A stretch of 64,000 bases of DNA, taken from Sphaerisporangium sp. TRM90804 (lineage in GTDB: Bacteria; Actinomycetota; Actinomycetes; Streptosporangiales; Streptosporangiaceae). This document shows, piece after piece, positions 1 to 64,000 of this stretch. A program made the translations under genes and the position numbers. The DNA is taken from the NCBI RefSeq assembly GCF_029846175.1, contig NZ_JARWAC010000033.1:1-64000 (forward strand). Direction: 5' to 3'. Position 1 is the first letter of the stretch. Every line of letters begins with the position of its first letter. The notes beneath the pieces were generated by a model. That model was given only the letters and a program-made list of their open reading frames with translations, had not been told where the DNA came from and made no database searches.

Positions 1-2645
1 GCGACCGCCGTGTTCACGATCGAACCCGCGTCCACATCGGCCTGCGTCGTCACATACGTGCCCGTACACGTCGTCGACGCCTGCGGCACCAACGTCGTCA
101 CCGGACACGAGATCACCGGAGCGGGCCCCGAACCCGAGAACACCGTGTCCACCACACCGACCCCGGTGAGGGTCGTCTGGCCGGTGTTCGTGATCCGGTA
201 CGAATAGCTGATCGAGCGCCCCGCCGCCGTGGTCGTGGTCGGCGATGCCGTCTTCAGCAACGCCAGCGACGAGACCTGTACGGGAACCACCGTCGACACG
301 GCCCCGGTGCCGGTTCCCTGCTGGGCCGGCGTGTCGGCGCTGGCGTACCTGACGCTCGCGGTGTTGGTCACCGTCGTGCCCGGCGAGGTCGGCCCGAGCG
401 TGACGCGGAACTTCACGGAGGAGGATTGGCCCACGCCCAGCGTGCCCCCGGCGAACGGTCCGGCTCCGGTTCCCAACTGCGCGACGACCTGGTTGTTGAC
501 GAACTCGGCCTGGTCGTCGCCGACGGCGTCCGTCTTAGGGCCGGCGTTGGGCCCCGAGGCCACGGAGATGCTTCCCGGGACGTAGATGGCGCCGGCGGGG
601 ATGGGGTCGGTGAGCACCACCCCGATGGCGTTGTCGTCGCCCACGTTGGTCGCGGTGACGGTGTACTCGATCACCGATCCGGGCGCGAGGTCCGTGCCGC
701 TCACCACCGTGGCCGACTTGGTCAACTGGACGTTCGCCTGGTGGAGGTCGATCTGCGTGTAGACGGATTGAGGCCAGTAGGCGTCCCCCACGGTGCTGAA
801 GGTGATCGCCGCGGAGGTGTCGTTGTTCCGGAAGGCCGAGGACGCGTCGAGGATGTTGGAGTCGTACCCCAAGGTGTTCGTGTAGGCGGGATTCCGGTTG
901 GTGACCTGGGCACCGAGGGTGGCGATGGTGGAGTTGAAGAAGTTGTTGGCCGGGTGGAGGCTGTCGCTGAGCACCGTCAGCGGCCCGTTGGGGGTTTTGA
1001 TGCTCATGGAGTCCCCGACGATGGCGTTGTCGCCGTCGTAGGCGATCTCGCCCAGTTGGGCTCGCACGGTTCCGGTGACCGGGGTCTGGAAGCCCGAGAC
1101 GGTGATCGTGGTGCTCGGCGCGCCGTTCTCCTGCTGCAGGAAGCCGTCGAACAGGGTGATGTTCCGCAACGGCAGCGACGCGTCCCGGTAGGCCACCACG
1201 AGCGACCAGCCACCGAACGCGCCGAGGGCGTCGAAGCCCCGGCCCGCTTGCAGGTTCGCCGCCGTGTAGGTGCCGGCGCCCGCCGAGGCCACCAGGGAGG
1301 TGACGTCCGCGGAAGCCCCGTAGACGATTCCACCCGTGGTGACCTCGTCCGGGGTGTCACCGATGTCACCGGCCGAAGCGGTAACCGTCACGTAGCCGGC
1401 CGCTCCCGGCGCCCTGATGAGTATCCGCCCGCGCAGCCCGATATTAGGAGAAAGCCGGTTACCGGCCGGCAGGCCCGGCGTGTCGGTGGTGGTCTGGCTC
1501 CGCGCCCCCCAGTACAGCCGCGCGTAGGCCACCTGCGCTCCGGTCGTCATCACGAGGTTGGCGGTACTGGAGTTGAACGTCGTGGCATCGGCGTCCACGT
1601 CGACGAACGTGGCGGCGACGTTGTTGTTCCCCGAGCCGTTCCGACGCGTCGCGCAATCCGGCACGGCCGGCGGGTAACACGTCAGCAGCGTGTTCCCCGC
1701 CCGGGTCACCGCCCCCCGGAAATTGTTCACGTACCTCTGGGAGAACGTGATGGGCGCCCTGGCCCCCACCCGTCTCGCACCCGAGATCTCCCCCGCCCGA
1801 GGCACGACCGCCTCGGCCTGCCCCCCACCGGAGAACCGCCGACCACGCCCCACCCCGGGACCCGGACTCGCCCGGCCGGAGGCGTCACGACTCAAGCTCG
1901 GTCCCGTCGCCTCCGAGGCCGGAGGACTCGGACCTGGACTCGTCCCATCCGAAACCGCAGGACTCGAACCCGGCCTCGTCGCATCCGAAGCCTCATGACC
2001 AGGACGCGGACCGTCCGCCGGCGCCGCCTGGTCCCCCGCCACCTCGTCTCCCGCGGCCTGGTCCCCCGCTACCTCGCCTCCCGCCGCCTGGTCCCCCGCC
2101 ACCTCGTCTCCCGCCGCCGCACCCTCCTCAGCGGCCGGCGCGCCATCACCCTCCGGACGTGCCGCGATATCCCGGCAGGTCTCCCCCGCCGTCGCCTTGA
2201 TCGTCGAGGTGGACGTCCGCTCGGTGGGGGTCCGAACGGCGTAACGGACGGTGGCGCGTCCACCGGCCGCCAGGTCGCCCGTCCACGTGAGCAGGGGCGC
2301 GCGGTAGCTCACCGCGCCGACGGTCGCCCGGCCGTCCACGGTCCCGTCAGCCGGAGCGACGACGTCCTCGGCGAAGCTGGCCGCCTTCGCCGCGAAGCGA
2401 CTCTTGTTGGCGACGAGGACGGTGACGATCGCACGATCGCCGTCAGGCCACACCGTCCGGGTCAGGCGCAACGAGGGGCCGGTTCGCCCTGGCCCACAGG
2501 TGACGACAAACGACTCACCACGACTTCCACCGCGCACCTCAGCGGAAGAGCTGTGCCCCATCGCCCCCACGGCAACCGCACAAGCGACGAATCCCGACAA
2601 CACGCTTCTGCCGAGGCTTGCACGCTCGAACGCTATGGCCGACAA
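1..2645 (-). CDS. Secreted DUF11-repeat surface protein, C-terminus outside window
   Basis: The reverse strand is open from about 2645 to the left edge (about 881 codons), so the C-terminus is missing. A signal-peptide-like N-terminus with a hydrophobic core and a small-residue cleavage region is followed by a beta-rich domain (about residues 20-165), an acidic low-complexity linker with three near-identical 10-residue units, and a large domain with the sequence ARLYWGAR typical of actinobacterial wall proteins. From about residue 640 there are DUF11-type Ig-like repeats, recognised by phrases such as NTASVRY and [13 protein letters not shown]. The start is uncertain. An in-frame TAG lies two codons before TTG 2645, which has a GGGGGG ribosome site and supplies two arginines; GTG 2603 is the alternative. 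A cell-wall or exported structural or adhesive role is inferred from the family. Confidence 0.8.
2029..2118 (-). repeat. Three 30-bp tandem units inside the DUF11 protein linker
   Basis: Units begin at 2029, 2059 and 2089 and differ by only a few bases. Read on the coding strand they encode alternating [10 protein letters not shown]-type decapeptides, an acidic flexible linker between the N-terminal domain and the rest of the protein. Exact 30-bp spacing keeps the frame, so copy number could change by slippage. Confidence 0.8.
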
Positions 2646-3251
2646 AACCTACCCCCCGCCAGAGTTCGACAAAGAACGTCGAATCCATCAACGGGGGGTT
2701 TACTCCTCTATCCCGCCATGATCTTGACGGACGTCTATGGAGTTACCACTTCCCATGAACGCGAAACATCGTCCCAACACCATCCCCGAACCTATTACCG
2801 CCCTCACCGCAACGACTGAATTCTAAGGCTATATCCCCCGTGGTATATGAATCCCGACTTGCACTCGGGGGTTACCACGTCCGGCACTTGGAGCTAGCGA
2901 ATTCAATAACGCCCTGGCAGTCCACCCCAGCGTCAGACCGGCACACGAGAGTCGCGACGTCGCGGTCGCACGGTGGACGGGACCGGAGCAGGCTCTCACC
3001 TCCAGGGCATCGGTCTTCTTCGCGAGTCTCCCCCTGGGTCCCGCGGGAGGATCGCCACGAAGCGCCTGGATGCTGGACGTTCCCGACATCGCTGCGAACA
3101 GGTGCTCGATTTTGTGCCGCAGGAGGTGTTTACTGTCTCCCGAGTGACCTGCGCGGTCACAGGTCGCTCGCCGCACCGTCGCATCACCGGGAAGCCAGGG
3201 AACAAGCGCCCCTATAGTGACAGGGCTGTAGTTCTCGGGGAGGATGTGTCG
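2646..3251. other. Non-coding interval left of the defence island
   Basis: No convincing gene is seen in this stretch of about 600 bases between the divergent surface-protein gene and the methyltransferase gene. Open frames here lack good codon use and ribosome sites. It contains an AT-rich imperfect palindrome at 2831-2848 (ATAT-C-CC facing GG-T-ATAT) that could be an operator or promoter element for the leftward gene, and a TATAGT hexamer near its right end. It is a plausible left boundary of the island, but no attachment repeat was found. Confidence 0.5.
3213..3218 (+). promoter_or_regulatory. Candidate -10 element (TATAGT) for the methyltransferase gene
   Basis: TATAGT matches the TANNNT pattern of the main actinobacterial sigma factor and lies 34 bases before the chosen ATG. 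The -35 region is not recognisable, so this rests on one hexamer only. Confidence 0.35.
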
Positions 3252-4382
3252 ATGACTGGGACGATCCGCACGATCGATCTGTTCGCAGGTGCGGGCGGGC
3301 TAGCCCAGGGATTCAGACAGTCCGGGCTTGGTTACGAGACCGTGTTCGCAGTCGAGATCGACCCGGCTGCGGCACGCACCTTCAAGCAGAACTTCGGGTG
3401 TCCGGTCTACGACGGCCCCATCGAGGAGGTCCTCGACGAGGACTACCCGCAGGCAGAGGTGATCATCGGAGGACCCCCGTGTCAGGGGTTCAGTCCCCTC
3501 GGACGCGATCGCGACGACGCCAGTCGAGCCGAGATCAACGAACTCTGGCAGCAGTACCTCAGAGCCGTGCGCCTGGTGCGGCCGAAGGCGTTCGTGATCG
3601 AGAACGTGCCGGAGTTCCAGAAGTCGGCCCAGTTCGCACGCCTCCTCGAGCTCATGGAGACCGACGAGGAGCTCAGGGCCTACAGGTTCGGCTATGGCGT
3701 GCTCAACGCCGCCGACTACGGGGTTCCGCAGAACAGAAAGCGGGGGATCTTCGTCGCGGTGCGGGGCGTCGACGAGGTTCCCTGGCCGCCCAAGCCGACT
3801 CACGGCCCCGACTCGCCTGACGGCAGGCCGTATGTCACCCTGCATGACACCATTGCGGATCTTCCCGAGTTTCCCAAGCACACGGAGATAGCGGTCGACG
3901 ACGCCGGCAGGCAGGACCTGCACATCCGGCGAACGCCCACACAGCAATCCCTGGATCGTTACCGAGCGATCCCTCCGGGTGGGAATCGCTTCGACCTCCG
4001 ACGCAATCGCCCAGACCTCGAACCGCGGTGCTGGGCGAACAAGCCCACCGGCACGACGGACGTGATGGGCCGGCTGTGGTGGGATCGACCCAGCGTGACG
4101 ATCCGCACGGAGTTCTACAAGCCGGAGAAGGGGCGCTACCTACACCCCGTTCACGATCGCCCGATCACCCACCGGGAAGCGGCCAGAATTCAGAGTTTTC
4201 CTGACGAGTTCGTCTTCGTAGGCTCGAAGATCGAGGTTGCGCGCCAGATCGGCAACGCGGTGCCACCCCTACTCGGCGAAAAACTCGCTCGCTTCATATA
4301 CGATCTGGCCTTCGCCTCCGAACACTCCGAGGTGGACTCCGACTCCCTGAGCAGCACGCCTGCGCGTGAAGTGCCAGAATAG
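3252..4382 (+). CDS. C5-cytosine DNA methyltransferase (Dcm/DrmMII-like)
   Basis: Transfers a methyl group from S-adenosylmethionine to C5 of cytosine in DNA. The 376 residues carry the family motifs in order: I (DLFAGAGG, about residue 9), IV with the catalytic cysteine Cys77 in GGPPCQGFSP, VI (ENVP, about 118), VIII (QNRKRG, about 161) and X (GNAVPP, about 334). ATG 3252 is chosen because GGGGAGGA lies 7 bases upstream and the homology begins at once; the open frame extends further upstream without signal. The length suits a solitary or DISARM class-2 (DrmMII) enzyme. It stands at the left of an island with DrmA and DrmB, so it probably marks self DNA. CCWGG specificity, as in known DrmMII and Dcm, is an inference strengthened by the Vsr gene at 19.3 kb. 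Confidence 0.92.
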   Translation: MTGTIRTIDLFAGAGGLAQGFRQSGLGYETVFAVEIDPAAARTFKQNFGCPVYDGPIEEVLDEDYPQAEVIIGGPPCQGFSPLGRDRDDASRAEINELWQQYLRAVRLVRPKAFVIENVPEFQKSAQFARLLELMETDEELRAYRFGYGVLNAADYGVPQNRKRGIFVAVRGVDEVPWPPKPTHGPDSPDGRPYVTLHDTIADLPEFPKHTEIAVDDAGRQDLHIRRTPTQQSLDRYRAIPPGGNRFDLRRNRPDLEPRCWANKPTGTTDVMGRLWWDRPSVTIRTEFYKPEKGRYLHPVHDRPITHREAARIQSFPDEFVFVGSKIEVARQIGNAVPPLLGEKLARFIYDLAFASEHSEVDSDSLSSTPAREVPE

Positions 4383-4409
4383 GTCAAAAAGCAGAGACCT
4401 GTGGCGCGA

Positions 4410-4901
4410 TCATCTCTGATTGACCTCACGAAGCATCTCGACGAAGCCCGCGGCATCACCTCGTCGAGAATTCTCCTTGTAACCCTCGATGATCGAGCGC
4501 TTCAGCAGGAAATCCGCGGTCCTGTCCACGACTGCCGGAACCGCACAGATCACACAGACGGCTAGAAGCAACCACACGGATGGCGCGTGCCCATTTAGCA
4601 ATGCAGTGACAGAGTATCCGGCTCCGGCTCCGACTCCCACTGGAACGGAAGCCGTCCTTTTAGCCACCCGGGCGGCCCCACGCCGCACTCTGGACTGACG
4701 GCTTACGTCCGACACAAGATTCTCACGGTCTTTGACACCAGCACTTTCATTGGCCGAGACCTGCAGCGTCTCCCACATCGCCGACCGGGCACGACGAAAT
4801 GACGACCCTGCGCACGAACTGACGCTTTCGGCTGACGCCATACCAAACATCGTCGTGCGCCCTGTCGGCTCATTCGCCCACTGGTCGAGGTGGAGTGGCA
4901 T
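4410..4901 (-). CDS. Small membrane protein of unknown function in the defence island
   Basis: About 163 residues, convergent with the methyltransferase gene, 27 bases between stops. The first 80 residues are polar with Ser- and Arg-rich stretches. Two hydrophobic segments at about 88-104 and 108-126 could form a membrane hairpin, and a charged tail follows (residues with KRSIIEGYKE). No family is recognised. The start is uncertain: GTG 4910, ATG 4901 and ATG 4850 are all in frame, and AGGTGAGG lies close to 4901. Codon use is less G/C-biased than in the core genome, like other genes of this island. It may be a membrane component or toxin-like accessory of the island, or a passenger. Confidence 0.5.
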   Translation of the reverse strand: MPLHLDQWANEPTGRTTMFGMASAESVSSCAGSSFRRARSAMWETLQVSANESAGVKDRENLVSDVSRQSRVRRGAARVAKRTASVPVGVGAGAGYSVTALLNGHAPSVWLLLAVCVICAVPAVVDRTADFLLKRSIIEGYKENSRRGDAAGFVEMLREVNQR

Positions 4902-5056
4902 GAGCCTCACCTATAGCGGCATCCCAGCGCAAGGGGGGATCACCAATCTACCCCCGACTCTAGACATGAACGCATAAGATACGGTCTGCGTCATTTGCTG
5001 GTTTATGCCTGATTCGTCGGAGTCGTTCTCGAGTTCGGGGAAGAATTTGGCCTCTC

Positions 5057-5086
5057 TTGACATGTCCACCGATAACGGCCTACCCT
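5057..5086 (+). promoter_or_regulatory. Sigma70-type promoter for the defence operon
   Basis: TTGACA (5057-5062) is separated by 18 bases from TACCCT (5081-5086), which fits TANNNT. It lies about 250 bases before the double winged-helix gene and reads toward the ATPase-helicase/drmAB operon. No other plus-strand promoter of this quality was seen before 6087. Confidence 0.5.
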
Positions 5087-5088
5087 CC

Positions 5089-5119
5089 GGCTAGGTGATC
5101 GCTCCTGGGTCGCCTAGCC
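5089..5119 (+). promoter_or_regulatory. Hairpin immediately downstream of the defence promoter
   Basis: GGCTAGG (5089-5095) pairs with CCTAGCC (5113-5119), and the inner GATC/GGTC can extend the stem with one wobble pair. It starts 2 bases after the -10 box, covering the expected transcription start, so it may be an operator or a 5' leader structure. No U-tract follows, so a terminator is less likely. Confidence 0.4.
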
Positions 5120-5334
5120 ATTCCCTGCCCGGATGAGCTCTCCAGCCTGAAGGCGGGTCTTACAGCAGAACAGTTACGCCTAACGCGACGACGGGCCTTA
5201 CCGAGGGATGAAAGCCCAGGTACATGGCTCGGCGTGAGCGTGCCGCGAGCTGTTTTCCGCAGAGCTGTTTCGGCGGTTTCTGCAGTCGTCCTTCAAGCAA
5301 GACTTCATCCCGGACGAAGGGTTTGGGTGGGTCA

Positions 5335-5988
5335 GTGACAACGTCTTCAAGTGGCTATGGTCGGCACGACGTGGAGTTGGCAAAGCTGGAGCAGTCGCTC
5401 AAGGATGCTCTCGCAGTTGTGCAGGCCACTCCGCGCGGGAACCTGAAGCCCCAGGACTGGCTGGAGACGGCGGCCCGAGTCGGCACCCACCTCGCCGAAT
5501 CGCGTGACGCCCTGGCCGAAGTGCGCCAAGACGTCCTCGGAGGCGCCCGAACGGCACTCCTTCTGTACTTCCGCAGCCACCCCGGGGAATCGCTGTCTCC
5601 GCATCAGTTGGAGGGGGTCGCCGCCATCCGTGCATGGGCTCGGCGAATCAGGGAGCTGCGTGAGGTCGGTTGGGACATCGACACGCTCGGCGCAGGCGCC
5701 GGGTCTCCATACCGCCTCGCGGTGGATCACCTGGATGAGGCCGTCGCCTCGAGCGAGGAGACCCTCGAGTCCATCGGCGGCTCGAGCCCTGTCGAAAGAC
5801 TGATCGAGTACCTCCTCCACATCAGTCCCTGGCCGGCAAGTCCGCAGCAGCTCGAACGCGTAGCCAAGTCACCCACGTGGCGACAGGACATTCGAGAGCT
5901 GATCGACCAGGGGTGGCTGATCCAGTCGCACGACGACGATCCCGAGATTCCGCCCGGCCACTATCGGCTGGCGAACCTCGAAGCCTGA
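5335..5988 (+). CDS. Tandem winged-helix protein, first gene of the defence operon
   Basis: About 217 residues. After a helical N-terminal part (about 1-65) come two similar winged-helix modules. The first (about 70-125) contains the pattern LSPHQLEGVAAIRAWARRIRELR, cut here to SPHQLE and RRIRELRE, then an aromatic wing ending in YRLAV. The second (about 150-217) contains SPQQLERVAK and DIRELIDQGW and ends in HYRLANLEA. This module type is common in restriction-linked HNH and ATPase proteins, where it binds DNA or partner proteins. GTG 5335 is preferred (GGGTGGG 5 bases upstream); the open frame begins at 5224 with poor composition. The ATPase-helicase gene follows after 98 bases. Probably a DNA-recognition or regulatory subunit (inferred). 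Confidence 0.65.
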   Translation: MTTSSSGYGRHDVELAKLEQSLKDALAVVQATPRGNLKPQDWLETAARVGTHLAESRDALAEVRQDVLGGARTALLLYFRSHPGESLSPHQLEGVAAIRAWARRIRELREVGWDIDTLGAGAGSPYRLAVDHLDEAVASSEETLESIGGSSPVERLIEYLLHISPWPASPQQLERVAKSPTWRQDIRELIDQGWLIQSHDDDPEIPPGHYRLANLEA

Positions 5989-6086
5989 CCGCAGCGCCGC
6001 ATTCCGTTTCTGCGTAATTGTCATACCGCCGACGTAGCCTTCCATCTCGATGAGGGCGCGTAGTCCGTGAGGGAGATCAGGTCTCA

Positions 6087-9000
6087 GTGGTTGATTCAAG
6101 CGGGGCCGGGCACGCCGGCCTCTCCGGATGGGCGGGAGCAGAGAGTGCGGTCTCGCAGGTCGTGCTCGAGCAGTCACAGCGCTGCATCCAGTCCTATCAG
6201 GCCAACCCCTCCCTGATCGAAGAGCACGCCAACATCGAGCGTTCGGTCACGGAGGGCGGATACGGCCACCGGCAGTTGTTCGAGCTGATCCAGAACGGCG
6301 CCGACGAGATGCAGGGAGCGTCCGACGGACGCATCCACGTGGTTCTGACACCGAACACCCTGTACTGCGCGAACCGTGGAAGGCCCGTCACCCCTCAGGG
6401 AGCGGAGACCATCCTGGCCTCACATCTGTCGCGTAAGAGGGGCGCAGAGATCGGCCGCTTCGGCCTCGGCTTCAAGTCCGTTCTGAGCATCTCCGACCGG
6501 CCGCAGTTCTTCAGCCACAGCGGTTCTTTCGGATGGTCTGCCGAAGAATCTCGAGTACGCATCCGGGAACGCGTCCCCGGGGAGGGCCCTACTCCTGTGC
6601 TGCGTCTCGCCCACCTGCTCGACGCGCAGCGCGAACGGGACTCAGATGAGACGCTCGACGAACTGATGTCGTGGGCCACCACCGTGGTGAAGCTTCCTCT
6701 GACCGGCGAAGAGCACAGCATCCGTCTCGCAACGGACCTCCGAAAATTTCCTGCGGTGTTCGTCGTCTTCTCTCCTCACGCGGCTCACGTGACCCTGGAG
6801 GAGCGTCGGGAGGAGGTATGGTACAAAGAGATCACCATTCGTGGTAACAGCAACCGGCGATGGCTCCACGTCGTAGAGAACGGCCGCGATGGAACCCCAG
6901 AAGAATGGGCGATCTTCGAGACCAGATATCATCCGAGCGACGACGCCTGGAAGGACGCCGGAGAATATCGAAACCGGCTGGAAGTTCCACTCGCGTGGGC
7001 GGTCCCGGTCACCGGCAAGCAGGAGATCGGCGAGTTCTGGGCATTCTTCCCGACCACGTACAAGACGACGCTTCGGGGAGTCTTGAACGCTCCATGGAAG
7101 ACGAATGAGGATCGTCAGCATCTCCTACAGAACAACGCCTTCAACACTGCGTTGATAGAGCAGGCTGCTCGTCTGATCGTGTCAGCCCTTCCAGCCCTGT
7201 CCACACCGGACGACCCTGCACATCCCCTTTCCTTGATCACTGCTCGAGGGCGAGAGCCGAGGAACTGGGCGGACGACATGCTCACCGAGCGTGTATACGA
7301 CGAAGCCGCCCGCAGCCCCTCCCTGCCAGACCAAACCGGGTGTTATCGGAATCCCGACGAACTCAAGATCCACCCCCGGGCGCCTCGGGCGACTGACGAC
7401 AGGTGGAAGGCGTGGGTAGAGAGGTGGGCCGGATATCCGGGCCGACCGATCGACTGGTGTCATCACTCCGTAGAGGAGACGACTCCTCGATCTCGGGCCG
7501 ACAGGATCATGGAACTCGCGGGCAGTAGGCCGAGCAGCTTGCGTGAGTGGCTGGAGGCACTGGTATCGGATGGAACGGCCGAGGCCTCTGCGATCGCCCT
7601 GTCGATCGTGGCCGAGATGGTCGACGAGGCACATCCGTTCGCATCGGAGGCTGTAGAGGCTGCCGTGCTGCGAACAAGCAACGGACGACTCGTGCCACCG
7701 CAAGGGAAGAGCGTCTTCCGGCGGACCTCGATGGACCTGTCGACCGAGGAAACGGTCTATGTCGACCCTGAACTGGAGAACGACCCGGCCACCTCCAGAT
7801 TCCTCGACATCCTGGGTATCAGGGAGGCCGACGCCTTCGGCCGCCTCGCCGCGGCCGTCGAGGAGGGTTTCGCCTCCTACAGCGACAGGGATTGGGAGCG
7901 ATTCTGGCTGCTGGCCCGACAGACCGGAGCCACGCGGGCCGTCGAACATCTGACCCGGAGAGGGGTGAAGCCCAACCTCAGGGTGCGTACCCGCAAAGGC
8001 TGTTACAAGCCCCTGGAGGAATGTCTGCTCCCCGGCGCCGTCATCCCCTCAGGTAGTCCGGATGACGAGGACTTCGTGGTGGATGACGACTTCCATCTCG
8101 GTGATGTGGAGATGCTCCACTCGCTGGGCATGTCGGACGGCCCCCGTCTCGACATGGATCCTCGGTCCGCCCCTTGGTTCGAGGACTACCGGTCGAGGAT
8201 GATCGACAGGTACTACGCGGTGCTACCGCCGGGTGCCCGACGACCACAGCAGGGCAAGATCGTCGTGGACGGTGCCGAGCCGGCCGGGCCCCTCGGGCTC
8301 CTGCGCGACCTGACGCCCTCCGCCCGGTCGCGCTTCATTCAGAACATCCCGGTCGAGGGCTTGGTGACGGAGTGGACCGTACACGCACAGACCCGCCCCG
8401 ATGATCTGCCACTCTCCGTTCCCTCGCCTTTGGTGTGGGTGCTGGAGCAGACAGGCCGGCTCGCGACCTCGATGGGACTTCGCCCCGTGCGGGAATGCGT
8501 CGGGCCGGGCCTCGCGGAGTACTCACGAGTCCTTCCCGTCGCCGACCTCGACCCGAAGCTCACACGCGCTCTGAGGCTTCCCGACACCCTGGAAGCGATC
8601 AAGGGGTCCCTGTGGCTCTCGCTCCTCAAGGAGGCCGATGAGAGCGAGAGCCATGTGGAACTGGGCATGCTCTACGCGGTCGCGGCCACGCAGTTGAGTG
8701 CTCCGTCGACGATCCGCTGCAGGCGGGGGGAGGACTGGGTCTCCTGCCCGCCGTCGGACGCGGTAGCAACGTCATATCCCGATCAGTACAGACGCCTGCA
8801 GGTCAACGATGTTCCCGTGATCCTCGTTCCTGACACCGACGACGCCGCACGTCTCATCTCCGAATGGGGGATGAAGGCGTTCGACGAGGTCTACGTCACC
8901 GAGCTCCGAGCGACGTCCCAGGGCCGGCCGACCCCCTTGGAAGACGTGTTTCCTCAGCTCAAATTCGAACCCAGACGCCCCCTGCGTGGTTTGTTCCTCG

Positions 9001-10793
9001 CGCGATGCGACGCGTTGGAACAACTCGTGCGCACCCCCGCGGGGCAGACCTCGGAACCGATCGACATCGCCCGACGCGACGAGACGGTCTACTGGCACGA
9101 TCGCGGCGATGACCTGGCTCTGCTGCGGGAGCTGAATCCTCTGCTGAAGCTCGGTCTCTCGGAGGAGCGCTGTCGTGAGGTGCTCCGACACCGGGAGGAC
9201 GTCCAGCGAGACCGGCAGATCGTGCGGGTTCGCGAGCTGCCGGACGTCTGTGACAAGTTGGTGGCCATGCTCGGGGGCGACGCCCTCCGCGAGAGGCTCC
9301 CCTTCGGTCTGGTCGACGCCGTCGAGGCGGAGGAAGGCCCGGTCGACGATCAGACCATCGCGGGACTGGCACTGGCCGTGTACGGCCCCGGTGTCCTGCG
9401 GGAGTTCCGGCAAGAGCTGGAGGACCGGGGCTTTCCCGTGCCGACCCAGCTGGCCGGCAGCCATCAGGCGAAGGCATTCGTATCCGATCTCGGTTTCCCG
9501 GCCGAATACGCGGGCTTTCGGCAGCCCGGTCTCGAGCCGGTGCTGACGGTCCATGGGCCGGTGGACTTCCCGCCCCTGCACGAGTACCAGGAGCTCATGG
9601 TCGGACGGATCTTGGAGGTCCTCCAGAGCCGACCTGCTCAGCGTGGGATGCTCAGCCTGCCCACCGGCGCGGGCAAGACGCGAGTCGCCGTGGACGCGGT
9701 CATCCGCCGGCTGAGATCGCTCCCGCCTGATGCGACGTCCACTCCGATTCTCTGGGTGGCGCAGACGGAGGAGCTCTGCGAACAGGCCGTACAGACCTGG
9801 CAGCTGGTGTGGCGAAACACCGGCCCGGCTCGACGGCTCACGATCAGCAGGCTGTGGAACGTGAACGAGGCCGACCCGGTGGAGGACGGGTACCACCTCG
9901 TCATCACCACCGACGCGAAACTGGAGAGGGTCATCGAGGCCGAGAGCTATGCGTGGCTTCGCGAAGCGCAGGCGGTCGTCATCGACGAAGCGCACGCGTC
10001 GATCAGTCCCCGGTACACCCGGGTCCTGGCCGCCCTGGGCCTGACACCTCATCGCTCACGATGCCCGCTCATCGGACTGAGTGCGACGCCCTTTCGAGGG
10101 ACGAGCACAGAGGAGACGGACCGCCTCGCCGCTCGCTACGGAAGAAACCGGCTCGACCATCACCGCGACGGCAGAGGGATCCTCGGTGAGAACCCATACC
10201 GCCACCTGCAGGAACTCGGCGTACTGGCCGAGGTCAGGCATGAGGAGCTTCCCGGCGTCACGCTGGACCTGAACCGCCGGGAGCGGGATGCCCTCGAACA
10301 GATGCGCCGCCTGCCCGCGTCAGCCGAGGAGCGTCTGGGCCACGACACCGTCCGTAACCGCATCTTGGTCGACAAGATCCAGGCGTTGCCGGACGACTGG
10401 CCGGTGCTGCTCTTCGCCGCCTCGGTCAATCACGCCCAGACCATGGCTGCGCTCCTCACCCGCCGGGGAATCTCCGCAGCCGCGGTGTCGAGCGATTCTG
10501 ACCTGGGTCAGCGCCGACACGCGATCGAGCAGTTCAGGCAAGGTAAGACTCGCGTTCTGGCAAATTACGGCGTCCTGTCGCAGGGGTTCGACGCGCCCGC
10601 CACCCGGGCCGTGATCGTCGCCCGCCCCACGTACAGCCCCAACGTCTACCAGCAGATGATCGGCCGAGGCCTTCGGGGGCCCAGGAACGGCGGCAAAGAG
10701 GAGTGCCTCATCGTCAATGTGGCCGACAACATCGCTCAGTACGGCGAGGAGCTCGCGTTCCGTCAGTTCGAGTACCTGTGGAAGAACCGATGA
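6087..10793 (+). CDS. Sacsin/Hsp90-type ATPase fused to a DEAH-box SF2 helicase
   Basis: A 1568-residue protein of the defence island. The N-terminus is a GHKL (sacsin-like HATPase) domain with the asparagine-containing motif ELIQNGADEM (about residues 65-75) and the glycine-rich GRFGLGFKS (from residue 123). A middle region of about 1000 residues has no domain I recognise and resembles the linker of sacsin-helicase proteins. The C-terminal superfamily-2 helicase has LPTGAGKT (Lys1197), DEAH (1300-1303), SATPFRG (about 1331) and QMIGRGLRG (about 1525). GTG 6087 is chosen, with GAGGGAG about 10 bases upstream. Its stop overlaps the next start as ATGA, so the helicase is coupled to the UvrD-like protein. 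The architecture suggests a nucleotide-gated DNA sensor or translocase; the target is unknown. Confidence 0.85.
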   Translation: MVDSSGAGHAGLSGWAGAESAVSQVVLEQSQRCIQSYQANPSLIEEHANIERSVTEGGYGHRQLFELIQNGADEMQGASDGRIHVVLTPNTLYCANRGRPVTPQGAETILASHLSRKRGAEIGRFGLGFKSVLSISDRPQFFSHSGSFGWSAEESRVRIRERVPGEGPTPVLRLAHLLDAQRERDSDETLDELMSWATTVVKLPLTGEEHSIRLATDLRKFPAVFVVFSPHAAHVTLEERREEVWYKEITIRGNSNRRWLHVVENGRDGTPEEWAIFETRYHPSDDAWKDAGEYRNRLEVPLAWAVPVTGKQEIGEFWAFFPTTYKTTLRGVLNAPWKTNEDRQHLLQNNAFNTALIEQAARLIVSALPALSTPDDPAHPLSLITARGREPRNWADDMLTERVYDEAARSPSLPDQTGCYRNPDELKIHPRAPRATDDRWKAWVERWAGYPGRPIDWCHHSVEETTPRSRADRIMELAGSRPSSLREWLEALVSDGTAEASAIALSIVAEMVDEAHPFASEAVEAAVLRTSNGRLVPPQGKSVFRRTSMDLSTEETVYVDPELENDPATSRFLDILGIREADAFGRLAAAVEEGFASYSDRDWERFWLLARQTGATRAVEHLTRRGVKPNLRVRTRKGCYKPLEECLLPGAVIPSGSPDDEDFVVDDDFHLGDVEMLHSLGMSDGPRLDMDPRSAPWFEDYRSRMIDRYYAVLPPGARRPQQGKIVVDGAEPAGPLGLLRDLTPSARSRFIQNIPVEGLVTEWTVHAQTRPDDLPLSVPSPLVWVLEQTGRLATSMGLRPVRECVGPGLAEYSRVLPVADLDPKLTRALRLPDTLEAIKGSLWLSLLKEADESESHVELGMLYAVAATQLSAPSTIRCRRGEDWVSCPPSDAVATSYPDQYRRLQVNDVPVILVPDTDDAARLISEWGMKAFDEVYVTELRATSQGRPTPLEDVFPQLKFEPRRPLRGLFLARCDALEQLVRTPAGQTSEPIDIARRDETVYWHDRGDDLALLRELNPLLKLGLSEERCREVLRHREDVQRDRQIVRVRELPDVCDKLVAMLGGDALRERLPFGLVDAVEAEEGPVDDQTIAGLALAVYGPGVLREFRQELEDRGFPVPTQLAGSHQAKAFVSDLGFPAEYAGFRQPGLEPVLTVHGPVDFPPLHEYQELMVGRILEVLQSRPAQRGMLSLPTGAGKTRVAVDAVIRRLRSLPPDATSTPILWVAQTEELCEQAVQTWQLVWRNTGPARRLTISRLWNVNEADPVEDGYHLVITTDAKLERVIEAESYAWLREAQAVVIDEAHASISPRYTRVLAALGLTPHRSRCPLIGLSATPFRGTSTEETDRLAARYGRNRLDHHRDGRGILGENPYRHLQELGVLAEVRHEELPGVTLDLNRRERDALEQMRRLPASAEERLGHDTVRNRILVDKIQALPDDWPVLLFAASVNHAQTMAALLTRRGISAAAVSSDSDLGQRRHAIEQFRQGKTRVLANYGVLSQGFDAPATRAVIVARPTYSPNVYQQMIGRGLRGPRNGGKEECLIVNVADNIAQYGEELAFRQFEYLWKNR

Positions 10794-12604
10794 CGAACCT
10801 GGTCCAGTTGACGGAGGAACAGGAACGGCTCGTCGAAGAGCCGGCGACGGCCCGCCTGTTGGTGACGGCGGCGGCCGGTACCGGAAAGACGCTCTCGTTG
10901 ATCCGGCGCCTCGTCCATCTCATCGAGGAGGAGGGGCTCGATCCCGCTGACCTACTGGTACTGAGCTTCTCTCGCGCGGCGGTGCGCGAGGTGCGGAACC
11001 GACTCCTCGAGCACGGAACCGCCGCCGCACAGGTCGAAGTACGGACGTTCGACTCGTACGCCACGTGGGTCCTGTCCGAGGTCGCACCCGACGGTCCATG
11101 GCGACGTCAGAGCTTCGACGGACGGATCCGCGAGGCTACCAGAGCGATCAAGGAGAATCCGGACGCCCAGGAGCTTCTCGGCGAGACACGACATCTCGTC
11201 GTGGACGAGGTGCAGGATCTGGTGGGCGACCGCGCCGAACTCGTGAAGGCTCTCCTGGAGACCGACCTCGAGGGGTTCACACTCCTGGGTGATCCCGCTC
11301 AAGGCATCTACGGCTTCCAACTGGACGACCCTCGGGAGCGCCTGGCAGGCGCGGCACGACTCTATGAATGGGTGCGTGACCGATTCCGCGACGATCTCGT
11401 CGAGGCTTCGTTGTCGGACAACTTCCGTGCCCGCGAGCCCGAAGCGATGGTCGCCCTCTCCTTCGGCACCGCCCTCGGCGCGGTGGACGCCGCCTTCGGC
11501 GACATTCAGCGTGACCTGCGCACCACGCTCCTGGCCGGCGACTCCCTCGGCACACTCGACCAGGCCGTACCCGTCTTGTCTCGTCTGGCCGTACCGACCG
11601 CGTTGCTGTGCCGAGCGAACGACGAGGCGCTTCTGATCTCTCGGCGGCTTCACGCGCTCGGCGTACGACATCGCCTGCAGCGAGCCGCCCAGGATCGAGT
11701 GATTCCCGTATGGGTGGCCGCGCTCTTTCGCGAACTCGACTCCAAACAGCCGACGAAAGCCGCCGTCATGGACGTCCTTTATAGGGCCGGCGCCGACGCC
11801 GAGGAAGCCTGGAACCTCCTGCGGCGCATGGACCGGAACCGACGCGGTGAGGTGCTCGACCTCACGGCCGTTCGCAGACGGCTGGTCCGCGCAGACCTCC
11901 CCGACGAACTCACGCAGCCGTCTCCGGAGTTGCTGGTCGTCTCGACGATCCACCGCGTCAAGGGGTTGGAGTTCGATCAAGTCGTCGTCGTCGACCCCGG
12001 TGACGCGCCGGACGACGATCCCATCGAACGGGCCGAGCGGGCCCGGCTGATGTATGTGGCGATGACCCGACCCCGAGACCTGCTGATCCACGTGAAGTCG
12101 GTGGACAGGCTCTCCTCGGGTCATCTCAGGAAGCAGAGTGACGGACGCTGGGCCGAGCTGGGTTTCCAGGCGGGACGTCGATTCGGCGTGGAGGTCCGTG
12201 CCGAAGACGTGAACCGGGAAGAACCTGCGGGCACAGCCGGATTTCGGGAGGATCCAGAAAAGGTCCAGCGGTACCTGGCGAGCAAGGTGAGAAGCGGTGA
12301 TGCGGTCACCCTCACCCGACTTCCGCAATCCTCATCGGCAGAGCCCCTCATGTACGTCGTGCGGCATGAGGGCAACGGCATCGGCGTGACGACCGATTCC
12401 TTCGCCGGAGCACTGCGGACGCTTCTGCCCGGTCGCGACCGAAGGTTCCCCCCCGGCATCGGAGACCTTCGGGTCGACTGTGTGGAGACCGTCGTCGGCC
12501 GCGAGGCCGCCGGCGTCAACGCCGGTCTCGGCTGGTCGGGCGTGTGGTTGCGACCTCGGGTCATGGGATTAGGCCGTTTCACCTGGGATGGGGAGCTAGC
12601 GTGA
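10790..12604 (+). CDS. UvrD/Rep-like superfamily 1 helicase
   Basis: 604 residues with SF1A motifs: Walker A AAAGTGKT (about 27-34), motif II DEVQD (about 138), motif III GDPAQGIYGFQ (about 167), motif V IHRVKGLEF (about 386) and motif VI YVAMTRPRDL (about 421). Predicted 3'-5' ATP-driven unwinding or translocation on single-stranded DNA. The final 150 residues form a beta-rich extension with no recognised motif; no PD-(D/E)XK nuclease signature is visible. The ATG overlaps the preceding stop (ATGA) and the stop overlaps the DrmA start (GTGA), so it belongs to the same translationally coupled operon. UvrD-type helicases are not part of the canonical DISARM core, which makes this member notable. 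Confidence 0.88.
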   Translation: MTNLVQLTEEQERLVEEPATARLLVTAAAGTGKTLSLIRRLVHLIEEEGLDPADLLVLSFSRAAVREVRNRLLEHGTAAAQVEVRTFDSYATWVLSEVAPDGPWRRQSFDGRIREATRAIKENPDAQELLGETRHLVVDEVQDLVGDRAELVKALLETDLEGFTLLGDPAQGIYGFQLDDPRERLAGAARLYEWVRDRFRDDLVEASLSDNFRAREPEAMVALSFGTALGAVDAAFGDIQRDLRTTLLAGDSLGTLDQAVPVLSRLAVPTALLCRANDEALLISRRLHALGVRHRLQRAAQDRVIPVWVAALFRELDSKQPTKAAVMDVLYRAGADAEEAWNLLRRMDRNRRGEVLDLTAVRRRLVRADLPDELTQPSPELLVVSTIHRVKGLEFDQVVVVDPGDAPDDDPIERAERARLMYVAMTRPRDLLIHVKSVDRLSSGHLRKQSDGRWAELGFQAGRRFGVEVRAEDVNREEPAGTAGFREDPEKVQRYLASKVRSGDAVTLTRLPQSSSAEPLMYVVRHEGNGIGVTTDSFAGALRTLLPGRDRRFPPGIGDLRVDCVETVVGREAAGVNAGLGWSGVWLRPRVMGLGRFTWDGELA

Positions 12605-15600
12605 GTTTCGGTAAGCACTACGCGTTCCGCGACGAACTGGTCGCTCAGCTGGAACGCGACCTGGTCGGTCCCGCGGGCTCGTCCGAAGAGACGATCACCG
12701 ACCCGCCGATCACGAAGTACGCGGCGGGCATCCTCTTCCCACAGTCCCATGATCGCGTGGCCGACGCCAACGCCCCGGACGAGGAGCCGGAGGACAGACA
12801 CCCTGGTGATATCCCGGACCCCGCCGTGACCATGGCCAACGTCCGTTATCCCTCCTCCATGGGGATGACCTTCTCCGTCGACCTCACCATTGCAGACGCG
12901 ATCGTCGTCGAGGTGGAGGCCGCACAGTATCTGCCTGAGGCCGTCACCGAAGGGCGGCGCAGCCGGACCAGCGCGGTCGCCGTCGAGACCTGGCGACGCC
13001 AGGCCATCGCGATGGTCCCCATCACCGTCGAGGTCGCAGTACCCGATCAGGATCGGATAGCGCTCACTGACGGCCTGCAGCTGTTCTATCGAGTACGTGC
13101 AGCCGACGCCGACGGGATATCGGCCGTCACCCTGGCCCTTCTGAACGAATTCCAGTCATCAGAGGACACCGACCGTGACGCGATGGCGTTCTTCCAGCCA
13201 CGCATCACGGTCAAGGGTGTGGATGGATCGGCCCCCTTCGTGGAGCGTCCGTCAGTCGGTTCCGCCGATACAGACGAGGAGCTCAACTCCTACCGGCTGC
13301 TCTATCGGCACGCGCCCGCCTTCGCCACAGGTCACGGCTGCGCGGTCGAGTGGGAGCCGATCGAGGTAGAGATCAACGACGTGGAGGCGACGCCGTCCGT
13401 CAGCTGGATCCGAACGACGTTCGTCCCTACTCATGATCTTCGATTGGCCGACTCCAATCCGGCGATCGACGTAGGCCGACTCGGGATGCATCATCTGGCC
13501 ACGGCATCCGACGGCGAGATCGTATCGGCGCTCAGGGCACTCACCTCGGGCTACCGGGAGTGGATCGCACTGAGAAGGGAGCAGATTCAGCGCATCATCG
13601 TCCCCAGCGCGCGAAGAACCGCAGTCGAACATCTCGCCAGGTGTGATACGGCCTGCGATCGTATGGAGGCGGGAATCGACCTGCTGGCAGACCCCGCCGA
13701 CCCGGCGCCCATGGAGGCGTTCCGGCTCGCGAATCGAGCCATGGCCATGCAGCGCGCCCGAACCGAGTGGTTGAGATCACCTGATCGAGAATCCACGGTT
13801 CCGGATGAGACCGCGGGCGTCTGGCGACCGTTTCAGATCGCCTTCGTGCTCATCTCTCTACGCGGCCTATCCGATCGAGAATCCGACGATCGCGCCGTCG
13901 CGGATGTGCTGTGGTTCCCGACCGGCGGCGGCAAGACCGAGGCATATCTCGGCCTGATCGCCTTCTCCACCTTCCTGAGGCGGCTCCGCGACCCGCGCGA
14001 CGGCGGCGGGGTGACCGTACTCATGCGCTACACGCTCCGCCTGCTGACGGTTCAGCAGTTCGAACGCGCCGCTCTCCTGGTGTGTTGCATGGAGAGACTG
14101 CGCCAAGCTCAGGCCGGCGCGCTCGGCCGGACCGAGATCTCCATCGGCATGTGGGTAGGACGTGGATCCACGCCGAACACCCTGGACGAGGCCAAGCGCT
14201 CACTACGCAAGCTGGCCAAGGGGGAAGAGGTCCAGGAGGAGAATCCGGTCCAGATCCGGGCCTGCTGCTGGTGCGGAACGGCTCTCGACCACTACAACTA
14301 CAAGATCCACGGTGACCGACTGGTCATAGCCTGCGAGGCGGCGGCCTGCGACTTCGCAAGCGGGCTTCCCGTCCACGTGGTCGACGAGACCATCTATTCC
14401 GTCCGCCCCACCTTGGTCATCGCCACCTCCGACAAGCTCGCCGGGCTTCCCTGGAAACCCGACGTCGGCAAACTCTTCAACTACTTCAGCCCCGAGCCCC
14501 CGCCCGAGCTGATCATTCAGGACGAGCTTCACCTCATCTCCGGCCCGTTGGGGACCTTGGCCGGACTCTACGAGACGGCCGTCGATCTGATCGGCGAGCG
14601 GCCCAAAGTGGTGGCGTCGACGGCCACCATCCGCAGAGCCGTACACCAGGGACGCGCCCTGTTCGACCGGCGGGTGGAACAGTTCCCACCGCCGGGGTTG
14701 GATGCCCGCGACTCCTACTTCTCCATCGAGACGCCGCCGTCCAGGAAGGCCAGCAGACGTTATGTGGGCCTGATGGCACCTGCGATCAGCCAGACGAGCC
14801 TCATGGTGCGAACGTACGCGGCACTCCTCCACCATGCCCAGGCGATCGAAGGAGACGACGCGGTCCGCGATGCGTACTGGACTCTGCTGGGGTACTTCAA
14901 CAGCCTGCGACTCCTCGGCGGCGCCAAACTGCAGGTCCAGGACGACGTCAACGACCGTCTCGACCTCCTGAGCGAGAGCCTGAGGCAGAAGAGACGCGAC
15001 ATCGGCCGCGAGATCGAACTCACCAGCCGCGAACCGTCCAGCGCCATCCCCGGGCACCTTCAGGACATGGCCATCCCTCTCCCGGATGCGCTGGGCGTGA
15101 TCCTCGCCACGAACATGGTCTCCGTCGGCGTCGACGTGGACCGACTAGGTCTCATGGTCGTGATGGGGCAGCCCCAGTCCACCTCCGAGTACATCCAGGC
15201 GACCAGCCGTGTAGGTCGGAAATGGCCGGGGCTCGTGGTCACGTTGTTCAACGCGGCCCGATCCAGAGACCGCTCGCATTACGAGAACTTCACCACCTAC
15301 CACTCAGCTCTGTACCGGCAGGTGGAGGCCACCAGCGTGACGCCCTTCTCTGCGAGGGCGCGAGATCGCGGGCTGCATGCCGCCATCGTCGGACTTGCTC
15401 GGGTGATGATCGACGTGGCTCGTCCGAAAGAGGGCGCCGCGTCAATCGCGGAGTTCGAGAACGAACTCCGTGCCATCTGCGACCAGGTGTTGGCCCGCGT
15501 GGAGAGAGTGGCCGGACGGGCTGAACGGGACATGACCGGCAAACAGATCGACGAGATCATCCAACAGTGGCGAGATGCCGCTGAGGCGAATCCGGCACTC

Positions 15601-15753
15601 GTATACGGCACCTACCGACAGACGGGTCTCCTGGTCGATGCGGGCCGCTACGACGAGTCGGATGATGAGATGAGTAATTCTTTCGCAACTCTATGGAGTC
15701 TGCGCGACGTCGACGTGGAGTCCACCATCTACCTGGACAGGGGAGCCCGGTGA
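12601..15753 (+). CDS. drmA: DISARM helicase DrmA
   Basis: 1050 residues. The DrmA hallmark is the helicase block WFPTGGGKTEAYLG (Lys445) followed by MRYTLRLLTVQQF, then DELH in motif II (641-644), STATIRR (about 674) and the C-terminal QATSRVGR motif (about 860). A cysteine pair CCWCG and a second Cys pair (about 556-580) suggest a zinc ribbon between the motor lobes. In DISARM, DrmA and DrmB act together on incoming DNA. GTG 12601 has GGGGAG 6 bases upstream and overlaps the UvrD-like stop. Length and motif order match the family, and the DUF1998 gene directly behind it confirms the pairing. Confidence 0.9.
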   Translation: MSFGKHYAFRDELVAQLERDLVGPAGSSEETITDPPITKYAAGILFPQSHDRVADANAPDEEPEDRHPGDIPDPAVTMANVRYPSSMGMTFSVDLTIADAIVVEVEAAQYLPEAVTEGRRSRTSAVAVETWRRQAIAMVPITVEVAVPDQDRIALTDGLQLFYRVRAADADGISAVTLALLNEFQSSEDTDRDAMAFFQPRITVKGVDGSAPFVERPSVGSADTDEELNSYRLLYRHAPAFATGHGCAVEWEPIEVEINDVEATPSVSWIRTTFVPTHDLRLADSNPAIDVGRLGMHHLATASDGEIVSALRALTSGYREWIALRREQIQRIIVPSARRTAVEHLARCDTACDRMEAGIDLLADPADPAPMEAFRLANRAMAMQRARTEWLRSPDRESTVPDETAGVWRPFQIAFVLISLRGLSDRESDDRAVADVLWFPTGGGKTEAYLGLIAFSTFLRRLRDPRDGGGVTVLMRYTLRLLTVQQFERAALLVCCMERLRQAQAGALGRTEISIGMWVGRGSTPNTLDEAKRSLRKLAKGEEVQEENPVQIRACCWCGTALDHYNYKIHGDRLVIACEAAACDFASGLPVHVVDETIYSVRPTLVIATSDKLAGLPWKPDVGKLFNYFSPEPPPELIIQDELHLISGPLGTLAGLYETAVDLIGERPKVVASTATIRRAVHQGRALFDRRVEQFPPPGLDARDSYFSIETPPSRKASRRYVGLMAPAISQTSLMVRTYAALLHHAQAIEGDDAVRDAYWTLLGYFNSLRLLGGAKLQVQDDVNDRLDLLSESLRQKRRDIGREIELTSREPSSAIPGHLQDMAIPLPDALGVILATNMVSVGVDVDRLGLMVVMGQPQSTSEYIQATSRVGRKWPGLVVTLFNAARSRDRSHYENFTTYHSALYRQVEATSVTPFSARARDRGLHAAIVGLARVMIDVARPKEGAASIAEFENELRAICDQVLARVERVAGRAERDMTGKQIDEIIQQWRDAAEANPALVYGTYRQTGLLVDAGRYDESDDEMSNSFATLWSLRDVDVESTIYLDRGAR

Positions 15754-17510
15754 AGGGGAAGCCCATCGGTGGCGTAAGGCGCGCCCAGCTCATCACCACA
15801 TACGGAGTGGGCTCGCTGATCGCCGTCGGCAGCGAATCGTTCATGGTCGCGGGACTTGATCGTTGGTCTGAACTGGGTCCTTACGATCACACCATCCACG
15901 AGCGCCGGCTCGAGAAGGAACTCGGCGTTCAGTGCTTCCGCCTCCCGCCCGCTTCCGACAGCGACAAGTACGGAGACATTCCCGTCATCCGCTTCCCGGA
16001 CGTCCAGTCGTGTCCAGGATGCAACCGCCTCGCGAAAACACGGTTCTTCGGGGCTGCCAGGAGCCCGGCCAAGTGCAGGGAATGCGACCGTGAGCTGGTG
16101 CCATCCAGGTTCGTCGTCTGCTGCGCCGCAGGTCACATAGACGACTTCCCTTATTTTCGTTGGCTCCACAAAGGCGGCGACTCCCCCGGATCCGACAAGC
16201 ACGACTTGAAGCTCAAGGCGACGGGTCGCAGCGCGTCGTTGGGAGACATCGAGATCTCGTGCTCCTGCGGTGTACGACCCGTCACCATGGAGGGTGCCCT
16301 TCGCAAGGGGGCTCTGAAGGGCATCAGCTCCTGTACGGGAAGACGTCCCTGGTTGGGCGATGCGTCTGAAGAGTGCGAAGAACCTCCACGAGCGATGCAG
16401 CGCGGCGCATCGGGCGTCTGGTTCTCCGACGTGCGTTCCGCCCTCTCCATCCCCCCGTGGTCCGAAGGCGTCCAGAAGCTGGTGGAGCGAGACTGGAGGT
16501 CGCTGCGAAAGGCACACGACCTTCGAGGTCGTATCGAGGAGATGGGTCTGGCGAACCGCCAGTTCAGCATCGACGAGATCATCCAAGCCGTCGAGAGACG
16601 CCGCCAAGACGAGGCCGGCCATACGGACACCTCAGAGGCGGCGTTGAAGTTCGACGAGTATCAGGCGTTGACCAGACCGACCGAAGAGAGATCACGAGAC
16701 CAGGACTTCGTCTGTGTTCCCTGGGAGGACGACGCGATCACCTCGGAGCTCGCCATCGATCAGGTGATGCGGGTCAAGCGGCTACGTGAGGTCCGGGTTC
16801 TCAAGAGCTTCACCCGCCTTGCGGCGCCCAGCTCGATCAACCCGAACCAGCGGGCCCCGCTATACGCCGCGGAGAAGCCCGACTGGCTCCCCGCGATCGA
16901 GGTCATCGGCGAAGGAGTGTTCCTCCGGCTGGATGGTTCTCGGCTGACGGAATGGGAATCAAGGGCAGACGTCCAGGCCCGCGTCGTCCCGATCGACGCC
17001 GCCTACCGAGAACGCTTCGCCCGATTCGGTCTGACCCCGGACAGGGATGTCACACCGCGCCTGGTCATGATCCACACCCTGGCTCACGCGATCATCAATG
17101 AGTGGAGCCTCGACTCCGGATACCCGGCGGCGTCTTTGCGCGAACGGCTCTACGTGTCGGATGGGATGGCCGGCTTCCTGATCTACACGGCCACCAGCGA
17201 CTCCGCCGGCAGCCTCGGCGGAATCATCGCCCAAGTGGAATCCGGCAACCTCCTCACATCCATCCATGTGGCCATGGATCGCGTGTCCTGGTGTTCGGCG
17301 GACCCTCTGTGTGTCGAGTCGGACATGAGCGGGACCGAGAACCTCAACCGCGCCGCGTGTCACGCCTGTGTCCTGCTGCCCGAGACAAGCTGCGAGGAGT
17401 TCAACACCCTCCTCGACAGGGCCCTCCTGATCGGCACACCGGATCAACCTGATCTGGGCTTCTTCGCGCACTTGGCCGGTGGAGTCCGCCCACACGAATC
17501 CGTGTCCTAG
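15750..17510 (+). CDS. drmB: DISARM protein DrmB (DUF1998)
   Basis: 586 residues. The N-terminus has the family opening (GGVRRAQLITTYGVGSL). A zinc-binding region follows (CPGC about residue 87, CREC about 109, CCAAGH about 122). The C-terminal DUF1998 domain (about 430-565) contains HTLAHAIINEWSLDSGYP and the cysteine cluster CSADPLC, CHACVLLPETSCE. DrmB partners DrmA, the complex being thought to load on foreign DNA. GTG 15750 overlaps the drmA stop (GTGA) and has GGGGAG upstream. This is the last gene of the coupled block. No drmC-like gene (HxKxxxxD phospholipase-D motif) follows. Confidence 0.9.
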   Translation: MKGKPIGGVRRAQLITTYGVGSLIAVGSESFMVAGLDRWSELGPYDHTIHERRLEKELGVQCFRLPPASDSDKYGDIPVIRFPDVQSCPGCNRLAKTRFFGAARSPAKCRECDRELVPSRFVVCCAAGHIDDFPYFRWLHKGGDSPGSDKHDLKLKATGRSASLGDIEISCSCGVRPVTMEGALRKGALKGISSCTGRRPWLGDASEECEEPPRAMQRGASGVWFSDVRSALSIPPWSEGVQKLVERDWRSLRKAHDLRGRIEEMGLANRQFSIDEIIQAVERRRQDEAGHTDTSEAALKFDEYQALTRPTEERSRDQDFVCVPWEDDAITSELAIDQVMRVKRLREVRVLKSFTRLAAPSSINPNQRAPLYAAEKPDWLPAIEVIGEGVFLRLDGSRLTEWESRADVQARVVPIDAAYRERFARFGLTPDRDVTPRLVMIHTLAHAIINEWSLDSGYPAASLRERLYVSDGMAGFLIYTATSDSAGSLGGIIAQVESGNLLTSIHVAMDRVSWCSADPLCVESDMSGTENLNRAACHACVLLPETSCEEFNTLLDRALLIGTPDQPDLGFFAHLAGGVRPHESVS

Positions 17511-17639
17511 TACGCGGCCACTCTGGACGGGTGTGGCGAGCTTCGCGCAAGAATGCGCAGATGACGGGCCCATCAGACCTGACCGCCGCGCCCCCTACGC
17601 CACCCCTACCGGGTTGAAAACCAGTTGGACCGAAGGGGA

Positions 17640-17745
17640 TCATTCATAGAAGGTGAAACCCTGCTTGATGACTCGGTCATCGCGGAACATGAGCACGACA
17701 TTCTCTGTCAGCGACCAGCGGCAGGCCACCACACCGCCGCGAAGG
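17640..17745 (-). pseudogene. Possible C-terminal remnant of a small NTF2/SnoaL-like protein
   Basis: Reading leftward, about 32 codons before a TGA at 17640 give a protein-like end with the pattern WSLTENVVLMFRDDRVI, reminiscent of the last strands of NTF2/SnoaL-type proteins. Upstream of it the frame enters the FAD oxidoreductase gene, where it is only a shadow, and there is no start. It would be a truncated relic left when the oxidoreductase gene arrived, or chance. No database comparison was possible. Confidence 0.3.
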
Positions 17746-17754
17746 AGTTTCCTT

Positions 17755-19128
17755 ATGCCCGTGAATGTCTCGCCCGACACGCTTTCGCGCCTCCGGACTG
17801 CGCTCAGTGGCAAGGTGATCGAGCCGCACGACGACGGGTACGACGAGGTTCGCCAGGTCATCTCCGGTGGGTTCGACCTCCGGCCGGCGGCCGTCATCCA
17901 GGTCGCCGACGCCGACGACGTGGCGAAGGTCATCGCGTTCGCCCGTGACAACGGAATCGAACTGGCCGTCCGCGGCGGTGGCCACAGCAACGCCGGCCAC
18001 AGCATCACCGAGGGCGGCATTGTCCTGGACGTCAGGAACCTGTCCGAGATCGAGATCGACGTCGAGGGACGCACCGCGTGGGCCGGCGGCGGCACCACCG
18101 CCGGCGCGTACACCGCAGCGGTCGGCGAGCACGGCCTCGCCACCGGCTTCGGCGACACCGGTTCCGTGGGCCTCGGCGGGATCACGCTCGGAGGCGGCAT
18201 CGGCTTCCTCGTGCGCAAGCACGGCCTCACCATCGACAACCTGCTGGCCGCCGAGATCGTGACCGCGGACGGCGAGCTGCGGCGCGTCGACGCCGACACC
18301 TACCCCGACCTGTTCTGGGCCATCCGCGGCGGTGGCGGCAACTTCGGCGTCGTCACCCGGCTGAAGTACAAGCTGCACCCGCTGGAGCAGATCATCGGCG
18401 GGCTGCTGGTCCTCCCCGGCACGCCAGAGGTCATCGCCGGCTTCGTCGCCGCGGCCGACGCGGCCCCGGAGGAGCTCTCCACGATCATCAACATCATGCC
18501 GGCCCCCCCGATGCCGTTCCTCCCGGAGGAGCAGCACGGCAAGGTCGTCGTCCTGGCCCTCGTCGCCTGGTCGGGCGACATCGAGGCCGGCGAGGAGGCC
18601 CTGGCGCCGTTCCGCGCGCTGGCGACGCCCTACGCCGACTTCGTCCAGCCCATGCCCTACTCGGGGATGTTCCCCGAGGAGGACGCCGGCCAGCCGACCG
18701 CCGCGGCGGAGACCATGTTCATCGACCACGTCGACCTTGACGTGGCCGCCACGATCGTCCAGCACCTCGAGAACTCCGACGCGTCCCTGCGCGCCGTCCA
18801 ACTCCGCGTCCTCGGCGGTGCCATGGCCCGCGTCCCCGCCGACGCCACCGCGTTCGCCCACCGCAACAGCAAGATCATGACGAACGTCGCCTGCTTCTGG
18901 GACGGCCCGGACGATCGCCCCATCCGCGAAGCGTGGGTGGCCGACCTCGCCGGCGCCCTCCTCCAGAGCGACCAGGGCGCCTACGTCAACTTCCTCGGCA
19001 ACGAAAGCGAGGAGCGCGTCCGCGCCGCCTACCCCGGCGACACCTGGACCCGCCTGCGCGAGATCAAGTCCGAGTACGACCCGAGCAACCTCTTCCGCCT
19101 GAACCAGAACATCCCCCCGGCGGAGTGA
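17755..19128 (+). CDS. FAD-binding oxidoreductase (FAD_binding_4 / berberine-bridge type)
   Basis: 457 residues. The PP-loop and FAD-binding fold are visible: AVRGGGHSNAGHS (about residues 70-82) carries the histidine that usually holds FAD covalently, then LGGITLGGGIGFL and DLFWAIRGGGGNFGVVT. The C-terminal BBE segment ends in RLNQNIPP, typical of the family. The usual CxxGxC second FAD link is not seen, so attachment is probably through one histidine. ATG 17755 has GAAGGAG 7 bases upstream. The gene is more GC-rich than the flanking defence genes and separates drmB from vsr, which suggests independent insertion. Substrate unknown. Confidence 0.85.
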   Translation: MPVNVSPDTLSRLRTALSGKVIEPHDDGYDEVRQVISGGFDLRPAAVIQVADADDVAKVIAFARDNGIELAVRGGGHSNAGHSITEGGIVLDVRNLSEIEIDVEGRTAWAGGGTTAGAYTAAVGEHGLATGFGDTGSVGLGGITLGGGIGFLVRKHGLTIDNLLAAEIVTADGELRRVDADTYPDLFWAIRGGGGNFGVVTRLKYKLHPLEQIIGGLLVLPGTPEVIAGFVAAADAAPEELSTIINIMPAPPMPFLPEEQHGKVVVLALVAWSGDIEAGEEALAPFRALATPYADFVQPMPYSGMFPEEDAGQPTAAAETMFIDHVDLDVAATIVQHLENSDASLRAVQLRVLGGAMARVPADATAFAHRNSKIMTNVACFWDGPDDRPIREAWVADLAGALLQSDQGAYVNFLGNESEERVRAAYPGDTWTRLREIKSEYDPSNLFRLNQNIPPAE

Positions 19129-19168
19129 CCTCCAACGACGAGAACCACCCGAGCTGAGTAGCCGCCAT

Positions 19169-19214
19169 GGGCCCGTGTCGAGCACCTTCCACTGTGGGTG
19201 CTGGACACGGGCCC
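19169..19214. terminator. Strong hairpin terminator between the oxidoreductase and vsr genes
   Basis: GGGCCCGTGTC pairs with GACACGGGCCC, and the stem continues through AGCACC/GGTGCT after one mismatch, giving about 17 pairs and a 10-base loop. It lies between convergent genes. There is no U-tract, as is usual in actinomycetes; it could act in both directions. Confidence 0.8.
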
Positions 19215-19260
19215 TGCGCTTGGGTGTGACACCGTGCCGGGCGCGGCCCGGTGGTCGGAG

Positions 19261-19734
19261 CTAGTCGACCCCAGGCGAGTCGTCCCCGCCGTGGAGACAC
19301 CGGCGATACGCCTCCCGCACTCGCGTCGCGGCTTCGACCGGATCCTCATGTTCCCAGACACGCACGACCTGCCAACCGGCCTCCTGCAGCACGCGGTCGG
19401 TCGTTCGATCACGCTCTCGATTCGTCTGGACCTTGGTGGCCCAGTAGTCGGCGTTCCTCTTGGCCACCGTGTGATGTTTCGGGCAGCCGTGCCAGAAGCA
19501 TCCGTCCATGAACACCGCGAGTCGAGCTCTCGTGAAGACGATGTCCGCGGTCCGCCTCACGGCGGGAAGCGGACGGGTGGAGACCCTGAATCGCAGGCCC
19601 AGTGCATGAACCGCCCGCCGAAGAGCCAACTCGGGTCGCGTGTCGCGTCCCTTGTTGGACTGCATGCTGCGTCGCACGCCTTCGTTGGCCGCCCACGAGA
19701 GTGGCTCACTCTGAGCTTCCACCACATCGGTCAC
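19261..19734 (-). CDS. vsr: Very short patch repair (Vsr) endonuclease
   Basis: 157 residues. Vsr nicks DNA 5' of the T in T:G mismatches that arise when 5-methylcytosine deaminates. Family motifs are present: KGRDTRPE (about residues 22-29), the catalytic aspartate in TADIVF, and the zinc/active-site block FMDGCFWHGCP followed by NADYWATK. GTG 19734 is chosen: GAGG lies 6 bases upstream, the product opens with TDVVEAQSEPLSWAA and has normal family length, while longer starts add unrelated sequence. It faces the defence island from the far side, about 15 kb from the cytosine methyltransferase gene. The pairing implies that it repairs damage produced by that enzyme. Confidence 0.92.
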   Translation of the reverse strand: MTDVVEAQSEPLSWAANEGVRRSMQSNKGRDTRPELALRRAVHALGLRFRVSTRPLPAVRRTADIVFTRARLAVFMDGCFWHGCPKHHTVAKRNADYWATKVQTNRERDRTTDRVLQEAGWQVVRVWEHEDPVEAATRVREAYRRCLHGGDDSPGVD

Positions 19735-20128
19735 CTGCGCCCTCGCTTCCAATGGTCCACGGACGGATGGAAGTGGCTCGGATGCCAGACGTCCGCGACG
19801 AGACCCGACGATTCTTCCCCATGCATCCACCAAGATCCGTCCGAACTGTATATCGGACGCCCGCCGACACCATTCAAGCCCAAGGGCGCCCGCGCCCTCG
19901 CAGCCACCTCGAGACCGGTGACGGCGGCTCAGGTGCATGCGAGCCCCGATAATCCGTCGGGACGTCTTTTCGGGCGGCTCCGAGTGGTCGGTCGCTCCTT
20001 TCCAGCCATCGCAGGGTGATCTTTTCTCTGATCGGCGATGGCGTTTGACCGATGAAAGTGATGGTTTTCTACAGACCTGACATGGCTAATGAGTTTCCCC
20101 TCGGGCGGAGTTCCGCAAGTATGGAGCG

Positions 20129-22009
20129 GTGAGCGACGGACGGACTGGAATTTCGGTGCGTGAGGCGTTACGGGCTTCTCGGGTGGTGCGGAGGGCGCCT
20201 GGGGGGAAGAAGGCCTATTCCACTGTGCGGCCGCGGGGGCTGAATGGGGTCTGTCGGGCTCGGGCTCCCCTGTGGGTGATTCTCTGGGTTGCCGGGAAGG
20301 AAAGCCGGCTGGTCTGGCAGGACGTTGATGGGTTCGCTCTGTTAGAACGGCCGCTCGTGGACAGGGCGCGTGGGGGCGGGGTTCTGATCTCGACGCTGCG
20401 TCTGATCGACCGCCGGTGGGAGCTGCTTATGTTGGCGGTGCCGCCCGGGTGCATGTCGCTGGCGGCGCTGACGCTGGCGCTTTCACCTCTCAGGGCGTAT
20501 CCAGCGGCGATCAGCCTGGGCGTCCTCGCGATGGTCTATGTGACCACCGTGATGGCCGGCGTGGTGCTGCGGCAGGGGTTCAGCCTGGTCAGAAGCTTTC
20601 TCGGACGTCAGAGCGCCGAGGAGAACGCAGTGGGGAACCTGCCGTTCGAGCACTGGTGGATGCCGCTCTGCCATCAAGCTCGTCCGGCTCGGGTCGACGG
20701 GTTTCCCCAGCAGATCCGGCTCAGGCTGAGCCGGCTCATCCGCCGCGAGGTCGAGGACGCGGCTGCCCTGCGGGGAGGGAGGGCGGATAGGGCGCCGGTC
20801 ACCGAGGTGCTCGTCTGTCTGCTCGACGGGGCGACCAGCGCGGAGGTGCGCGAGGCCATCGCGAGGTCGACGGAGGTGCCCGCGAGCGAGCGCATCGCCC
20901 TGATAGCCAGCTCACCGACGCCGGAGAAGCCGCGGCGGAGGTTCACCGAGTCGGGGGGATTCCTACTGGTCTACGTAGCGGGCATGGTGGCCGTGGTTCT
21001 CGCCGAGGCGGCTCTGGTGCCGGGGTGGGAGCGGGCGGCCTGTGGCGCGGTGGCCTGCGCGGGAAGACCCGACGACTACATGTCAGCCGTGCGGTGGCTG
21101 CTGCAACGGCTGTTGCTGAGCGATCCGGAGGGACTGAGCCCACAGAGCTACCAGGCCTGGACGCTCGGGTGGCTGACGAGCCTCGTGGGGCTCCTGTTGG
21201 TACCGGTGACCGCCTTGTCGATCAGGCAATTGGTCACAGCTCAGAGAAGAGAGAAACTGGAGCGCGACCGGAGGCATGGAGTGACGTCACACACGAGAGT
21301 CCTGATCATGGTGGCCACGAGACGCGAGGTCACGGCGGTCATCGCCGCCGCCGCCAAGGACGGCGAAGAGCTGCAGGACTGGCACATGGAACATCACACG
21401 GTGCACAAGCTCGGAATCCTCAGCTCGGCAGAGGTCTATGTTCACCGATGTGAGCAGGGTGCCCTGGGTCCCAGCGCCGCCATGCTCACCGCCCAGTCGC
21501 TCATCGAACAGATACGGCCCGCCTATGTCATTCTCACCGGCATCGCATACGGCCTCAAGAAGGGTGAGCAGAGTCCCTGCGACATCATGGTCGCCACGCA
21601 GGTGCGGATCATGGACCAGAAGAGAGTGCGGGACGGCGAGGAGTTTGTGACGGGGGATCGGGGGGCAACCTCGGTCACCCTGCGGAGCAGGGCGGATGCG
21701 ACGGCGACGAGCTGGACGGGGCCGCCCGTTCATTTCGGCCCGATGCTCGCGATGAACACCCTGGTTAATGACGAGGAGCTCATCGCCCACCTGCAGCGCA
21801 CCAACCCGGACGCGATCGGCGGGGATATGGAGGCCGGTGGCGTCTACGCGGCGGCCACCAAGGCCGGCGTCGACTGGATCGCGATCAAGGCGATCTGCGA
21901 CTGGGGGATGAAGAAGACCGACAAGTACCAGAAGGACGCGGCCAAGTCTTCGGCCGAGTTCGTCATCCGCATGATCAGCAGGGGCGGCTTGGACGAGCCT
22001 CCTCGTTGA
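20129..22009 (+). CDS. Membrane-anchored nucleosidase (phosphorylase superfamily)
   Basis: 626 residues. A basic N-terminus is followed by hydrophobic segments at about 98-122, 125-150, 270-295 and 345-368. The C-terminal domain (about 390-620) is a PNP/UDP phosphorylase fold: VLIMVATRREVTAV opens it, AYVILTGIAYGL gives the phosphate-loop region, and GGDMEAGGVYAAA is the nucleoside-binding Met-Glu motif. The last helix contains AIKAICDWG. Such domains cleave N-glycosidic bonds of nucleosides or nucleotides. In actinobacteria they are frequent as predicted effectors of conflict systems, here tethered to the membrane with the enzyme presumably cytoplasmic. GTG 20129 has GGAG close upstream. It lies at the right edge of the island; a role as defence effector is inferred. 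Confidence 0.75.
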   Translation: MSDGRTGISVREALRASRVVRRAPGGKKAYSTVRPRGLNGVCRARAPLWVILWVAGKESRLVWQDVDGFALLERPLVDRARGGGVLISTLRLIDRRWELLMLAVPPGCMSLAALTLALSPLRAYPAAISLGVLAMVYVTTVMAGVVLRQGFSLVRSFLGRQSAEENAVGNLPFEHWWMPLCHQARPARVDGFPQQIRLRLSRLIRREVEDAAALRGGRADRAPVTEVLVCLLDGATSAEVREAIARSTEVPASERIALIASSPTPEKPRRRFTESGGFLLVYVAGMVAVVLAEAALVPGWERAACGAVACAGRPDDYMSAVRWLLQRLLLSDPEGLSPQSYQAWTLGWLTSLVGLLLVPVTALSIRQLVTAQRREKLERDRRHGVTSHTRVLIMVATRREVTAVIAAAAKDGEELQDWHMEHHTVHKLGILSSAEVYVHRCEQGALGPSAAMLTAQSLIEQIRPAYVILTGIAYGLKKGEQSPCDIMVATQVRIMDQKRVRDGEEFVTGDRGATSVTLRSRADATATSWTGPPVHFGPMLAMNTLVNDEELIAHLQRTNPDAIGGDMEAGGVYAAATKAGVDWIAIKAICDWGMKKTDKYQKDAAKSSAEFVIRMISRGGLDEPPR

Positions 22010-22045
22010 GCGGCACCGACGCGGCGGGATGAACGACGAACCGGT

Positions 22046-22744
22046 TCAGCGGAGGATGGCCGGGGTCAGGGTGGTGGCGGGGCCGCGGCGGTAGAGGGCG
22101 GCGGGGCGGCCTAGGTCGGGGAGGCGGTGGTCGCCTGTGGGTACGAGGAAGTCCTGGGCGCGGGTGACCTTGCGGTGGAAGTTGCTGGGGTCGAGCTTCG
22201 CGCCCCACACGACCTCGTAGATGTGGCGCAGGTCGGCGACGGTGAACGGCTCGGGGCAGAACGCCGCCGCCACCGTCGTGTACTCGAGTTTCGCGCGGGC
22301 GCGTTCGACGCCGTCGGCGAGGATGCGCCCGTGGTCGAATGCCAGGTCGGACTCCAGCGCCTCGTCCACGGGGCACCAGCGGGCTTCGGCCGCGTCGGTG
22401 CCCGCGACGGGGAGCGGGAGGTTCGGCCCCAGTGCGAGGTAGGCGACGGTGAAGACCCTCCCCCGGGGGTCGCGGTCGGGGTCGCCGTACGTGCGGAGCT
22501 GTTCGAGATGGAGGTGGGCGGCGTCGATGGTGGTCTCCTCGAACAGCTCGCGGGCCGCCGCCGCGTCGAGTCCCTCGCCGTCGCGCACGTAGCCCCCGGG
22601 GAGCGCCAGGTCCCCCTTGAACGGGATCTTGCCGCGCTGGATGAGCAGCGCCTGCAGCCGGCCGGCCCGGACGGTCAGTATCACCAGGTCAACGGTCACC
22701 GAAACAGGTGAAACCCCCGCAGGCCGCCCATCAGACATGTTCAC
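22046..22744 (-). CDS. NrtR-like NUDIX-domain transcriptional regulator
   Basis: 232 residues. The N-terminal NUDIX domain (about 18-145) has the box GYVRDGEGLDAAAARELFEE, quoted only in part here (AARELFEETT) with its glutamates intact, so hydrolase activity on ADP-ribose-like compounds is possible. The C-terminal winged helix (about 160-232) has FTVADLRHIYEVVWG and NFHRKV, as in NrtR regulators of NAD metabolism. GTG 22744 (AGGA 7 bases upstream) or ATG 22738 starts the protein. An inverted repeat lies 13 bases upstream, suggesting self-regulation. No NAD biosynthesis gene is adjacent, so the target regulon is unknown. Confidence 0.85.
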   Translation of the reverse strand: MNMSDGRPAGVSPVSVTVDLVILTVRAGRLQALLIQRGKIPFKGDLALPGGYVRDGEGLDAAAARELFEETTIDAAHLHLEQLRTYGDPDRDPRGRVFTVAYLALGPNLPLPVAGTDAAEARWCPVDEALESDLAFDHGRILADGVERARAKLEYTTVAAAFCPEPFTVADLRHIYEVVWGAKLDPSNFHRKVTRAQDFLVPTGDHRLPDLGRPAALYRRGPATTLTPAILR

Positions 22745-22756
22745 CCAACCATCCTA

Positions 22757-22774
22757 GTTAATCGTCCTATTGAC
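22757..22774. promoter_or_regulatory. Inverted repeat, candidate NrtR operator
   Basis: GTTAAT, 6 bases, ATTGAC: arms match at 5 of 6 positions. It sits just upstream of the NUDIX/winged-helix regulator start, where an autoregulatory site is expected. Confidence 0.45.
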
Positions 22775-22838
22775 CAGAAGTTGGCCGATGACTTATAGTC
22801 ACGGCTACCCGAACTGTCGGACGGTGCCACAGGGGCGG

Positions 22839-22861
22839 GTCGGCGGTCTCGAACCGCCGAC
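22839..22861 (-). other. tRNA T-arm-like hairpin (possible tRNA relic)
   Basis: A perfect 9-bp stem closes a 5-base loop. Read on the minus strand the central part is GGCGG-TTCGAGA-CCGCC, which fits a T-stem and a TTCRANN loop. The expected acceptor pairing, D-arm and anticodon stem are absent, so this is not an intact tRNA gene. It could be a degraded attachment-site tRNA or only a hairpin. Confidence 0.35.
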
Positions 22862-23242
22862 TCCACCGGCGGCACCGTATCTGGAGTCGCCCACGGAAGG
22901 GCCGTCTCCCATAAGCGTGCTCAAGCTCGAATGTGAGCGGCTTGAAGAAGAGCAATGTGGTTCGTCATGGACACGCCCGTCTTCTGTGGACCGACGCGAT
23001 AGCCATTGGAGTCATGTTCATCCACTTAGGTCCGGATATCTTGCACCGTTGGATCCCCGTCACGGAAAGTCATGGGAGTCGGAATTCTCCGCTTTCGTAT
23101 GACATCCCTGCGAGGCGTGCCGCGCACCGAATCGCGTGCAATCCGAGGTTAAGCGTTTAAGGAAGATCCTCTTCCGCAGCATGCACACCATTTCGGGTGG
23201 CAATACGTCTCATTGCTATATGTCGCAGCAAAAGGGCACGAG

Positions 23243-24229
23243 ATGAATGCTGTCATGTTGAGTTCGATCGCCGCTGCCGCAATCGCGGCGGCCGGAACGG
23301 CCTTCGCGGTGGTTCTTCGGCTGCGTACCCGCCGGCACCGGCGCACGATCCTCTCCGCCGCCTCCGGCATGAGCGACCGGCTGCGGGCGGAGGCCCTGCC
23401 CCAGCGGGTGTTGCTCAGTCAGGTCGCCGCGATGCTGGTCGCCCAGGACGAGGCCGCGGCCGGCCTCGAATCGGACATCCGCCGGCTGCCGCCCGGGCGG
23501 GCGGCGGAGATCGAGGGCCTGTTCTCCCGGTTCAACGCGTCCGAGGAGCCCACCGAGCCGCTCGCGCGCTTCCTCGGTGGGCACGCCTGCCATTCCGACC
23601 CCGCGGCCCTCGTCGCCTTCACCGGCGACGCCGTACGCCGGGCCGCTCGCGAGGTGATCGGCGACGAGCGGCTGCACGACCTCGCCGCCGAAGGCTCGGC
23701 ACGGCCGGTCGCGACGGCGATCGTCGTCCACGGCCTCGGCACAGGCGGCGAGGCCGTGGCCGCGAGGCCCGCGCCACGCCTGAACGGGGGTGACATGCAG
23801 ACGGCGGCCAAGGCCCTGGACGAGCTCACCCGCCGCCAGATCCACCTGGCGACCCTGCTGCACGACCAGGCCGAAGCCCTCCTGAAGGTCCGCCCAGGCA
23901 TCCTGGCGAAGATCGCCTCCACGCTGCCGATCCCCCGCACCCCTCGCCACGCGATCGACCTGGGGGGCATCCAGGTGGCCCTGGACGCGGCGGGCGAAGT
24001 ATTGGACATCGCGGGCGACCTGGTCTCGGCGGACGAACCCGTGCGGGCGGTCCGCATCCTGGCCGGGCTTCACCTGCCCGTTCCCGAGGGCTTCCCGGGA
24101 CGGGTCTTCCACCGGGAACTCCTCGCCCAGGTCCGCCCCCTGACCGAAGCCGGGATCCGCCACCGCCTGTCGGTGGCCCACTGGACGGTCCACATCGGCC
24201 GTCACCTCGCCGGGGGAGCCGCGCCGTGA
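23243..24229 (+). CDS. Membrane-anchored protein of unknown function, first gene of the FHA/ABC operon
   Basis: 328 residues. One N-terminal transmembrane segment (about 5-25) is followed by an Arg-rich stretch, so the bulk is probably cytoplasmic. The rest is largely helical with a Leu- and Ala-rich segment (about 195-225) containing LTRRQIHLATLLHDQ. No family is recognised. ATG 23243 is chosen with AAAGGG 6 bases upstream; an in-frame TTG at 23213 is weaker. The last codons overlap the next gene by 4 bases, so it is translated as part of a six-gene unit ending in the FHA/ABC transporter. Confidence 0.7.
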   Translation: MNAVMLSSIAAAAIAAAGTAFAVVLRLRTRRHRRTILSAASGMSDRLRAEALPQRVLLSQVAAMLVAQDEAAAGLESDIRRLPPGRAAEIEGLFSRFNASEEPTEPLARFLGGHACHSDPAALVAFTGDAVRRAAREVIGDERLHDLAAEGSARPVATAIVVHGLGTGGEAVAARPAPRLNGGDMQTAAKALDELTRRQIHLATLLHDQAEALLKVRPGILAKIASTLPIPRTPRHAIDLGGIQVALDAAGEVLDIAGDLVSADEPVRAVRILAGLHLPVPEGFPGRVFHRELLAQVRPLTEAGIRHRLSVAHWTVHIGRHLAGGAAP

Positions 24230-25146
24230 CCGTGCCTTGGACCGCTCCACCGCCTGACCCCACCCCGTACCTCCTTCGCGAGCGGATCGGCGACATGTAC
24301 GCGGGCTGGGTCGACGGTCGCAACGGCGTGCCCATGCTCCCTCCCCCCGCCCCTTCTCCCAAAGGCGCGACCACCGTCGCCTCCGGCGGCGGGAAGGGGG
24401 CGGCGCTCCCCGAGCCCTGGGAGCTTCTTCCGGCCGACAGAGCCGACGCCGTCCTCGCCGGTCCTCCCGAGCCGAGCCGCAAGCCTCGGTGGTGGCACCG
24501 GAGGCCGTCGGCCCCCGGCCCGCGGGAGGAGGCCGGCGAGTACGAGCGGTACGCGGCCGTCTGGGAGGCGACGTCCGAAGAGACGCTCTCCACACCGCGG
24601 ATCGAGGCGATCAAGAGCCAGACGCTGGCGGAGATCGCGGACGAGGAGCGGCGGTTGGAGGAGTCGGTGGCCGTCCTGCGCAAGATGGTGGCCAGGGCGA
24701 GGGAAGACCGGGACGTCATGCCCCGCGCGATCGACCTGGCCGAGCGGGAGGTCGACGCCGCCTGGACGCCGCCCACCCCGCAGTCGCTCACCTGCCGGCG
24801 CACCGCCGAGCAGAACACCGCCCGGCGACCGGACGAGCTCATCCGGCTCCGCCGGACGGGCGACCACCGCAGGCGGGTGAGGAAGGCGGAGAACGCCTAC
24901 CTGGAGCGGAGCCGGGAGCTGGCGCACGCCATCCGGTCCGAGGAAATGCTGAACGAGATCATCGCGCACCGGACCGCGGTCGCGCGTGCGGCGGCCCACC
25001 GGCTCCACCAGCACGGAAACCGGCGGATCGCGACCTATCTGCAGCAGCTCGTCCGCAAGCACAAGCGGGGACCGGAACTCAACCTGGTACTGCTGCGCCA
25101 TCCCGTCGGGCCCTCGCTGCCCGCATGGGTGACCGAGAGCGAGTGA
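24226..25146 (+). CDS. Coiled-coil protein of the FHA/ABC operon
   Basis: 306 residues. It starts with a Pro-rich segment (about 1-60), then a long charged helical part (about 110-290) rich in Glu, Arg and Ala, typical of coiled coils (for example EIADEERRLEESVAVLRK). It ends with a motif, HRLHQHGNRRIATYLQQLVR, that recurs in altered form in the N-terminal half of the ABC protein at 27832 (RRFHAHTHRRLAAYRRSLVR), which implies shared ancestry or a shared binding role. GTG 24226 overlaps the preceding stop. No enzyme motif is seen; probably a cytoplasmic structural partner. Confidence 0.7.
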   Translation: MTVPWTAPPPDPTPYLLRERIGDMYAGWVDGRNGVPMLPPPAPSPKGATTVASGGGKGAALPEPWELLPADRADAVLAGPPEPSRKPRWWHRRPSAPGPREEAGEYERYAAVWEATSEETLSTPRIEAIKSQTLAEIADEERRLEESVAVLRKMVARAREDRDVMPRAIDLAEREVDAAWTPPTPQSLTCRRTAEQNTARRPDELIRLRRTGDHRRRVRKAENAYLERSRELAHAIRSEEMLNEIIAHRTAVARAAAHRLHQHGNRRIATYLQQLVRKHKRGPELNLVLLRHPVGPSLPAWVTESE

Positions 25147-25149
25147 AGA

Positions 25150-25608
25150 GTGAGAAAGCTGGTCCTACCGATCCGGGACAAGATGACGCGGCTCCGGGGG
25201 TTACGCACACGGCGGCGCGACCGGCGGGTCGCCGCCCTGGGTGGTCTGCCGTACTCGAGCGAGCCGGTGAAGGTCACCGGCTACGTTCCCTCCCTTCGCG
25301 AGGAGGAGCGGGTGGCGATGATCGAGCAGTACGTCGCCCGTCTCATGCCCGAGGCGGTGGACGAGGCGACCGGGTACCCGCTCGACAACCTCATCAACGC
25401 CATGGCCGACCTCTGGCTGCTGGACGTCGACGAGCAGTACTCCCGGTTCCGGTCCGAGGCGACCCTCCGGCTCGGGGAGGCGCAGGCCGTCTCCGAGCAG
25501 TACTCGGTCCTCCACTCCTACGACCGGCGGCGTCTGGACGAGGTGGAGAGGGCGCTGGAGACCGTGCTGAGTCAGGTCACCGAAACGCACGGGGAGCGGG
25601 GACGATGA
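25150..25608 (+). CDS. Small helical protein of the FHA/ABC operon
   Basis: 152 residues starting at GTG 25150, 3 bases after the previous stop. A strongly basic N-terminus (RDKMTRLRGLRTRRRDRR) is followed by an acidic helical region ending in a coiled-coil-like segment with SYDRRRLDEVERALE. No domain is recognised. Its stop overlaps the next ATG (ATGA), and its position suggests a stoichiometric partner of the neighbouring coiled-coil and membrane proteins. Confidence 0.65.
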   Translation: MRKLVLPIRDKMTRLRGLRTRRRDRRVAALGGLPYSSEPVKVTGYVPSLREEERVAMIEQYVARLMPEAVDEATGYPLDNLINAMADLWLLDVDEQYSRFRSEATLRLGEAQAVSEQYSVLHSYDRRRLDEVERALETVLSQVTETHGERGR

Positions 25609-26663
25609 GCGAGGACCGGATGCGTCCGGTGAACCTGGCCCGGATCCTGTCCACCGGGGGCGGCAGGGCGCCCGACTGGAACCACCCCTCCCACGGCGAC
25701 CCGGCGATGCTCGTGGGCTCCTCCAGGGCGCTCTTCCTGCACTGGCTGGCGCTGCTCGTCGCCGCGGGCGCCGACGTCGGGGCCTTCACGCAGGTGATCG
25801 GGCTCGTGATGCGCGACCAGGACGACTGGCTGATCTGGCTGGTGGTCTTCGGCTTCACCGCCGTGGTGCTCTACCTGGCGCACAACACCGGTGTCCTGCT
25901 GCGCAACGCCCGGGTGCGGCGCGGTTCCGACGGGGTCCTCAGGCGGGCCGGCGGGTGGGTCTCCCGGCGGGTGGGCGCGTACCTGTGCATGGCCGTGTGG
26001 GTGGGGCTGGGCCTGGTCGCGTACTGGGTGCGGCTGACGGTGCCTCCGGTCCAGGAGGTGACGCTCGGCGGCTCGGGCCCGCTGGGCGGCGGATCGGTCT
26101 CTCTGGGCGGCGGCGTGCCGCCGTCGCGGGGGACGGGGCGCGACCTGTACGAAGAGCAGGCCGCGGCCCTGTTCCTCGCGCTCTACGCGGCGACCGGGGT
26201 CGTGGCCGCGGTCGGCGCCTACCTCACCCACCATCCGCTGCGCCTGCGGTACATGGCGGCCGTCCGAGCGCACCGGAAGGCCGTCGAGCGGGCCGCGGCC
26301 TCGGCGTACCAGCTCACCCGCGCCGAGGCGGTGCGCAACAGCCAGGCCGTCGAGATCGGATCGGCCGACCGGCTCCGTGACCAGACCGAACGTGAGCTCT
26401 GCGCCCTCGCCGAGCGGCTGAAGCAGACCGCGCGGGTGGCCATGGCCGGCGCGGCCCAGGACCCGGCCGTGACCGACGCGATCTTCCGTGAGGACGACCG
26501 GCCCTACGCCGGCGGCGGGCCCTGCGTGGGCCCCCGCCGATCTTCCGGCGCGTCCGGCGACGGTGACGGCGTGGACGGCCGTCCCTCCAACGGCCACGGG
26601 CCCGCCACGGGCCCCGGCCGCCCCCCTTTCACCGACACCGATCCTGGAGTCCCCCAGCCATGA
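25605..26663 (+). CDS. Four-helix membrane protein of the FHA/ABC operon
   Basis: 352 residues. Predicted transmembrane segments at about 42-66, 75-95, 122-142 and 190-212, with a Gly/Ser-rich loop between the third and fourth, then a helical cytoplasmic region (about 215-290) and a Pro/Gly-rich disordered tail. No family is recognised. ATG 25605 overlaps the previous stop; open sequence upstream belongs to the neighbouring gene in another frame. Its stop overlaps the next ATG (ATGA). It may be the membrane partner that links the OmpA-like lipoprotein with the cytoplasmic coiled-coil proteins. Confidence 0.7.
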   Translation: MSEDRMRPVNLARILSTGGGRAPDWNHPSHGDPAMLVGSSRALFLHWLALLVAAGADVGAFTQVIGLVMRDQDDWLIWLVVFGFTAVVLYLAHNTGVLLRNARVRRGSDGVLRRAGGWVSRRVGAYLCMAVWVGLGLVAYWVRLTVPPVQEVTLGGSGPLGGGSVSLGGGVPPSRGTGRDLYEEQAAALFLALYAATGVVAAVGAYLTHHPLRLRYMAAVRAHRKAVERAAASAYQLTRAEAVRNSQAVEIGSADRLRDQTERELCALAERLKQTARVAMAGAAQDPAVTDAIFREDDRPYAGGGPCVGPRRSSGASGDGDGVDGRPSNGHGPATGPGRPPFTDTDPGVPQP

Positions 26664-27844
26664 GGCGAAACACCTCGGTCTTCCTGGCCGCGTTGACGTT
26701 GTTCCCGCTCACCGCCTGCGGCGATGAACGACCACCGCCCGGCATGCCCTGCCTCGTCGCCGGCGAGGCGACGGCCGTCGCCGCCGCCGTCCGGGCCAAC
26801 GCCCCCGCGGCCGACCTCCCCGAGGACGTCTGGAATGTGATCGGCGCCGCCATCCCCGCGCGGAAGCAGATCACCGTGGTACGCGTGGACGGCGACCCGG
26901 TAAAGATCTTCGACCAGCGGTTCAGCCCACCGAGCGGCAGCAGCCAGGCCGAGAAGGAGGCGCGCAACGCCTTCACCAACGCCCTCAACGCCGTGTTCAG
27001 CGGCGGCGACGAGGCCACCGGTATCAGCGCGCAGGCTGACGAGGTGAACCTCCTGGAGGCCCTGACGATCGCGGGAAACGCCGCGGGCCCGGGCGGCAAC
27101 GTGGTGCTCATCGACTCCGGGCTGCAGACCACCAGCCCGCTCGACTTCCGGGACGGCAACCTGCTCACGGTCCCGCCGGACACGATCGTCGAGTACCTGC
27201 GGGACAACGACCTCCTGCCGGACCTCAAGGACCGGCACGTCTACCTGGGCGGCCTCGGCTCGACCGCCGCGCCGCAGCAGGACCTGGACAACCGGCTCGA
27301 CCGGCGGATCATCGACCTCTGGACCAAGATCGTGCAGGTCTCCGGTTCGAGCTGCGTCCACGTCGACACCTCCACCCCCACCAGCCCGGCCCCGGCCGTC
27401 CGGGCCACGGTGAGCACGGTGCCGATCCCGCCCCCGCCTCCCCCGCCCGGCGCGTGCGCCGAGACCTCCCTCGGGGAGCGTGACGACGTCGGCTTCCTGG
27501 TGAACTCCGCGGAGTTCCGGAACCCGGACGGCGCCAGAGCCACGATCAAGAAGATCGCCGACGTGATGAAGGCGGAGGACCAGACCGCCCGGTTGACCGG
27601 CGCGACCTCCTCGGAGGGCCCGACGGGACGCAACCAGGAGCTGTCGGAGCGGCGAGCCGAAGCGGTGAGGGACGTCCTGATCGAGTCGGGGGTTCCGAGG
27701 GGGCGCATCACCACGAGCGGAGCCGGGGAGTTCCTGCCCGGGCGCGTCGACGACACCGGGCCGGGCGGCAGGCTGAACCTGGCCAAGGCGGTGCTGAACC
27801 GGAAGGTCGTCGTCGAGCTGAGCGGCAAGCGATGTCCGAGGTAG
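26660..27844 (+). CDS. OmpA-like domain lipoprotein
   Basis: 394 residues with a lipoprotein signal peptide (lipobox LTAC, cysteine at residue 19). A middle domain (about 35-240) has an alternating strand-helix pattern with VVLIDSGLQTT, resembling von Willebrand-type folds found in similar lipoproteins. After a Pro-rich linker (PIPPPPPPPG) the C-terminal OmpA-like domain (about 285-390) has SERRAEAVRDVL and a final KVVVEL strand, the usual peptidoglycan-binding signature. It probably sits on the outer face of the membrane and touches peptidoglycan. It overlaps the genes on both sides. Confidence 0.8.
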   Translation: MRRNTSVFLAALTLFPLTACGDERPPPGMPCLVAGEATAVAAAVRANAPAADLPEDVWNVIGAAIPARKQITVVRVDGDPVKIFDQRFSPPSGSSQAEKEARNAFTNALNAVFSGGDEATGISAQADEVNLLEALTIAGNAAGPGGNVVLIDSGLQTTSPLDFRDGNLLTVPPDTIVEYLRDNDLLPDLKDRHVYLGGLGSTAAPQQDLDNRLDRRIIDLWTKIVQVSGSSCVHVDTSTPTSPAPAVRATVSTVPIPPPPPPPGACAETSLGERDDVGFLVNSAEFRNPDGARATIKKIADVMKAEDQTARLTGATSSEGPTGRNQELSERRAEAVRDVLIESGVPRGRITTSGAGEFLPGRVDDTGPGGRLNLAKAVLNRKVVVELSGKRCPR

Positions 27845-30681
27845 CGCGGGAGGCGATCCCCTACCCCAGGAAGACCAGGTACTACGACTGGTTGCAGGGA
27901 CGCAGGGACGCGCGTGCCGCGATCCCCGGCAGGACGCGACGCGGCGACCGCAGGCCGGTGACCACTCCGCACCGTGAGGCGCTGATCCGCAAGGCCGAGG
28001 ACGTCTTCGACGCCGAATTCCTCCACTACCTGGAGGCGGTCGCGGAGCCGCATCGGCGGATCGTCTCCGCGCGCGCGGAGCTCGCCGCGTGCAAGGCGAG
28101 CCTGGCCTGGGCCGAGGCGGAGGTCGCGGTGGTGTCGGAGCGGCCCTCCACCGCCGAGTTGCGACGCCGCCGTCTCGGCGAGGAGGGCCACCCGGAGGAG
28201 GTGATCGCCGAGCGGCGGCTCCGCGAGCACACCCGCGACCTGTGGAAGGCGCGGGGCGCGGTGACCAGGGCGCAGGTGGCCGTCGAGTCCGCCGAGGCGC
28301 GCCTGGCCGCCGCGCTGCTCGAAGCCGAGCAGCACCACATGGCGGCGGCGGCGCGCGTGCGGCGTTTCCACGCCCACACGCACCGCAGGCTCGCGGCCTA
28401 CCGGCGAAGCCTGGTGCGGTCGCACCCCCAGGGGGCCTGGGTCAACGCGGCGCTCAGCCCCGCGCACCCCGGCCTGCCCTCGTGGGCGCAGGCCGGCGCG
28501 TTCGATCCGGAGGAGGCGGTGCCGGTGACGGCGGCGCCGCCGCCTCCGCCCTCCCGGCCGCCGCGTGACGGGAGGGAGATCCCGCTCACCCTCACGACCA
28601 CGATCTTCGGGTCCAAGGATCACGGGAAGGGGCACGTCGTCCTGGACGCGCCCGTCGCGGCCGTTCACCACTTCGACCTCACCAAGAGCGGCGACGTGCT
28701 GGTCCTGCGTTCGAGCCGCCCCGGCCGCGGCCCGTACGTCAACGGCCGGGAGGTGGTGACCGCGCACCTCGGCGCCGGTGACTTCTTCGACTTCGCCGAC
28801 CGCCGTTACACGGTGATCGGCACCGGCCTTCTGCGGGACAACCCGCTCGGCCGATGCGACCTCGTCGTCGCGGACGCCTACGCCGTCACCGGTGACAAGG
28901 CGCGCATGACGGCGATGTCGTTCGTGCAGCGGGAGAAGACGCTGCTCGCGGTGCTCGGCCCGTCCGGGGCGGGCAAGAGCTCCCTGTTCGAGGCGCTGCT
29001 CGGGGAGTTGCCGTTGCAGAGCGGGCGGCTGTTCTTCCAGGAGATGCCGCTCGAAGGGCAGGCGTCGCAGATCAGGGAGCTGCTCGGGTTCGTTCCGCAG
29101 GAGGTGCTGCTCCACCAGTCGCTCACCGTGCGGAAGGTGCTCGAATACGCCTTCCGGCTGCGCAGCCCGGGAACCGTCGCGACCTTCGAGCGCCAGATCG
29201 CGGCGATCTGCGACCGCCTCCAGCTCACCGACCAGTTGCCGCAGATCGTCAGCACGCTGTCGGGCGGGCAGAAACGGCGGGTGTCGCTCGCCATCGAGCT
29301 TCTGACCGACCCCAAGCTCCTCATGCTGGACGAGCCGACGACCGGCCTGGACACCGGTCTCGACCGCGAGGTGATGGAGTTCCTGAGGGAGTACGCCCTC
29401 GACGGCAACACGGCGATCATCGTCACCCACTCGCTGGAACACCTGCACAACGCCCAGCAGGTGCTCGTCGTGGTGGAGGACGGCAGACCGGTCTACTCCG
29501 GCGAGCCGGAGTTCCTGCTCGGCACCCTGGGCCGGCCTGATCACGCGTCCATGATGCTCGCCTTGGCCGAGGACGCCAGCTCCGACGCCGACCGCTACCA
29601 GCGCAGCCGCGCCGGAGAGGCGATAGAGCAGGCCGACGAGCTGGAGCGGCGGCGGGGGCGGTCGCCGCGCGGCGGCGGCGCGGTGGCCGGGTGGACGCGC
29701 CTGCCGCCCGTCAAGCCGTTCAGACGGCAGCTCACCACGCTCGTCCTGCGACAGTGGTCGCTGCTCATGGCACGCGGCCGGACCCGGAACAGACGCCACC
29801 CGAACCCGCTCGACCGGCTCAGGGTGTGGCTGGTCGCCGCGATGCCGCTGCTCATCGCGGCCGTCTCGGCGCTCGTCGCGGCCGCCGTGCCCGAGGCTCC
29901 CGGGCTGGGAGAGCCGGGGCCGAACTCCGGGCTCGTCGCGCTGAACCTGCTGACCACGCTCTGCATCCTCAGCGGCCAGGCCCTGACCTACAGTGACCTG
30001 ATCAGCGAAGGCCCCATCGTTCGCCGCGAGCACCGGACCGGCGTGTCGCCGCTGGCGGTCACGCTGGCCAAGTGGCTGGTGTACGCGGTGGTCGCGGTGG
30101 CGCAGGCCGTCGTCATCACCTGGCTGTTCTGCGCCGTCCCCGATCGGGCGCCGAGCCGGGGGCTGCTGTTCACGCCCGTGGTCGACCTCATGATCTCGCT
30201 GAGCGCGCTCACCGTCGCCGCGATGAGCCTGGGACTGGTCATCTCCACGCTGGTCAGGAGTCTGGAGCAGGCCGTCCCGATCGTGACGATCGTGACGATC
30301 ACCCAGATCGCCTTCAACGGCGCCAGCTCCGACCTCTCGCAGAACAACCTGGTCGGCCTGCCGTCCCTCCTCCTGCCGGACCGGTGGGGGCTCGCGGCGG
30401 CCGCCGCGGCGACGGACCTGCGCGGCGTCAACGGGCCTCGGATGAACCAGGACGCGCTCTGGCGGCACACCCAGGCCCAGTGGTTCCAGGACCTGGTCTG
30501 GCTGGGCGTGCTGTCGCTGGTCTTCTTCGTGCTGGCGACCTACCTGCTCCACCGGCGCCTGCGCCCGCCGCGGCCGTCCCGGCCCACGAGGCTCCGGCTC
30601 CCGGGGGTGCGCGGCCGGCGTGGCCGGGCGAGCGTGGGGCCGGGGAGGCGCCGGCGGGTGATCGCGCCTCCGAGGTCTTGA
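27832..30681 (+). CDS. FHA domain / ABC ATPase / ABC-2 permease fusion
   Basis: 949 residues. A coiled-coil N-terminal region (about 45-195) precedes an FHA phosphopeptide-binding domain (about 255-340, with SSRPGRGPYVNGRE). The ABC ATPase has GPSGAGKS (376-383), signature LSGGQ (476-480) and Walker B LMLDEPTTGLD (about 497-507). The C-terminal ABC-2 membrane domain (about 660-915) has six hydrophobic segments and a basic tail. The half-transporter layout (ATPase before permease) is that of ABCG-type exporters. The FHA domain suggests control by Ser/Thr protein kinases; no kinase gene is nearby. ATG 27832 lies inside the end of the lipoprotein gene. Cargo unknown. Confidence 0.88.
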   Translation: MSEVAREAIPYPRKTRYYDWLQGRRDARAAIPGRTRRGDRRPVTTPHREALIRKAEDVFDAEFLHYLEAVAEPHRRIVSARAELAACKASLAWAEAEVAVVSERPSTAELRRRRLGEEGHPEEVIAERRLREHTRDLWKARGAVTRAQVAVESAEARLAAALLEAEQHHMAAAARVRRFHAHTHRRLAAYRRSLVRSHPQGAWVNAALSPAHPGLPSWAQAGAFDPEEAVPVTAAPPPPPSRPPRDGREIPLTLTTTIFGSKDHGKGHVVLDAPVAAVHHFDLTKSGDVLVLRSSRPGRGPYVNGREVVTAHLGAGDFFDFADRRYTVIGTGLLRDNPLGRCDLVVADAYAVTGDKARMTAMSFVQREKTLLAVLGPSGAGKSSLFEALLGELPLQSGRLFFQEMPLEGQASQIRELLGFVPQEVLLHQSLTVRKVLEYAFRLRSPGTVATFERQIAAICDRLQLTDQLPQIVSTLSGGQKRRVSLAIELLTDPKLLMLDEPTTGLDTGLDREVMEFLREYALDGNTAIIVTHSLEHLHNAQQVLVVVEDGRPVYSGEPEFLLGTLGRPDHASMMLALAEDASSDADRYQRSRAGEAIEQADELERRRGRSPRGGGAVAGWTRLPPVKPFRRQLTTLVLRQWSLLMARGRTRNRRHPNPLDRLRVWLVAAMPLLIAAVSALVAAAVPEAPGLGEPGPNSGLVALNLLTTLCILSGQALTYSDLISEGPIVRREHRTGVSPLAVTLAKWLVYAVVAVAQAVVITWLFCAVPDRAPSRGLLFTPVVDLMISLSALTVAAMSLGLVISTLVRSLEQAVPIVTIVTITQIAFNGASSDLSQNNLVGLPSLLLPDRWGLAAAAAATDLRGVNGPRMNQDALWRHTQAQWFQDLVWLGVLSLVFFVLATYLLHRRLRPPRPSRPTRLRLPGVRGRRGRASVGPGRRRRVIAPPRS

Positions 30682-30698
30682 GGGCTCCTGCGGCCCTC
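30680..30698. terminator. Small hairpin between the ABC and P450 genes
   Basis: GAGGGC pairs with GCCCTC across a 7-base loop at the junction of two convergent genes separated by only 22 bases. It is short, so it is only a candidate terminator. Confidence 0.4.
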
Positions 30699-30703
30699 CT
30701 CGC

Positions 30704-31909
30704 TCACCTGCTCCAGTGGACCGGGAGGGTCCAGGGGCCGCGGAGGAACATGTCGTCCCGCCAGGTGATCTCGGTCTCCGGGACGGCCAGGTGGAGGCGG
30801 GGGTGGCGGGTGGTGATGGCGGTCAGGGCTGTCTGGAGCTCTATGCGCGCCAGGGGGGCGCCCAGGCACATGTGGCGGCCGTGGCCGAAGCCCGTGTGGG
30901 GGTTGGGCGTGCGGGCCGGGTCGAAGTGGTCGGGGTCGGGGAAGGCCTTGGGGTCGCGGTTGGCGGCTTCGGGGAGGGGGATGACGGTCTGGCCCTCCTT
31001 GATGAGGCCGGCGGTCAGGAGGACGTCCGTGAGGGCTACGTGGGGCTGGCCGCCTGTGTGGCCCAGCCAGGCCCAGCGCAGCAGTTCCTCCACGGCGGGG
31101 ACGACCTGGGTGGGGTCGGCGTGGAGCCGGTCCGCCAGATCCTGGTCGGTGACCAGGTGGTACAGGCAGAGGGCCAGGTGGACGGCGGTGGTGTCGCCGC
31201 CGGCGAGCAGGGTTCCGGCGGCCAGCGTGACGATCTCGTCGGGGGCCAGGGGGTGGCCGTCCAGGGTCAGCAGGTGGGTGAGGACGTCCTCTCCCGGGTT
31301 GCCGGCGTCGATGGCCTCCTGGCGTAGCCGCAGGTGGCGGACGAAGTAGTCCTTGATCCTGGCTTGGGCTTCGTCGATCTTCGGGCGGGGGTGGCGACCG
31401 GCCGAGTTGAGCACCTCCGCGTACGAGTGCAGGGTCGGCAGGTCGCTCTCCGGCAGGCCGAGCATGTCCAGCACGATGGCGTAGGCGTAAGGGACGCAGA
31501 ACTCCGCCACCAGGTCCACCGGCGATCCCGCCGCCTCGGCCCGGTCCAGGACGCGTTCAGCGGTCTTCTCCACCATCGCGCGGTCGCGTTCGGCGCGGCG
31601 GGAGGTGAAGGGGGCGGTGACCGCTCGGCGGCGGCGGGTGTGGGTCGGGGGGTCGCTGGTCGCCAACGACAGGTTCTTGCTGGAGCGGGCGAACAGGGGG
31701 TGCTGGGCGTAGGCCTCGCGGCTGAAGCGCGGGTCGGCGAGCACGGTCCGCACGTCGTCGTACTCGGTGACCAGCAGCGCCTCCCGGCCGTTGGGCAGGG
31801 TCACCGGCATGAGGGGCCGGTCGCGGTACTCGCGCAGGCGCTCCTCTGGCACGGCGACGCCGGGCAGGTCGGGGAAGGGGAACGGGGTCGGCTCGCTGTT
31901 CGGGGTCAC
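30704..31909 (-). CDS. Cytochrome P450
   Basis: 401 residues, a normal length for a soluble bacterial P450. Visible are the I-helix oxygen-binding motif AGGDTT, the K-helix E-L-L-R, and the heme loop FGHGRHMCLG with the proximal ligand Cys348. It would hydroxylate or otherwise oxidise a small molecule using ferredoxin electrons; no ferredoxin gene is adjacent. GTG 31909 is chosen: GGAAGGA lies upstream and it overlaps the stop of the PEP-synthase-like gene (GTGA). It is the last gene of the AfsA-led operon, so a tailoring role on the product of that operon is inferred. Confidence 0.92.
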   Translation of the reverse strand: MTPNSEPTPFPFPDLPGVAVPEERLREYRDRPLMPVTLPNGREALLVTEYDDVRTVLADPRFSREAYAQHPLFARSSKNLSLATSDPPTHTRRRRAVTAPFTSRRAERDRAMVEKTAERVLDRAEAAGSPVDLVAEFCVPYAYAIVLDMLGLPESDLPTLHSYAEVLNSAGRHPRPKIDEAQARIKDYFVRHLRLRQEAIDAGNPGEDVLTHLLTLDGHPLAPDEIVTLAAGTLLAGGDTTAVHLALCLYHLVTDQDLADRLHADPTQVVPAVEELLRWAWLGHTGGQPHVALTDVLLTAGLIKEGQTVIPLPEAANRDPKAFPDPDHFDPARTPNPHTGFGHGRHMCLGAPLARIELQTALTAITTRHPRLHLAVPETEITWRDDMFLRGPWTLPVHWSR

Positions 31910-34900
31910 TGTGGCGGTCCTTCCAGGAGGCGGACGGTGCCGGCGCCGCCGTCGATCTCGATCCACGAGCCGTCGGGGATGCGGGTGGCGGCTCCGTCCA
32001 CCGCGACGACGGTGGGGATGCCCAGCAGCCGGCCGGTGATCGCCGTGTGCGAGAGCATCGTGCCCCGCTCCACCACCAGGCCCTTCGCGATCATCATCAG
32101 GTACAGCCAGCCGGGGTCGGTCTCCCGGGCGATGAGAATGGCGTCCCGGCAGGAGGCGGGGTCCACGCCCGGGTCCGCCACGACCCTGGCCCGGCCGCGC
32201 ACCACTCCACTGGACGACCCGAGCCCGCGCAGCGTGGTGGCCGGGCCCGAGGGGCCGGGGTCCGGGCCGGTGGAGGACGTGGTGAGGCGATCGGGGGCCG
32301 GGGCGGTCGGGTGGGCGGCGTTCTGGCCGGTGGCGGGCGACGGCGAGGGGATGGGGGACGGCGAGGGGGTGGGGCCGCCCGGGTCGGGCGTGGTGAGCTG
32401 CGGGGGCGTGCCGGTGGGGCCGTCCGGGACGGCGGTCGCCCTGGGGAGCGCGGTGGCGAGGGGGGTGCCGGTCGGGGTGGTCAGGAGGTAGTGGGGGGGT
32501 GGGGTGGCGGCGTAGCGGGCGCGTTCGGCGCGGCGGTGGGTGGCCAGGGCGCGCAGGTCGGTGCCGGGGAGCGTGCCGTCGAAGGCGCCGAGCACCTCTT
32601 CGACGGTGAGGTCCTGGACGTCGGCGGCGTCGTCCAGCAGGCCCGAGGCGGCGAGCTCGGCGCCGAGCCGCCACATGACCTGGCGGGACAGACCGTAGAG
32701 CTGGGTGCGGCAGAAGCGCGTGTCCTCCCTGGCCCGCACCGACGCGCGGGCTCCGGCGGCCAGCAGCCGCAGCACGGCACGGCGCACGGGGTTCGGGCAC
32801 GTCTCCTTCAGCAGGGCGGCGGCGCGCTTCGCGGCCCGGCGTTCGGCGGCACGGTTCCGCTCGACCGTGAGCCCCTGCTCGACGAACGGCCGGACCACGT
32901 CGAGCACCAGCTCAGGGCGCTGGCGAGGGGTGGGCTCCTCCAGCTTGAGGTCGTGCGGGGCGCGGTCGCCGTAGCGGCGCAGGTGCTCGGTCGCGGCGCG
33001 GGCCACCGAGCGACCGTACGCGCCGCCCGTGATGTCGTCCCACAGGCGTCCGGTGTCGGCCCCCCTCGCCCGCAGGACGGCCTGCTCCAGGCGGGGCGTC
33101 TTCGAGACGCTCTCGGCCAGGGCGACGGCCGAGCGCACCGCCTTGAGGGAGCGGTTCTCCGGGCCGCCGATCAGCAGGCCGGCGAGCAGGCCGTCGCCCG
33201 CGCCGGTCCAGCGGCGGGCGAGGGAGGTGGTCAGGCCGCTGAACAGCAGGACGTACACCGTGTTGACCAGCGTGACGCCCCAGCGTTCGCCGACCTGGCT
33301 CCACATCATCCGGTAGAAGGTGACCAGTTCCTCGGGGGTGCGGTCGGACAGGTCGCCGGCGTCGTCGTACAGGTCGTCCCACCAGCGCAGGAAACGCCGG
33401 ACGTCGAGCGGGTGCGGCACCATGCGGGCGAGCAGGCCGGGCAGGGCGAGCGCCGCGCGGGCCCGGCTCCAGACGCGGGGATGCCGCGCCTCGCCGCTGA
33501 CGCCCATCGACCGTTCCCACTGCGTGCGGACCAGCTCGAACGCCGGGAGCATCCCGTGCAGCGCCTGCCAGGCTTCCAGCCGGTAGTAGACGCGTCCGTC
33601 CAGGTACGCCACCATCTGCTCAAGGTGGTGACGGTTGCGGGCCAGGCGCTTCCGGGGGACGCCCATGCGGTGGTACAGGTCGCCGAAGGCGCGCCGGTAG
33701 AACTCGCGGGCCTGCGAGAAGGTGAGCGCCGCCGAGACCCCCGGGTAGCTCTCGGTGATGTTGTGGTTGCTCCAGTACCTGCGCTCGCCGGGCGGTTCCG
33801 CCACCTCGGGACGAGCTTGGAGCACAAGAGTCTTCCCGGCCGCCGCGGAGCCATGACCGCTCTCGCGGGCCGGCTCGGCGGTCGGGCGGGGGGTGGAGGG
33901 GTCCCGCGCGAAGCGGGGCGGGTCGTCGGGGGCTCGGCCGGCGGGTGCGGGGGGCGCGATGACGGCGGGGCGGGCCTGGACGAGGTGGAGGGCGCCGTCG
34001 GTGGTGATCACGCCCTCGACGTCCTGGGGGCCGCCGAAGAGGCGCTCCACGCGAGCGGTGAGGCGGGTGATCTCCAGGGCCTCGGGGTCGAGCAGCACCG
34101 GGGGCCGGGCCAGCCCGCGTGGGACGGGGACGACGGCGGGGCCGCCGCCGCCGGGTGAGAGGGCGACCATGTGCCGCTTGAACACGGTCTCGGCGCGCAC
34201 CGTGCCGTCCTGGACGAAGAAGTGGTCCACGTCCGCCTTCTCGGCGACCACCCCCTCGCCGATGCCGTGCGCGGCTGCGATGACCGTGCGGTCGGCGCCG
34301 TCCTGCGGGTCGCGGGTGAAGGCGACGAACGACCGCGCGCCCGGCACCATGCGCTGGACGCCGACGGCGATCCGGGCGCGGGTGGGGTCCATGCCGCGCC
34401 ACAGCCGGTAGCGCACGGCGCGCTCGGTGAACGCCGACGCCCAGCACTCGACGACCCGCCGTAGCACCTGGCCGCGCGGCACGTAGAGGAAGCTGTCGCT
34501 CATCCCGGCGAACGGGTCGCCGGCGCCGTCCTCGCCGGTGCCGTCCTCGGCCGGGACGGCGCACGCGCGCACGGCGGCGAGCTGGTTGGCGCCGATCCGT
34601 TCGTCGTACGCCGCGAGGATGCGCACCGCGAGCGGCGGCGGTACGGCGGTCCGCCGCAGGGCCTCCTCCGCCCGCTTGCACCAGCGCGCGAGCGCCTCGT
34701 CGCCGGTCGGAACGGGCGGCATGTCCCGCCTGATGACGTCCATCGCGGCGTCGAAGCCGGCCACGGTCAGGCAGAAGAAGCTGGGAACGGGCAGGGCGGC
34801 CCGGCGCATCGTCTCCAGGCGGGCGAACTTGTTACCCACCTGGGCGGGGTCCGCCAGAGCGGGGCCTTCGACGGACAGGGTGGGCGGGGTGGCGTGCAGC

Positions 34901-34911
34901 GCGGTTCGCAT
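31906..34911 (-). CDS. PEP-synthase/pyruvate-phosphate-dikinase-like phosphotransferase
   Basis: 1001 residues. The N-terminal ATP-grasp PPDK domain (about 10-260) begins with VGNKFARLETM and includes DSFLYVPRGQ. A large helical middle follows. A Pro/Thr-rich disordered segment (about 800-870) leads to the C-terminal mobile domain with the phosphohistidine motif GTMLSHTAITGR (His955). The layout matches PEP synthases and rifampicin-phosphotransferase-like enzymes, which move phosphate from ATP through histidine to a small acceptor. ATG 34911 is chosen because homology starts there; the open frame extends upstream only as a shadow of the nitroreductase gene. The acceptor in this operon is unknown. 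Confidence 0.82.
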   Translation of the reverse strand: MRTALHATPPTLSVEGPALADPAQVGNKFARLETMRRAALPVPSFFCLTVAGFDAAMDVIRRDMPPVPTGDEALARWCKRAEEALRRTAVPPPLAVRILAAYDERIGANQLAAVRACAVPAEDGTGEDGAGDPFAGMSDSFLYVPRGQVLRRVVECWASAFTERAVRYRLWRGMDPTRARIAVGVQRMVPGARSFVAFTRDPQDGADRTVIAAAHGIGEGVVAEKADVDHFFVQDGTVRAETVFKRHMVALSPGGGGPAVVPVPRGLARPPVLLDPEALEITRLTARVERLFGGPQDVEGVITTDGALHLVQARPAVIAPPAPAGRAPDDPPRFARDPSTPRPTAEPARESGHGSAAAGKTLVLQARPEVAEPPGERRYWSNHNITESYPGVSAALTFSQAREFYRRAFGDLYHRMGVPRKRLARNRHHLEQMVAYLDGRVYYRLEAWQALHGMLPAFELVRTQWERSMGVSGEARHPRVWSRARAALALPGLLARMVPHPLDVRRFLRWWDDLYDDAGDLSDRTPEELVTFYRMMWSQVGERWGVTLVNTVYVLLFSGLTTSLARRWTGAGDGLLAGLLIGGPENRSLKAVRSAVALAESVSKTPRLEQAVLRARGADTGRLWDDITGGAYGRSVARAATEHLRRYGDRAPHDLKLEEPTPRQRPELVLDVVRPFVEQGLTVERNRAAERRAAKRAAALLKETCPNPVRRAVLRLLAAGARASVRAREDTRFCRTQLYGLSRQVMWRLGAELAASGLLDDAADVQDLTVEEVLGAFDGTLPGTDLRALATHRRAERARYAATPPPHYLLTTPTGTPLATALPRATAVPDGPTGTPPQLTTPDPGGPTPSPSPIPSPSPATGQNAAHPTAPAPDRLTTSSTGPDPGPSGPATTLRGLGSSSGVVRGRARVVADPGVDPASCRDAILIARETDPGWLYLMMIAKGLVVERGTMLSHTAITGRLLGIPTVVAVDGAATRIPDGSWIEIDGGAGTVRLLEGPPQ

Positions 34912-34931
34912 GGGTATGTCCGCCCCGCGCC

Positions 34932-36050
34932 TCAGCCGAGCCAGTCCGGCGCCGGTTCCAGCGCCGCGCCGTCGGGCCGGAGGGAGAAGTACTCGTGCCA
35001 CCGCGCGCACCGGCCGTCGGGCGCGAACCGCAGCACGAGGCTGCCCGCGGTCGTCCGGGGAGTGCCGGTGGCCGGGTCGCGCACCACGCACCAGAACTCG
35101 ACCGAGGCACGCTCCCCCTGGACCAGCGGCGCGCCGAGCCGGACCTCCGGGGCGGGCCACTTGGACACCACCTCGGTCCAGTGGTCGACGATCTCTCGCG
35201 TACCGCGACGGCGGGGTTCGAAGGGGCCCCGGTAGTAGGTGGCGTCGGGGGTGAACAGCGCCCCGATGGCCCGCGGGTCGCCGGCCCGCCAGCCGTCGAC
35301 GAACCGGGCGAGCCAGTCGCCGACGGCGGTGGTGCCCGGCCCGGGCGCGGCCGCGGGCGGGTGAGCTGACATGGTCGGCATCGCGGGATTCCTCTTCTCG
35401 GCGGGGGGCTTGTCGTGCCAGCCGTTCAGGTGCAGGACGGTGTCCAGTTCGTGCCGGGGGGCGGGGGCGAAGGTGTCGCCGAGGGTGTGGGCGGTGGGGA
35501 TGAGGGCGCCCTGGTGGACGGTGGCGGGCAGGCCGAGCAGCCGGGCCACGTCGGCTTCGGCGTCCAGGTGGACGGTCGTCCACACGGTGCCCAGCCCGCG
35601 CGCCCGCGCGGCGAGCATGTAGCTCCAGACGGCGGGCAGCAGGGAGCCCCACACCCCCGCCTGGTTGCCGTCCGGAAGCCGAGGGCCGCTGAGCTCCAGG
35701 CAGGGGATGACCAGGACCGGCACTCGGGCCAGGTTCTCGGCGAGATACCGGGCGCCGGCGAGCTGCCGGGCGGTGGCGCCGTTCGCCTGTACGGCCGGCG
35801 GGTAGCGGTTCTCGAACGCCCGCCGGTACACCTGGCCGATGTCCCGCCGCAGGCCGGGCTCGGTGACCACCAGCCATCTCCAGCGCTGGCCGTTGGCCCC
35901 GTTCGGCGCCTGGAGCGCCACCCGCAGGCACTCGCGCACCAGCTCGACGTCGACCGGGCGCGTCAGGTCGAGCCGGCGGCGGACGGCGCGCGTGGTGACG
36001 AGCAGCTCGTCGAGGCCGGTCACCTGGTCGGCGCCCGCGAGGCCGGTCAC
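34932..36050 (-). CDS. Nitroreductase fused to a SnoaL/NTF2-like domain
   Basis: 372 residues. Residues about 1-225 form an FMN-dependent nitroreductase: RRRLDLTRPV, then APNGANGQRWRWLVV for FMN contact and RGLGTVWTTVHLD near the end. Residues about 240-372 form a SnoaL-like NTF2 fold (VDGWRAGDPRAIGALFTPDATYY, shown as WRAGDPRAIGALF, and HWTEVVSKWPAPE). The two are joined by a Pro-rich linker without a stop. GTG 36050 overlaps the preceding methyltransferase stop (GTGA). Reduction of a ring or double bond plus an isomerase or cyclase-like step could thus be combined in one protein. An internal ATG near residue 232 could also give the SnoaL part alone. Confidence 0.8.
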   Translation of the reverse strand: MTGLAGADQVTGLDELLVTTRAVRRRLDLTRPVDVELVRECLRVALQAPNGANGQRWRWLVVTEPGLRRDIGQVYRRAFENRYPPAVQANGATARQLAGARYLAENLARVPVLVIPCLELSGPRLPDGNQAGVWGSLLPAVWSYMLAARARGLGTVWTTVHLDAEADVARLLGLPATVHQGALIPTAHTLGDTFAPAPRHELDTVLHLNGWHDKPPAEKRNPAMPTMSAHPPAAAPGPGTTAVGDWLARFVDGWRAGDPRAIGALFTPDATYYRGPFEPRRRGTREIVDHWTEVVSKWPAPEVRLGAPLVQGERASVEFWCVVRDPATGTPRTTAGSLVLRFAPDGRCARWHEYFSLRPDGAALEPAPDWLG

Positions 36051-36742
36051 CAGAGCCCCGTGCACAGCCGGGCCCTGCCTCGGGCGTAGTCGGCGTAGCC
36101 GGGCAGTCCGTACAGGACGCCCTCCTCGATCAGGATCCGCCGGACCACGGCCGCGACCAGGGCGATCAGGCAGATCGCGCTCAGCGGGCTCAGGAAGAAC
36201 GCGGTGAAGCCGATGTGAGCGGTGACCATGCCCGCGTACGCGGGGTGGCGGAGGAAGCGGTAGACGCCGTGGGAGACCACGGAGTGGTCCCGCTGCCTGA
36301 CCACGTGGTGGGAGTAGAACCGGCCCAGCGTCCAGATCGCCACCTGCCGCAGCGCGATGCCGCCGGCGAACACCGCCATCGGCAGCGCCAGCCAGGGTGA
36401 CCACTCCGTCCAGACGGGCGGCCACACGGCCGCCGTGGTGACCAGCGCCAGCCGGGCGATCGCGTACATCAGCAGGGTCGCGGACTCGGCGGGCGCGGCG
36501 CCGGTGCGGCGGAACGTGACGGGGACCTCCGCCAGCCCCCATGCCAGGTAGCCCCCGAACATGACCGTGGCGGCGAGGTCCAGCGGCCGTTGCAGGTGGG
36601 GGGCGTGCCGCCACAGCCCGACCGCCAGGACGACGAGCCAGAGCGCGAACAGCAGCCGGGGGGCCGCCAGGAGCAGCCCCGTGCGCCACGACGTGGTGCG
36701 CGGCACGGGAGGCGTGGACGACCGTTGCCGGGCGGACTGCAT
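36047..36742 (-). CDS. Membrane methyltransferase of the ICMT/PEMT type
   Basis: 231 residues with about five hydrophobic segments and the C-terminal signature YRFLRHPAYAGM, in which the His-Pro pair binds S-adenosylmethionine in isoprenylcysteine and phospholipid methyltransferases. ATG 36742 is chosen with GAGAGGG 7 bases upstream; a longer frame upstream is Arg/Pro-rich and unlikely. It overlaps the nitroreductase start. As second gene of the AfsA operon it may methylate a lipid-like intermediate or product at the membrane (inferred). Confidence 0.85.
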   Translation of the reverse strand: MQSARQRSSTPPVPRTTSWRTGLLLAAPRLLFALWLVVLAVGLWRHAPHLQRPLDLAATVMFGGYLAWGLAEVPVTFRRTGAAPAESATLLMYAIARLALVTTAAVWPPVWTEWSPWLALPMAVFAGGIALRQVAIWTLGRFYSHHVVRQRDHSVVSHGVYRFLRHPAYAGMVTAHIGFTAFFLSPLSAICLIALVAAVVRRILIEEGVLYGLPGYADYARGRARLCTGLW

Positions 36743-36947
36743 GTCGGGACCCTCTCTGGTCACGGCCCGAAGGCCACACTCGGCGCCCGGCGCGGACGGC
36801 CGTCCGGCCGGGGCCCGCGGGGCCCGCCGTCGCCGGCTGAGGCTCCGGTGGGCGGCGGCGTGCTCGGTCTCCGCGGACGGGCGCTTGGAGGCGGGACTTC
36901 CGGGCACCCGGTGTGGGGCGGCGCGCTTGGGACGGCCCGGGTGGGGG

Positions 36948-37799
36948 TCAGATGCGGCCGGAGTCGCGGAGCTGGGCGTACACCTTCTTCGGCAGGCCGT
37001 TGGCGGCCATGGTGACCACGCCGAGGGTCTCGGTGTCGGTGCGGATCTCGGCGGAGAACGAGTACTTGCGCCCGCCGCGCGGCCGGTACCCGCTCCACAG
37101 GTGGATCGGCCGCCCAGGCGGCACCGGGGCGCGCATGTCCACGTCGATCGTGGTGAGCAGCAGCAGCCCGTCGAAGGGGAGTCCTTCGAAGACGTGCATG
37201 GAGGAGGTGGCGAACTGCCGGCACATCTCCAGCAGGAGTGTGTCGGGGTGCACGGCCAGGTCGTCGTCGTTCGTCGGCGGCAGCACCTCGGCCCGGTAGC
37301 CGGGCGGGTCCACGTGGAAGGCGCCGATCAGCACGGCCTCCCGGTCGCGCTTGTGCACCAGGGCCGGGTCGATCGGACGGCCGCCGCCCGGCGGGGAGCA
37401 GCCGTGCTCGCCGTCGGTGGCGGGCGTGAGCGAGAGGGTGCCGGCGCAGGGGGTGGCGTCACCCTGCCGCACCACGACCTCGCAGTGCTGGACGCCGCCG
37501 TGGACGGGGGCGGGCGCGAGGATCTCCACGTCGACGGGCTGGTCCTTCTCGCACATCTTGGTCATGCGCAGGCGCGCCGAGGAGAGCCGGAAGCCCGGTG
37601 GCGACCCGTGACCGGCTACGGCCACGTGCTCGGCGGCCCGCAGGAGCCCTTCGAACAGGAGCATTCCCGGGATGTGGTCGAGGGTGTGGTCGAAGAAGAA
37701 CGTGTTGCGCTCGTCGACGCGCAGGCGGCCCGCCCAGGCGCCCGACGGCTGGGGGTCGAGCGTGGTCAGGACGTTCTCGCGCGTCAGTATCGGCGCCAT
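36948..37799 (-). CDS. AfsA-family gamma-butyrolactone synthase-like protein
   Basis: 283 residues made of two hotdog (AfsA) repeats, about 10-125 and 160-270. Family features include NTFFFDHTLDHIPGMLLFEG, seen as DHTLDHIPGML, and its counterpart DTLLLEMCRQFATSS in the second repeat. AfsA enzymes join a beta-ketoacyl chain to dihydroxyacetone phosphate, the first step to signalling butyrolactones and related furans. ATG 37799 follows a short leader ORF by 4 bases. It heads a five-gene minus-strand operon ending in a P450. No TetR-type receptor (ArpA-like) lies in the window. Confidence 0.88.
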   Translation of the reverse strand: MAPILTRENVLTTLDPQPSGAWAGRLRVDERNTFFFDHTLDHIPGMLLFEGLLRAAEHVAVAGHGSPPGFRLSSARLRMTKMCEKDQPVDVEILAPAPVHGGVQHCEVVVRQGDATPCAGTLSLTPATDGEHGCSPPGGGRPIDPALVHKRDREAVLIGAFHVDPPGYRAEVLPPTNDDDLAVHPDTLLLEMCRQFATSSMHVFEGLPFDGLLLLTTIDVDMRAPVPPGRPIHLWSGYRPRGGRKYSFSAEIRTDTETLGVVTMAANGLPKKVYAQLRDSGRI

Positions 37800-37803
37800 G
37801 GCC

Positions 37804-37881
37804 CTAACACTCCGCGCCGCGTGTCGCGCGACTCACCGTCTCGCCGGGTGAATCGGCGCCGTCGTACCGTCTCGTTGCCAT
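37804..37881 (-). CDS. Possible 25-residue leader peptide before the AfsA gene
   Basis: ATG 37881 has GAGGA 6 bases upstream and reads 25 codons to a TAG that lies 4 bases before the AfsA start, in a different frame. The peptide is polar and Arg-rich (opening MATRRYDGAD). Position and ribosome site suggest translational coupling to the downstream gene, but no homologue is known to me. Confidence 0.4.
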   Translation of the reverse strand: MATRRYDGADSPGETVSRATRGAEC

Positions 37882-37936
37882 GGGGGGTCCTCGCAAACCG
37901 TAGGAGTTACCTGTTTCCGTGGCAGAAGCCGTCGGA

Positions 37937-37952
37937 ATTGATATCCATCAAT
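37937..37952. promoter_or_regulatory. Palindrome upstream of the AfsA operon
   Basis: ATTGAT-ATCC-ATCAAT is a perfect 6-bp inverted repeat in an AT-rich patch about 140 bases before the AfsA start. It is a candidate operator, possibly for a butyrolactone receptor, though the sequence does not match the Streptomyces ARE consensus closely. The rest of the 37882-38145 interval shows no gene. Confidence 0.4.
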
Positions 37953-38145
37953 CGGTTTTACGGTGCTATTTCAGTATGGCAGCGGGTGATGACGGTTAAC
38001 TGACATGGATCTGACGGCCGCCGCGGCGGCCGTCGGCCCGGTGCCCGAGAAGGCCCGCTGGGTACAGCGGCGATCGGGCCGGACGGCTGGGTGCAGCGGT
38101 CGGCCGGCCCGGGCACCGGGCACGTTCTACGGGGGCTGTTCCCGG

Positions 38146-38706
38146 TCAGGCGGCGCGCAGGGTGGCGAGCGCGGTGCTCCAGGACAGGACCTGGTCGAGC
38201 ACGGTGCCGACGATCTCGGCCTGGTGCGGGCCCGGGGTGAACTCGCTGTAGTTCTTGAAGTCGGTGTGCAGCGACAGCGCGACCTGGGCGCGGACGTCGG
38301 CGACCTGCAGCTCGCCCATCACCAGGCGGAGGTGCTCGACGGCGCGGGTGCCGCCGGCGCTGCCGTAGCTGACGAAACCGGCCGCCTTGTTGTTCCACTC
38401 GGCGTAGAGGAAGTCGATGGCGTTCTTCAGTGCACCGGAGGTGGAGTGGTTGTACTCCGGAGTCACGAACACGAAGCCGTCGAACGAGCGGATCTTCTCG
38501 GCCCATGCCAGCGTGTGCGCGTGGGCGTACTGGCCCAGGCTCGGGGGGATCGCCTCGTCCAGGTGGGGCAGGTTGTAGTCGGCGATGTCGACCAGCTCGT
38601 ACTCGGCGTCGCCGCGCTGCTTGGCGATGTCGAGGACCCAGTTGGCGACGGCCTCGCCGTTACGGCCCGGGCGGGTGCTGCCGAGGATGATGGCGATCTT
38701 GGCCAT
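38146..38706 (-). CDS. NADPH-dependent FMN reductase
   Basis: 186 residues of flavodoxin-like fold. Motifs are ILGSTRPGRNGE near the N-terminus (FMN phosphate loop) and FVTPEYNHSTSGALKNAIDF, seen as TPEYNHSTSG (about 82-91), for the flavin ring. It reduces FMN or quinones with NADPH in the cytoplasm. ATG 38706 has AAGGAG 7 bases upstream. A promoter with an overlapping inverted repeat lies about 130-160 bases upstream, so expression is probably repressor-controlled, as is usual for quinone-responsive reductases. Confidence 0.92.
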   Translation of the reverse strand: MAKIAIILGSTRPGRNGEAVANWVLDIAKQRGDAEYELVDIADYNLPHLDEAIPPSLGQYAHAHTLAWAEKIRSFDGFVFVTPEYNHSTSGALKNAIDFLYAEWNNKAAGFVSYGSAGGTRAVEHLRLVMGELQVADVRAQVALSLHTDFKNYSEFTPGPHQAEIVGTVLDQVLSWSTALATLRAA

Positions 38707-38831
38707 GGGGTGACTCCTTGTCGTGCGGGGTTCGGCGCCGGCACACCGGCCGGCCTGGTCGGGCCACAGCCGGTGGGCATCCGTCCGCTCCGGCGCGGCT
38801 TCCGGCGCCGGGCGGCCAAATGGTTGGCGGT

Positions 38832-38860
38832 GCAACAACTTACGCGTGGAATGTTGTTGC
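38832..38860. promoter_or_regulatory. Inverted repeat overlapping the FMN reductase promoter
   Basis: GCAACAAC and GTTGTTGC form a perfect 8-bp inverted repeat with a 13-base spacer. It covers the spacer and -10 region of the promoter at 38837-38865, the position expected for a repressor such as a MarR- or HxlR-type protein. Confidence 0.6.
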
Positions 38861-38865
38861 GTCAA
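38837..38865 (-). promoter_or_regulatory. Promoter of the FMN reductase gene
   Basis: On the minus strand TTGACG (38865-38860) is followed after 17 bases by TAAGTT (38842-38837), a good sigma70-type pair. The rest of the interval 38707-39031 carries no gene. Confidence 0.6.
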
Positions 38866-39031
38866 ATATTCTGCCACCGAGAACCCCACGGACGTGGTGA
38901 CTATTCCCGCCCCGCCCACCTGCCCCCACCTGGGCCGTTGCCGCTCGGTGCCCCATGCGCCCCCGCTCGGCCGCGAGAGCGCGCAGCGGGGCGAGCTCCC
39001 CGCGCCCTCCGGGCGGCGGCGCCGCGCGGCG

Positions 39032-39514
39032 TCAGGCGAGGCCCTGGCCGTACAGGACGAGGGACCAGGTGACGCAGGCGCTGGCGGCGATCACCACGAG
39101 GGAGCGGACGTCGTTCCAGCGGACCCACTTCCGCTCGAAGTCGCGGCGGGTGGCGGCGTCGTCTCCGGGCTGGGCGGCGTCCAGGCGGTTGTTCAGGGGG
39201 ACGTTCACCGCGAAGGTGATGATCAACACGGCCACGTACAGGACGAGGGCGGCGCCCGCCCACAGCAGGACGCCGGGGGCTCCCAGGTGGAGCAGCACGG
39301 CGAGGGCCGTCCACACCAGGGCTCCGGCGAAGACGGCGGCGAAGCGGCCGTTGAGCATCGCCCTGTTGATGTTGCTCATCGCGGCGACGAAGGCGCGGTC
39401 GTCGGTGCGGCGCAGGCCCGGCATGACGGCGTAGGAGAAGGTGGTGAACAACCCGGCCGACAGGCCCATGGTGATCACGGCCAGGACGAGGGAGACGCCT
39501 CTCAGCAGGTCCAT
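39032..39514 (-). CDS. DUF1772 (anthrone oxygenase family) membrane protein
   Basis: 160 residues with four hydrophobic segments (about 5-27, 55-78, 82-104 and 138-158). Features of DUF1772 include the first helix with GLFTTFSYAVMPGL and the conserved RKWVRWNDVRS near the end. ATG 39514 has GGAAAGG about 8 bases upstream. It is divergent from the AraC-type regulator gene, 158 bases apart, which may control it. Function in the membrane is unknown; some relatives act as anthrone oxygenases. Confidence 0.85.
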   Translation of the reverse strand: MDLLRGVSLVLAVITMGLSAGLFTTFSYAVMPGLRRTDDRAFVAAMSNINRAMLNGRFAAVFAGALVWTALAVLLHLGAPGVLLWAGAALVLYVAVLIITFAVNVPLNNRLDAAQPGDDAATRRDFERKWVRWNDVRSLVVIAASACVTWSLVLYGQGLA

Positions 39515-39672
39515 CAGGGTCGCCTTTCCGGTGGCGGGGGTGGTCGGGTCGTCGCTTCCGTCCAGTGAACCGCCGCGGGCCGGCACCCGCCATGGCCGAG
39601 AAGCGCGCGGGCATGCGCCGGCGTCCACCAGAGGCCCCACGGGCGCGGGGGGCGGGGCTTAGGGTGTTGGGC

Positions 39673-40617
39673 GTGGACGCATTGGCGGGCCTGCTCGACG
39701 GTCCGAGGGCTCGGGGCGCGTTCCTGATGCGCTCGATTCTCACCCCGCCGTGGTCGCTGCGCATTCAGGACGAGGCGCCGCTCACCGTGGTCGCCATGCT
39801 GCGCGGGGACGCCTGGGTGATACCCGACGGCCGCGAGCCGGCGCGGCTGCGCGTGGGGGACGTCGCGGTGGTCACCGACCCCAACCCGTACACCGTCGCC
39901 GACGATCCGGGCACGCCGCCGCAGGTGATCATCCACCCCGGGGGGCGGTGCGCGTCCCCGGAGGGGGAGTCGCTGAAGCAGTCGATGAGCCTGGGAGTGC
40001 GCACCTGGGGTGACAGCCTCGACGGGCCGGTGATCGTGCTCACCGGCACCTACCAGATGCGCGGCGAGGTGAGCAGGCGGTTGCTCGCGGCGCTGCCGCC
40101 GCTGCTGACGCTCCCGGACGGCGCCCTGGACTCCCCGCTCGTCACGCTGCTCGCGCAGGAGATCGTCAAGGACGACCCCGGCCAGGAGGCCGTGCTCGAC
40201 CGGCTGCTCGACCTGCTGCTCATCGCCGTGCTGCGCGTCTGGTTCTCCCGGCCCGAGGCCCGGGCGCCCACCTGGTACCGCGCCTACGGCGACCCGGTGG
40301 TGGGCAAGGCCCTGCGGTTGATCCACAACAACCCGGCCCACCCCTGGACGGTGGCCGAGCTGGCCGCCGGCACCGGCGTCTCCCGCGCCGCCCTGGCGCG
40401 CCGCTTCACCGAGCTGGTCGGCGAGCCGCCCATGGCGTACCTCACCGGCTGGCGGCTGGCCCTGGCCGCCGACCTGCTCCGCGAGACCGACGCCACCGTC
40501 GGCGCCGTGGCGCACCAGGCCGGTTACGGCAGCTCGTTCGCCCTCAGCACCGCCTTCAAGCGGGTCTACGGCGTCAGCCCCCAGGAACACCGGACCGGCC
40601 GCGCCCCGGCCCGCTGA
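39673..40617 (+). CDS. AraC-family regulator with cupin-like sensor
   Basis: About 314 residues. The N-terminal half is the AraC_binding_2-type cupin (opening DALAGLLDGPRARGAF, with RLRVGDVAVV). The C-terminal DNA-binding domain (about 205-305) has two helix-turn-helices: WTVAELAAGTGVSRAALARRF and VGAVAHQAGYGSSFALSTAF, each quoted in shortened form as ELAAGTGVSRAALARRF and HQAGYGSSFALSTAF. GTG 39673 is preferred because family members begin at this residue and AGGG lies 8 bases upstream; the frame is open to 39565. It probably regulates the divergent DUF1772 gene. Confidence 0.88.
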   Translation: MDALAGLLDGPRARGAFLMRSILTPPWSLRIQDEAPLTVVAMLRGDAWVIPDGREPARLRVGDVAVVTDPNPYTVADDPGTPPQVIIHPGGRCASPEGESLKQSMSLGVRTWGDSLDGPVIVLTGTYQMRGEVSRRLLAALPPLLTLPDGALDSPLVTLLAQEIVKDDPGQEAVLDRLLDLLLIAVLRVWFSRPEARAPTWYRAYGDPVVGKALRLIHNNPAHPWTVAELAAGTGVSRAALARRFTELVGEPPMAYLTGWRLALAADLLRETDATVGAVAHQAGYGSSFALSTAFKRVYGVSPQEHRTGRAPAR

Positions 40618-40672
40618 CACCGACCGGCGCGGACGCGGTCTCGGCGGCGTCTGGCGTTCGAGGGCGGCCGGT

Positions 40673-41266
40673 TCAGGAAGGCGAGTCACCCCGGGCTTCG
40701 CCGATGGGGCCGTACCTCATCAGGACGACTCCCGACGCGAACGGCTCGGCCGAGAGCAGGCCCAGCCGGACGGGCCGGCGGTCCCCGGTGAACAGGGCCT
40801 TGCCCTGGCGGAGGAACACCGGATGCACCAGGAGGTGGAGCTCGTCGACGAGGTCGAGGTCGACCAGGGACCGGACCACTCCGAGGCTGCCGTAGACCAG
40901 GACGTCCCCGCCGGGCCCCTGCTTCAGGTCGTTGATCTCGTCCCGGTCGACGCGTGCCAGACGCCGCGTGTTCGGCCATGGCGCGGTGTCCCCGGAGGCG
41001 GAGACGACGATCTTCTCCATGACGTCGACCCGGTGAGCGTAACCGCGTACCACCTCTGGTTCGTCCGGGTTCCGGGCGGTCTTCGGCCAGTAGCCGGCGA
41101 AGTCGGCGTGGGTGATGCGACCCAGCAGCAGGCTGCCGGCGCTTTCCACCAGTTCCCGTTCGTAGCGCTGCAGCCGGTCGTCGGCCAGCAGCCAGTCCAT
41201 CTCGTCCCCCGGGCCGGCGACGAACCCGTCGAGGGTGATCCACATCGAGACGACGATCTTCCGCAT
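40673..41266 (-). CDS. Dihydrofolate reductase family protein (RibD C-terminal type)
   Basis: 197 residues opening with MRKIVVSMWITLDGFVAGPG and containing LLLGRITHADF and GGDVLVYGSLGVVRSL, the usual landmarks of RibD-C/DHFR-like proteins that bind NADPH. ATG 41266 has AAGGAG 7 bases upstream. Natural substrate is unknown; true folate reductase activity is unlikely for this subfamily. It lies 38 bases behind the PPOX gene on the same strand and may be cotranscribed. Confidence 0.9.
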   Translation of the reverse strand: MRKIVVSMWITLDGFVAGPGDEMDWLLADDRLQRYERELVESAGSLLLGRITHADFAGYWPKTARNPDEPEVVRGYAHRVDVMEKIVVSASGDTAPWPNTRRLARVDRDEINDLKQGPGGDVLVYGSLGVVRSLVDLDLVDELHLLVHPVFLRQGKALFTGDRRPVRLGLLSAEPFASGVVLMRYGPIGEARGDSPS

Positions 41267-41303
41267 GGCAGGCTCCTTCGGTCCAGTGGCTCTACAGGTG
41301 GTG

Positions 41304-41825
41304 CTACCGGCCGCCGCCGAGGGCCGCCAGGACCGGTTGGGGGGTCCGGCTCGGGAAACGCCGCTGGAAGTCCAGCACGCCGACCCAGGCGGGGCGCAGG
41401 CCGATGCGGACCATTCGCAGGCCGGGGCGGTCGATGGCCTCCAGGTAGGCGGTCGCGGCCCGCTCGCCCATGCCCCGGCGCTGCATGGCCGCGTATTCGG
41501 GCAGGACGCCGTCCGCCTCGGCGAGCGTGACCCTGCCGCGCAGCATGAGCACCTGGGGCGGCCCGTCGGCGGTGTCGATGGTGACCGCGACGTCGGGGCG
41601 GGCGCGCAGGTCGCGGATCTTGTACGTGCCGGCGAACGCGCCGACGACCAGTTCGTCGCCGGTCCACAGGAAGTCGACCGGGATCAGCCGCGGCGTGCCG
41701 TCCTTGCCGGTGTAGGCCAGCCGCGCCACCAGCGGCGCGGCGAGCAGGCGCCGGGCCACGGGGGTGTCCAGCAGTCTCACGTCGCCCTGCGGCGGGCTCT
41801 CCGGTTCACCGTTCGAGAGGCTCAT
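41304..41825 (-). CDS. Pyridoxamine 5'-phosphate oxidase family (PPOX class) protein
   Basis: 173 residues with a split-barrel flavin or F420-binding fold: LVARLAYTGKDGTPRLIPVDFLW near the N-terminus (shown in part: ARLAYTGKDG, PRLIPVDF) and PDVAVTIDT in the middle. Typical of actinobacterial PPOX proteins that use F420 or FMN. It is divergent from the HxlR regulator gene with 78 bases between starts that contain a palindrome, so it is a likely regulator target. Confidence 0.85.
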   Translation of the reverse strand: MSLSNGEPESPPQGDVRLLDTPVARRLLAAPLVARLAYTGKDGTPRLIPVDFLWTGDELVVGAFAGTYKIRDLRARPDVAVTIDTADGPPQVLMLRGRVTLAEADGVLPEYAAMQRRGMGERAATAYLEAIDRPGLRMVRIGLRPAWVGVLDFQRRFPSRTPQPVLAALGGGR

Positions 41826-41835
41826 GGCCCAGAAC

Positions 41836-41855
41836 CTAGAGGATCAAACTCCTAG
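41836..41855. promoter_or_regulatory. Imperfect palindrome between the PPOX and HxlR genes
   Basis: The 20 bases begin CTAGAGG and end ACTCCTAG, an almost symmetrical element in the AT-rich intergenic region, and the half-site ACTCCTA recurs at 41868-41874. Candidate operator for the HxlR protein encoded next to it. Confidence 0.45.
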
Positions 41856-41903
41856 AAAACAAGTGGCACTCCTAAACAAGGATCGAATTGGTAACCTGAG
41901 TCC

Positions 41904-42578
41904 ATGAGCGACAGGCGAAGCTATGGGGACGCGTGCGGCGTGGCCCGTGGGCTGGACATCGTCGGCGAGCGGTGGGCGTTGCTGGTGGTGCGCGACCTGC
42001 TGCTCGGCCCCAAGCGTTTCAACGACCTGCTGGGCGGCCTGCGCGGCGTGAGCCCGAACGTGCTGAGCCAGCGGTTGCGCGACCTGGTCGAGCACGGCGT
42101 CGTCCGCCGCCGCGACCTGGGCGCCCCGGCGCGGGTCCACCTCTACGAGCTGACCGAATGGGGCCGCGAGCTGGAGCCGTTGCTGCTCCGGTTCGGGCGC
42201 TGGGGAAGCCGGGCCCCGATGCCGCCCGACGCCGAGATCGGCATCGACTCGCTGCTCCTGAGCGTCAAGACGGCATTCGACCCCGCGCGGTCCGGCGAGC
42301 CGCCCGCCGCGTACGAGCTCCGCGTCGACGCCGACACCTACCTCGTGGAGGTCACCGGCGGCTCGGTCCAGATCAGCCGCGGGACGGCCGCGGCGCGCCC
42401 CTGCGCCACGCTCACCACCGACCTGGGCACCCTGCGCGCCGTGTGCGGCAACCTGGTCAGCGTGGCGGACGCCACCCGGGACGGCCTTCTGCGCCTCGAC
42501 GGCGGCGAAGAAGCGACACGCCGCCTCACCGAGCTTCTCCTGGCCCCGTTCTCGCCTCCGCCGCGAGAAGGGCCCTGA
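41904..42578 (+). CDS. HxlR-family regulator with C-terminal SCP2-like domain
   Basis: 224 residues. The N-terminal winged helix (about 10-100) is of the HxlR type: a Cys near the start (YGDACGVARGLDIVGERWALL, shown as DACGVARGLDIVG) and LGPKRFNDLLGGLRGVSPNVLSQRL, shown as FNDLLGGLRGVSPNVLS. The C-terminal part (about 125-220) resembles a sterol-carrier-like ligand domain, a common fusion in actinomycetes. Cys11 could sense thiol-reactive compounds, as in other HxlR proteins. Divergent from the PPOX gene. Confidence 0.88.
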   Translation: MSDRRSYGDACGVARGLDIVGERWALLVVRDLLLGPKRFNDLLGGLRGVSPNVLSQRLRDLVEHGVVRRRDLGAPARVHLYELTEWGRELEPLLLRFGRWGSRAPMPPDAEIGIDSLLLSVKTAFDPARSGEPPAAYELRVDADTYLVEVTGGSVQISRGTAAARPCATLTTDLGTLRAVCGNLVSVADATRDGLLRLDGGEEATRRLTELLLAPFSPPPREGP

Positions 42579-42587
42579 GCCCCGTTC

Positions 42588-42612
42588 GAGCACGTTGGAG
42601 GATCCCGGGGCG
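42588..42612 (+). repeat. 25-bp direct repeat, left copy
   Basis: GAGCACGTTGGAGGAT followed by CCCGGGGCG. The right copy at 43536-43560 differs at 2 of 25 positions. The pair brackets the methyltransferase gene. Confidence 0.7.
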
Positions 42613-42696
42613 TGGGTCCGCCCGCCGGCACCGGCGTCTGCCGCGCCGCCTTGGCGCGCCCGCCGTCCGCGCCCCCGCCCGCTGACCGTTGTGCGG

Positions 42697-43440
42697 CTAA
42701 GAGCCGTCGCCGTACGGTTTCTGCCAGACCGAGATGTGCGTCGTGCTCTCGTGGGTGAACGGCCGGCGGTGCCAGTCGGCCCAGCGCTCACGCAAGGTCA
42801 TTCCGGCGAGCCTGGCCATGAGGTCCAGCTCCGACGGCCATACGTAGCGGTGCGGGGACGTGCGGGTCTCCAGGCGACCGTCCACCACCCAGTAGTGGTG
42901 GGAGTACGCGATCTGCGACGCGACGTCGTACTCCTCGAAACCGAGGTGCGCCGGGGTCACGGTGAACGGGTGGATGGTCTGGCCTGGCGGCAGCCGCCGA
43001 AGCTCCGGGACGTACACCTCGATGACGAAGCTGCCGCCGGGCTCGAGATGCGCCGCCACGTTGCGGAAGCACGCGACCTGCTCGTCCTGCGTGGTCAGGT
43101 TCGTGATCGTGTTGCGTACCAGGTAGGCGAGGCCGAAGGTGCCGCCCGGCCCGGTGTCCGCGAAGTCGCCGATGGTCACGCCGATCTCCTCGGCTCCCGG
43201 CTTCGTCCTGAGCTGGGCCACCATGGCCGGCGACAGCTCGATGCCGTGCAGGCGGACGCCTCGCCGGCTGAGCGGCAGGGCGATGCGGCCGGTGCCGATG
43301 CCGAGTTCCAGAGCGGCGCCGGATCCGGCCAGTTCGGCGAGGAAGCCGACGGCGGGGTCGACGACGGCGGGGTCGAACAGTTCGGGCCACTTGGCCTCGT
43401 ACGTCGCCGCGATCCATTCGTCGAAGTAGTTCTCCACCAC
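42697..43440 (-). CDS. Class I SAM-dependent methyltransferase
   Basis: About 247 residues. Motif I is LELGIGTGRIALPL (about 42-55), followed by HGIELSPAMV and GDFADT (motif II), and LEPGGSFVIEVYVPE as motif post-III. The C-terminal half is beta-rich with HHYWVVDGRLETR, as in small-molecule methyltransferases. GTG 43440 or 43437 is preferred, since the frame upstream to 43500 is poor. Substrate unknown. It is bracketed by 25-bp direct repeats. Confidence 0.85.
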   Translation of the reverse strand: MVENYFDEWIAATYEAKWPELFDPAVVDPAVGFLAELAGSGAALELGIGTGRIALPLSRRGVRLHGIELSPAMVAQLRTKPGAEEIGVTIGDFADTGPGGTFGLAYLVRNTITNLTTQDEQVACFRNVAAHLEPGGSFVIEVYVPELRRLPPGQTIHPFTVTPAHLGFEEYDVASQIAYSHHYWVVDGRLETRTSPHRYVWPSELDLMARLAGMTLRERWADWHRRPFTHESTTHISVWQKPYGDGS

Positions 43441-43480
43441 AGACCCACTGTGTCCACAGCCCGTGCGCGGCCGCCACTCA

Positions 43481-43512
43481 TTAACTCCCCGGCTCATCAA
43501 CTCCCCGGCCGC
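43481..43512 (+). repeat. Tandem 16-bp repeat
   Basis: TTAACTCCCCGGCTCA is followed directly by TCAACTCCCCGGCCGC; 13 of 16 positions agree. Located upstream of the methyltransferase start and next to the right 25-bp repeat. Confidence 0.6.
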
Positions 43513-43535
43513 CGGCGCGGTCGTCGCGAGCGGTG

Positions 43536-43560
43536 GAGCACGTTGGAGGATGCCAGGGCG
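43536..43560 (+). repeat. 25-bp direct repeat, right copy
   Basis: GAGCACGTTGGAGGAT followed by GCCAGGGCG, nearly identical to 42588-42612. Confidence 0.7.
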
Positions 43561-43657
43561 GGGGGCGCGGTGGGAGTTTTGTGGTGGCGGATCCGACGCC
43601 GGTGTCGTGGTGCGGCGGGGGAGGCACGCGCCCGGCCGTTCACCCGATAGGGGTCAC

Positions 43658-45112
43658 ATGCTTAACAGACGGCGATTACTGGCTCTTGGCGCGACGGTGG
43701 GCGGTGCAGCGCTGCTGCCCTTCACCCGGACCAGTTCCGAAGCGGCCAGCGACCCAGGCGCGCGCCGCAAGGAGTTCCTCACCACCACCCGCAAGGGCAC
43801 CGTGCACGGGGGCTTCACCCCGTTCACGACGAAGATGCCGATACCTTCGGTGCTCCGGCCGAGCCTGACGTCGTCGGGCGTGGACGTGTACAAGGTGCCG
43901 GTGCAGGCCGCGAAGCTGGAGATCATCCCCGGCCTGGTCACCCCGGCGCTGACCTACGCCGGCCAGTTCGTCGGGCCGACGATCCGCGCGAAGACCGGCC
44001 GCCCGGTCAAGGTCACGTACGTGAACGAGCTCGACCGGCCGGTCAACGTCCACCTGCACGGCGGGCACGTGCCGGCCGTCAGCGACGGCCACCCGATGGA
44101 CCTCATCAACCCCGCGGGCATGCGGGTGTACGACTACCCGAACACCCAGCAGGGCGCGACGCTGTGGTACCACGACCACAGCCACGGCAGCGAGGCCGAG
44201 CACGTCTACCGCGGCCTGCACGGCTTCTACATCGTCGAGGACCCGTCCGAGCAGTACCTCGGGCTGCCGTCCGGCCAGTTCGACGTGCCGATCATGCTGC
44301 GCAACTCCCAGTTCGACGAGGTGGGCAACCTGATCTGGGGCCACCCGGACGAGCGCACCACCATCCTGGCCAACGGCAGGCCGCAGCCGTACTTCCCCGT
44401 GCAGGCCCGCAGGTACCGGTTCCGGCTGCTCAACGCCTCCAACGAGCGCGTGTTCCGGCTCAACATGGGCGGCCGGCCGATCACGAAGATCGGCTCGGAC
44501 GGCGGGCTGCTGCCCGCGCCGGTGCAGTACACGGAGCTGGTGGTGGCCTCCGCCGAGCGGGTCGAGATCGTGGTCGACTTCGCCCAGCTGCAGAGGACGC
44601 GCACCCCGATCTACCTGTACGACGGGGACACGCCGATCCTGCGCTTCGACGTCACCCCGGCCACCTCGCGCGACACCAGCCGCGTGCCGTCCGTGCTGCG
44701 CCCGCTGCCGGTGCTGCCCGCTCCGGTGGTCGAGCGGAAGGTGGCGATGAGCTTCGACATCTCCGGTGAGATACCGGTCGGCCTGATGGACGGCAAGCCG
44801 TTCGACCCGAACCGCGTCGACATGACGATCAAGCGCGGCACCACGGAGATCTGGGAGATCCACAACGCCGAGGCGTTCCCGCTCGACCACACCTTCCACA
44901 TGCACCTGGTGCAGTTCCAGGTGCTGAGCCGCAACGGCGGCGCGCCGCTGCCGCAGGACCTGGGCCTCAAGGACACCATCCACCTGGCGCAGGACGAGCG
45001 CGTGCGGGTCAAGGCCCACTTCACCACCCACCTCGGGCGGTACATGTACCACTGCCACTACCTGGAGCACTCGTCCATCGGGATGATGGCCCAGATGGAG
45101 GTCGTCCGCTAG
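43658..45112 (+). CDS. Multicopper oxidase, Tat-exported
   Basis: 484 residues. The Tat signal has NRRRLLALGA and a hydrophobic stretch. The copper-binding histidine clusters are complete: HLHGGH (about 131), WYHDHSHG (about 169), HTFHMH (about 411) and HCHYLEHSSIGMM (about 466), so the T1 site (His-Cys-His, axial Met) and the T2/T3 cluster can form. It oxidises phenols or metal ions with oxygen outside the cell. ATG 43658 has GGGG upstream and starts the Tat signal. Close relatives include spore-coat-type and bilirubin-oxidase-type enzymes; substrate unknown. Confidence 0.92.
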   Translation: MLNRRRLLALGATVGGAALLPFTRTSSEAASDPGARRKEFLTTTRKGTVHGGFTPFTTKMPIPSVLRPSLTSSGVDVYKVPVQAAKLEIIPGLVTPALTYAGQFVGPTIRAKTGRPVKVTYVNELDRPVNVHLHGGHVPAVSDGHPMDLINPAGMRVYDYPNTQQGATLWYHDHSHGSEAEHVYRGLHGFYIVEDPSEQYLGLPSGQFDVPIMLRNSQFDEVGNLIWGHPDERTTILANGRPQPYFPVQARRYRFRLLNASNERVFRLNMGGRPITKIGSDGGLLPAPVQYTELVVASAERVEIVVDFAQLQRTRTPIYLYDGDTPILRFDVTPATSRDTSRVPSVLRPLPVLPAPVVERKVAMSFDISGEIPVGLMDGKPFDPNRVDMTIKRGTTEIWEIHNAEAFPLDHTFHMHLVQFQVLSRNGGAPLPQDLGLKDTIHLAQDERVRVKAHFTTHLGRYMYHCHYLEHSSIGMMAQMEVVR

Positions 45113-45148
45113 GCACCGGTCTCCGTCACCTGGCCGCCGCCGCGACGG

Positions 45149-45631
45149 TCAGGTGACGGGCACGATGCGCGCCGCCACCAGGCGTCCGCGCTCGATCTCC
45201 AGCACACCGAGCGTGCCGTGCGGCTGGCGGCGGCGGTCGGTCGGCGAGCCGGGGTTGAAGATCCTCAACCCCGGCTCCTCGTGGTCCAGCGGGATGTGCG
45301 AGTGGCCGAAGACGACCAGGCCGGCGTCGGGGAAGCGGCGGCGCATGCGCGCCCACCGGCCCGCCGACGCGCCGCTGTCATGGATCATCGCCACCCTGAG
45401 GCCGTCGAGGTCCAGCTCCAGCGTCTCCGGCGCGGTCACGTCCGGGCCGTCGTTGTTGCCCTTCACGGCGTGCACCGGAGCGAAGGCCGCCAGCTCCTCC
45501 AGGACGCCGGCGGTGCAGACGTCGCCCGCGTGCAGGATGGCGTCGGCCCCGCGCAGCTGCTCGGCCACCCGCGGCGGGCAGGACTTCCAGTACCGCGGGG
45601 CGTGCGTGTCCGACAGCGCCACGACTCTCAT
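45149..45631 (-). CDS. YfcE/MJ0936-type metallophosphoesterase
   Basis: 160 residues. Metal ligands are visible in order: LSDTHAP (D-x-H), HAGDV (GDxx), GNND, and the histidines MIHDSG and FGHSHIP. The length and NPGSPTDRR motif match the YfcE/MJ0936 family of Mn-dependent phosphodiesterases. Cytoplasmic. It is followed 28 bases downstream by nothing on this strand; the sulfite-oxidase-like gene lies upstream in the same direction. Confidence 0.92.
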   Translation of the reverse strand: MRVVALSDTHAPRYWKSCPPRVAEQLRGADAILHAGDVCTAGVLEELAAFAPVHAVKGNNDGPDVTAPETLELDLDGLRVAMIHDSGASAGRWARMRRRFPDAGLVVFGHSHIPLDHEEPGLRIFNPGSPTDRRRQPHGTLGVLEIERGRLVAARIVPVT

Positions 45632-45659
45632 GCCCGCCCCCTCCCCCGTGCGGCCCGGC

Positions 45660-46724
45660 CTAGGCGTCGCAGGTGACGGCGACCCGGTCCCAGGAGGTGT
45701 TGGCGTAGCCCTTGGGGTTCCACACCTGGGCGGGCGACTCCGGCTGGGTCTCGGCGGCGTCGTCCCAGGCCCGGACGGCGATCACGCTGTCGCCCTCGGG
45801 CAGGTCGACCGTCAGCCGCCAGTGCTGCCAGGCCCACGGCCCGTCGTCCTGCGGGTCGAGGGCGGCCTGCGCCCAGGTGGCGCCGTCGTCGAGCGAGACG
45901 TCCACGCGGGCCACCGCGCGGCCGTCGCCCGCGTAGGCGTAGCCGGTGACCTCGGCGGGGCCGGGGGCCAGGCGTGCGCCGTCCGCCGGGCTGAGGATGG
46001 CGGAGCTGAGCGCGACCGGCCCCAGGGAGATGCCCTCCCCCGGCCCGGCGTGGTCGGGATCGACGCCGGGCGGCAGGATGCGGTAGGCGACGGCCTGGTA
46101 GTAGTTGCCGGACGGGCCGCTCTGCGCGGTCACCCGCCGCAGCCACTTGACGCTGCGGGCGCCGATCCAGCCCGGGACGACCACCCGCAGCGGGGCGCCG
46201 TGCGCGGGCGGCAGCGGCTCGCCGTTCATCGCCCACGCGAGCAGCACCTCGCCGGCCATCGCCTTGGCGACCGGGATGGAGCCGCCGTACGCCTGGGGCG
46301 GGGACGGCTCCTGGGAGACGTCGGGCGCCTCGAACGCGATGTGCGCCGCCTCGGGCCGCAGGCCGGCGTGTTCCAGGACGCCGGCCAGGCCGACGCCGGT
46401 CCACGACGCCGTCGAGGTGGCCCCCCGGCCCCACGGCTCGCCGGGGATGTCGCGCACGCCGGCGAGCCCGGCGCGGCGGTTGCCCGCGCACTGGAGCGTC
46501 GCCACGACGGTCTGCTCGGGGAACAGGGCGCGGAGGTGGGCCACCGACAGCGTCAGCGGGCGCTCGACCAGGCCGTCCACCACCAGGCACCAGCCCTCGG
46601 GGTCGGACTCGGGCACGGGGCCGTGGTTGCGGGCGTAGAAGGTGTCGACCGGCGTGATCGGCCGGCCCGCCAGCGCGGCCGGCGGCGGCTCGGCGTTGAA
46701 AGGATGATCGTTGTGGACGACCAT
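45660..46724 (-). CDS. Sulfite oxidase-like molybdenum-cofactor enzyme
   Basis: 354 residues. The molybdopterin domain (about 20-235) contains the Mo-ligand cysteine in ATLQCAGNRR and the conserved VDTFYARNHGPVP. The C-terminal Mo-co dimerisation domain (about 245-350) has VDVSLDDGATW and WRLTVDLPEGD. No heme domain or signal peptide is seen, as in plant-type sulfite oxidases. ATG 46724 with GAGGG 5 bases upstream is preferred to GTG 46751. Electron acceptor unknown; oxygen is possible. Confidence 0.88.
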   Translation of the reverse strand: MVVHNDHPFNAEPPPAALAGRPITPVDTFYARNHGPVPESDPEGWCLVVDGLVERPLTLSVAHLRALFPEQTVVATLQCAGNRRAGLAGVRDIPGEPWGRGATSTASWTGVGLAGVLEHAGLRPEAAHIAFEAPDVSQEPSPPQAYGGSIPVAKAMAGEVLLAWAMNGEPLPPAHGAPLRVVVPGWIGARSVKWLRRVTAQSGPSGNYYQAVAYRILPPGVDPDHAGPGEGISLGPVALSSAILSPADGARLAPGPAEVTGYAYAGDGRAVARVDVSLDDGATWAQAALDPQDDGPWAWQHWRLTVDLPEGDSVIAVRAWDDAAETQPESPAQVWNPKGYANTSWDRVAVTCDA

Positions 46725-46794
46725 GTCGTCCCTCTTGCCCCATGCGTTCACGTAGCTCGCGTTCCCCGGGCCTGCCCGTATGACACCTGGGCGC

Positions 46795-47481
46795 TCAGGC
46801 GTGGGCGTGGACGAGCTGGCGCTCGGCGTCGGTGAGGTAGGCCTCCAGCAGCCGCTCGGCGCCCTCGGTGTCCTTCGCCTCGATGAGCTGGAGGATGTCG
46901 CGGTTGCGGTTGAGGTAGGGCTCGTGGAAGGCGCGCGGGTTCTTCATCGCGTGGAAGCTCAGCCGCAGCTCGGCGAGCACCTGGCGCATCATCTCGTCCA
47001 GCCTGGAGCTGCCGGCCAGCTCGACGACGGCCTGGTGGAAGCGCATGTTGGCCGTGCCGACGTCGCCCCAGCGCTGCTCGGCGGCGGCCTGTTCGGCGCC
47101 GCGGACGGCGTCGCGCAGATGGGCGAGGGCCTGCTCGGGCGCGTCGAGCGCGCGGCGCAGCGCGGCGCACTCGACGAGGCGGCGCACCCGGTAGAGGTCG
47201 GCGACGTCGGCGGCGGTGAGCCTGCGGACGAAGACGCCGCGGTTGAGCTCGTGCACGAGCAGCCGCTCGTGGGACAGCAGCCGGAAGGCCTCGCGCAGGG
47301 TGTTGCGGGACACGCGCAGGATCGTGCCGATGGACTCCTCCGACAGCCGGGTGCCGGGCTCGAACAGCCCCTCGATGATGTGGTCGCGCAGGATGGCCGC
47401 CACGAGCTCGGCGGTGCTGGCGCGCCCGAGCAGCGACCGGTCGGCCGCGAGACGTTCGGCAGCCTGCCCCGTACCGTCCAT
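46795..47481 (-). CDS. GntR-family regulator (FadR/FCD subfamily)
   Basis: 228 residues. N-terminal winged helix (about 18-85) with LRDHIIEGLFEPGTRLSEE and VSRNTLREAFRLLSHERLL, quoted here only as VSRNTLREAFRLL; C-terminal all-helical FCD ligand domain (about 95-225) with metal-site histidine pattern NMRFHQAVVE and LIEAKD. It is divergent from the MFS-pxp operon, and a palindrome lies inside the promoter of that operon, so it most likely represses it in response to 5-oxoproline, glutamate or a similar acid. Confidence 0.9.
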   Translation of the reverse strand: MDGTGQAAERLAADRSLLGRASTAELVAAILRDHIIEGLFEPGTRLSEESIGTILRVSRNTLREAFRLLSHERLLVHELNRGVFVRRLTAADVADLYRVRRLVECAALRRALDAPEQALAHLRDAVRGAEQAAAEQRWGDVGTANMRFHQAVVELAGSSRLDEMMRQVLAELRLSFHAMKNPRAFHEPYLNRNRDILQLIEAKDTEGAERLLEAYLTDAERQLVHAHA

Positions 47482-47624
47482 CACGTTCCCATGGCCTTTC
47501 TCCCGCTCCCGCCGGACCCCCGTCGCACCAGGACGAGCCCGGTCGCGCACCGCCGCGAGCACGGCCGTCCGGTCGTGTGGACGGGCGCCCGGCAGCGGAG
47601 TGACGAAATGTTAACACAAAACTA

Positions 47625-47653
47625 TTGTCATATCGTTGAACGATTCTTATGTT
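47625..47653 (+). promoter_or_regulatory. Promoter of the MFS-pxp operon
   Basis: TTGTCA (47625-47630), 17-base spacer, TATGTT (47648-47653). A well-formed sigma70-type promoter about 107 bases before the MFS start, in an AT-rich patch unusual for this genome. Confidence 0.65.
47632..47644. promoter_or_regulatory. Palindrome in the promoter spacer, candidate GntR operator
   Basis: ATCGTT-G-AACGAT is a perfect 6-bp palindrome placed between the -35 and -10 boxes. Binding there would block RNA polymerase. The neighbouring GntR/FCD gene is the obvious source of the repressor. Confidence 0.6.
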
Positions 47654-47759
47654 GAATGCGTTGGCTCGGTCGAGAGCCAAGGGACGCGAAAGCAGGGGCG
47701 CCGCCGGCACCGCCGGAGGCCGCGTCCCCAGCCGGTAGCCATGGCAACGAGGTGCGCGA

Positions 47760-49040
47760 ATGACCACATCGTCCACGCCGCAACCAGCCGTCGACACGCT
47801 TGAGGACCGCGAGGGCACCGCCTTCGCCTGGTACACCACGCTCAGCCTCAAGGGCCGGCGGGCCTTCAAGGGAGCGTTCCTCGGCTACAGCCTCGACTCC
47901 TACGACTTCTGGGTCCTGCCGCTGAGCCTGGTCGCGATCGCCGCGACCTTCAACCTCGGCACCGCGCAGACCGGCCTGCTGGCCACCGCCACGCTCGTCT
48001 TCTCCGCGCTCGGCGGCATCGCGGCGGGCATCCTGGCCGACCGCATCGGCCGGGCCAGGACGCTGATGGTCACCGTCGTCACCTACGCGGTGTTCACCGC
48101 CCTGTGCGGGCTGGCGCCCAACTACGAGACCCTGCTGGTCTTCCGGGCGCTCCAGGGGCTCGGCTTCGGCGGCGAGTGGGCGGCCGGGGCGATCCTGGTC
48201 GCCGAGTACGCCAAGGCGCGCCACCGCGGCCGGGCGGTCGCGATGATCCAGAGCTCGTGGGCCATCGGCTGGGGGCTGGCGGTCGTCGTCTACACGCTGC
48301 TGTTCCAGTTCGTCGACCAGGACCTGGCGTGGCGCGTGCTGTTCTGGACCGGCGCGCTGCCCGCGCTGCTGGTCATCTACGTCCGGCGCAACGTCACCGA
48401 CGCGCCGATCTTCACGCAGATGCGCGAGGAGACCGGGCGCGCCTCCACCACGGCCATCTTCCGCGGCGGCCTGGCGCGCACGACGTTCTTCGCGACGGTG
48501 CTCGCCACGGGCGTGCAGGGCGGGTACTACACGCTCGCCACCTGGGTGCCGACCTACCTGAAGACCGAGCGCGGCCTGTCGGTGATCGGCACGGGCGGGT
48601 ACCTGACGTTCCTCATCGCCGGCGCGTTCTCCGGCTACCTCACCGGCGGGTACTTCACCGACAAGATCGGCCGTAAGAAGACGTTCGCGATCTTCTCGCT
48701 GCTCAGCGGGGTGCTCATCCTGCTGTACACGCAGCTGCCCGCGAGCGCCGACGGGTACGTGATGTTCCTCGGCTTCCCGCTCGGCTTCACCTCCTCGGCG
48801 ATCTTCTCCGGGTTCGGCGCGTTCCTGTCGGAGCTGTACCCGAGCGGTGTGCGCGGCACCGGGCAGGGGTTCACGTACAACGTGGGCCGCGGCGTCGGCG
48901 CGTTCTTCCCGACCGTCATCGGGTACCTGGCGACGACGTACAGCGTCGGCGGCGCGATGGCCTTCGGCGCCCTGGCGTACGGGCTGGCCATCGTGGCCCT
49001 GCTGGGGCTGCCGGAGACCCGCGCCAGGGAACTGTCCTAG
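47760..49040 (+). CDS. MFS transporter (acid:proton symporter type)
   Basis: 426 residues with 12 predicted transmembrane segments. The signature [10 protein letters not shown] between helices 2 and 3 and its counterpart [10 protein letters not shown] after helix 8 are typical, as is [19 protein letters not shown], shown as [12 protein letters not shown], in helix 5 region, a mark of the sialate/aromatic-acid symporter branch. ATG 47760 begins the polar N-terminus. It leads the pxpABC genes by 14 bases, so uptake of 5-oxoproline or a related carboxylate is inferred. Confidence 0.88.
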
Positions 49041-49054
49041 GAGGGGACTTCGGC

Positions 49055-49858
49055 TTGGACGACGAGGAGCGCACCGTGCCCGACCGACTCGTGAGCATCG
49101 ACCTCAACTCCGATCTCGGGGAGGGGCTCGGCCGCTGGGAGCTCGGCGACGACGAGGCCCTGCTGGCGGTGGTCACCAGCGCCAACGTGGCGTGCGGCTT
49201 CCACGCCGGCGACCCGTCGATCATGCGGCGCACGTGCCGCACGGCGGCCGAGCGCGGCGTGGCGGTCGGCGCGCAGGTCGGCTACCGCGACCTGGCGGGC
49301 TTCGGGCGGCGCTTCATCGAGGTTCCGCCCGCCGACCTGGCCGACGACGTCGTCTACCAGATCGGCGCCCTGGACGCGTTCGCGCGGCTGGCGGGCACCC
49401 GCGTGACCTACGTCAAGCCGCACGGCGCGCTCTACAATGCGATCGTGCACCACCAGGTCCAGGCGGACGCCGTCGTGGCGGCCGTCCGGGCCTACGATCC
49501 CAGGCTGCCCGTGCTGGGCCTGCCGGGCTCGGTGTTCCTGCGCCGGGCCGAGGCGGCCGGGCTGCCCGTCGTCACCGAGTGCTTCGCCGACCGCGCCTAC
49601 ACGCCCGAGGGCACGCTGGTGCCGCGCGGCCGTCCGGGCGCCGTGCTGCACGACGCGGCCGAGGTGGCGGCGCGCGCGCTGCGCATGGCCCTCGGCGAGC
49701 CGATCACCTCCATCGACGGCACGCCGCTGACCGTCCGGGCCCGCTCGATCTGTGTCCACGGCGACAGCCCGGACGCCGTGGCGATGGCCCGCGAGGTCCG
49801 GGCGGCGCTCACCGGGCACGGCATCAGCCTGGCCCCGTTCGCGGGCGGGTCGCGGTGA
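49055..49858 (+). CDS. pxpA: 5-oxoprolinase subunit PxpA (LamB/YcsF family)
   Basis: 267 residues with the family opening DLNSDLGEG, then [13 protein letters not shown] and [16 protein letters not shown], and VKPHGALYN, all hallmark motifs. With PxpB and PxpC it cleaves 5-oxoproline to glutamate using ATP. TTG 49055 is chosen because AGGAGGGG lies just upstream; GTG 49076 is an alternative. The stop overlaps the pxpB start (GTGA). Confidence 0.93.
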
Positions 49859-50475
49859 GGCCGCGGCTGCGGCGGTGCGGCGACGGCGCGCTGCTGGTGG
49901 AGCTGGAAGGCGTGGACGAGGTCGTCGCGCTGTACGACGCGCTCGTGGCCGACCCGCCGCCGGGGGTGACCGAACTGCTGCCGGCGGCGCGCACGCTGCT
50001 GGTCCGGTTCGAGCCGTCGTCGCGCAAGGGCGCGGTGGAGTCGGCCGTCCTGGGGGCGCGGCCCGCCGGCGGGCGTCCGGGCGCCGGGGGCGAGGTGACG
50101 GTGCCCGTGGTGTACGACGGCGCCGACCTCGCGGCCGTGGCCGAGCTGACCGGGCTGACCGAGCGTGAGGTGGTGCAGGCGCACACCGGGTCGCCGTGGA
50201 CCGTCGCGTTCTGCGGCTTCGCGCCTGGTTTCGGGTACCTCGTCGGCGGCGATCCCCGGTTGGCCGTCCCGCGCCGCACCGAGTCCCGGGTCCGCGTCCC
50301 CGCCGGTTCGGTGGCGCTGGCGGCCGAGTTCAGCGCGGTCTACCCGCGCGAGTCCCCCGGCGGCTGGCAGCTCATCGGCCGCACCGGCCTGCGGGTGTGG
50401 GACGTCGCCGCCGAACCGCCGGCGCTGCTGCGTCCGGGCACCCGGGTCCGCTTCACCGAGGCCCCGCGTGGCTGA
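49855..50475 (+). CDS. pxpB: 5-oxoprolinase subunit PxpB (KipI family)
   Basis: 206 residues. Typical features are [10 protein letters not shown] at the N-terminus, the region [15 protein letters not shown] and the cyclophilin-like C-terminal segment with [11 protein letters not shown] and [15 protein letters not shown] 49855 overlaps pxpA; the longer open frame upstream is a shadow of pxpA and the MFS gene. It forms the ATP-dependent part of 5-oxoprolinase together with PxpC. Confidence 0.92.
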
Positions 50476-51379
50476 CGCGCTCCACGACGGCTGCCCGGCC
50501 CTGGAGGTGCTGGCCACCGGGCCGATGACCACCGTGCAGGACCTCGGCCGGCCGGGCCGGGGACATCTCGGCGTGGGGCGTTCGGGCGCCGCCGACCGCG
50601 GCGCGCTGCGCCTGGCCAACCGGCTGCTGGCCAACCCCGAGGGCGCGGCGGCGCTGGAGGTGACGCTGGGCGGGCTCGCGGCGCGGGCCCGCGGCGACCT
50701 GCTGATCACGCTGACCGGCGCGGCGTGCCCGGCCTCGGTCGTCGACGCCGCCGGGCGGGCGCGGCCGATCGGCCACCAGTCGGTCGAGCGCCTGCCCGAC
50801 GGGGCCACGCTGCGGCTCGGCATGCCGCGGCGGGGCCTGCGCACGTACGTCGCGGTGCGCGGCGGGCTGGCGGTGGAGGAGGTTCTGGGGTCGCGGGCGA
50901 CGGACGTGCTCGCCGGCCTCGGCCCCGACCGGCCAGAGGCGGGCTCGCTGCTGCCGGTGGGGCCGCCGCCGGCGGCGTTCCCCATGGTCGAGCTGGCGCC
51001 GGCGGCCGAGGCGCCGCCCGGCGAGCCCGTGCTGCGCGTGGTGCCCGGGCCGCGTGACGACTGGTTCCGCCCCGGCGCCCTGGAGGCGCTGTGCGCGGAG
51101 CCGTACGAGGTGACGATGGAGAGCAACCGGGTGGGCATGCGGCTGCGCGGCCGTCCGCTCGAACGCTCGCGCGAGGGCGAGCTGCCGCCGGAGGGCATGG
51201 TGCCGGGCGCCCTGCAGGTGCCCCCGTCGGGTCAGCCCACGCTGTTCCTCGCCGACCACCCGGTGACGGGCGGCTACCCGGTGATCGCGGTCGTCCGCGA
51301 GCGCGACGTCGACCAGGCCGCCCAGATCCGCCCCGGCCAGCGAGTCCGCTTCCGCCTGTCGAGAGGAGAACCCTCATGA
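50468..51379 (+). CDS. pxpC: 5-oxoprolinase subunit PxpC (KipA family)
   Basis: 303 residues. Family motifs include [29 protein letters not shown] (shown in part as [14 protein letters not shown]), a conserved [11 protein letters not shown] and the end [11 protein letters not shown] 50468 overlaps the last 8 bases of pxpB. Together with PxpB it is the biotin-carboxylase-like carboxylating half of the 5-oxoprolinase complex. The stop overlaps the next ATG (ATGA). Confidence 0.92.
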
Positions 51380-52170
51380 ACCGGTCCGCGACCGACGTGG
51401 CACGGCTGACCCCCGAGGAGGCGCGGGCGAGGTTCCGCGAAGGGCTGGTGACGCCGACGGCCGGATGGGCGGCCGGGTGGGCGCAGGCGAACCTGCTCGC
51501 GCTGCCCCGCGACCGCGCGTACGACTTCCTGCTGTTCGCGCAGCGCAACCCCCGCTCGTGCCCGGTGCTCGACGTGACCGAGCCCGGCGAGACGTCCGCG
51601 TCGATCTTCGGCGGCGACCTGCGCACCGACCTGCCCGCGTACCGGGTGTACGAGGACGGCGAGCAGGTCGCCGAGGTCACCGACGTCGTCTCGTACTGGC
51701 GTGACGACCTGGTGTGCTTCCTGATCGGGTGCAGCTTCACCTTTGAGGGCGCGTTGCTGGAGGCCGGGGTCCCGGTGCGCCACATCGCCGCCGGCAAGAA
51801 CGTCCCCATGTACCGCACCGACCGCGCCTGCCGCCCGGCCGGCGGCCTGTCGGGCCCGCTGGTGGTCTCCATGCGCCCGATCCCCGCCGGCCTGGTCGCC
51901 GAGGCCGTCCGCGTGACGGCCAGATACCCCGCCGTCCACGGCGCCCCCGTGCACGTGGGCGACCCCGCCGCCCTCGGCATCGCCGACCTGGCGAAGCCCG
52001 ACTTCGGCGACCCGGTGGAGATCCTCCCCGGCGAGACCCCGGTCTTCTGGGCCTGCGGCGTCACCCCCCAGGCAGCCGTGATGACCTCCCGCCCACCCTT
52101 CGCCATCGGCCACGCCCCCGGCCACATGGCCCTGACCGACGCCCGCGACAGCGCCTACCTCATCCCCTGA
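51376..52170 (+). CDS. DUF1445 putative hydro-lyase (D-glutamate cyclase-like)
   Basis: 264 residues. Motifs include [25 protein letters not shown] and [10 protein letters not shown] with [10 protein letters not shown] near the C-terminus, as in DUF1445 proteins. Relatives interconvert D-glutamate and 5-oxoproline or act as hydro-lyases, which fits a role next to 5-oxoprolinase. ATG 51376 has GAGGAG upstream and overlaps the pxpC stop; it is the last gene of the operon. Confidence 0.88.
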
Positions 52171-52222
52171 TCTGTCGATGACCACCGCCCCTCGTGCGAC
52201 ATCGCCAATCCGCTGCGAAAGG

Positions 52223-52255
52223 CCACGGGCCCCGCCTTGGGGGCGGGGCCCGTGG
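52223..52255. terminator. Strong bidirectional hairpin terminator
   Basis: A perfect 14-bp stem, CCACGGGCCCCGCC with its complement, and a 5-base loop lie between the convergent DUF1445 and SGNH-hydrolase genes. Confidence 0.85.
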
Positions 52256-52270
52256 GAGGGGTGGAGCCGG

Positions 52271-53095
52271 CTACCAGCCGTAGCCGGTGGGGTAGGTGAT
52301 CTCCGCGAGGAGGCGCTGGCCGGTGGTGTTGGGGTGGAAGTAGTCCCAGGTGCTCAGGTGGCTGAGCTGGAAGGGGTAGGAGAAGACGGCGCCGCCGTCG
52401 TAGCGGCACTGGGGCTGCTCGGCGCAGACGCGGGACATGATGGCGTTGTAGTCGGCCACGCGCTGGCGGACGCGGTCGCGGCGGTCCACGTCGGCCTGGT
52501 CGGTGGAGCGGGGGCGGGCGAGCATCGACTGGCAGATGCTGAGAGCCGCCCAGGCGGTGCGGGCTGAGCTGCTGTTCCGGCCGACGTCCCAGAGGCGCTT
52601 GATGTCGGGGATGCTGGAAACGAAGATCGCCACGTCGGGGATCCCGGCGCTCAGGGTCTGCAGAGCGGTACGGAAGCGGGCCTCGAAGTCGGCGGTCGAC
52701 GTCATCGAGGACTCCGACGAGGTGCAGGCGTCGTTGGCGCCGATGAGGACGGTGACGTAGTCGGCGCCCTGGGAGACGGCCTGCTGGGCCTGGCCCGGCA
52801 TGTCCGCGACCTTGGCGCCGGAGCGGGCGTCGTTGTAGGCCACGAGGGACGGGTTGACGGCGCGGATGCGCAGGTAGTGGCTGTTGACGCTGGAGCTGGA
52901 ACCGGTGGACCACGATCGGGACGTGCAGTCGATGTAGAACCCGCAGGCGTTGAAGCCGCGGGTGATCGAGTCGCCCATGGACGCGATCGAGCCGGGGACC
53001 GGCGGGGCTTGCGCGGCCGCCGGGACGAACGCGGCGGGCACGAACGCGAGGGCGACTGCGGCGAGGATGACGAGGGTGCGGCGGCGGATGTCCAA
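52271..53095 (-). CDS. Secreted SGNH/GDSL hydrolase
   Basis: 274 residues with a signal peptide (RRRTLVILAAVALAF...). The catalytic blocks are present: GDSITRG (block I Ser), a glycine block III (VLIGANDAC with N), and the C-terminal DYFHPNTTGQ (Asp-x-x-His). Several cysteines suggest disulfides, as in the lipase type of Streptomyces. TTG 53095 with GGAG 6 bases upstream starts the signal peptide. Acts outside the cell on an ester; substrate unknown. The 286-base interval beyond it to 53381 shows no gene. Confidence 0.92.
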   Translation of the reverse strand: MDIRRRTLVILAAVALAFVPAAFVPAAAQAPPVPGSIASMGDSITRGFNACGFYIDCTSRSWSTGSSSSVNSHYLRIRAVNPSLVAYNDARSGAKVADMPGQAQQAVSQGADYVTVLIGANDACTSSESSMTSTADFEARFRTALQTLSAGIPDVAIFVSSIPDIKRLWDVGRNSSSARTAWAALSICQSMLARPRSTDQADVDRRDRVRQRVADYNAIMSRVCAEQPQCRYDGGAVFSYPFQLSHLSTWDYFHPNTTGQRLLAEITYPTGYGW

Positions 53096-53381
53096 GCGGG
53101 TCTCCAGAGACTCTTCCCCGATCGGCTGATGCTCAGAATGTGGGTCCGCTTTGCCGCTTTGACAAGCTCACATTACGATTTACTTACCTGTGAGTAACAT
53201 ACGGCCCGAGCCGCAACGTGCGCCGCAGAAGCCTCGTGAGCAGCGGGTATAGCACGCGTCAATGGTGGTCGCAGAGGGAAATGGAATGGCACGCCACGCG
53301 GCGGGCGATCCGCTGCCCGGAGATCGGCGATCCGTCCGAATAAGATCATCGAGCTAGGAACCGCCGGGACGGGAGAGATCG

Positions 53382-53843
53382 ATGATCCGTCGCTGGAGCC
53401 CCGCCGTCGTGGCCCCGCCGATCGCCCAGTACAGCCACCTGGTGCGCGTGCCGCACGACCACGACCTGGTGTGGATCGCCGGGCAGTTCGGAATCCTGCC
53501 CGACGGCACGCTCGCGGGCGTCGACGCCGGAGCGCAGACCCGGCAGATCTACGTGAACCTGGAACAGCTGCTCGGCACCCTGGGCGCGGGCCCCCAGCAC
53601 CTGGTGAAGCTCTTCACGATGATCACCGGCCTGGAGCACCTGGAGGGCCAGCGGTTGGCGCGGCGGGAGGTCTTCGACCGCTGGTACCCGGACGGCGACT
53701 ACCCGGCCAACTCGCTGGCGATCATCGCCGCCCTGGGCACGCCCGAACTGCACGTCGAGATCGAGGCCATCGCCGCCGTCCCCACCGGCCTGCTCCCCGA
53801 GGACCCCGACGACCCCCACCCGGCCACCGGCGCACCGGCCTGA
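53382..53843 (+). CDS. RidA family protein
   Basis: 153 residues of the YjgF/YER057c/UK114 fold, with VWIAGQFGILPDGTL, QIYVNLEQLL and a YPANSLAIIAAL segment near the C-terminus. The usual enamine-deaminase arginine (R105 in RidA) is not found at the expected place, so catalytic activity is doubtful. ATG 53382 has GGGAGAG 5 bases upstream. Confidence 0.88.
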   Translation: MIRRWSPAVVAPPIAQYSHLVRVPHDHDLVWIAGQFGILPDGTLAGVDAGAQTRQIYVNLEQLLGTLGAGPQHLVKLFTMITGLEHLEGQRLARREVFDRWYPDGDYPANSLAIIAALGTPELHVEIEAIAAVPTGLLPEDPDDPHPATGAPA

Positions 53844-54027
53844 CCCCGGCCGGCCGGCGTTCGAAAGCCTGGCGGCGTGCGAAGGGCCGGGCAGCGCGCC
53901 GAGGGCCGGACGGCCCGGGAAGGCCGTGGCCCGCGAAGGGGCGGGCCCGGTGCTGGTGTGGCAGGCTGGCGGGTGCGGCGGCGGACGGGTGCGCCGTTCG
54001 GACCGGACCCCGGAGGCTGCGCGCGGC

Positions 54028-54792
54028 GTGGACATCGTCAACGCTCTGGCACACGTGTCGGCCATCGGGCCGTACTTCGCGATCTCCACGGACGCGTCCG
54101 AGCAGGACGATCCGTCCTGGCGCCCGCTGGGCGACCTGCACGCCGACACCGCCGCGCTCCGAGCCAAGATCACCGACTACGGGCGGCGGCTGGGGACGTC
54201 CGAGACGCGGGTCGCCGCGTCGATCCTGTTCCAGGGCCTGGCCGCGCGCCTCTGGTCGCCGATGGTCGGCGCCGCCGTGGCGCACGGGCTCGTCGCCGTG
54301 GCCCCCGCCACGCACGTCCACTGGCTGCCCGCCGCCACCGGCCCGCTCCCCCTGTGGACGGCCGGTACGGCGGCGGGCTGGGCCAGGGTCGACGGCGACG
54401 CCGAGCAGGCCGGCGCGGTGTACCGCGCGGTGGCGACCGAGCTGCTCGGCCCACTCGTGGCGGCGTTCCACGAGGTCTCGAAGGCGGCGCCCGCGATGCT
54501 GTGGGGCAACGCCGCCTCGGCCCTGGCCGCGACGCTGCGCACCCTTCCCCCCGCCCGGCCCGACCTCGCGCCCCGGGCGGCGCGGCTGATCACCGAGCTG
54601 CTCGCCCTCGGGGTGCTCGCCGACACGGGGCACCCCGCCGAACCGGCCCCGGGCGTGCACTTCTTCGTCAGGAGGAGCTGCTGCCTGTACTACCGCGTCC
54701 CCGGCGGCGGCCTGTGCGACGACTGCGCGCTGCTGCCCCCGCATGAGCGCTCCGCCCAGTGGGAGCGGGCCGTACAGTTCTCGCGAGAGTGA
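54028..54792 (+). CDS. FhuF-like iron reductase domain protein
   Basis: About 254 residues, helical (LWSPMVGAAVAHGL). The end carries the FhuF-type [2Fe-2S] cysteine set CC-x10-C-x2-C (RRSCCLYYRV ... LCDDCAL). Such proteins reduce ferric siderophores in the cytoplasm. GTG 54028 is preferred, since an upstream frame to 53926 is low-complexity. It lies 26 bases before a metal-receptor gene in the same direction, so both could act in iron acquisition. Confidence 0.85.
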   Translation: MDIVNALAHVSAIGPYFAISTDASEQDDPSWRPLGDLHADTAALRAKITDYGRRLGTSETRVAASILFQGLAARLWSPMVGAAVAHGLVAVAPATHVHWLPAATGPLPLWTAGTAAGWARVDGDAEQAGAVYRAVATELLGPLVAAFHEVSKAAPAMLWGNAASALAATLRTLPPARPDLAPRAARLITELLALGVLADTGHPAEPAPGVHFFVRRSCCLYYRVPGGGLCDDCALLPPHERSAQWERAVQFSRE

Positions 54793-54818
54793 CCCCGATC
54801 CCGGAGGAGCGCGGCCGG

Positions 54819-55577
54819 ATGCCGATCGTGCACGACGACCTGGGGCTGCCCGTCCCGATCCCGGGAGCCGTGCGCCGGGTGGTCTCGCTGGTCCCCTCGC
54901 TGACCGAGTCGGTGGCGGCCACCGCCCCCGGGCTGCTCGCCGGAGCCACCGACTGGTGCTCCCACCCGGCCGGTCTCGACGTGGCGCGCGTGCGGGGCAC
55001 GAAGAACCCCGACGTCGAGGCGATCATCGCGCTCGCCCCCGACCTGGTGCTCGCCAACGAGGAGGAGAACCGCGTCCCCGACCTGGACGCGCTGCGCGCC
55101 GCCGGGATCCCCGTCTGGGTGACGGTCGTCCGCACCCTGGACGACGCGTTCGCGTCGCTGCGCCGCATGCTCGGCACCGCCATGGGCCTGCCCGAGCCCG
55201 GCTGGCTGCGGGACGCCGAGCGGGCGTGGGGCGACGACCTCGCGCGGTACGACCGCCGGGCGGTCATCCCGGTGTGGCGCAAGCCGTGGATGGTGGTGGG
55301 GCGTGACACCTTCGCCGGCGACCTGCTGCTGCGCCTGGGCGTCCGCAACCTCTACGGGAGCCATGCGGAGCGCTACCCCCGCGTCCCGCTGCCCGAGCTG
55401 CTGGCCGCCGGCCCCGACCTGGTGGTGCTGCCCGACGAGCCCTACCGCTTCACCGCCGACGACGGCCCCGGCTTCTTCCCGGGCGTCCAGGCCGCGCTGG
55501 TCAGCGGGCGTCACCTCACCTGGTACGGCCCGTCGCTGGCCGAGGCCCCCCGGGTGCTCACGGCCGCCATCGGGTAA
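54819..55577 (+). CDS. Helical-backbone metal receptor (BtuF/FhuD-like), no signal peptide
   Basis: About 252 residues with a periplasmic-binding-protein-like fold: RRVVSLVPSLTESV, TDWCSHPAG and IIALAPDLVLAN, then a linking helix and a second lobe. There is no signal peptide or lipobox, so it may work in the cytoplasm or be mis-secreted by an unrecognised path; such unsignalled members exist in actinomycetes. ATG 54819 (GGAGGA 10 bases upstream) or GTG 54789 (overlapping the previous stop) are alternative starts. Substrate probably a cobalamin or siderophore-type compound. Confidence 0.75.
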   Translation: MPIVHDDLGLPVPIPGAVRRVVSLVPSLTESVAATAPGLLAGATDWCSHPAGLDVARVRGTKNPDVEAIIALAPDLVLANEEENRVPDLDALRAAGIPVWVTVVRTLDDAFASLRRMLGTAMGLPEPGWLRDAERAWGDDLARYDRRAVIPVWRKPWMVVGRDTFAGDLLLRLGVRNLYGSHAERYPRVPLPELLAAGPDLVVLPDEPYRFTADDGPGFFPGVQAALVSGRHLTWYGPSLAEAPRVLTAAIG

Positions 55578-55626
55578 GCGCGGGCCGCCACCTGATCATG
55601 CCGCTGACCTGGTCTAATCTGGATCG

Positions 55627-56349
55627 ATGACGCTGGCGGGCCTCGGAGACCTCGCCGGGCAGGGGTGGCCTCAGCTCGGCTGCCTCGGCCTGGCGTTCGT
55701 GCTCTCGGCCGCGATCGGCCTGGAGCGGGAGATCCGCGCCAAGAGCGCGGGCCTGCGCACCCACACCCTGGTCGGCTTCGCCTCCGCGCTGATGATGCTG
55801 GTGTCGAAGTACGGCTTCGGCGACGTGCTCTCCCAGCACGTGCTCCTGGACCCCTCCCGGGTGGCCGCCCAGGTCGTCTCGGGCATCGGCTTCATCGGCG
55901 CCGGCCTGATCTTCGTGCGCCGCGACAGCGTCCGGGGCCTGACCACCGCGGCGTCGATCTGGCTGACGTGCGCCGTCGGGCTGACCGCCGGGGCGGGGCT
56001 GTGGCTGCTGGCCCTGGTCGCCACCGCCGGCCACTTCGCGACGATCTTCCTGCTGACCCCGGTGGCCGGTTGGCTCCCGCACTCCAAGCACGCGCCCTCG
56101 CGGCTGCACCTGCGCTACCTCGGCCACCACGGCGTGCTGCGGAACGTGCTGGCGAGGTGCACCGAGGTCGGGTTCGGCGTGGACGAGATGACCGTCGACA
56201 AGCGCGCCCCGCACGACAACCCGCGGGCCGTCTCGGTGTGGCTCACCGTGCACGGGCCGCACCGGGTCACCGAGCTGGCCGGGGAGCTGATGCGGATCGA
56301 GGGCGTCGAGGCGGTGTCCGCCCAGGACGCCGACTCAGCGGTCCCCTGA
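55627..56349 (+). CDS. MgtC/SapB family membrane protein
   Basis: 240 residues. The N-terminal MgtC domain (about 15-145) has the conserved LSAAIGLEREIR, SGIGFIGAGLI and GLTTAASIWLTCAVGL, shown as GLTTAASIWLTC. The C-terminal part (about 155-240) is an ACT-like domain. ATG 55627 begins the protein. MgtC proteins adapt cells to low magnesium and modulate ATPases; the exact role here is unknown. Confidence 0.9.
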   Translation: MTLAGLGDLAGQGWPQLGCLGLAFVLSAAIGLEREIRAKSAGLRTHTLVGFASALMMLVSKYGFGDVLSQHVLLDPSRVAAQVVSGIGFIGAGLIFVRRDSVRGLTTAASIWLTCAVGLTAGAGLWLLALVATAGHFATIFLLTPVAGWLPHSKHAPSRLHLRYLGHHGVLRNVLARCTEVGFGVDEMTVDKRAPHDNPRAVSVWLTVHGPHRVTELAGELMRIEGVEAVSAQDADSAVP

Positions 56350-56426
56350 CGACCGGCGTGGTTTCCACGTCAAAGTATGGAATGGCCGCCGGTTTCCCCG
56401 TATCGAGGCCAGGGGACGTAGCCCGC

Positions 56427-56936
56427 ATGATCCGTGATCTCAAGCGGGGCGCCGCCGGCGGCGTGGTCGCGACCGCCTGCATGAGCGCGCTGATGATCGC
56501 CGGCGACCGTGCCGGGCTGATGCGCGACCAGCCGCCGAAACGCATCATGCGGGCCTTCCTGCCCGGTCACAAGCGGCGGCCCAAGCCGGGCGAGGGCATG
56601 CTCGGCGCGATCGCCCACTTCGCGTTCGGCGCCGCCGCCGGCGCCCTGTTCGCGGTCGTCGTGGACGGCCGCAGGGCGCGGCCGCAGCTGGGCGCCGTCT
56701 ACGGCATGGCCATCTGGGCCGCCAGCTACCAGGGCTGGGTGCCCGCCATGGGCATTCTGCCGCCCGCCCACCGCGACCGGCCCGGACGCCAGGCCGTCAT
56801 GGCCGCCGCGCACGTGGTGTACGGGACGACCCTGGTGATGACGCTGAACGGCATGCCGTCCGAGCTGCCGGGCACGGCGGCGGGTGGGCCGTCGGCGCGT
56901 GCGCGGCACCGGCGGCCGGCGTACGCGCGAGCCTAG
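56427..56936 (+). CDS. DUF6789-like small membrane protein
   Basis: 169 residues with hydrophobic segments at about 8-25, 60-78, 90-108 and 125-143. Conserved-looking motifs are MSALMIAGDRAGL, AIAHFAFGAAAGAL and HVVYGTTLVM. No enzyme motif. ATG 56427 lies 10 bases after AGGGGA; the frame upstream is a shadow of the MgtC gene. It ends 12 bases from the convergent EF-hand gene. Family assignment is tentative. Confidence 0.7.
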   Translation: MIRDLKRGAAGGVVATACMSALMIAGDRAGLMRDQPPKRIMRAFLPGHKRRPKPGEGMLGAIAHFAFGAAAGALFAVVVDGRRARPQLGAVYGMAIWAASYQGWVPAMGILPPAHRDRPGRQAVMAAAHVVYGTTLVMTLNGMPSELPGTAAGGPSARARHRRPAYARA

Positions 56937-56948
56937 GACCGCCGCCCG

Positions 56949-57158
56949 TCAGCCGGTGGTGGCCGCCAGGTACCGCGAGAACTCCTCCAGGGAGATGCGG
57001 CCGTCGCCGTCCAGGTCGAGCTTCTTGATCGCCGCGTCGGCGGCCTCGGTCGAGACCGGCTGGCCCAGCACCTCCATGAGGTGCAGCAGCTCCCCGGCCG
57101 AAATGAGCCCGTCCTTGTCGGCGTCGACCAGATCGAAGGTCACCGCGTACTCGCTCAT
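56949..57158 (-). CDS. Two-EF-hand calcium-binding protein
   Basis: 69 residues containing two complete EF-hands: DADKDGLISAGE (about 12-23) and DLDGDGRISLEE (about 48-59), each with the usual D-x-D-x-D/G spacing and terminal glutamate. No signal peptide, so it is cytoplasmic. ATG 57158 starts the first helix. Calcium buffer or sensor; partners unknown. Such miniature EF-hand proteins occur in actinomycetes. Confidence 0.92.
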   Translation of the reverse strand: MSEYAVTFDLVDADKDGLISAGELLHLMEVLGQPVSTEAADAAIKKLDLDGDGRISLEEFSRYLAATTG

Positions 57159-57300
57159 CGCTCTCCTCGCGTGCTCGGTCGCCCAGCACCTTAGTAGGTT
57201 CTTGTCGGCATTCGCGGCATTCCGTGTTAGCCGCGCCCGGGGCTTCTACCCGGCGGGAGGAAGTGATGCGTCGCGAGACCGGGGAAGATGCCAGGGACGC

Positions 57301-57351
57301 CCGGGGCGCCTGAGCCCCGGGGGAGGACGGCCCGCCTTCGGAAGGCGGGCC
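57301..57351. terminator. Two adjacent hairpins upstream of a small coiled-coil gene
   Basis: CCGGGGC/GCCCCGG (57301-57320, 6-base loop) and GGCCCGCCTT/AAGGCGGGCC (57329-57351, 3-base loop). They lie between the EF-hand gene (divergent) and the next plus-strand gene and could end read-through or form a leader structure. Confidence 0.55.
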
Positions 57352-57374
57352 CGTTGCGAGAGGGGCGAGTGCCG

Positions 57375-57605
57375 ATGGCCGAGGACGAGGCCGCCATCCG
57401 TGAGGAGCTCCGCGTCGTGGAGGAGGATCTGGCCCGGCTGCGCGAGACCGCCGCGGAGCTGCGGCGCAGCGTCGGGGAGAACGCCGACTCCCCCACCGAC
57501 GCCGCGGAGACCGCCACGCTGATCACCATGGCCGAGGAGCAGGAGGCGCTGGCGGACGCCCTTGAGGCGAGGCGCGAGACGCTGGCCCGCAAATTGGAGT
57601 CCTAG
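57375..57605 (+). CDS. Small coiled-coil protein (RNA polymerase-binding-like length)
   Basis: 76 residues, almost entirely helical and charged, with heptad-like LARLRETAAELRR and EALADALEARRETLARKL. No metal or catalytic motif. ATG 57375 has GAGGGG about 9 bases upstream; GTG 57369 is an alternative. It lies 82 bases before the ECF sigma gene, which suggests but does not show a link with transcription. Confidence 0.7.
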   Translation: MAEDEAAIREELRVVEEDLARLRETAAELRRSVGENADSPTDAAETATLITMAEEQEALADALEARRETLARKLES

Positions 57606-57686
57606 CTTTTCGCGGGAAGTGGGAACCGGGGTGCCGGGTGCGGCCAAGTACGGGGTGACCGCACCGGAATCCCGAGAGGACAGCGC

Positions 57687-58286
57687 GTGGTGAGTGCGCA
57701 GGCACTGCTCGACGGCTCACACCTGGACGACGCGACCGTGATCGGGCGATCGGTCGACCAGCCCGAGCTGTTCGCGACGGTGTTCGACCGGCACGCCGGC
57801 GAGATCTTCCAGTACGTGGCGAGGCGGCTCGGGCCCGGGCCCGCCGAGGACGTCGTGGCGGAGGTCTTCCTGGTCGCGTTCCGCTCCCGGGCGCGGTACG
57901 ACCGCGCCCGGCCGGACGCCCGGCCCTGGCTGTACGGCATGGCGACGAACCTCACGTCGCAGCACCGCAGGGCCGAGCGGCGGCGCATCAGGGCGATGTC
58001 CCGGGTCGCGGCCGACCGGCCCGGCTCTTTCGACGACCGCAGCGCCGAGCGGGTCACCGCCGAGCAGCTGCAGCCGCGGCTCGCCCGCGTGCTGTCGCGG
58101 CTCTCGCCGGGCGAGCGCGACCTGCTGTTGCTGGTGGCGTGGACCGACCTGAGCTACGAGGACGTCGCCCAGGCGCTGGGCGTCCCCATCGGCACGGTGC
58201 GATCGCGCCTGCACCGCGTGCGCGCGAAGGTGCGCAGGTCCCTCGGCGGCGCCGACCCCCTTTCCCTGGAGAACCGCGATGGATGA
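57687..58286 (+). CDS. ECF-type RNA polymerase sigma factor
   Basis: 199 residues. Region 2 (about 30-95) has FDRHAGEIFQYVARRLG and ARPWLYGMATN; region 4 (about 130-190) has LSPGERDLLLLVAWTDLSYEDVAQALG followed by IGTVRSRLHRVRAKVRR, shown as GTVRSRLHRVRAKV. GTG 57687 with GAGAGGA 6 bases upstream. The downstream gene overlaps by 8 bases and encodes a membrane protein with a cytoplasmic N-terminus, as in the sigma factor/CU044_5270 pairs of actinomycetes. Confidence 0.9.
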   Translation: MVSAQALLDGSHLDDATVIGRSVDQPELFATVFDRHAGEIFQYVARRLGPGPAEDVVAEVFLVAFRSRARYDRARPDARPWLYGMATNLTSQHRRAERRRIRAMSRVAADRPGSFDDRSAERVTAEQLQPRLARVLSRLSPGERDLLLLVAWTDLSYEDVAQALGVPIGTVRSRLHRVRAKVRRSLGGADPLSLENRDG

Positions 58287-59340
58287 CGAGATCAGACTGT
58301 TCGCCGAAGGCCGGCCGGCCGCGCCCCCGTACCCGGCCGAGGCCCGCGAGGCGGCGCGCCGCCTCCTGCTGGACGAGGCGGCCAGGCCGCGCCGGTTCCG
58401 CGTGCCGTGGATGGGGTGGCAAGCCGTGGGGGCCTTCGGGCTGACGGTGGCGCTGGTGGGCGGGGTGGGCGTGGCGCTGTCGTCGCCGCCCGCGCCGGGG
58501 CCGGCGTCCGGGGGGAACGGCCCCCAGTCGGTGTCGGTGGCGCCACCGGCCGACGTCGCCGAGCTGGACCCGAAGCCGGGCCAGTTCATCATGGTGGAGT
58601 CGGAGACGATGTACCCGTCGGAGAGGTACACCAAGGAGGGCGAGCCGCCGATCCGGCACCTGTACCGCACCAAGCGGCAGATCTGGAAGTCGGTCGACGG
58701 GAGCCAGGCCGGCCTGCTGCGCATCGACCACCTTGAGCCGAAGGCCTTCCCCGGCCAGCCCCTCCCGCAGGAAGGGCTGGAGAACGAGGGCTCCGCCCTA
58801 CACGAGATCGACGGGCACTGTCCGAGCACGCCCGACAGCCTGCGGACCGACTTCGCCTACCTCAGCACGCTGCCGGCGGACGCGGCCGGGATGCGCGAGC
58901 ATCTCTACGCCCAAGAGGACCACGGCAAGAACACCCCCGACGACGCCGCCTGGACCAGGATCGGCGACCTGCTGCGCGAGAACTACCTGCCGCGCGCCCA
59001 GCGGGAGGCGCTGTTCGAGGCGGGCAAGACGATCCCAGGCGTGGAGGTCGCCGAGGGCGTCGAGGACGCGGCCGGACGCGAGGGCGTCGCGCTCGGGCGG
59101 GTGGAGCACGGCCTGCTGACGCAGCTCGTCTTCGCCCCCGAGACCCGCGACTTCCTCGGCGAGCGCGGCACGGTGGTCGACGCGGCCGTCACGGGCGCGC
59201 CCGCGGGCAGCGTGCTGGCCCTGACGGCGCAGACCCGGGTGGCGGTGGCCGGCGAGCTCCCCTCGGCCCAGGGCGCCGGCAGCGACGGCTCGTGCGAGGA
59301 CCTCTCGCGCCAGCAGCCGGCGGCGACGCCGAGCGGCTGA
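58279..59340 (+). CDS. CU044_5270-type membrane protein, probable ECF partner
   Basis: 353 residues. A cytoplasmic N-terminus (about 1-42) precedes one transmembrane segment (about 50-68) and an extracytoplasmic domain. It begins inside the sigma factor gene. Family resemblance comes from the genomic pairing and the extracellular pattern (RHLYRTKRQIWKSVDG, ARTVVDAAVTG-like C-terminus). Likely anti-sigma or signal input protein; no zinc motif is present. Confidence 0.75.
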   Translation: MDDEIRLFAEGRPAAPPYPAEAREAARRLLLDEAARPRRFRVPWMGWQAVGAFGLTVALVGGVGVALSSPPAPGPASGGNGPQSVSVAPPADVAELDPKPGQFIMVESETMYPSERYTKEGEPPIRHLYRTKRQIWKSVDGSQAGLLRIDHLEPKAFPGQPLPQEGLENEGSALHEIDGHCPSTPDSLRTDFAYLSTLPADAAGMREHLYAQEDHGKNTPDDAAWTRIGDLLRENYLPRAQREALFEAGKTIPGVEVAEGVEDAAGREGVALGRVEHGLLTQLVFAPETRDFLGERGTVVDAAVTGAPAGSVLALTAQTRVAVAGELPSAQGAGSDGSCEDLSRQQPAATPSG

Positions 59341-59357
59341 CCGGAGGGACCCGGAGA

Positions 59358-59400
59358 ACGGTCCGCCGCGCGGCCCTCGGGGGGCGGCGCGGCGGACCGT
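59358..59400. terminator. Long hairpin terminator between convergent genes
   Basis: ACGGTCCGCCGCGC (59358-59371) pairs perfectly with 59387-59400 across a 15-base loop, between the CU044_5270-type and secreted-protein genes. Confidence 0.8.
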
Positions 59401-59421
59401 CTTCGTGTGCGGCTGGTGACG

Positions 59422-60702
59422 TCAGCCGGTGACGTAGATCTGGCTGAAGACCTCCGACAGCTTCTTCACGTCCTGGGCGATGCCGACCTCGGGGCTCGCC
59501 GGGTCGAAGATGGTCGACAGGCGCCGCTGGAGCGGCTCCAGCTTGTCGAGCTGCTCCCAGGTGGGCGTGGCGGCCAGGCCCGACTTCATGACCCGGTAGG
59601 TGGCGCCCTGGCCGTCCTGCCAGCGGGTCCAGAGGTTGACGGTGGCGGCGCCGTCCTTCAGCGGGCTCGCGATGCGCTGCTGGGTCACCGTGGCGGCCTG
59701 CGCGGCGGTCAGCGGGGAGGCGTCCTTGCCGGCCAGGCCGGCGTCCTCGGCGCCGATCTGCACGAGCGTGTCCCACGCCAGCGCCTTGACCTTGCTCCAC
59801 TGGTTGCGCTGCGCCTGCTGGAGCGTGATCTTCCAGGGCGAGTACGCGGTCTGCAGCAGGCCGCTGTCGAGCACGAGCTGGTCGACGGCGCCGGTGGTGA
59901 GCAGCGGCTCGATGTGCTGCGGGGTGAGCAGCGGGTACTTCTTGTCCATCTCGGCGGTGCAGGCGTCGCTCGCCCCGCAGCCGAAGGCCGGGACGACGGT
60001 GTGCACGCCGAGCTTCTTGCCGGGGGCGGCCTGGCGCAGCGCGGAGGCGGCGGCCGTGGCGAACGCCGTCATCTCCTCGGGCGTCTTGACGGCGCCGTTG
60101 TAGCCGAGCTGGGAGGTGTAGCGGACGCCGACGACGCCCGGCTGCGCGGCCAGCGCGGCGACCTGCTTGACGGCGGCGGCGAACGCGGCGGCGCCGCCCT
60201 TGTAGTCGTCGAGCAGCTCGGTGTCGATCCACACCCGCATGCCGCTCGCGGCCGCGGCGGCGACGGCCTGGCCGGCGGCGGTCCGCGCGGCGGCGGCGAT
60301 CTCCTCCGGCGACACCGAGCACTGCTCGCCCGCCGTCGGGCAGGTGGGCGGGGCGGTGTCCTCGACGAAGCCCTCGGGGGCGGGGTCGCCCTCGCCGCGG
60401 GCCTCGCCGTCGCCCTCGCCCTCGGTGCTGCACTGCTCGACGGTGCAGTCGATCCAGCCGATCGGGTACTCTTCCGCGCCCCTGAGGTTGGCGCTGTCGT
60501 CCTTGGCCCAGAAACGCACGATGTCCAGCGCGTCCTGGGGCGTCGGGGCCATCCAGAAGCACTGCGGGCCCGACTGCGGGCCGCCGTTGCTGTAGTTCTT
60601 GCAGTCGTCCGCGCCGTCCTCGGAGAACGCCGAGGCGGCAGGAAGGCTCACCGCGAGGCCGGTCAGGACCGCGCTGAGGGCGATGGCTCTCCTGATGCGC
60701 AT
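59422..60702 (-). CDS. Secreted protein of unknown function
   Basis: 426 residues with a Sec signal peptide (RRAIALSAVLTGLAV, cleavage near ASA-F). Four or more cysteines (C36, C49 region, DCTVEQC, CPTAGEQC) and an acidic Glu/Gly-rich insert suggest an extracellular disulfide protein. The middle has an alternating alpha/beta pattern with GMRVWIDTELLDDYKGG and GVVGVRYTSQLGYNG, reminiscent of TIM-barrel glycosidase-like domains, but no catalytic motif could be confirmed. ATG 60702 has AAGGAG 7 bases upstream. Confidence 0.75.
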   Translation of the reverse strand: MRIRRAIALSAVLTGLAVSLPAASAFSEDGADDCKNYSNGGPQSGPQCFWMAPTPQDALDIVRFWAKDDSANLRGAEEYPIGWIDCTVEQCSTEGEGDGEARGEGDPAPEGFVEDTAPPTCPTAGEQCSVSPEEIAAAARTAAGQAVAAAAASGMRVWIDTELLDDYKGGAAAFAAAVKQVAALAAQPGVVGVRYTSQLGYNGAVKTPEEMTAFATAAASALRQAAPGKKLGVHTVVPAFGCGASDACTAEMDKKYPLLTPQHIEPLLTTGAVDQLVLDSGLLQTAYSPWKITLQQAQRNQWSKVKALAWDTLVQIGAEDAGLAGKDASPLTAAQAATVTQQRIASPLKDGAATVNLWTRWQDGQGATYRVMKSGLAATPTWEQLDKLEPLQRRLSTIFDPASPEVGIAQDVKKLSEVFSQIYVTG

Positions 60703-60887
60703 CAAGCGTCTCCTTGGGCGGGGGGCATCCTAGTGATCACCTAAAACGATCGAAACGACTGTATCGGGGACAGATCTACTCGACCAGTGCATCGCACGGA
60801 ATTCACCTAGCTAACAGGAATCACACGGGCACGCCCGGCGCCGCGCCGTTCCCTCCCTTCGCGCCCCGCAGATGCGGCCCGACCTCG

Positions 60888-60893
60888 CATAAT
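60888..60893 (+). promoter_or_regulatory. -10 element of a probable leaderless transcript
   Basis: CATAAT ends 6 bases before GTG 60900. That spacing would place the transcription start on the start codon. No ribosome site is visible, in agreement with leaderless translation. Confidence 0.5.
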
Positions 60894-60899
60894 CGACAG

Positions 60900-61547
60900 G
60901 TGCGCGAAGGCAAGGCCGGCCCCGAGTCGGCGCAGACCCTGGAGCGAGGGCTCCGGCTGCTGCGCCTGCTCGCCGACGGCCATCGCGGGCGCACGCCGAC
61001 CGAGCTGGCGCAGGAGCTGGGCCTGAGCCGCCCCATCGTCTACCGGCTGCTCACCACGCTGCAGAACGAGGGCTTCGCCCGCAGGGACGCCGAGGGCCGC
61101 GCCCACCTGGGCTTCGGCGTGCTGGCCCTGGCGCGCGCCGTCCAGCCGTTGTTGCGCGCCGCCGCGCTGCCCGCGCTGCGGCGCCTCGCCGAGGACACCG
61201 GGGCCACCGCCCACCTGACGGCCGCCGAGGGCGACGAGGGTCTGGCCATCGCCGTCGTCGAGCCGACCTGGACCGACCTGCACGTGGCCTACCGGGAGGG
61301 CTCGCGCCACCCGCTTGCGCGCGGCGCGGCCGGCCTGGCGATCCTGGCGCACCGCGCCGGGCGCACCGGGTTCCAGGTCACCGAGGGCCAGCTCCAGGAG
61401 GGCGCGCGCGGCGTCGCCGCTCCGCTGCCGAGCGTGCCCTGGCTGGAGGCGTCCGTCGGCATCGTGACCTTCGGCGCCCTCGACACCGCCACCCTCGGCC
61501 CCCGCGTCGTCCAGGCGGCGGCCGAACTGGGCGAGGCCCTGGCGTGA
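60900..61547 (+). CDS. IclR-family transcriptional regulator
   Basis: 215 residues. N-terminal winged helix (about 10-70) with LERGLRLLRLLADG and RTPTELAQELGLSRPIVYRLL, shown as LGLSRPIVYRLL. The C-terminal effector domain is short and Ala/Leu-rich, ending early compared with the family's usual 250 residues. GTG 60900 is supported by the -10 box just upstream; the longer frame to 60714 is low quality. Target unknown; it lies apart from catabolic genes. Confidence 0.85.
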   Translation: MREGKAGPESAQTLERGLRLLRLLADGHRGRTPTELAQELGLSRPIVYRLLTTLQNEGFARRDAEGRAHLGFGVLALARAVQPLLRAAALPALRRLAEDTGATAHLTAAEGDEGLAIAVVEPTWTDLHVAYREGSRHPLARGAAGLAILAHRAGRTGFQVTEGQLQEGARGVAAPLPSVPWLEASVGIVTFGALDTATLGPRVVQAAAELGEALA

Positions 61548-61615
61548 CCCTCCTCCAGCCGTTGGCGTGATTCCCCGGGCCTTGCGTGATCCCGTGTCGG
61601 CGCCCTTCGGCCGGA

Positions 61616-61963
61616 TCACGGCGGGCAGGCACGCGCGGCGATGGCGGTGGCGGCCGATGACGGGTCGTCGGCGCTGTGGGCCTCCACGGGCAGGCCGTCG
61701 GGCTGTTTGACGAGGTGCCAGGCTCCGCCGTTCGGCACGTCGACCACGGTGACGGTGACGATCAGCCGGGCGTCGGCGTAGACGTCCATCTCCGGGGGGC
61801 GCAGGACGGGCGGGTAGTAGCCCCGCCGCATGGAGAGGTGGATGCGCTCGACGGGACGGCAGCGCAGGCCGTGCGACTCCAATTCCTTCCGCAGATCGCC
61901 GAGCGCCCGGCGGTGCTCCTCGGCGGCCTCCTCCGGCATCCCGAACATCACCAGGTCGCTCAC
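61616..61963 (-). CDS. Small protein of unknown function next to the XRE regulator
   Basis: 115 residues. An N-terminal helix (EEAAEEHRRALGDLRKEL) is followed by beta-like segments with RIHLSMRRGYYPP and RLIVTVTVVDV. No domain is recognised. Its ATG overlaps the stop of the upstream gene (ATGA), so the two are one transcription unit, divergent from the XRE regulator. Confidence 0.6.
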   Translation of the reverse strand: MSDLVMFGMPEEAAEEHRRALGDLRKELESHGLRCRPVERIHLSMRRGYYPPVLRPPEMDVYADARLIVTVTVVDVPNGGAWHLVKQPDGLPVEAHSADDPSSAATAIAARACPP

Positions 61964-62397
61964 GGCCGCGACCCCGGCCGGACGAGGCCGTCTCCGGCCG
62001 GGCGCCCCGTCCGCGACCGGCGCGCGGGGGCGAGGCCAGCGAGTTCGGACCCGCGCATGAGGGTGCGGAGCTCTTCCGGGGTGGCCGCTTGGAGGAGCGG
62101 TTCGCAGACCTCGGAGATGCGGGCGATGGCGTAGAAGCGGCGGGAGTAGGCCCCGTACATCACCAGCCAGCCGGGCTCAAGCAGGCCGAGTTGCTCGGCC
62201 CGAGCCCGCTGTCTCGCGTCCCAGACCTTCCGCCGCCCCTCCGGCCCCCGGTGTTCGGGCTGGGCGGCCGTCCCCCGGCGGTGGCGGCCGGCGGCCGGTC
62301 GGCGCGTGAACGGGAAGCGGGACGGCCGGGAGCAGGGCCGGGGAGGCGGCCTCTCGTGCGTCGTGCCGTCCGTCCAGGGGGATCCACGGTCGAACAT
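61960..62397 (-). CDS. Small protein of unknown function, divergent from the XRE regulator
   Basis: 145 residues. The N-terminal half is Pro/Arg-rich; the C-terminal half has the recognisable helical part ARAEQLGLLEPGWLVMYG and AYSRRFYAIARI, a pattern I have seen beside XRE/TPR regulators in actinomycetes without known function. ATG 62397 has CAGGAG 8 bases upstream. The start is 169 bases from that of the XRE gene; an 8-bp inverted repeat, CTCCTGGT (62406) facing ACCAGGAG (62471), spans this interval. Confidence 0.6.
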   Translation of the reverse strand: MFDRGSPWTDGTTHERPPPRPCSRPSRFPFTRRPAAGRHRRGTAAQPEHRGPEGRRKVWDARQRARAEQLGLLEPGWLVMYGAYSRRFYAIARISEVCEPLLQAATPEELRTLMRGSELAGLAPARRSRTGRPAGDGLVRPGSRP

Positions 62398-62565
62398 CTG
62401 TCGTACTCCTGGTCGACTTCGGGGCAAGTTTGGGAACTGGCGTTCTGTATCCGACTCGTCATTTAGAGTTACCAGGAGATTCGTACGCCGCCCCGAGGCC
62501 GGGCAAGAGCTGATCGACAGCAGCGATCAACTGTCGTTTCCGGCCACCCCGGAGGGAGAAAGAGC

Positions 62566-63933
62566 ATGCCCGCACTTCGCAAGAGCAGTGACCGATACCG
62601 GTCGATGGCCACCTATTTCGGGGCCCTTATTCGCGACCTTCGCGATTCCCACGAACTGCGGGTCGGCGAGCCGCTGACGGTGTCCCTGCTGGCGTCCCGC
62701 ACGGGCTACTCACCCTCGATGATCGGCCAGATCGAACGCGGCGAGAGCCTTCCCGAGACGGGCGCCCGTGTGGCGGCACTGGACGACGCCCTCCAGGCAC
62801 AGGGCCAACTGAAAACGCTGTGGCCACTGGTGCAACGTCTTGGTCACCGTCCAATGGACGAACTCAGCGCCGCGACAAACACGCTTAATCCGGGCTACCG
62901 TGAAAAAGTACCCTGCGCCCTCACCGGAGGAGACGACATGGAACGTCGCCATTTGTTCCAATTGGCCGCATGGGGACTTCTCGCCCAATCTCCGATCTTC
63001 AGCAACGGCGAGCACATCAGGCAGATGCTCGAACAAGCCCTTGGTACGGCTGAGGAGTTCACTGCGGACGACTGGGAGGCCAGGTGCGCCAACCACATGT
63101 ACGCCATCCTCAACCAGCAGCCGACGATCGTGCGCGAGGCCCTCTACGTCGATCTCCTGAGCGTCCGGCAGAAGCTCATTGGAACCAGCCCCGACAAGGC
63201 CGCCGACCTACAACGGATCACCGCGTGGATGTCCGTGATGTATGCGAACGTGCTCATGCGGCTCGGTGAGTACGGGCCTTCCCACCGATGGTTGGCCACA
63301 GCGAGACGCGCGGCGGACCTCTCAAGAGACCTCGACATGCAGGTGTGGGTTCGCGGAACGGCGGCCGTGTTCGCGCTCTACTCTCCGCTTCCACTCACAA
63401 CCACGCTGACTCTCGCCGAACAGGCGCAGTCCCTGGCGGGCGACCGGGTGACTCCCGGGCTCCTGCGCGCCGTGGCGGCCGAGGCTCAGGTACTGGCCGT
63501 CATGGGCCGACAGCGAGAAGCCGAGAACCGCCTCAACCACCTGCTCGACCTGGCTGGTCAAGCCGTCGCCGCAGAGGAGTTCAGCTGGACGGACGACGCG
63601 GTCTGGTTCACGGCGTCCTGGGTCTACTCGTACGGCGCCGAGGCCGAGAAGGCACGGGAGGCTCGCGACAACGTGCTCGCCTGCGCCCCTCGCTACCAGA
63701 GCCAGGTGAACGTACAACTGCACGAGGCCCTGTGCGTCGGCGCCGGCGGCGGCTACAACGAGGCACTGAACATCGCGACAGAGGTGATGTCCGACCTCGG
63801 CTCGGCCTATCGCACGTATCCCATGCTGTACACCGCCCGTCTGGTGCTCAACGCGGTGCCCCTAGAAGAACGACGCGCCCTGCCCGCCCTCGGCGACTAC
63901 CGCAAGGCCGTGAGCACCGATATCCGAACCTGA
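62566..63933 (+). CDS. XRE-family regulator with TPR-like C-terminus
   Basis: 455 residues. N-terminal helix-turn-helix (about 15-70): LASRTGYSPSMIGQIERGES. The rest (about 140-440) is helical repeats like TPRs in actinomycete Xre/SARP-related regulators (for example LGEYGPSHRWLATARRAADLSRD, shown as YGPSHRWLATARRA). ATG 62566 has GGAGGGAG upstream. It probably controls itself and the divergent small genes. Ligand unknown. Confidence 0.85.
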   Translation: MPALRKSSDRYRSMATYFGALIRDLRDSHELRVGEPLTVSLLASRTGYSPSMIGQIERGESLPETGARVAALDDALQAQGQLKTLWPLVQRLGHRPMDELSAATNTLNPGYREKVPCALTGGDDMERRHLFQLAAWGLLAQSPIFSNGEHIRQMLEQALGTAEEFTADDWEARCANHMYAILNQQPTIVREALYVDLLSVRQKLIGTSPDKAADLQRITAWMSVMYANVLMRLGEYGPSHRWLATARRAADLSRDLDMQVWVRGTAAVFALYSPLPLTTTLTLAEQAQSLAGDRVTPGLLRAVAAEAQVLAVMGRQREAENRLNHLLDLAGQAVAAEEFSWTDDAVWFTASWVYSYGAEAEKAREARDNVLACAPRYQSQVNVQLHEALCVGAGGGYNEALNIATEVMSDLGSAYRTYPMLYTARLVLNAVPLEERRALPALGDYRKAVSTDIRT

Positions 63934-64000
63934 CGACTGATGGCGCTGACCAGCCCCTCGGGCAGGCGCTCGCGTTGACATCGTCGCCAGGATGGCGGAT

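Follow-up and report, generated by a model that had tools for sequence, protein, structure and literature searches.

The window analyzed here is the whole 64,000-nucleotide stretch of contig NZ_JARWAC010000033.1 (positions 1 to 64,000) from Sphaerisporangium sp. TRM90804, and the locus of interest in it carries the following features:

3252..4382, + strand, C5 cytosine DNA methyltransferase, 376 aa (PF00145, TIGR00675)
5335..5988, + strand, small winged-helix protein, 217 aa (PF14090 HTH_39 at 7.5e-4, below cut-off)
6087..10793, + strand, sacsin/Hsp90-like GHKL ATPase (N-terminal) fused to a RadD-type SF2 DEAH helicase, 1568 aa
10790..12604, + strand, UvrD helicase (PF00580 at 4e-28; ATGA overlap with the fusion gene)
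12601..15753, + strand, DrmA, DISARM core SF2 translocase, 1050 aa (NF038325; GTGA overlap)
15750..17510, + strand, DrmB, DISARM core zinc-binding protein, DUF1998/MZB (NF038324; GTGA overlap)
17653..19128, + strand, FAD oxidase, FAD_binding_4/BBE (PF01565, PF08031), not counted as part of the system
19261..19938, - strand, Vsr endonuclease, domain at 19345-19686 (TIGR00632)

The genes for the C5 methylase, the winged-helix protein, the GHKL-RadD fusion, UvrD, DrmA, and DrmB thus follow one another in that order on one strand, with 4-base overlaps at all three junctions from the fusion to DrmB. A first-pass annotation of this DNA had proposed that drmA and drmB are translationally coupled with a sacsin/Hsp90-DEAH helicase fusion and a UvrD-like gene, which the protein families and the three overlaps bear out; on the sequence evidence, the four genes are a single coupled operon that is kept as a unit. 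The same annotation had set the C5 methylase and Vsr at opposite ends of the island. Both are present, but Vsr lies on the other strand and outside the operon, because the FAD oxidase, with its higher GC3, stands between drmB and the Vsr gene. Its remark that the codons are less GC-rich than the surroundings agrees with a GC3 of 0.76-0.80 in the island genes, Vsr included, against 0.93 in the FAD oxidase and 0.91 in the NrtR neighbor, and this low GC3, together with the presence of the system in 3 of the 10 listed genomes of the same genus in our order sample, fits an acquired defense island. The FAD oxidase was considered as a part of the system and rejected, given its GC3 of 0.933 and its strong DNA matches in five other genomes of the genus. 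An empty insertion site was sought by DNA matches of both flanks, which did not turn up side by side: the matches of the upstream flank are on G129:C108 and G081:C3, and those of the FAD gene fall on different contigs in the two genomes.

The two DISARM core proteins were assigned by family cut-offs, DrmA reaching 991 bits against NF038325 (DrmAS; cut-off 950), with matches to the PADLOC DrmA model at 1e-236 and to PDB 7s9v_A at 1e-163, and DrmB reaching 484 bits against NF038324 (cut-off 240), with matches to PF09369 at 1e-8 and to 7s9v_B at 4e-78. In a DrmA tree for which locus labels were set by hand and the long-branch rows L186-L189 were left out, the DrmA of the fusion type forms a supported clade apart from class 1. 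The loop region 176-232 of Serratia DrmA aligns, weakly (5.5 bits), with a shorter acidic stretch in which 8 of 29 residues are D or E. The N-terminal part of the fusion scores 64.6 bits against the NCBIfam sacsin ATP-binding domain (cut-off 50), whereas its helicase part, at about residues 1164-1548, matches RadD (PDB 6jde) at 5e-21 and is RadD-like only, because its 101 bits against the RadD model fall far below the equivalog cut-off of 720. The UvrD protein matches the profiles of PcrA (7e-34) and GajB (6e-21). Alignment with relatives indicates intact ATP-site motifs in the GHKL domain and in all three motors of the operon: the relevant residues are invariant in 54 of 54 aligned relatives for GHKL, in 15 of 15 for the fusion helicase (except A1302, 14 of 15), and in 47 of 47 for the UvrD motifs. 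No nuclease was recognized by sequence in the four core genes, and a classical PD-(D/E)xK pattern was not seen by eye among the conserved polar residues of the middle region of the fusion and the UvrD tail.

The first-pass annotation had called this set of DISARM partners unusual and had named, as the finding that would speak against it, ATPase-helicase and UvrD genes lying mostly apart from drmAB. Profile searches gave the opposite and showed the set to be conserved: DrmA lies 1.5-1.9 kb downstream of all 32 full-length fusions found among 249 genomes of the order; all 18 fusions of the family sample occur with drmAB, 15 of them also with this UvrD; and the four genes are contiguous in 74 of 80 relatives, these being the best 80 of at least 372 and hence biased to close ones (of the six others, two are at contig ends and one has UvrD in two pieces). 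The order sample includes many genomes of the family sample, so the counts overlap and the sets are not independent, and some loci were apparently counted twice (L096/L036, L120/L038, L091/L043, and L110/L177). The fusion version was found in 31 of 90 DrmA-bearing genomes of the order sample, a share that may be too high because the DrmA profile was built from fusion-type loci, and in 3 of 27, our own genome included, in a phylum-wide sample drawn with the PADLOC DrmA model. Alphaproteobacterial plasmids of Rhizobium and Azospirillum carry the UvrD-DrmA-DrmB trio without the fusion, so that the latter is not always needed; these records are partly near copies (two R. leguminosarum TA1 entries and two of R. 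rhizogenes).

The genes around the operon are less tightly bound to it. The C5 methylase, which lies 1.7 kb away from the operon and is the sole C5 methylase of the genome above cut-off, scores 177 bits against TIGR00675 (cut-off 100.65); the longer ORF from 2973 matches PF00145 at 5e-61, and among the best 25 PADLOC matches listed DruM2 ranks first (1e-97) and DrmMII is also present. Some C5 methylase match occurs in 73 of the best 80 of 372 relatives, with an identity often of only 24-50%, and the enzyme is presumed to be the self-marking one. Vsr, again the sole one of the genome (127 bits against TIGR00632, cut-off 97.85), is matched in 59 of these best 80 of 372 and absent from the examined flanks in the other 21, and in 50 of the 57 among them that have both genes it lies within 500 bp of the C5 methylase match. 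Vsr is best described as a putative accessory, one that in relatives travels with the C5 methylase. In sister loci lacking the fusion, the methylase is near DrmA in five of seven and Vsr in two of seven, so this pair is not specific to the fusion. The winged-helix ORF, whose GTG start was picked by comparison with relatives, is conserved and had been missed by the first-pass annotation. Its product was found in 10 of the best 80 of 372 relatives and in 18 loci of a further search, some of which are one genome counted twice; it appears to be mostly confined to the subtype of the window and is possibly a regulator or a DNA-binding partner.

DISARM class 1 adds to the core the SNF2-like helicase DrmD and the adenine methylase DrmMI, whereas class 2 adds DrmE and the C5 methylase DrmMII. 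The locus shares with DISARM, a system reportedly described by Ofir et al. in 2018, separate adjoining DrmA and DrmB genes, both above NCBIfam cut-offs, and a DNA methylase within the locus (here the C5 enzyme), but differs in the added GHKL-RadD fusion, UvrD, and Vsr and in the position of its DrmA apart from class 1. DrmC, DrmD, DrmE, and DrmMI have no PADLOC match among the matches listed, which are the best 25 for the methylase and UvrD and complete for the fusion, DrmA, and DrmB. As to class 2, a C5 methylase with DrmMII among its matches is present and no DrmE match is among those listed. Cytosine methylation is in itself a class 2 trait, a correction to the first-pass annotation. The idea that UvrD is a diverged DrmE was rejected (hhalign 0.1% against the gene at the DrmE position in L. 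plantarum, a weak test, as that gene is itself without a PADLOC match). The PLD nuclease DrmC is typical of DISARM but not essential, according to excerpts of PMC9142583; a DrmC directly after drmB was likewise rejected, a PLD-motif ORF being found there in none of 90 testable relatives versus 8 of 12 class 1 clade loci with a looser pattern, which was used for the counts because a stricter one found only 2 of the 12 controls. The earlier view that neither canonical class fits is thus upheld, and on these comparisons the locus is a new DISARM variant, apparently common in the order and scarce in the phylum-wide sample. No description of a fusion-type variant was found in the literature searched, to which extent the label "undescribed or little-described" stands; one preprint states that there are many uncharacterized DISARM-like classes.

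Several other systems share parts with this locus. Residues 22-502 of the fusion match the PADLOC TmtA models, which we take to be Tiamat, at 3e-53, but this covers the N-terminal third only, the rest of the fusion including the RadD-like helicase, and the operon is multigenic. UvrD matches PADLOC GajB models (best 1e-26), but no GajA is among the matches listed for the proteins scanned, unlike in Gabija. GHKL systems of the MORC/paraMORC kind combine a GHKL ATPase, an SF2 helicase, a C5 methylase, and Vsr (Iyer et al. 2008, PMC2292703, in excerpt), whereas at our locus the GHKL and helicase parts make up one protein, encoded together with UvrD, DrmA, and DrmB; the excerpt mentions neither DUF1998 nor DISARM genes. 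ARMADA type II, as excerpted from Bell et al. 2025 (PMC12458937), likewise combines, within a single operon, a YprA-family helicase with a UvrD helicase resembling GajB, and it involves a Vsr-type nuclease. At our locus, by contrast, no BrxHII-like helicase or PglX-like methylase is among the matches listed, UvrD begins with its helicase domain and so leaves no space for an N-terminal RelE domain, and DrmA, DrmB, and Vsr are separate genes; our DrmA tree holds no ARMADA sequences.

Taken together, the gene content suggests a DISARM-type anti-phage system on the chromosome, with a DrmAB core that acts together with a chaperone-type ATPase and two additional DNA motors (probability about 0.6); its antiphage activity is an inference. 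In Serratia DrmAB, as given in excerpts of PMC9142583, a trigger loop is autoinhibitory and unmethylated DNA with a 5' overhang activates. In the system proposed here, the C5 methylase would mark host DNA and DrmAB would load onto incoming phage DNA, whereupon the GHKL domain, like its Hsp90 and MutL relatives, may form a clamp or gate that closes on ATP and links the loading of DrmAB to the two motors, RadD and UvrD, by which the DNA would be opened. The resulting single-stranded DNA might then be destroyed by a host exonuclease, by Vsr, or, in sister loci, by a NERD nuclease. The most likely role of Vsr would be to repair T:G mismatches arising from deamination at methylase sites, keeping the mark affordable.

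We consider it unlikely that two systems instead stand side by side here and share an operon for their expression, one a UvrD-DrmA-DrmB DISARM core and the other a MORC/paraMORC-like restriction module made up of the GHKL-helicase, the C5 methylase, and Vsr. Restriction-modification neighborhoods with GHKL ATPases, SF2 helicases, C5 methylases, and Vsr (PMC2292703, in excerpt) and the fusion-free trio on Rhizobium and Azospirillum plasmids are in keeping with such a split, as are two loci (L106 and L060) where the fusion lacks the trio at the expected place and a viral contig whose GHKL-RadD relative has no UvrD, DrmA, or DrmB match within 12.9 kb, a weak case as the stretch ends 230 bases past the match. 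It is difficult to reconcile, however, with DrmA just downstream of every one of the 32 full-length fusions from the order, with the three 4-base overlaps, and with a locus in which no module restriction nuclease is recognized apart from Vsr.

Being the only nuclease recognized at the locus, Vsr might also be the effector, nicking phage DNA at or near methylase sites and giving DrmAB and UvrD entry, rather than a repair guard. PADLOC labels its Vsr model a type II nicking endonuclease, and the YprA helicase of ARMADA types I and II, in the excerpted account, bears a predicted active Vsr-type domain; yet the 50 of 57 relatives in which Vsr adjoins the methylase (within 500 bp) and the 21 of 80 without a Vsr match in the examined flanks, both among the best 80 of 372, make this role quite doubtful. 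More speculative still is a mismatch-repair-like logic joined to DISARM, in which GHKL would stand for MutL as a clamp driven by ATP, UvrD for the helicase that MutL activates, Vsr for a MutH-like nickase, and C5 methylation for the strand mark, so that nicks in wrongly marked DNA would give DrmAB single-stranded entry; if true, a methyl-directed repair circuit and a DISARM translocase would have merged in the evolution of this defense machine. That the operon serves DNA repair or mismatch processing with no tie to phage defense is highly improbable: RadD, UvrD, GHKL, and Vsr each have repair relatives, but DrmA and DrmB exceed DISARM family cut-offs, presence within the genus is patchy, and the GC3 composition deviates.

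From the shares given above for the order and the phylum, much of what is annotated as "DISARM DrmA" in these actinomycetes may lack the known DISARM partners. The DISARM variant proposed here would link DISARM to GHKL ATPases and Vsr, so far described, in the excerpts available, with other restriction systems, and its gene set is suited to asking what DrmAB needs for the choice between self and non-self and which nuclease finishes. Streptomyces-type loci carry, in addition, a weakly identified three-gene XRE/DUF6339 module.

The DISARM-like island of Sphaerisporangium sp. TRM90804 is a real, conserved, new version of DISARM, a system that is itself already known; the identity, order, coupling, and conservation of its gene set are observed directly, as are its intact motor motifs. 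It comprises the following genes in the window:

3252-4382, + strand: C5 methylase (177 bits, NCBIfam cut-off 100.65; the ATG at 3252 was taken as the start, the ORF also being open from 2973)
5335-5988, + strand: winged-helix ORF
6087-10793, + strand: fusion of a sacsin/GHKL ATPase and a RadD-type DEAH helicase (N-terminal sacsin ATP-binding domain, 64.6 bits, NCBIfam cut-off 50)
10790-12604, + strand: UvrD
12601-15753, + strand: DrmA (NCBIfam DrmAS, 991 bits, cut-off 950)
15750-17510, + strand: DrmB (484 bits, NCBIfam cut-off 240)
19261-19938, - strand: Vsr, beyond an FAD oxidase (127 bits, NCBIfam cut-off 97.85)

Profile matches and coordinates place every gene named in the first-pass annotation within the window. 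The translational coupling proposed there for fusion, UvrD, drmA, and drmB is borne out by a 4-base overlap at each of the three junctions, reading ATGA, GTGA, and GTGA, overlaps of this kind being the usual sign of such coupling. The C5 methylase and Vsr that it placed at opposite ends are both present, but Vsr is on the opposite strand, past the FAD oxidase. Between the methylase and the winged-helix ORF lies a 166-aa ORF (4410-4910, - strand) with hydrophobic stretches discerned by eye, whose only relatives among the loci searched are in L031, L032, and L033, three loci from other genomes.

The C-terminal part of the fusion is RadD-like, scoring 101 bits against the RadD model versus 720 for a true RadD, and its closest solved relative is the RadD entry 6jde (5e-21). 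The nearest solved relatives of the UvrD gene by profile are PcrA and UvrD and, more weakly, GajB. The ATP-site residues are invariant in the GHKL boxes (54/54 aligned relatives), the UvrD motifs (47/47), the DrmA motifs (12/12), and the RadD motifs (15/15, one alanine excepted at 14/15). Inspection by eye of the conserved polar residues in the fusion's middle region and the UvrD tail revealed no classical nuclease pattern, though a nuclease may still be hidden there. Both core proteins of the window, DrmA and DrmB, have matches in chains of the Serratia cryo-EM structure, in which residues 176-232 of DrmA form an autoinhibitory trigger loop (PMC9142583); at that position, in a weak alignment of 5.5 bits, the window DrmA has a shorter acidic stretch with D or E at 8 of 29 residues.

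By the first-pass annotation's own criterion, its proposal would fail if the fusion and UvrD genes stood apart from drmAB in most relatives; the samples show the opposite. In the family sample of 150 genomes, 23 had a match, own genome included: 17 other genomes carry 18 full-length fusions, four have a RadD-like helicase only, and one a contig-edge fragment. DrmA and DrmB lie downstream of the fusion in all 18, and the same UvrD type is present in 15, the other three having a different helicase in the UvrD slot that separates fusion and DrmA:

L045:7819-9399: helicase with a NERD nuclease domain (the only one of the three scanned)
L046:7807-9324: helicase resembling that of L045
L047:10566-12173: helicase resembling that of L045

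The order sample (249 genomes) yielded 32 full-length fusions in 31 genomes, plus one RadD-only match; in 32/32, DrmA lies downstream of the fusion, same strand, at a distance of 1517-1912 bases. Among named genomes, taking the best 80 of at least 372 relatives, the four genes are contiguous on one strand in 74; two exceptions reach contig ends (L093, L094), one has UvrD split in two pieces (L071), two lack the UvrD-DrmA-DrmB trio at the expected place (L060, L106), and one lacks it nearby (L110), with a trio about 30 kb away if L177 is the same contig. Going by record titles, all but one of the 80 are from actinomycetes, the other being a Dehalococcoidia MAG (L123). Two fusion genes occur near each other on one contig in Actinoplanes xinjiangensis (L060, L107) and Streptomyces tropicalis (L103, L106). 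At L089:5389-9385, a divergent module upstream of the fusion replaces the winged-helix ORF; its proteins, the only ones of this kind scanned, are an XRE-HTH protein (PDC-M33A, 1e-23), a 330-aa protein, and a DUF6339 protein (PDC-M33C, 1.5e-8), and similar ORFs occur in L062, L095, L117, and L120. A GHKL-RadD relative (37% identity in the best segment) is also found on an IMG/VR viral contig (L199:8001-12641), with no DrmA or UvrD match in a stretch that ends just after it.

That neither canonical DISARM class fits, as first proposed, agrees with the absence of DrmC, DrmD, and DrmE among the matches listed for the island proteins (the best 25 for methylase and UvrD). Immediately after drmB, 8/12 loci of the class 1 clade have a PLD-motif ORF on the same strand; the 90 testable of 95 fusion loci, five having too little sequence, have none there. 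In a DrmA tree of 62 rows, comprising neither ARMADA proteins nor undoubted class 2 DrmA, 28 of the 31 fusion-associated rows fall in a 30-row clade (SH-aLRT 100) that also contains two rows without an adjoining fusion (L177 and Tsukamurella); the remaining three (L045-L047) fall among NERD-type loci, and a branch with support 99 separates the ten rows labelled class 1 from the rest.

On plasmids, relatives of the window UvrD (E up to 1e-15) occur in 8 records, some of them near copies, and all 8 fall among the 56 records with DrmA, UvrD being just upstream by coordinates. The three Alphaproteobacterial loci examined (Azospirillum and two Rhizobium) have UvrD-DrmA-DrmB followed by a NERD protein and no fusion, the R. 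rhizogenes locus also having a C5 methylase and Vsr upstream, and in Tsukamurella a RelA/SpoT-domain protein occupies the slot preceding UvrD. UvrD-DrmA-DrmB thus appears to be the older unit, preceded by a gene that varies; among the actinomycete loci of this analysis that gene is mostly the GHKL-RadD fusion. The Tsukamurella plasmid locus (L190:8729-24453), in which a DrmD-like helicase and a large annotated methylase follow the trio, is by its gene content a hybrid that includes class 1 components.

Frequent in the order sampled, the variant is scarce across the phylum. DrmA matches were found in 90 genomes of the order sample, 31 with the fusion version, using a profile derived from 12 fusion-locus DrmA sequences, which may under-count other DrmA. 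In the phylum sample, 27/396 genomes match the PADLOC DrmA model; comparison of 27 DrmA loci from 26 other genomes revealed the fusion beside DrmA in two (L175, L178) and UvrD-DrmA-DrmB only in one more (L177), so that 3/27 DrmA genomes have the variant, own genome included.

Among the same best 80 of at least 372 named loci, a C5 methylase match, often distant, is found in 73 and a Vsr match in 59, the two lying within 500 bp of each other in 50 of the 57 having both. The same queries found Vsr in 1/12 and C5 methylase in 0/12 class 1 clade loci, where the stretches are shorter and another methylase is used. The two are not confined to loci with the fusion, since the fusion-less sister loci L179-L185 have C5 methylase (5/7) and Vsr (2/7). 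The source genome has one Vsr and one C5 methylase above cut-off, both in the island, and a second, weaker methylase match elsewhere. Because the GC3 of Vsr (0.76) is like that of the island, while the intervening FAD gene has a GC3 of 0.93 and is strongly matched in five further genomes of the genus, Vsr is assigned to the island and the FAD gene is regarded as a bystander.

By analogy with the Serratia work (PMC9142583), DrmAB would load on an unmethylated 5'-overhang or single-stranded DNA. From what is known of the families, the GHKL domain may serve as a nucleotide-driven clamp or gate, the UvrD and RadD motors would open the DNA, and Vsr would repair deaminated methylcytosine. The NERD domain in sister loci suggests that the nuclease can come from an exchangeable partner.

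The YprA preprint, which describes ARMADA, BRIGADE, and TALON, states that the DISARM-like clade holds many uncharacterized classes (PMC12458937); the variant is therefore no great surprise, and it is of interest to specialists because it is common in the order and lacks the known DISARM partners. The terms sacsin, Hsp90, and GHKL are absent from the main text of that preprint, as is DISARM from the main text of an Actinobacteria survey (PMC10482375), and no description of the gene set was found in the available text of the HEPN (PMC3710099) or CoCoNuT (PMC11090510) papers. GHKL-helicase-methylase-Vsr restriction neighborhoods were described by Iyer et al. in 2008 (PMC2292703). Adjoining the island, a protein encoded at 20129-22009 (+ strand) has hydrophobic N-terminal stretches, as judged by eye, and a C-terminal nucleoside phosphorylase domain (PF01048); with PADLOC matches to PDC-M60C (3e-19) and a PN-superfamily effector (2e-8), it resembles a defence effector.
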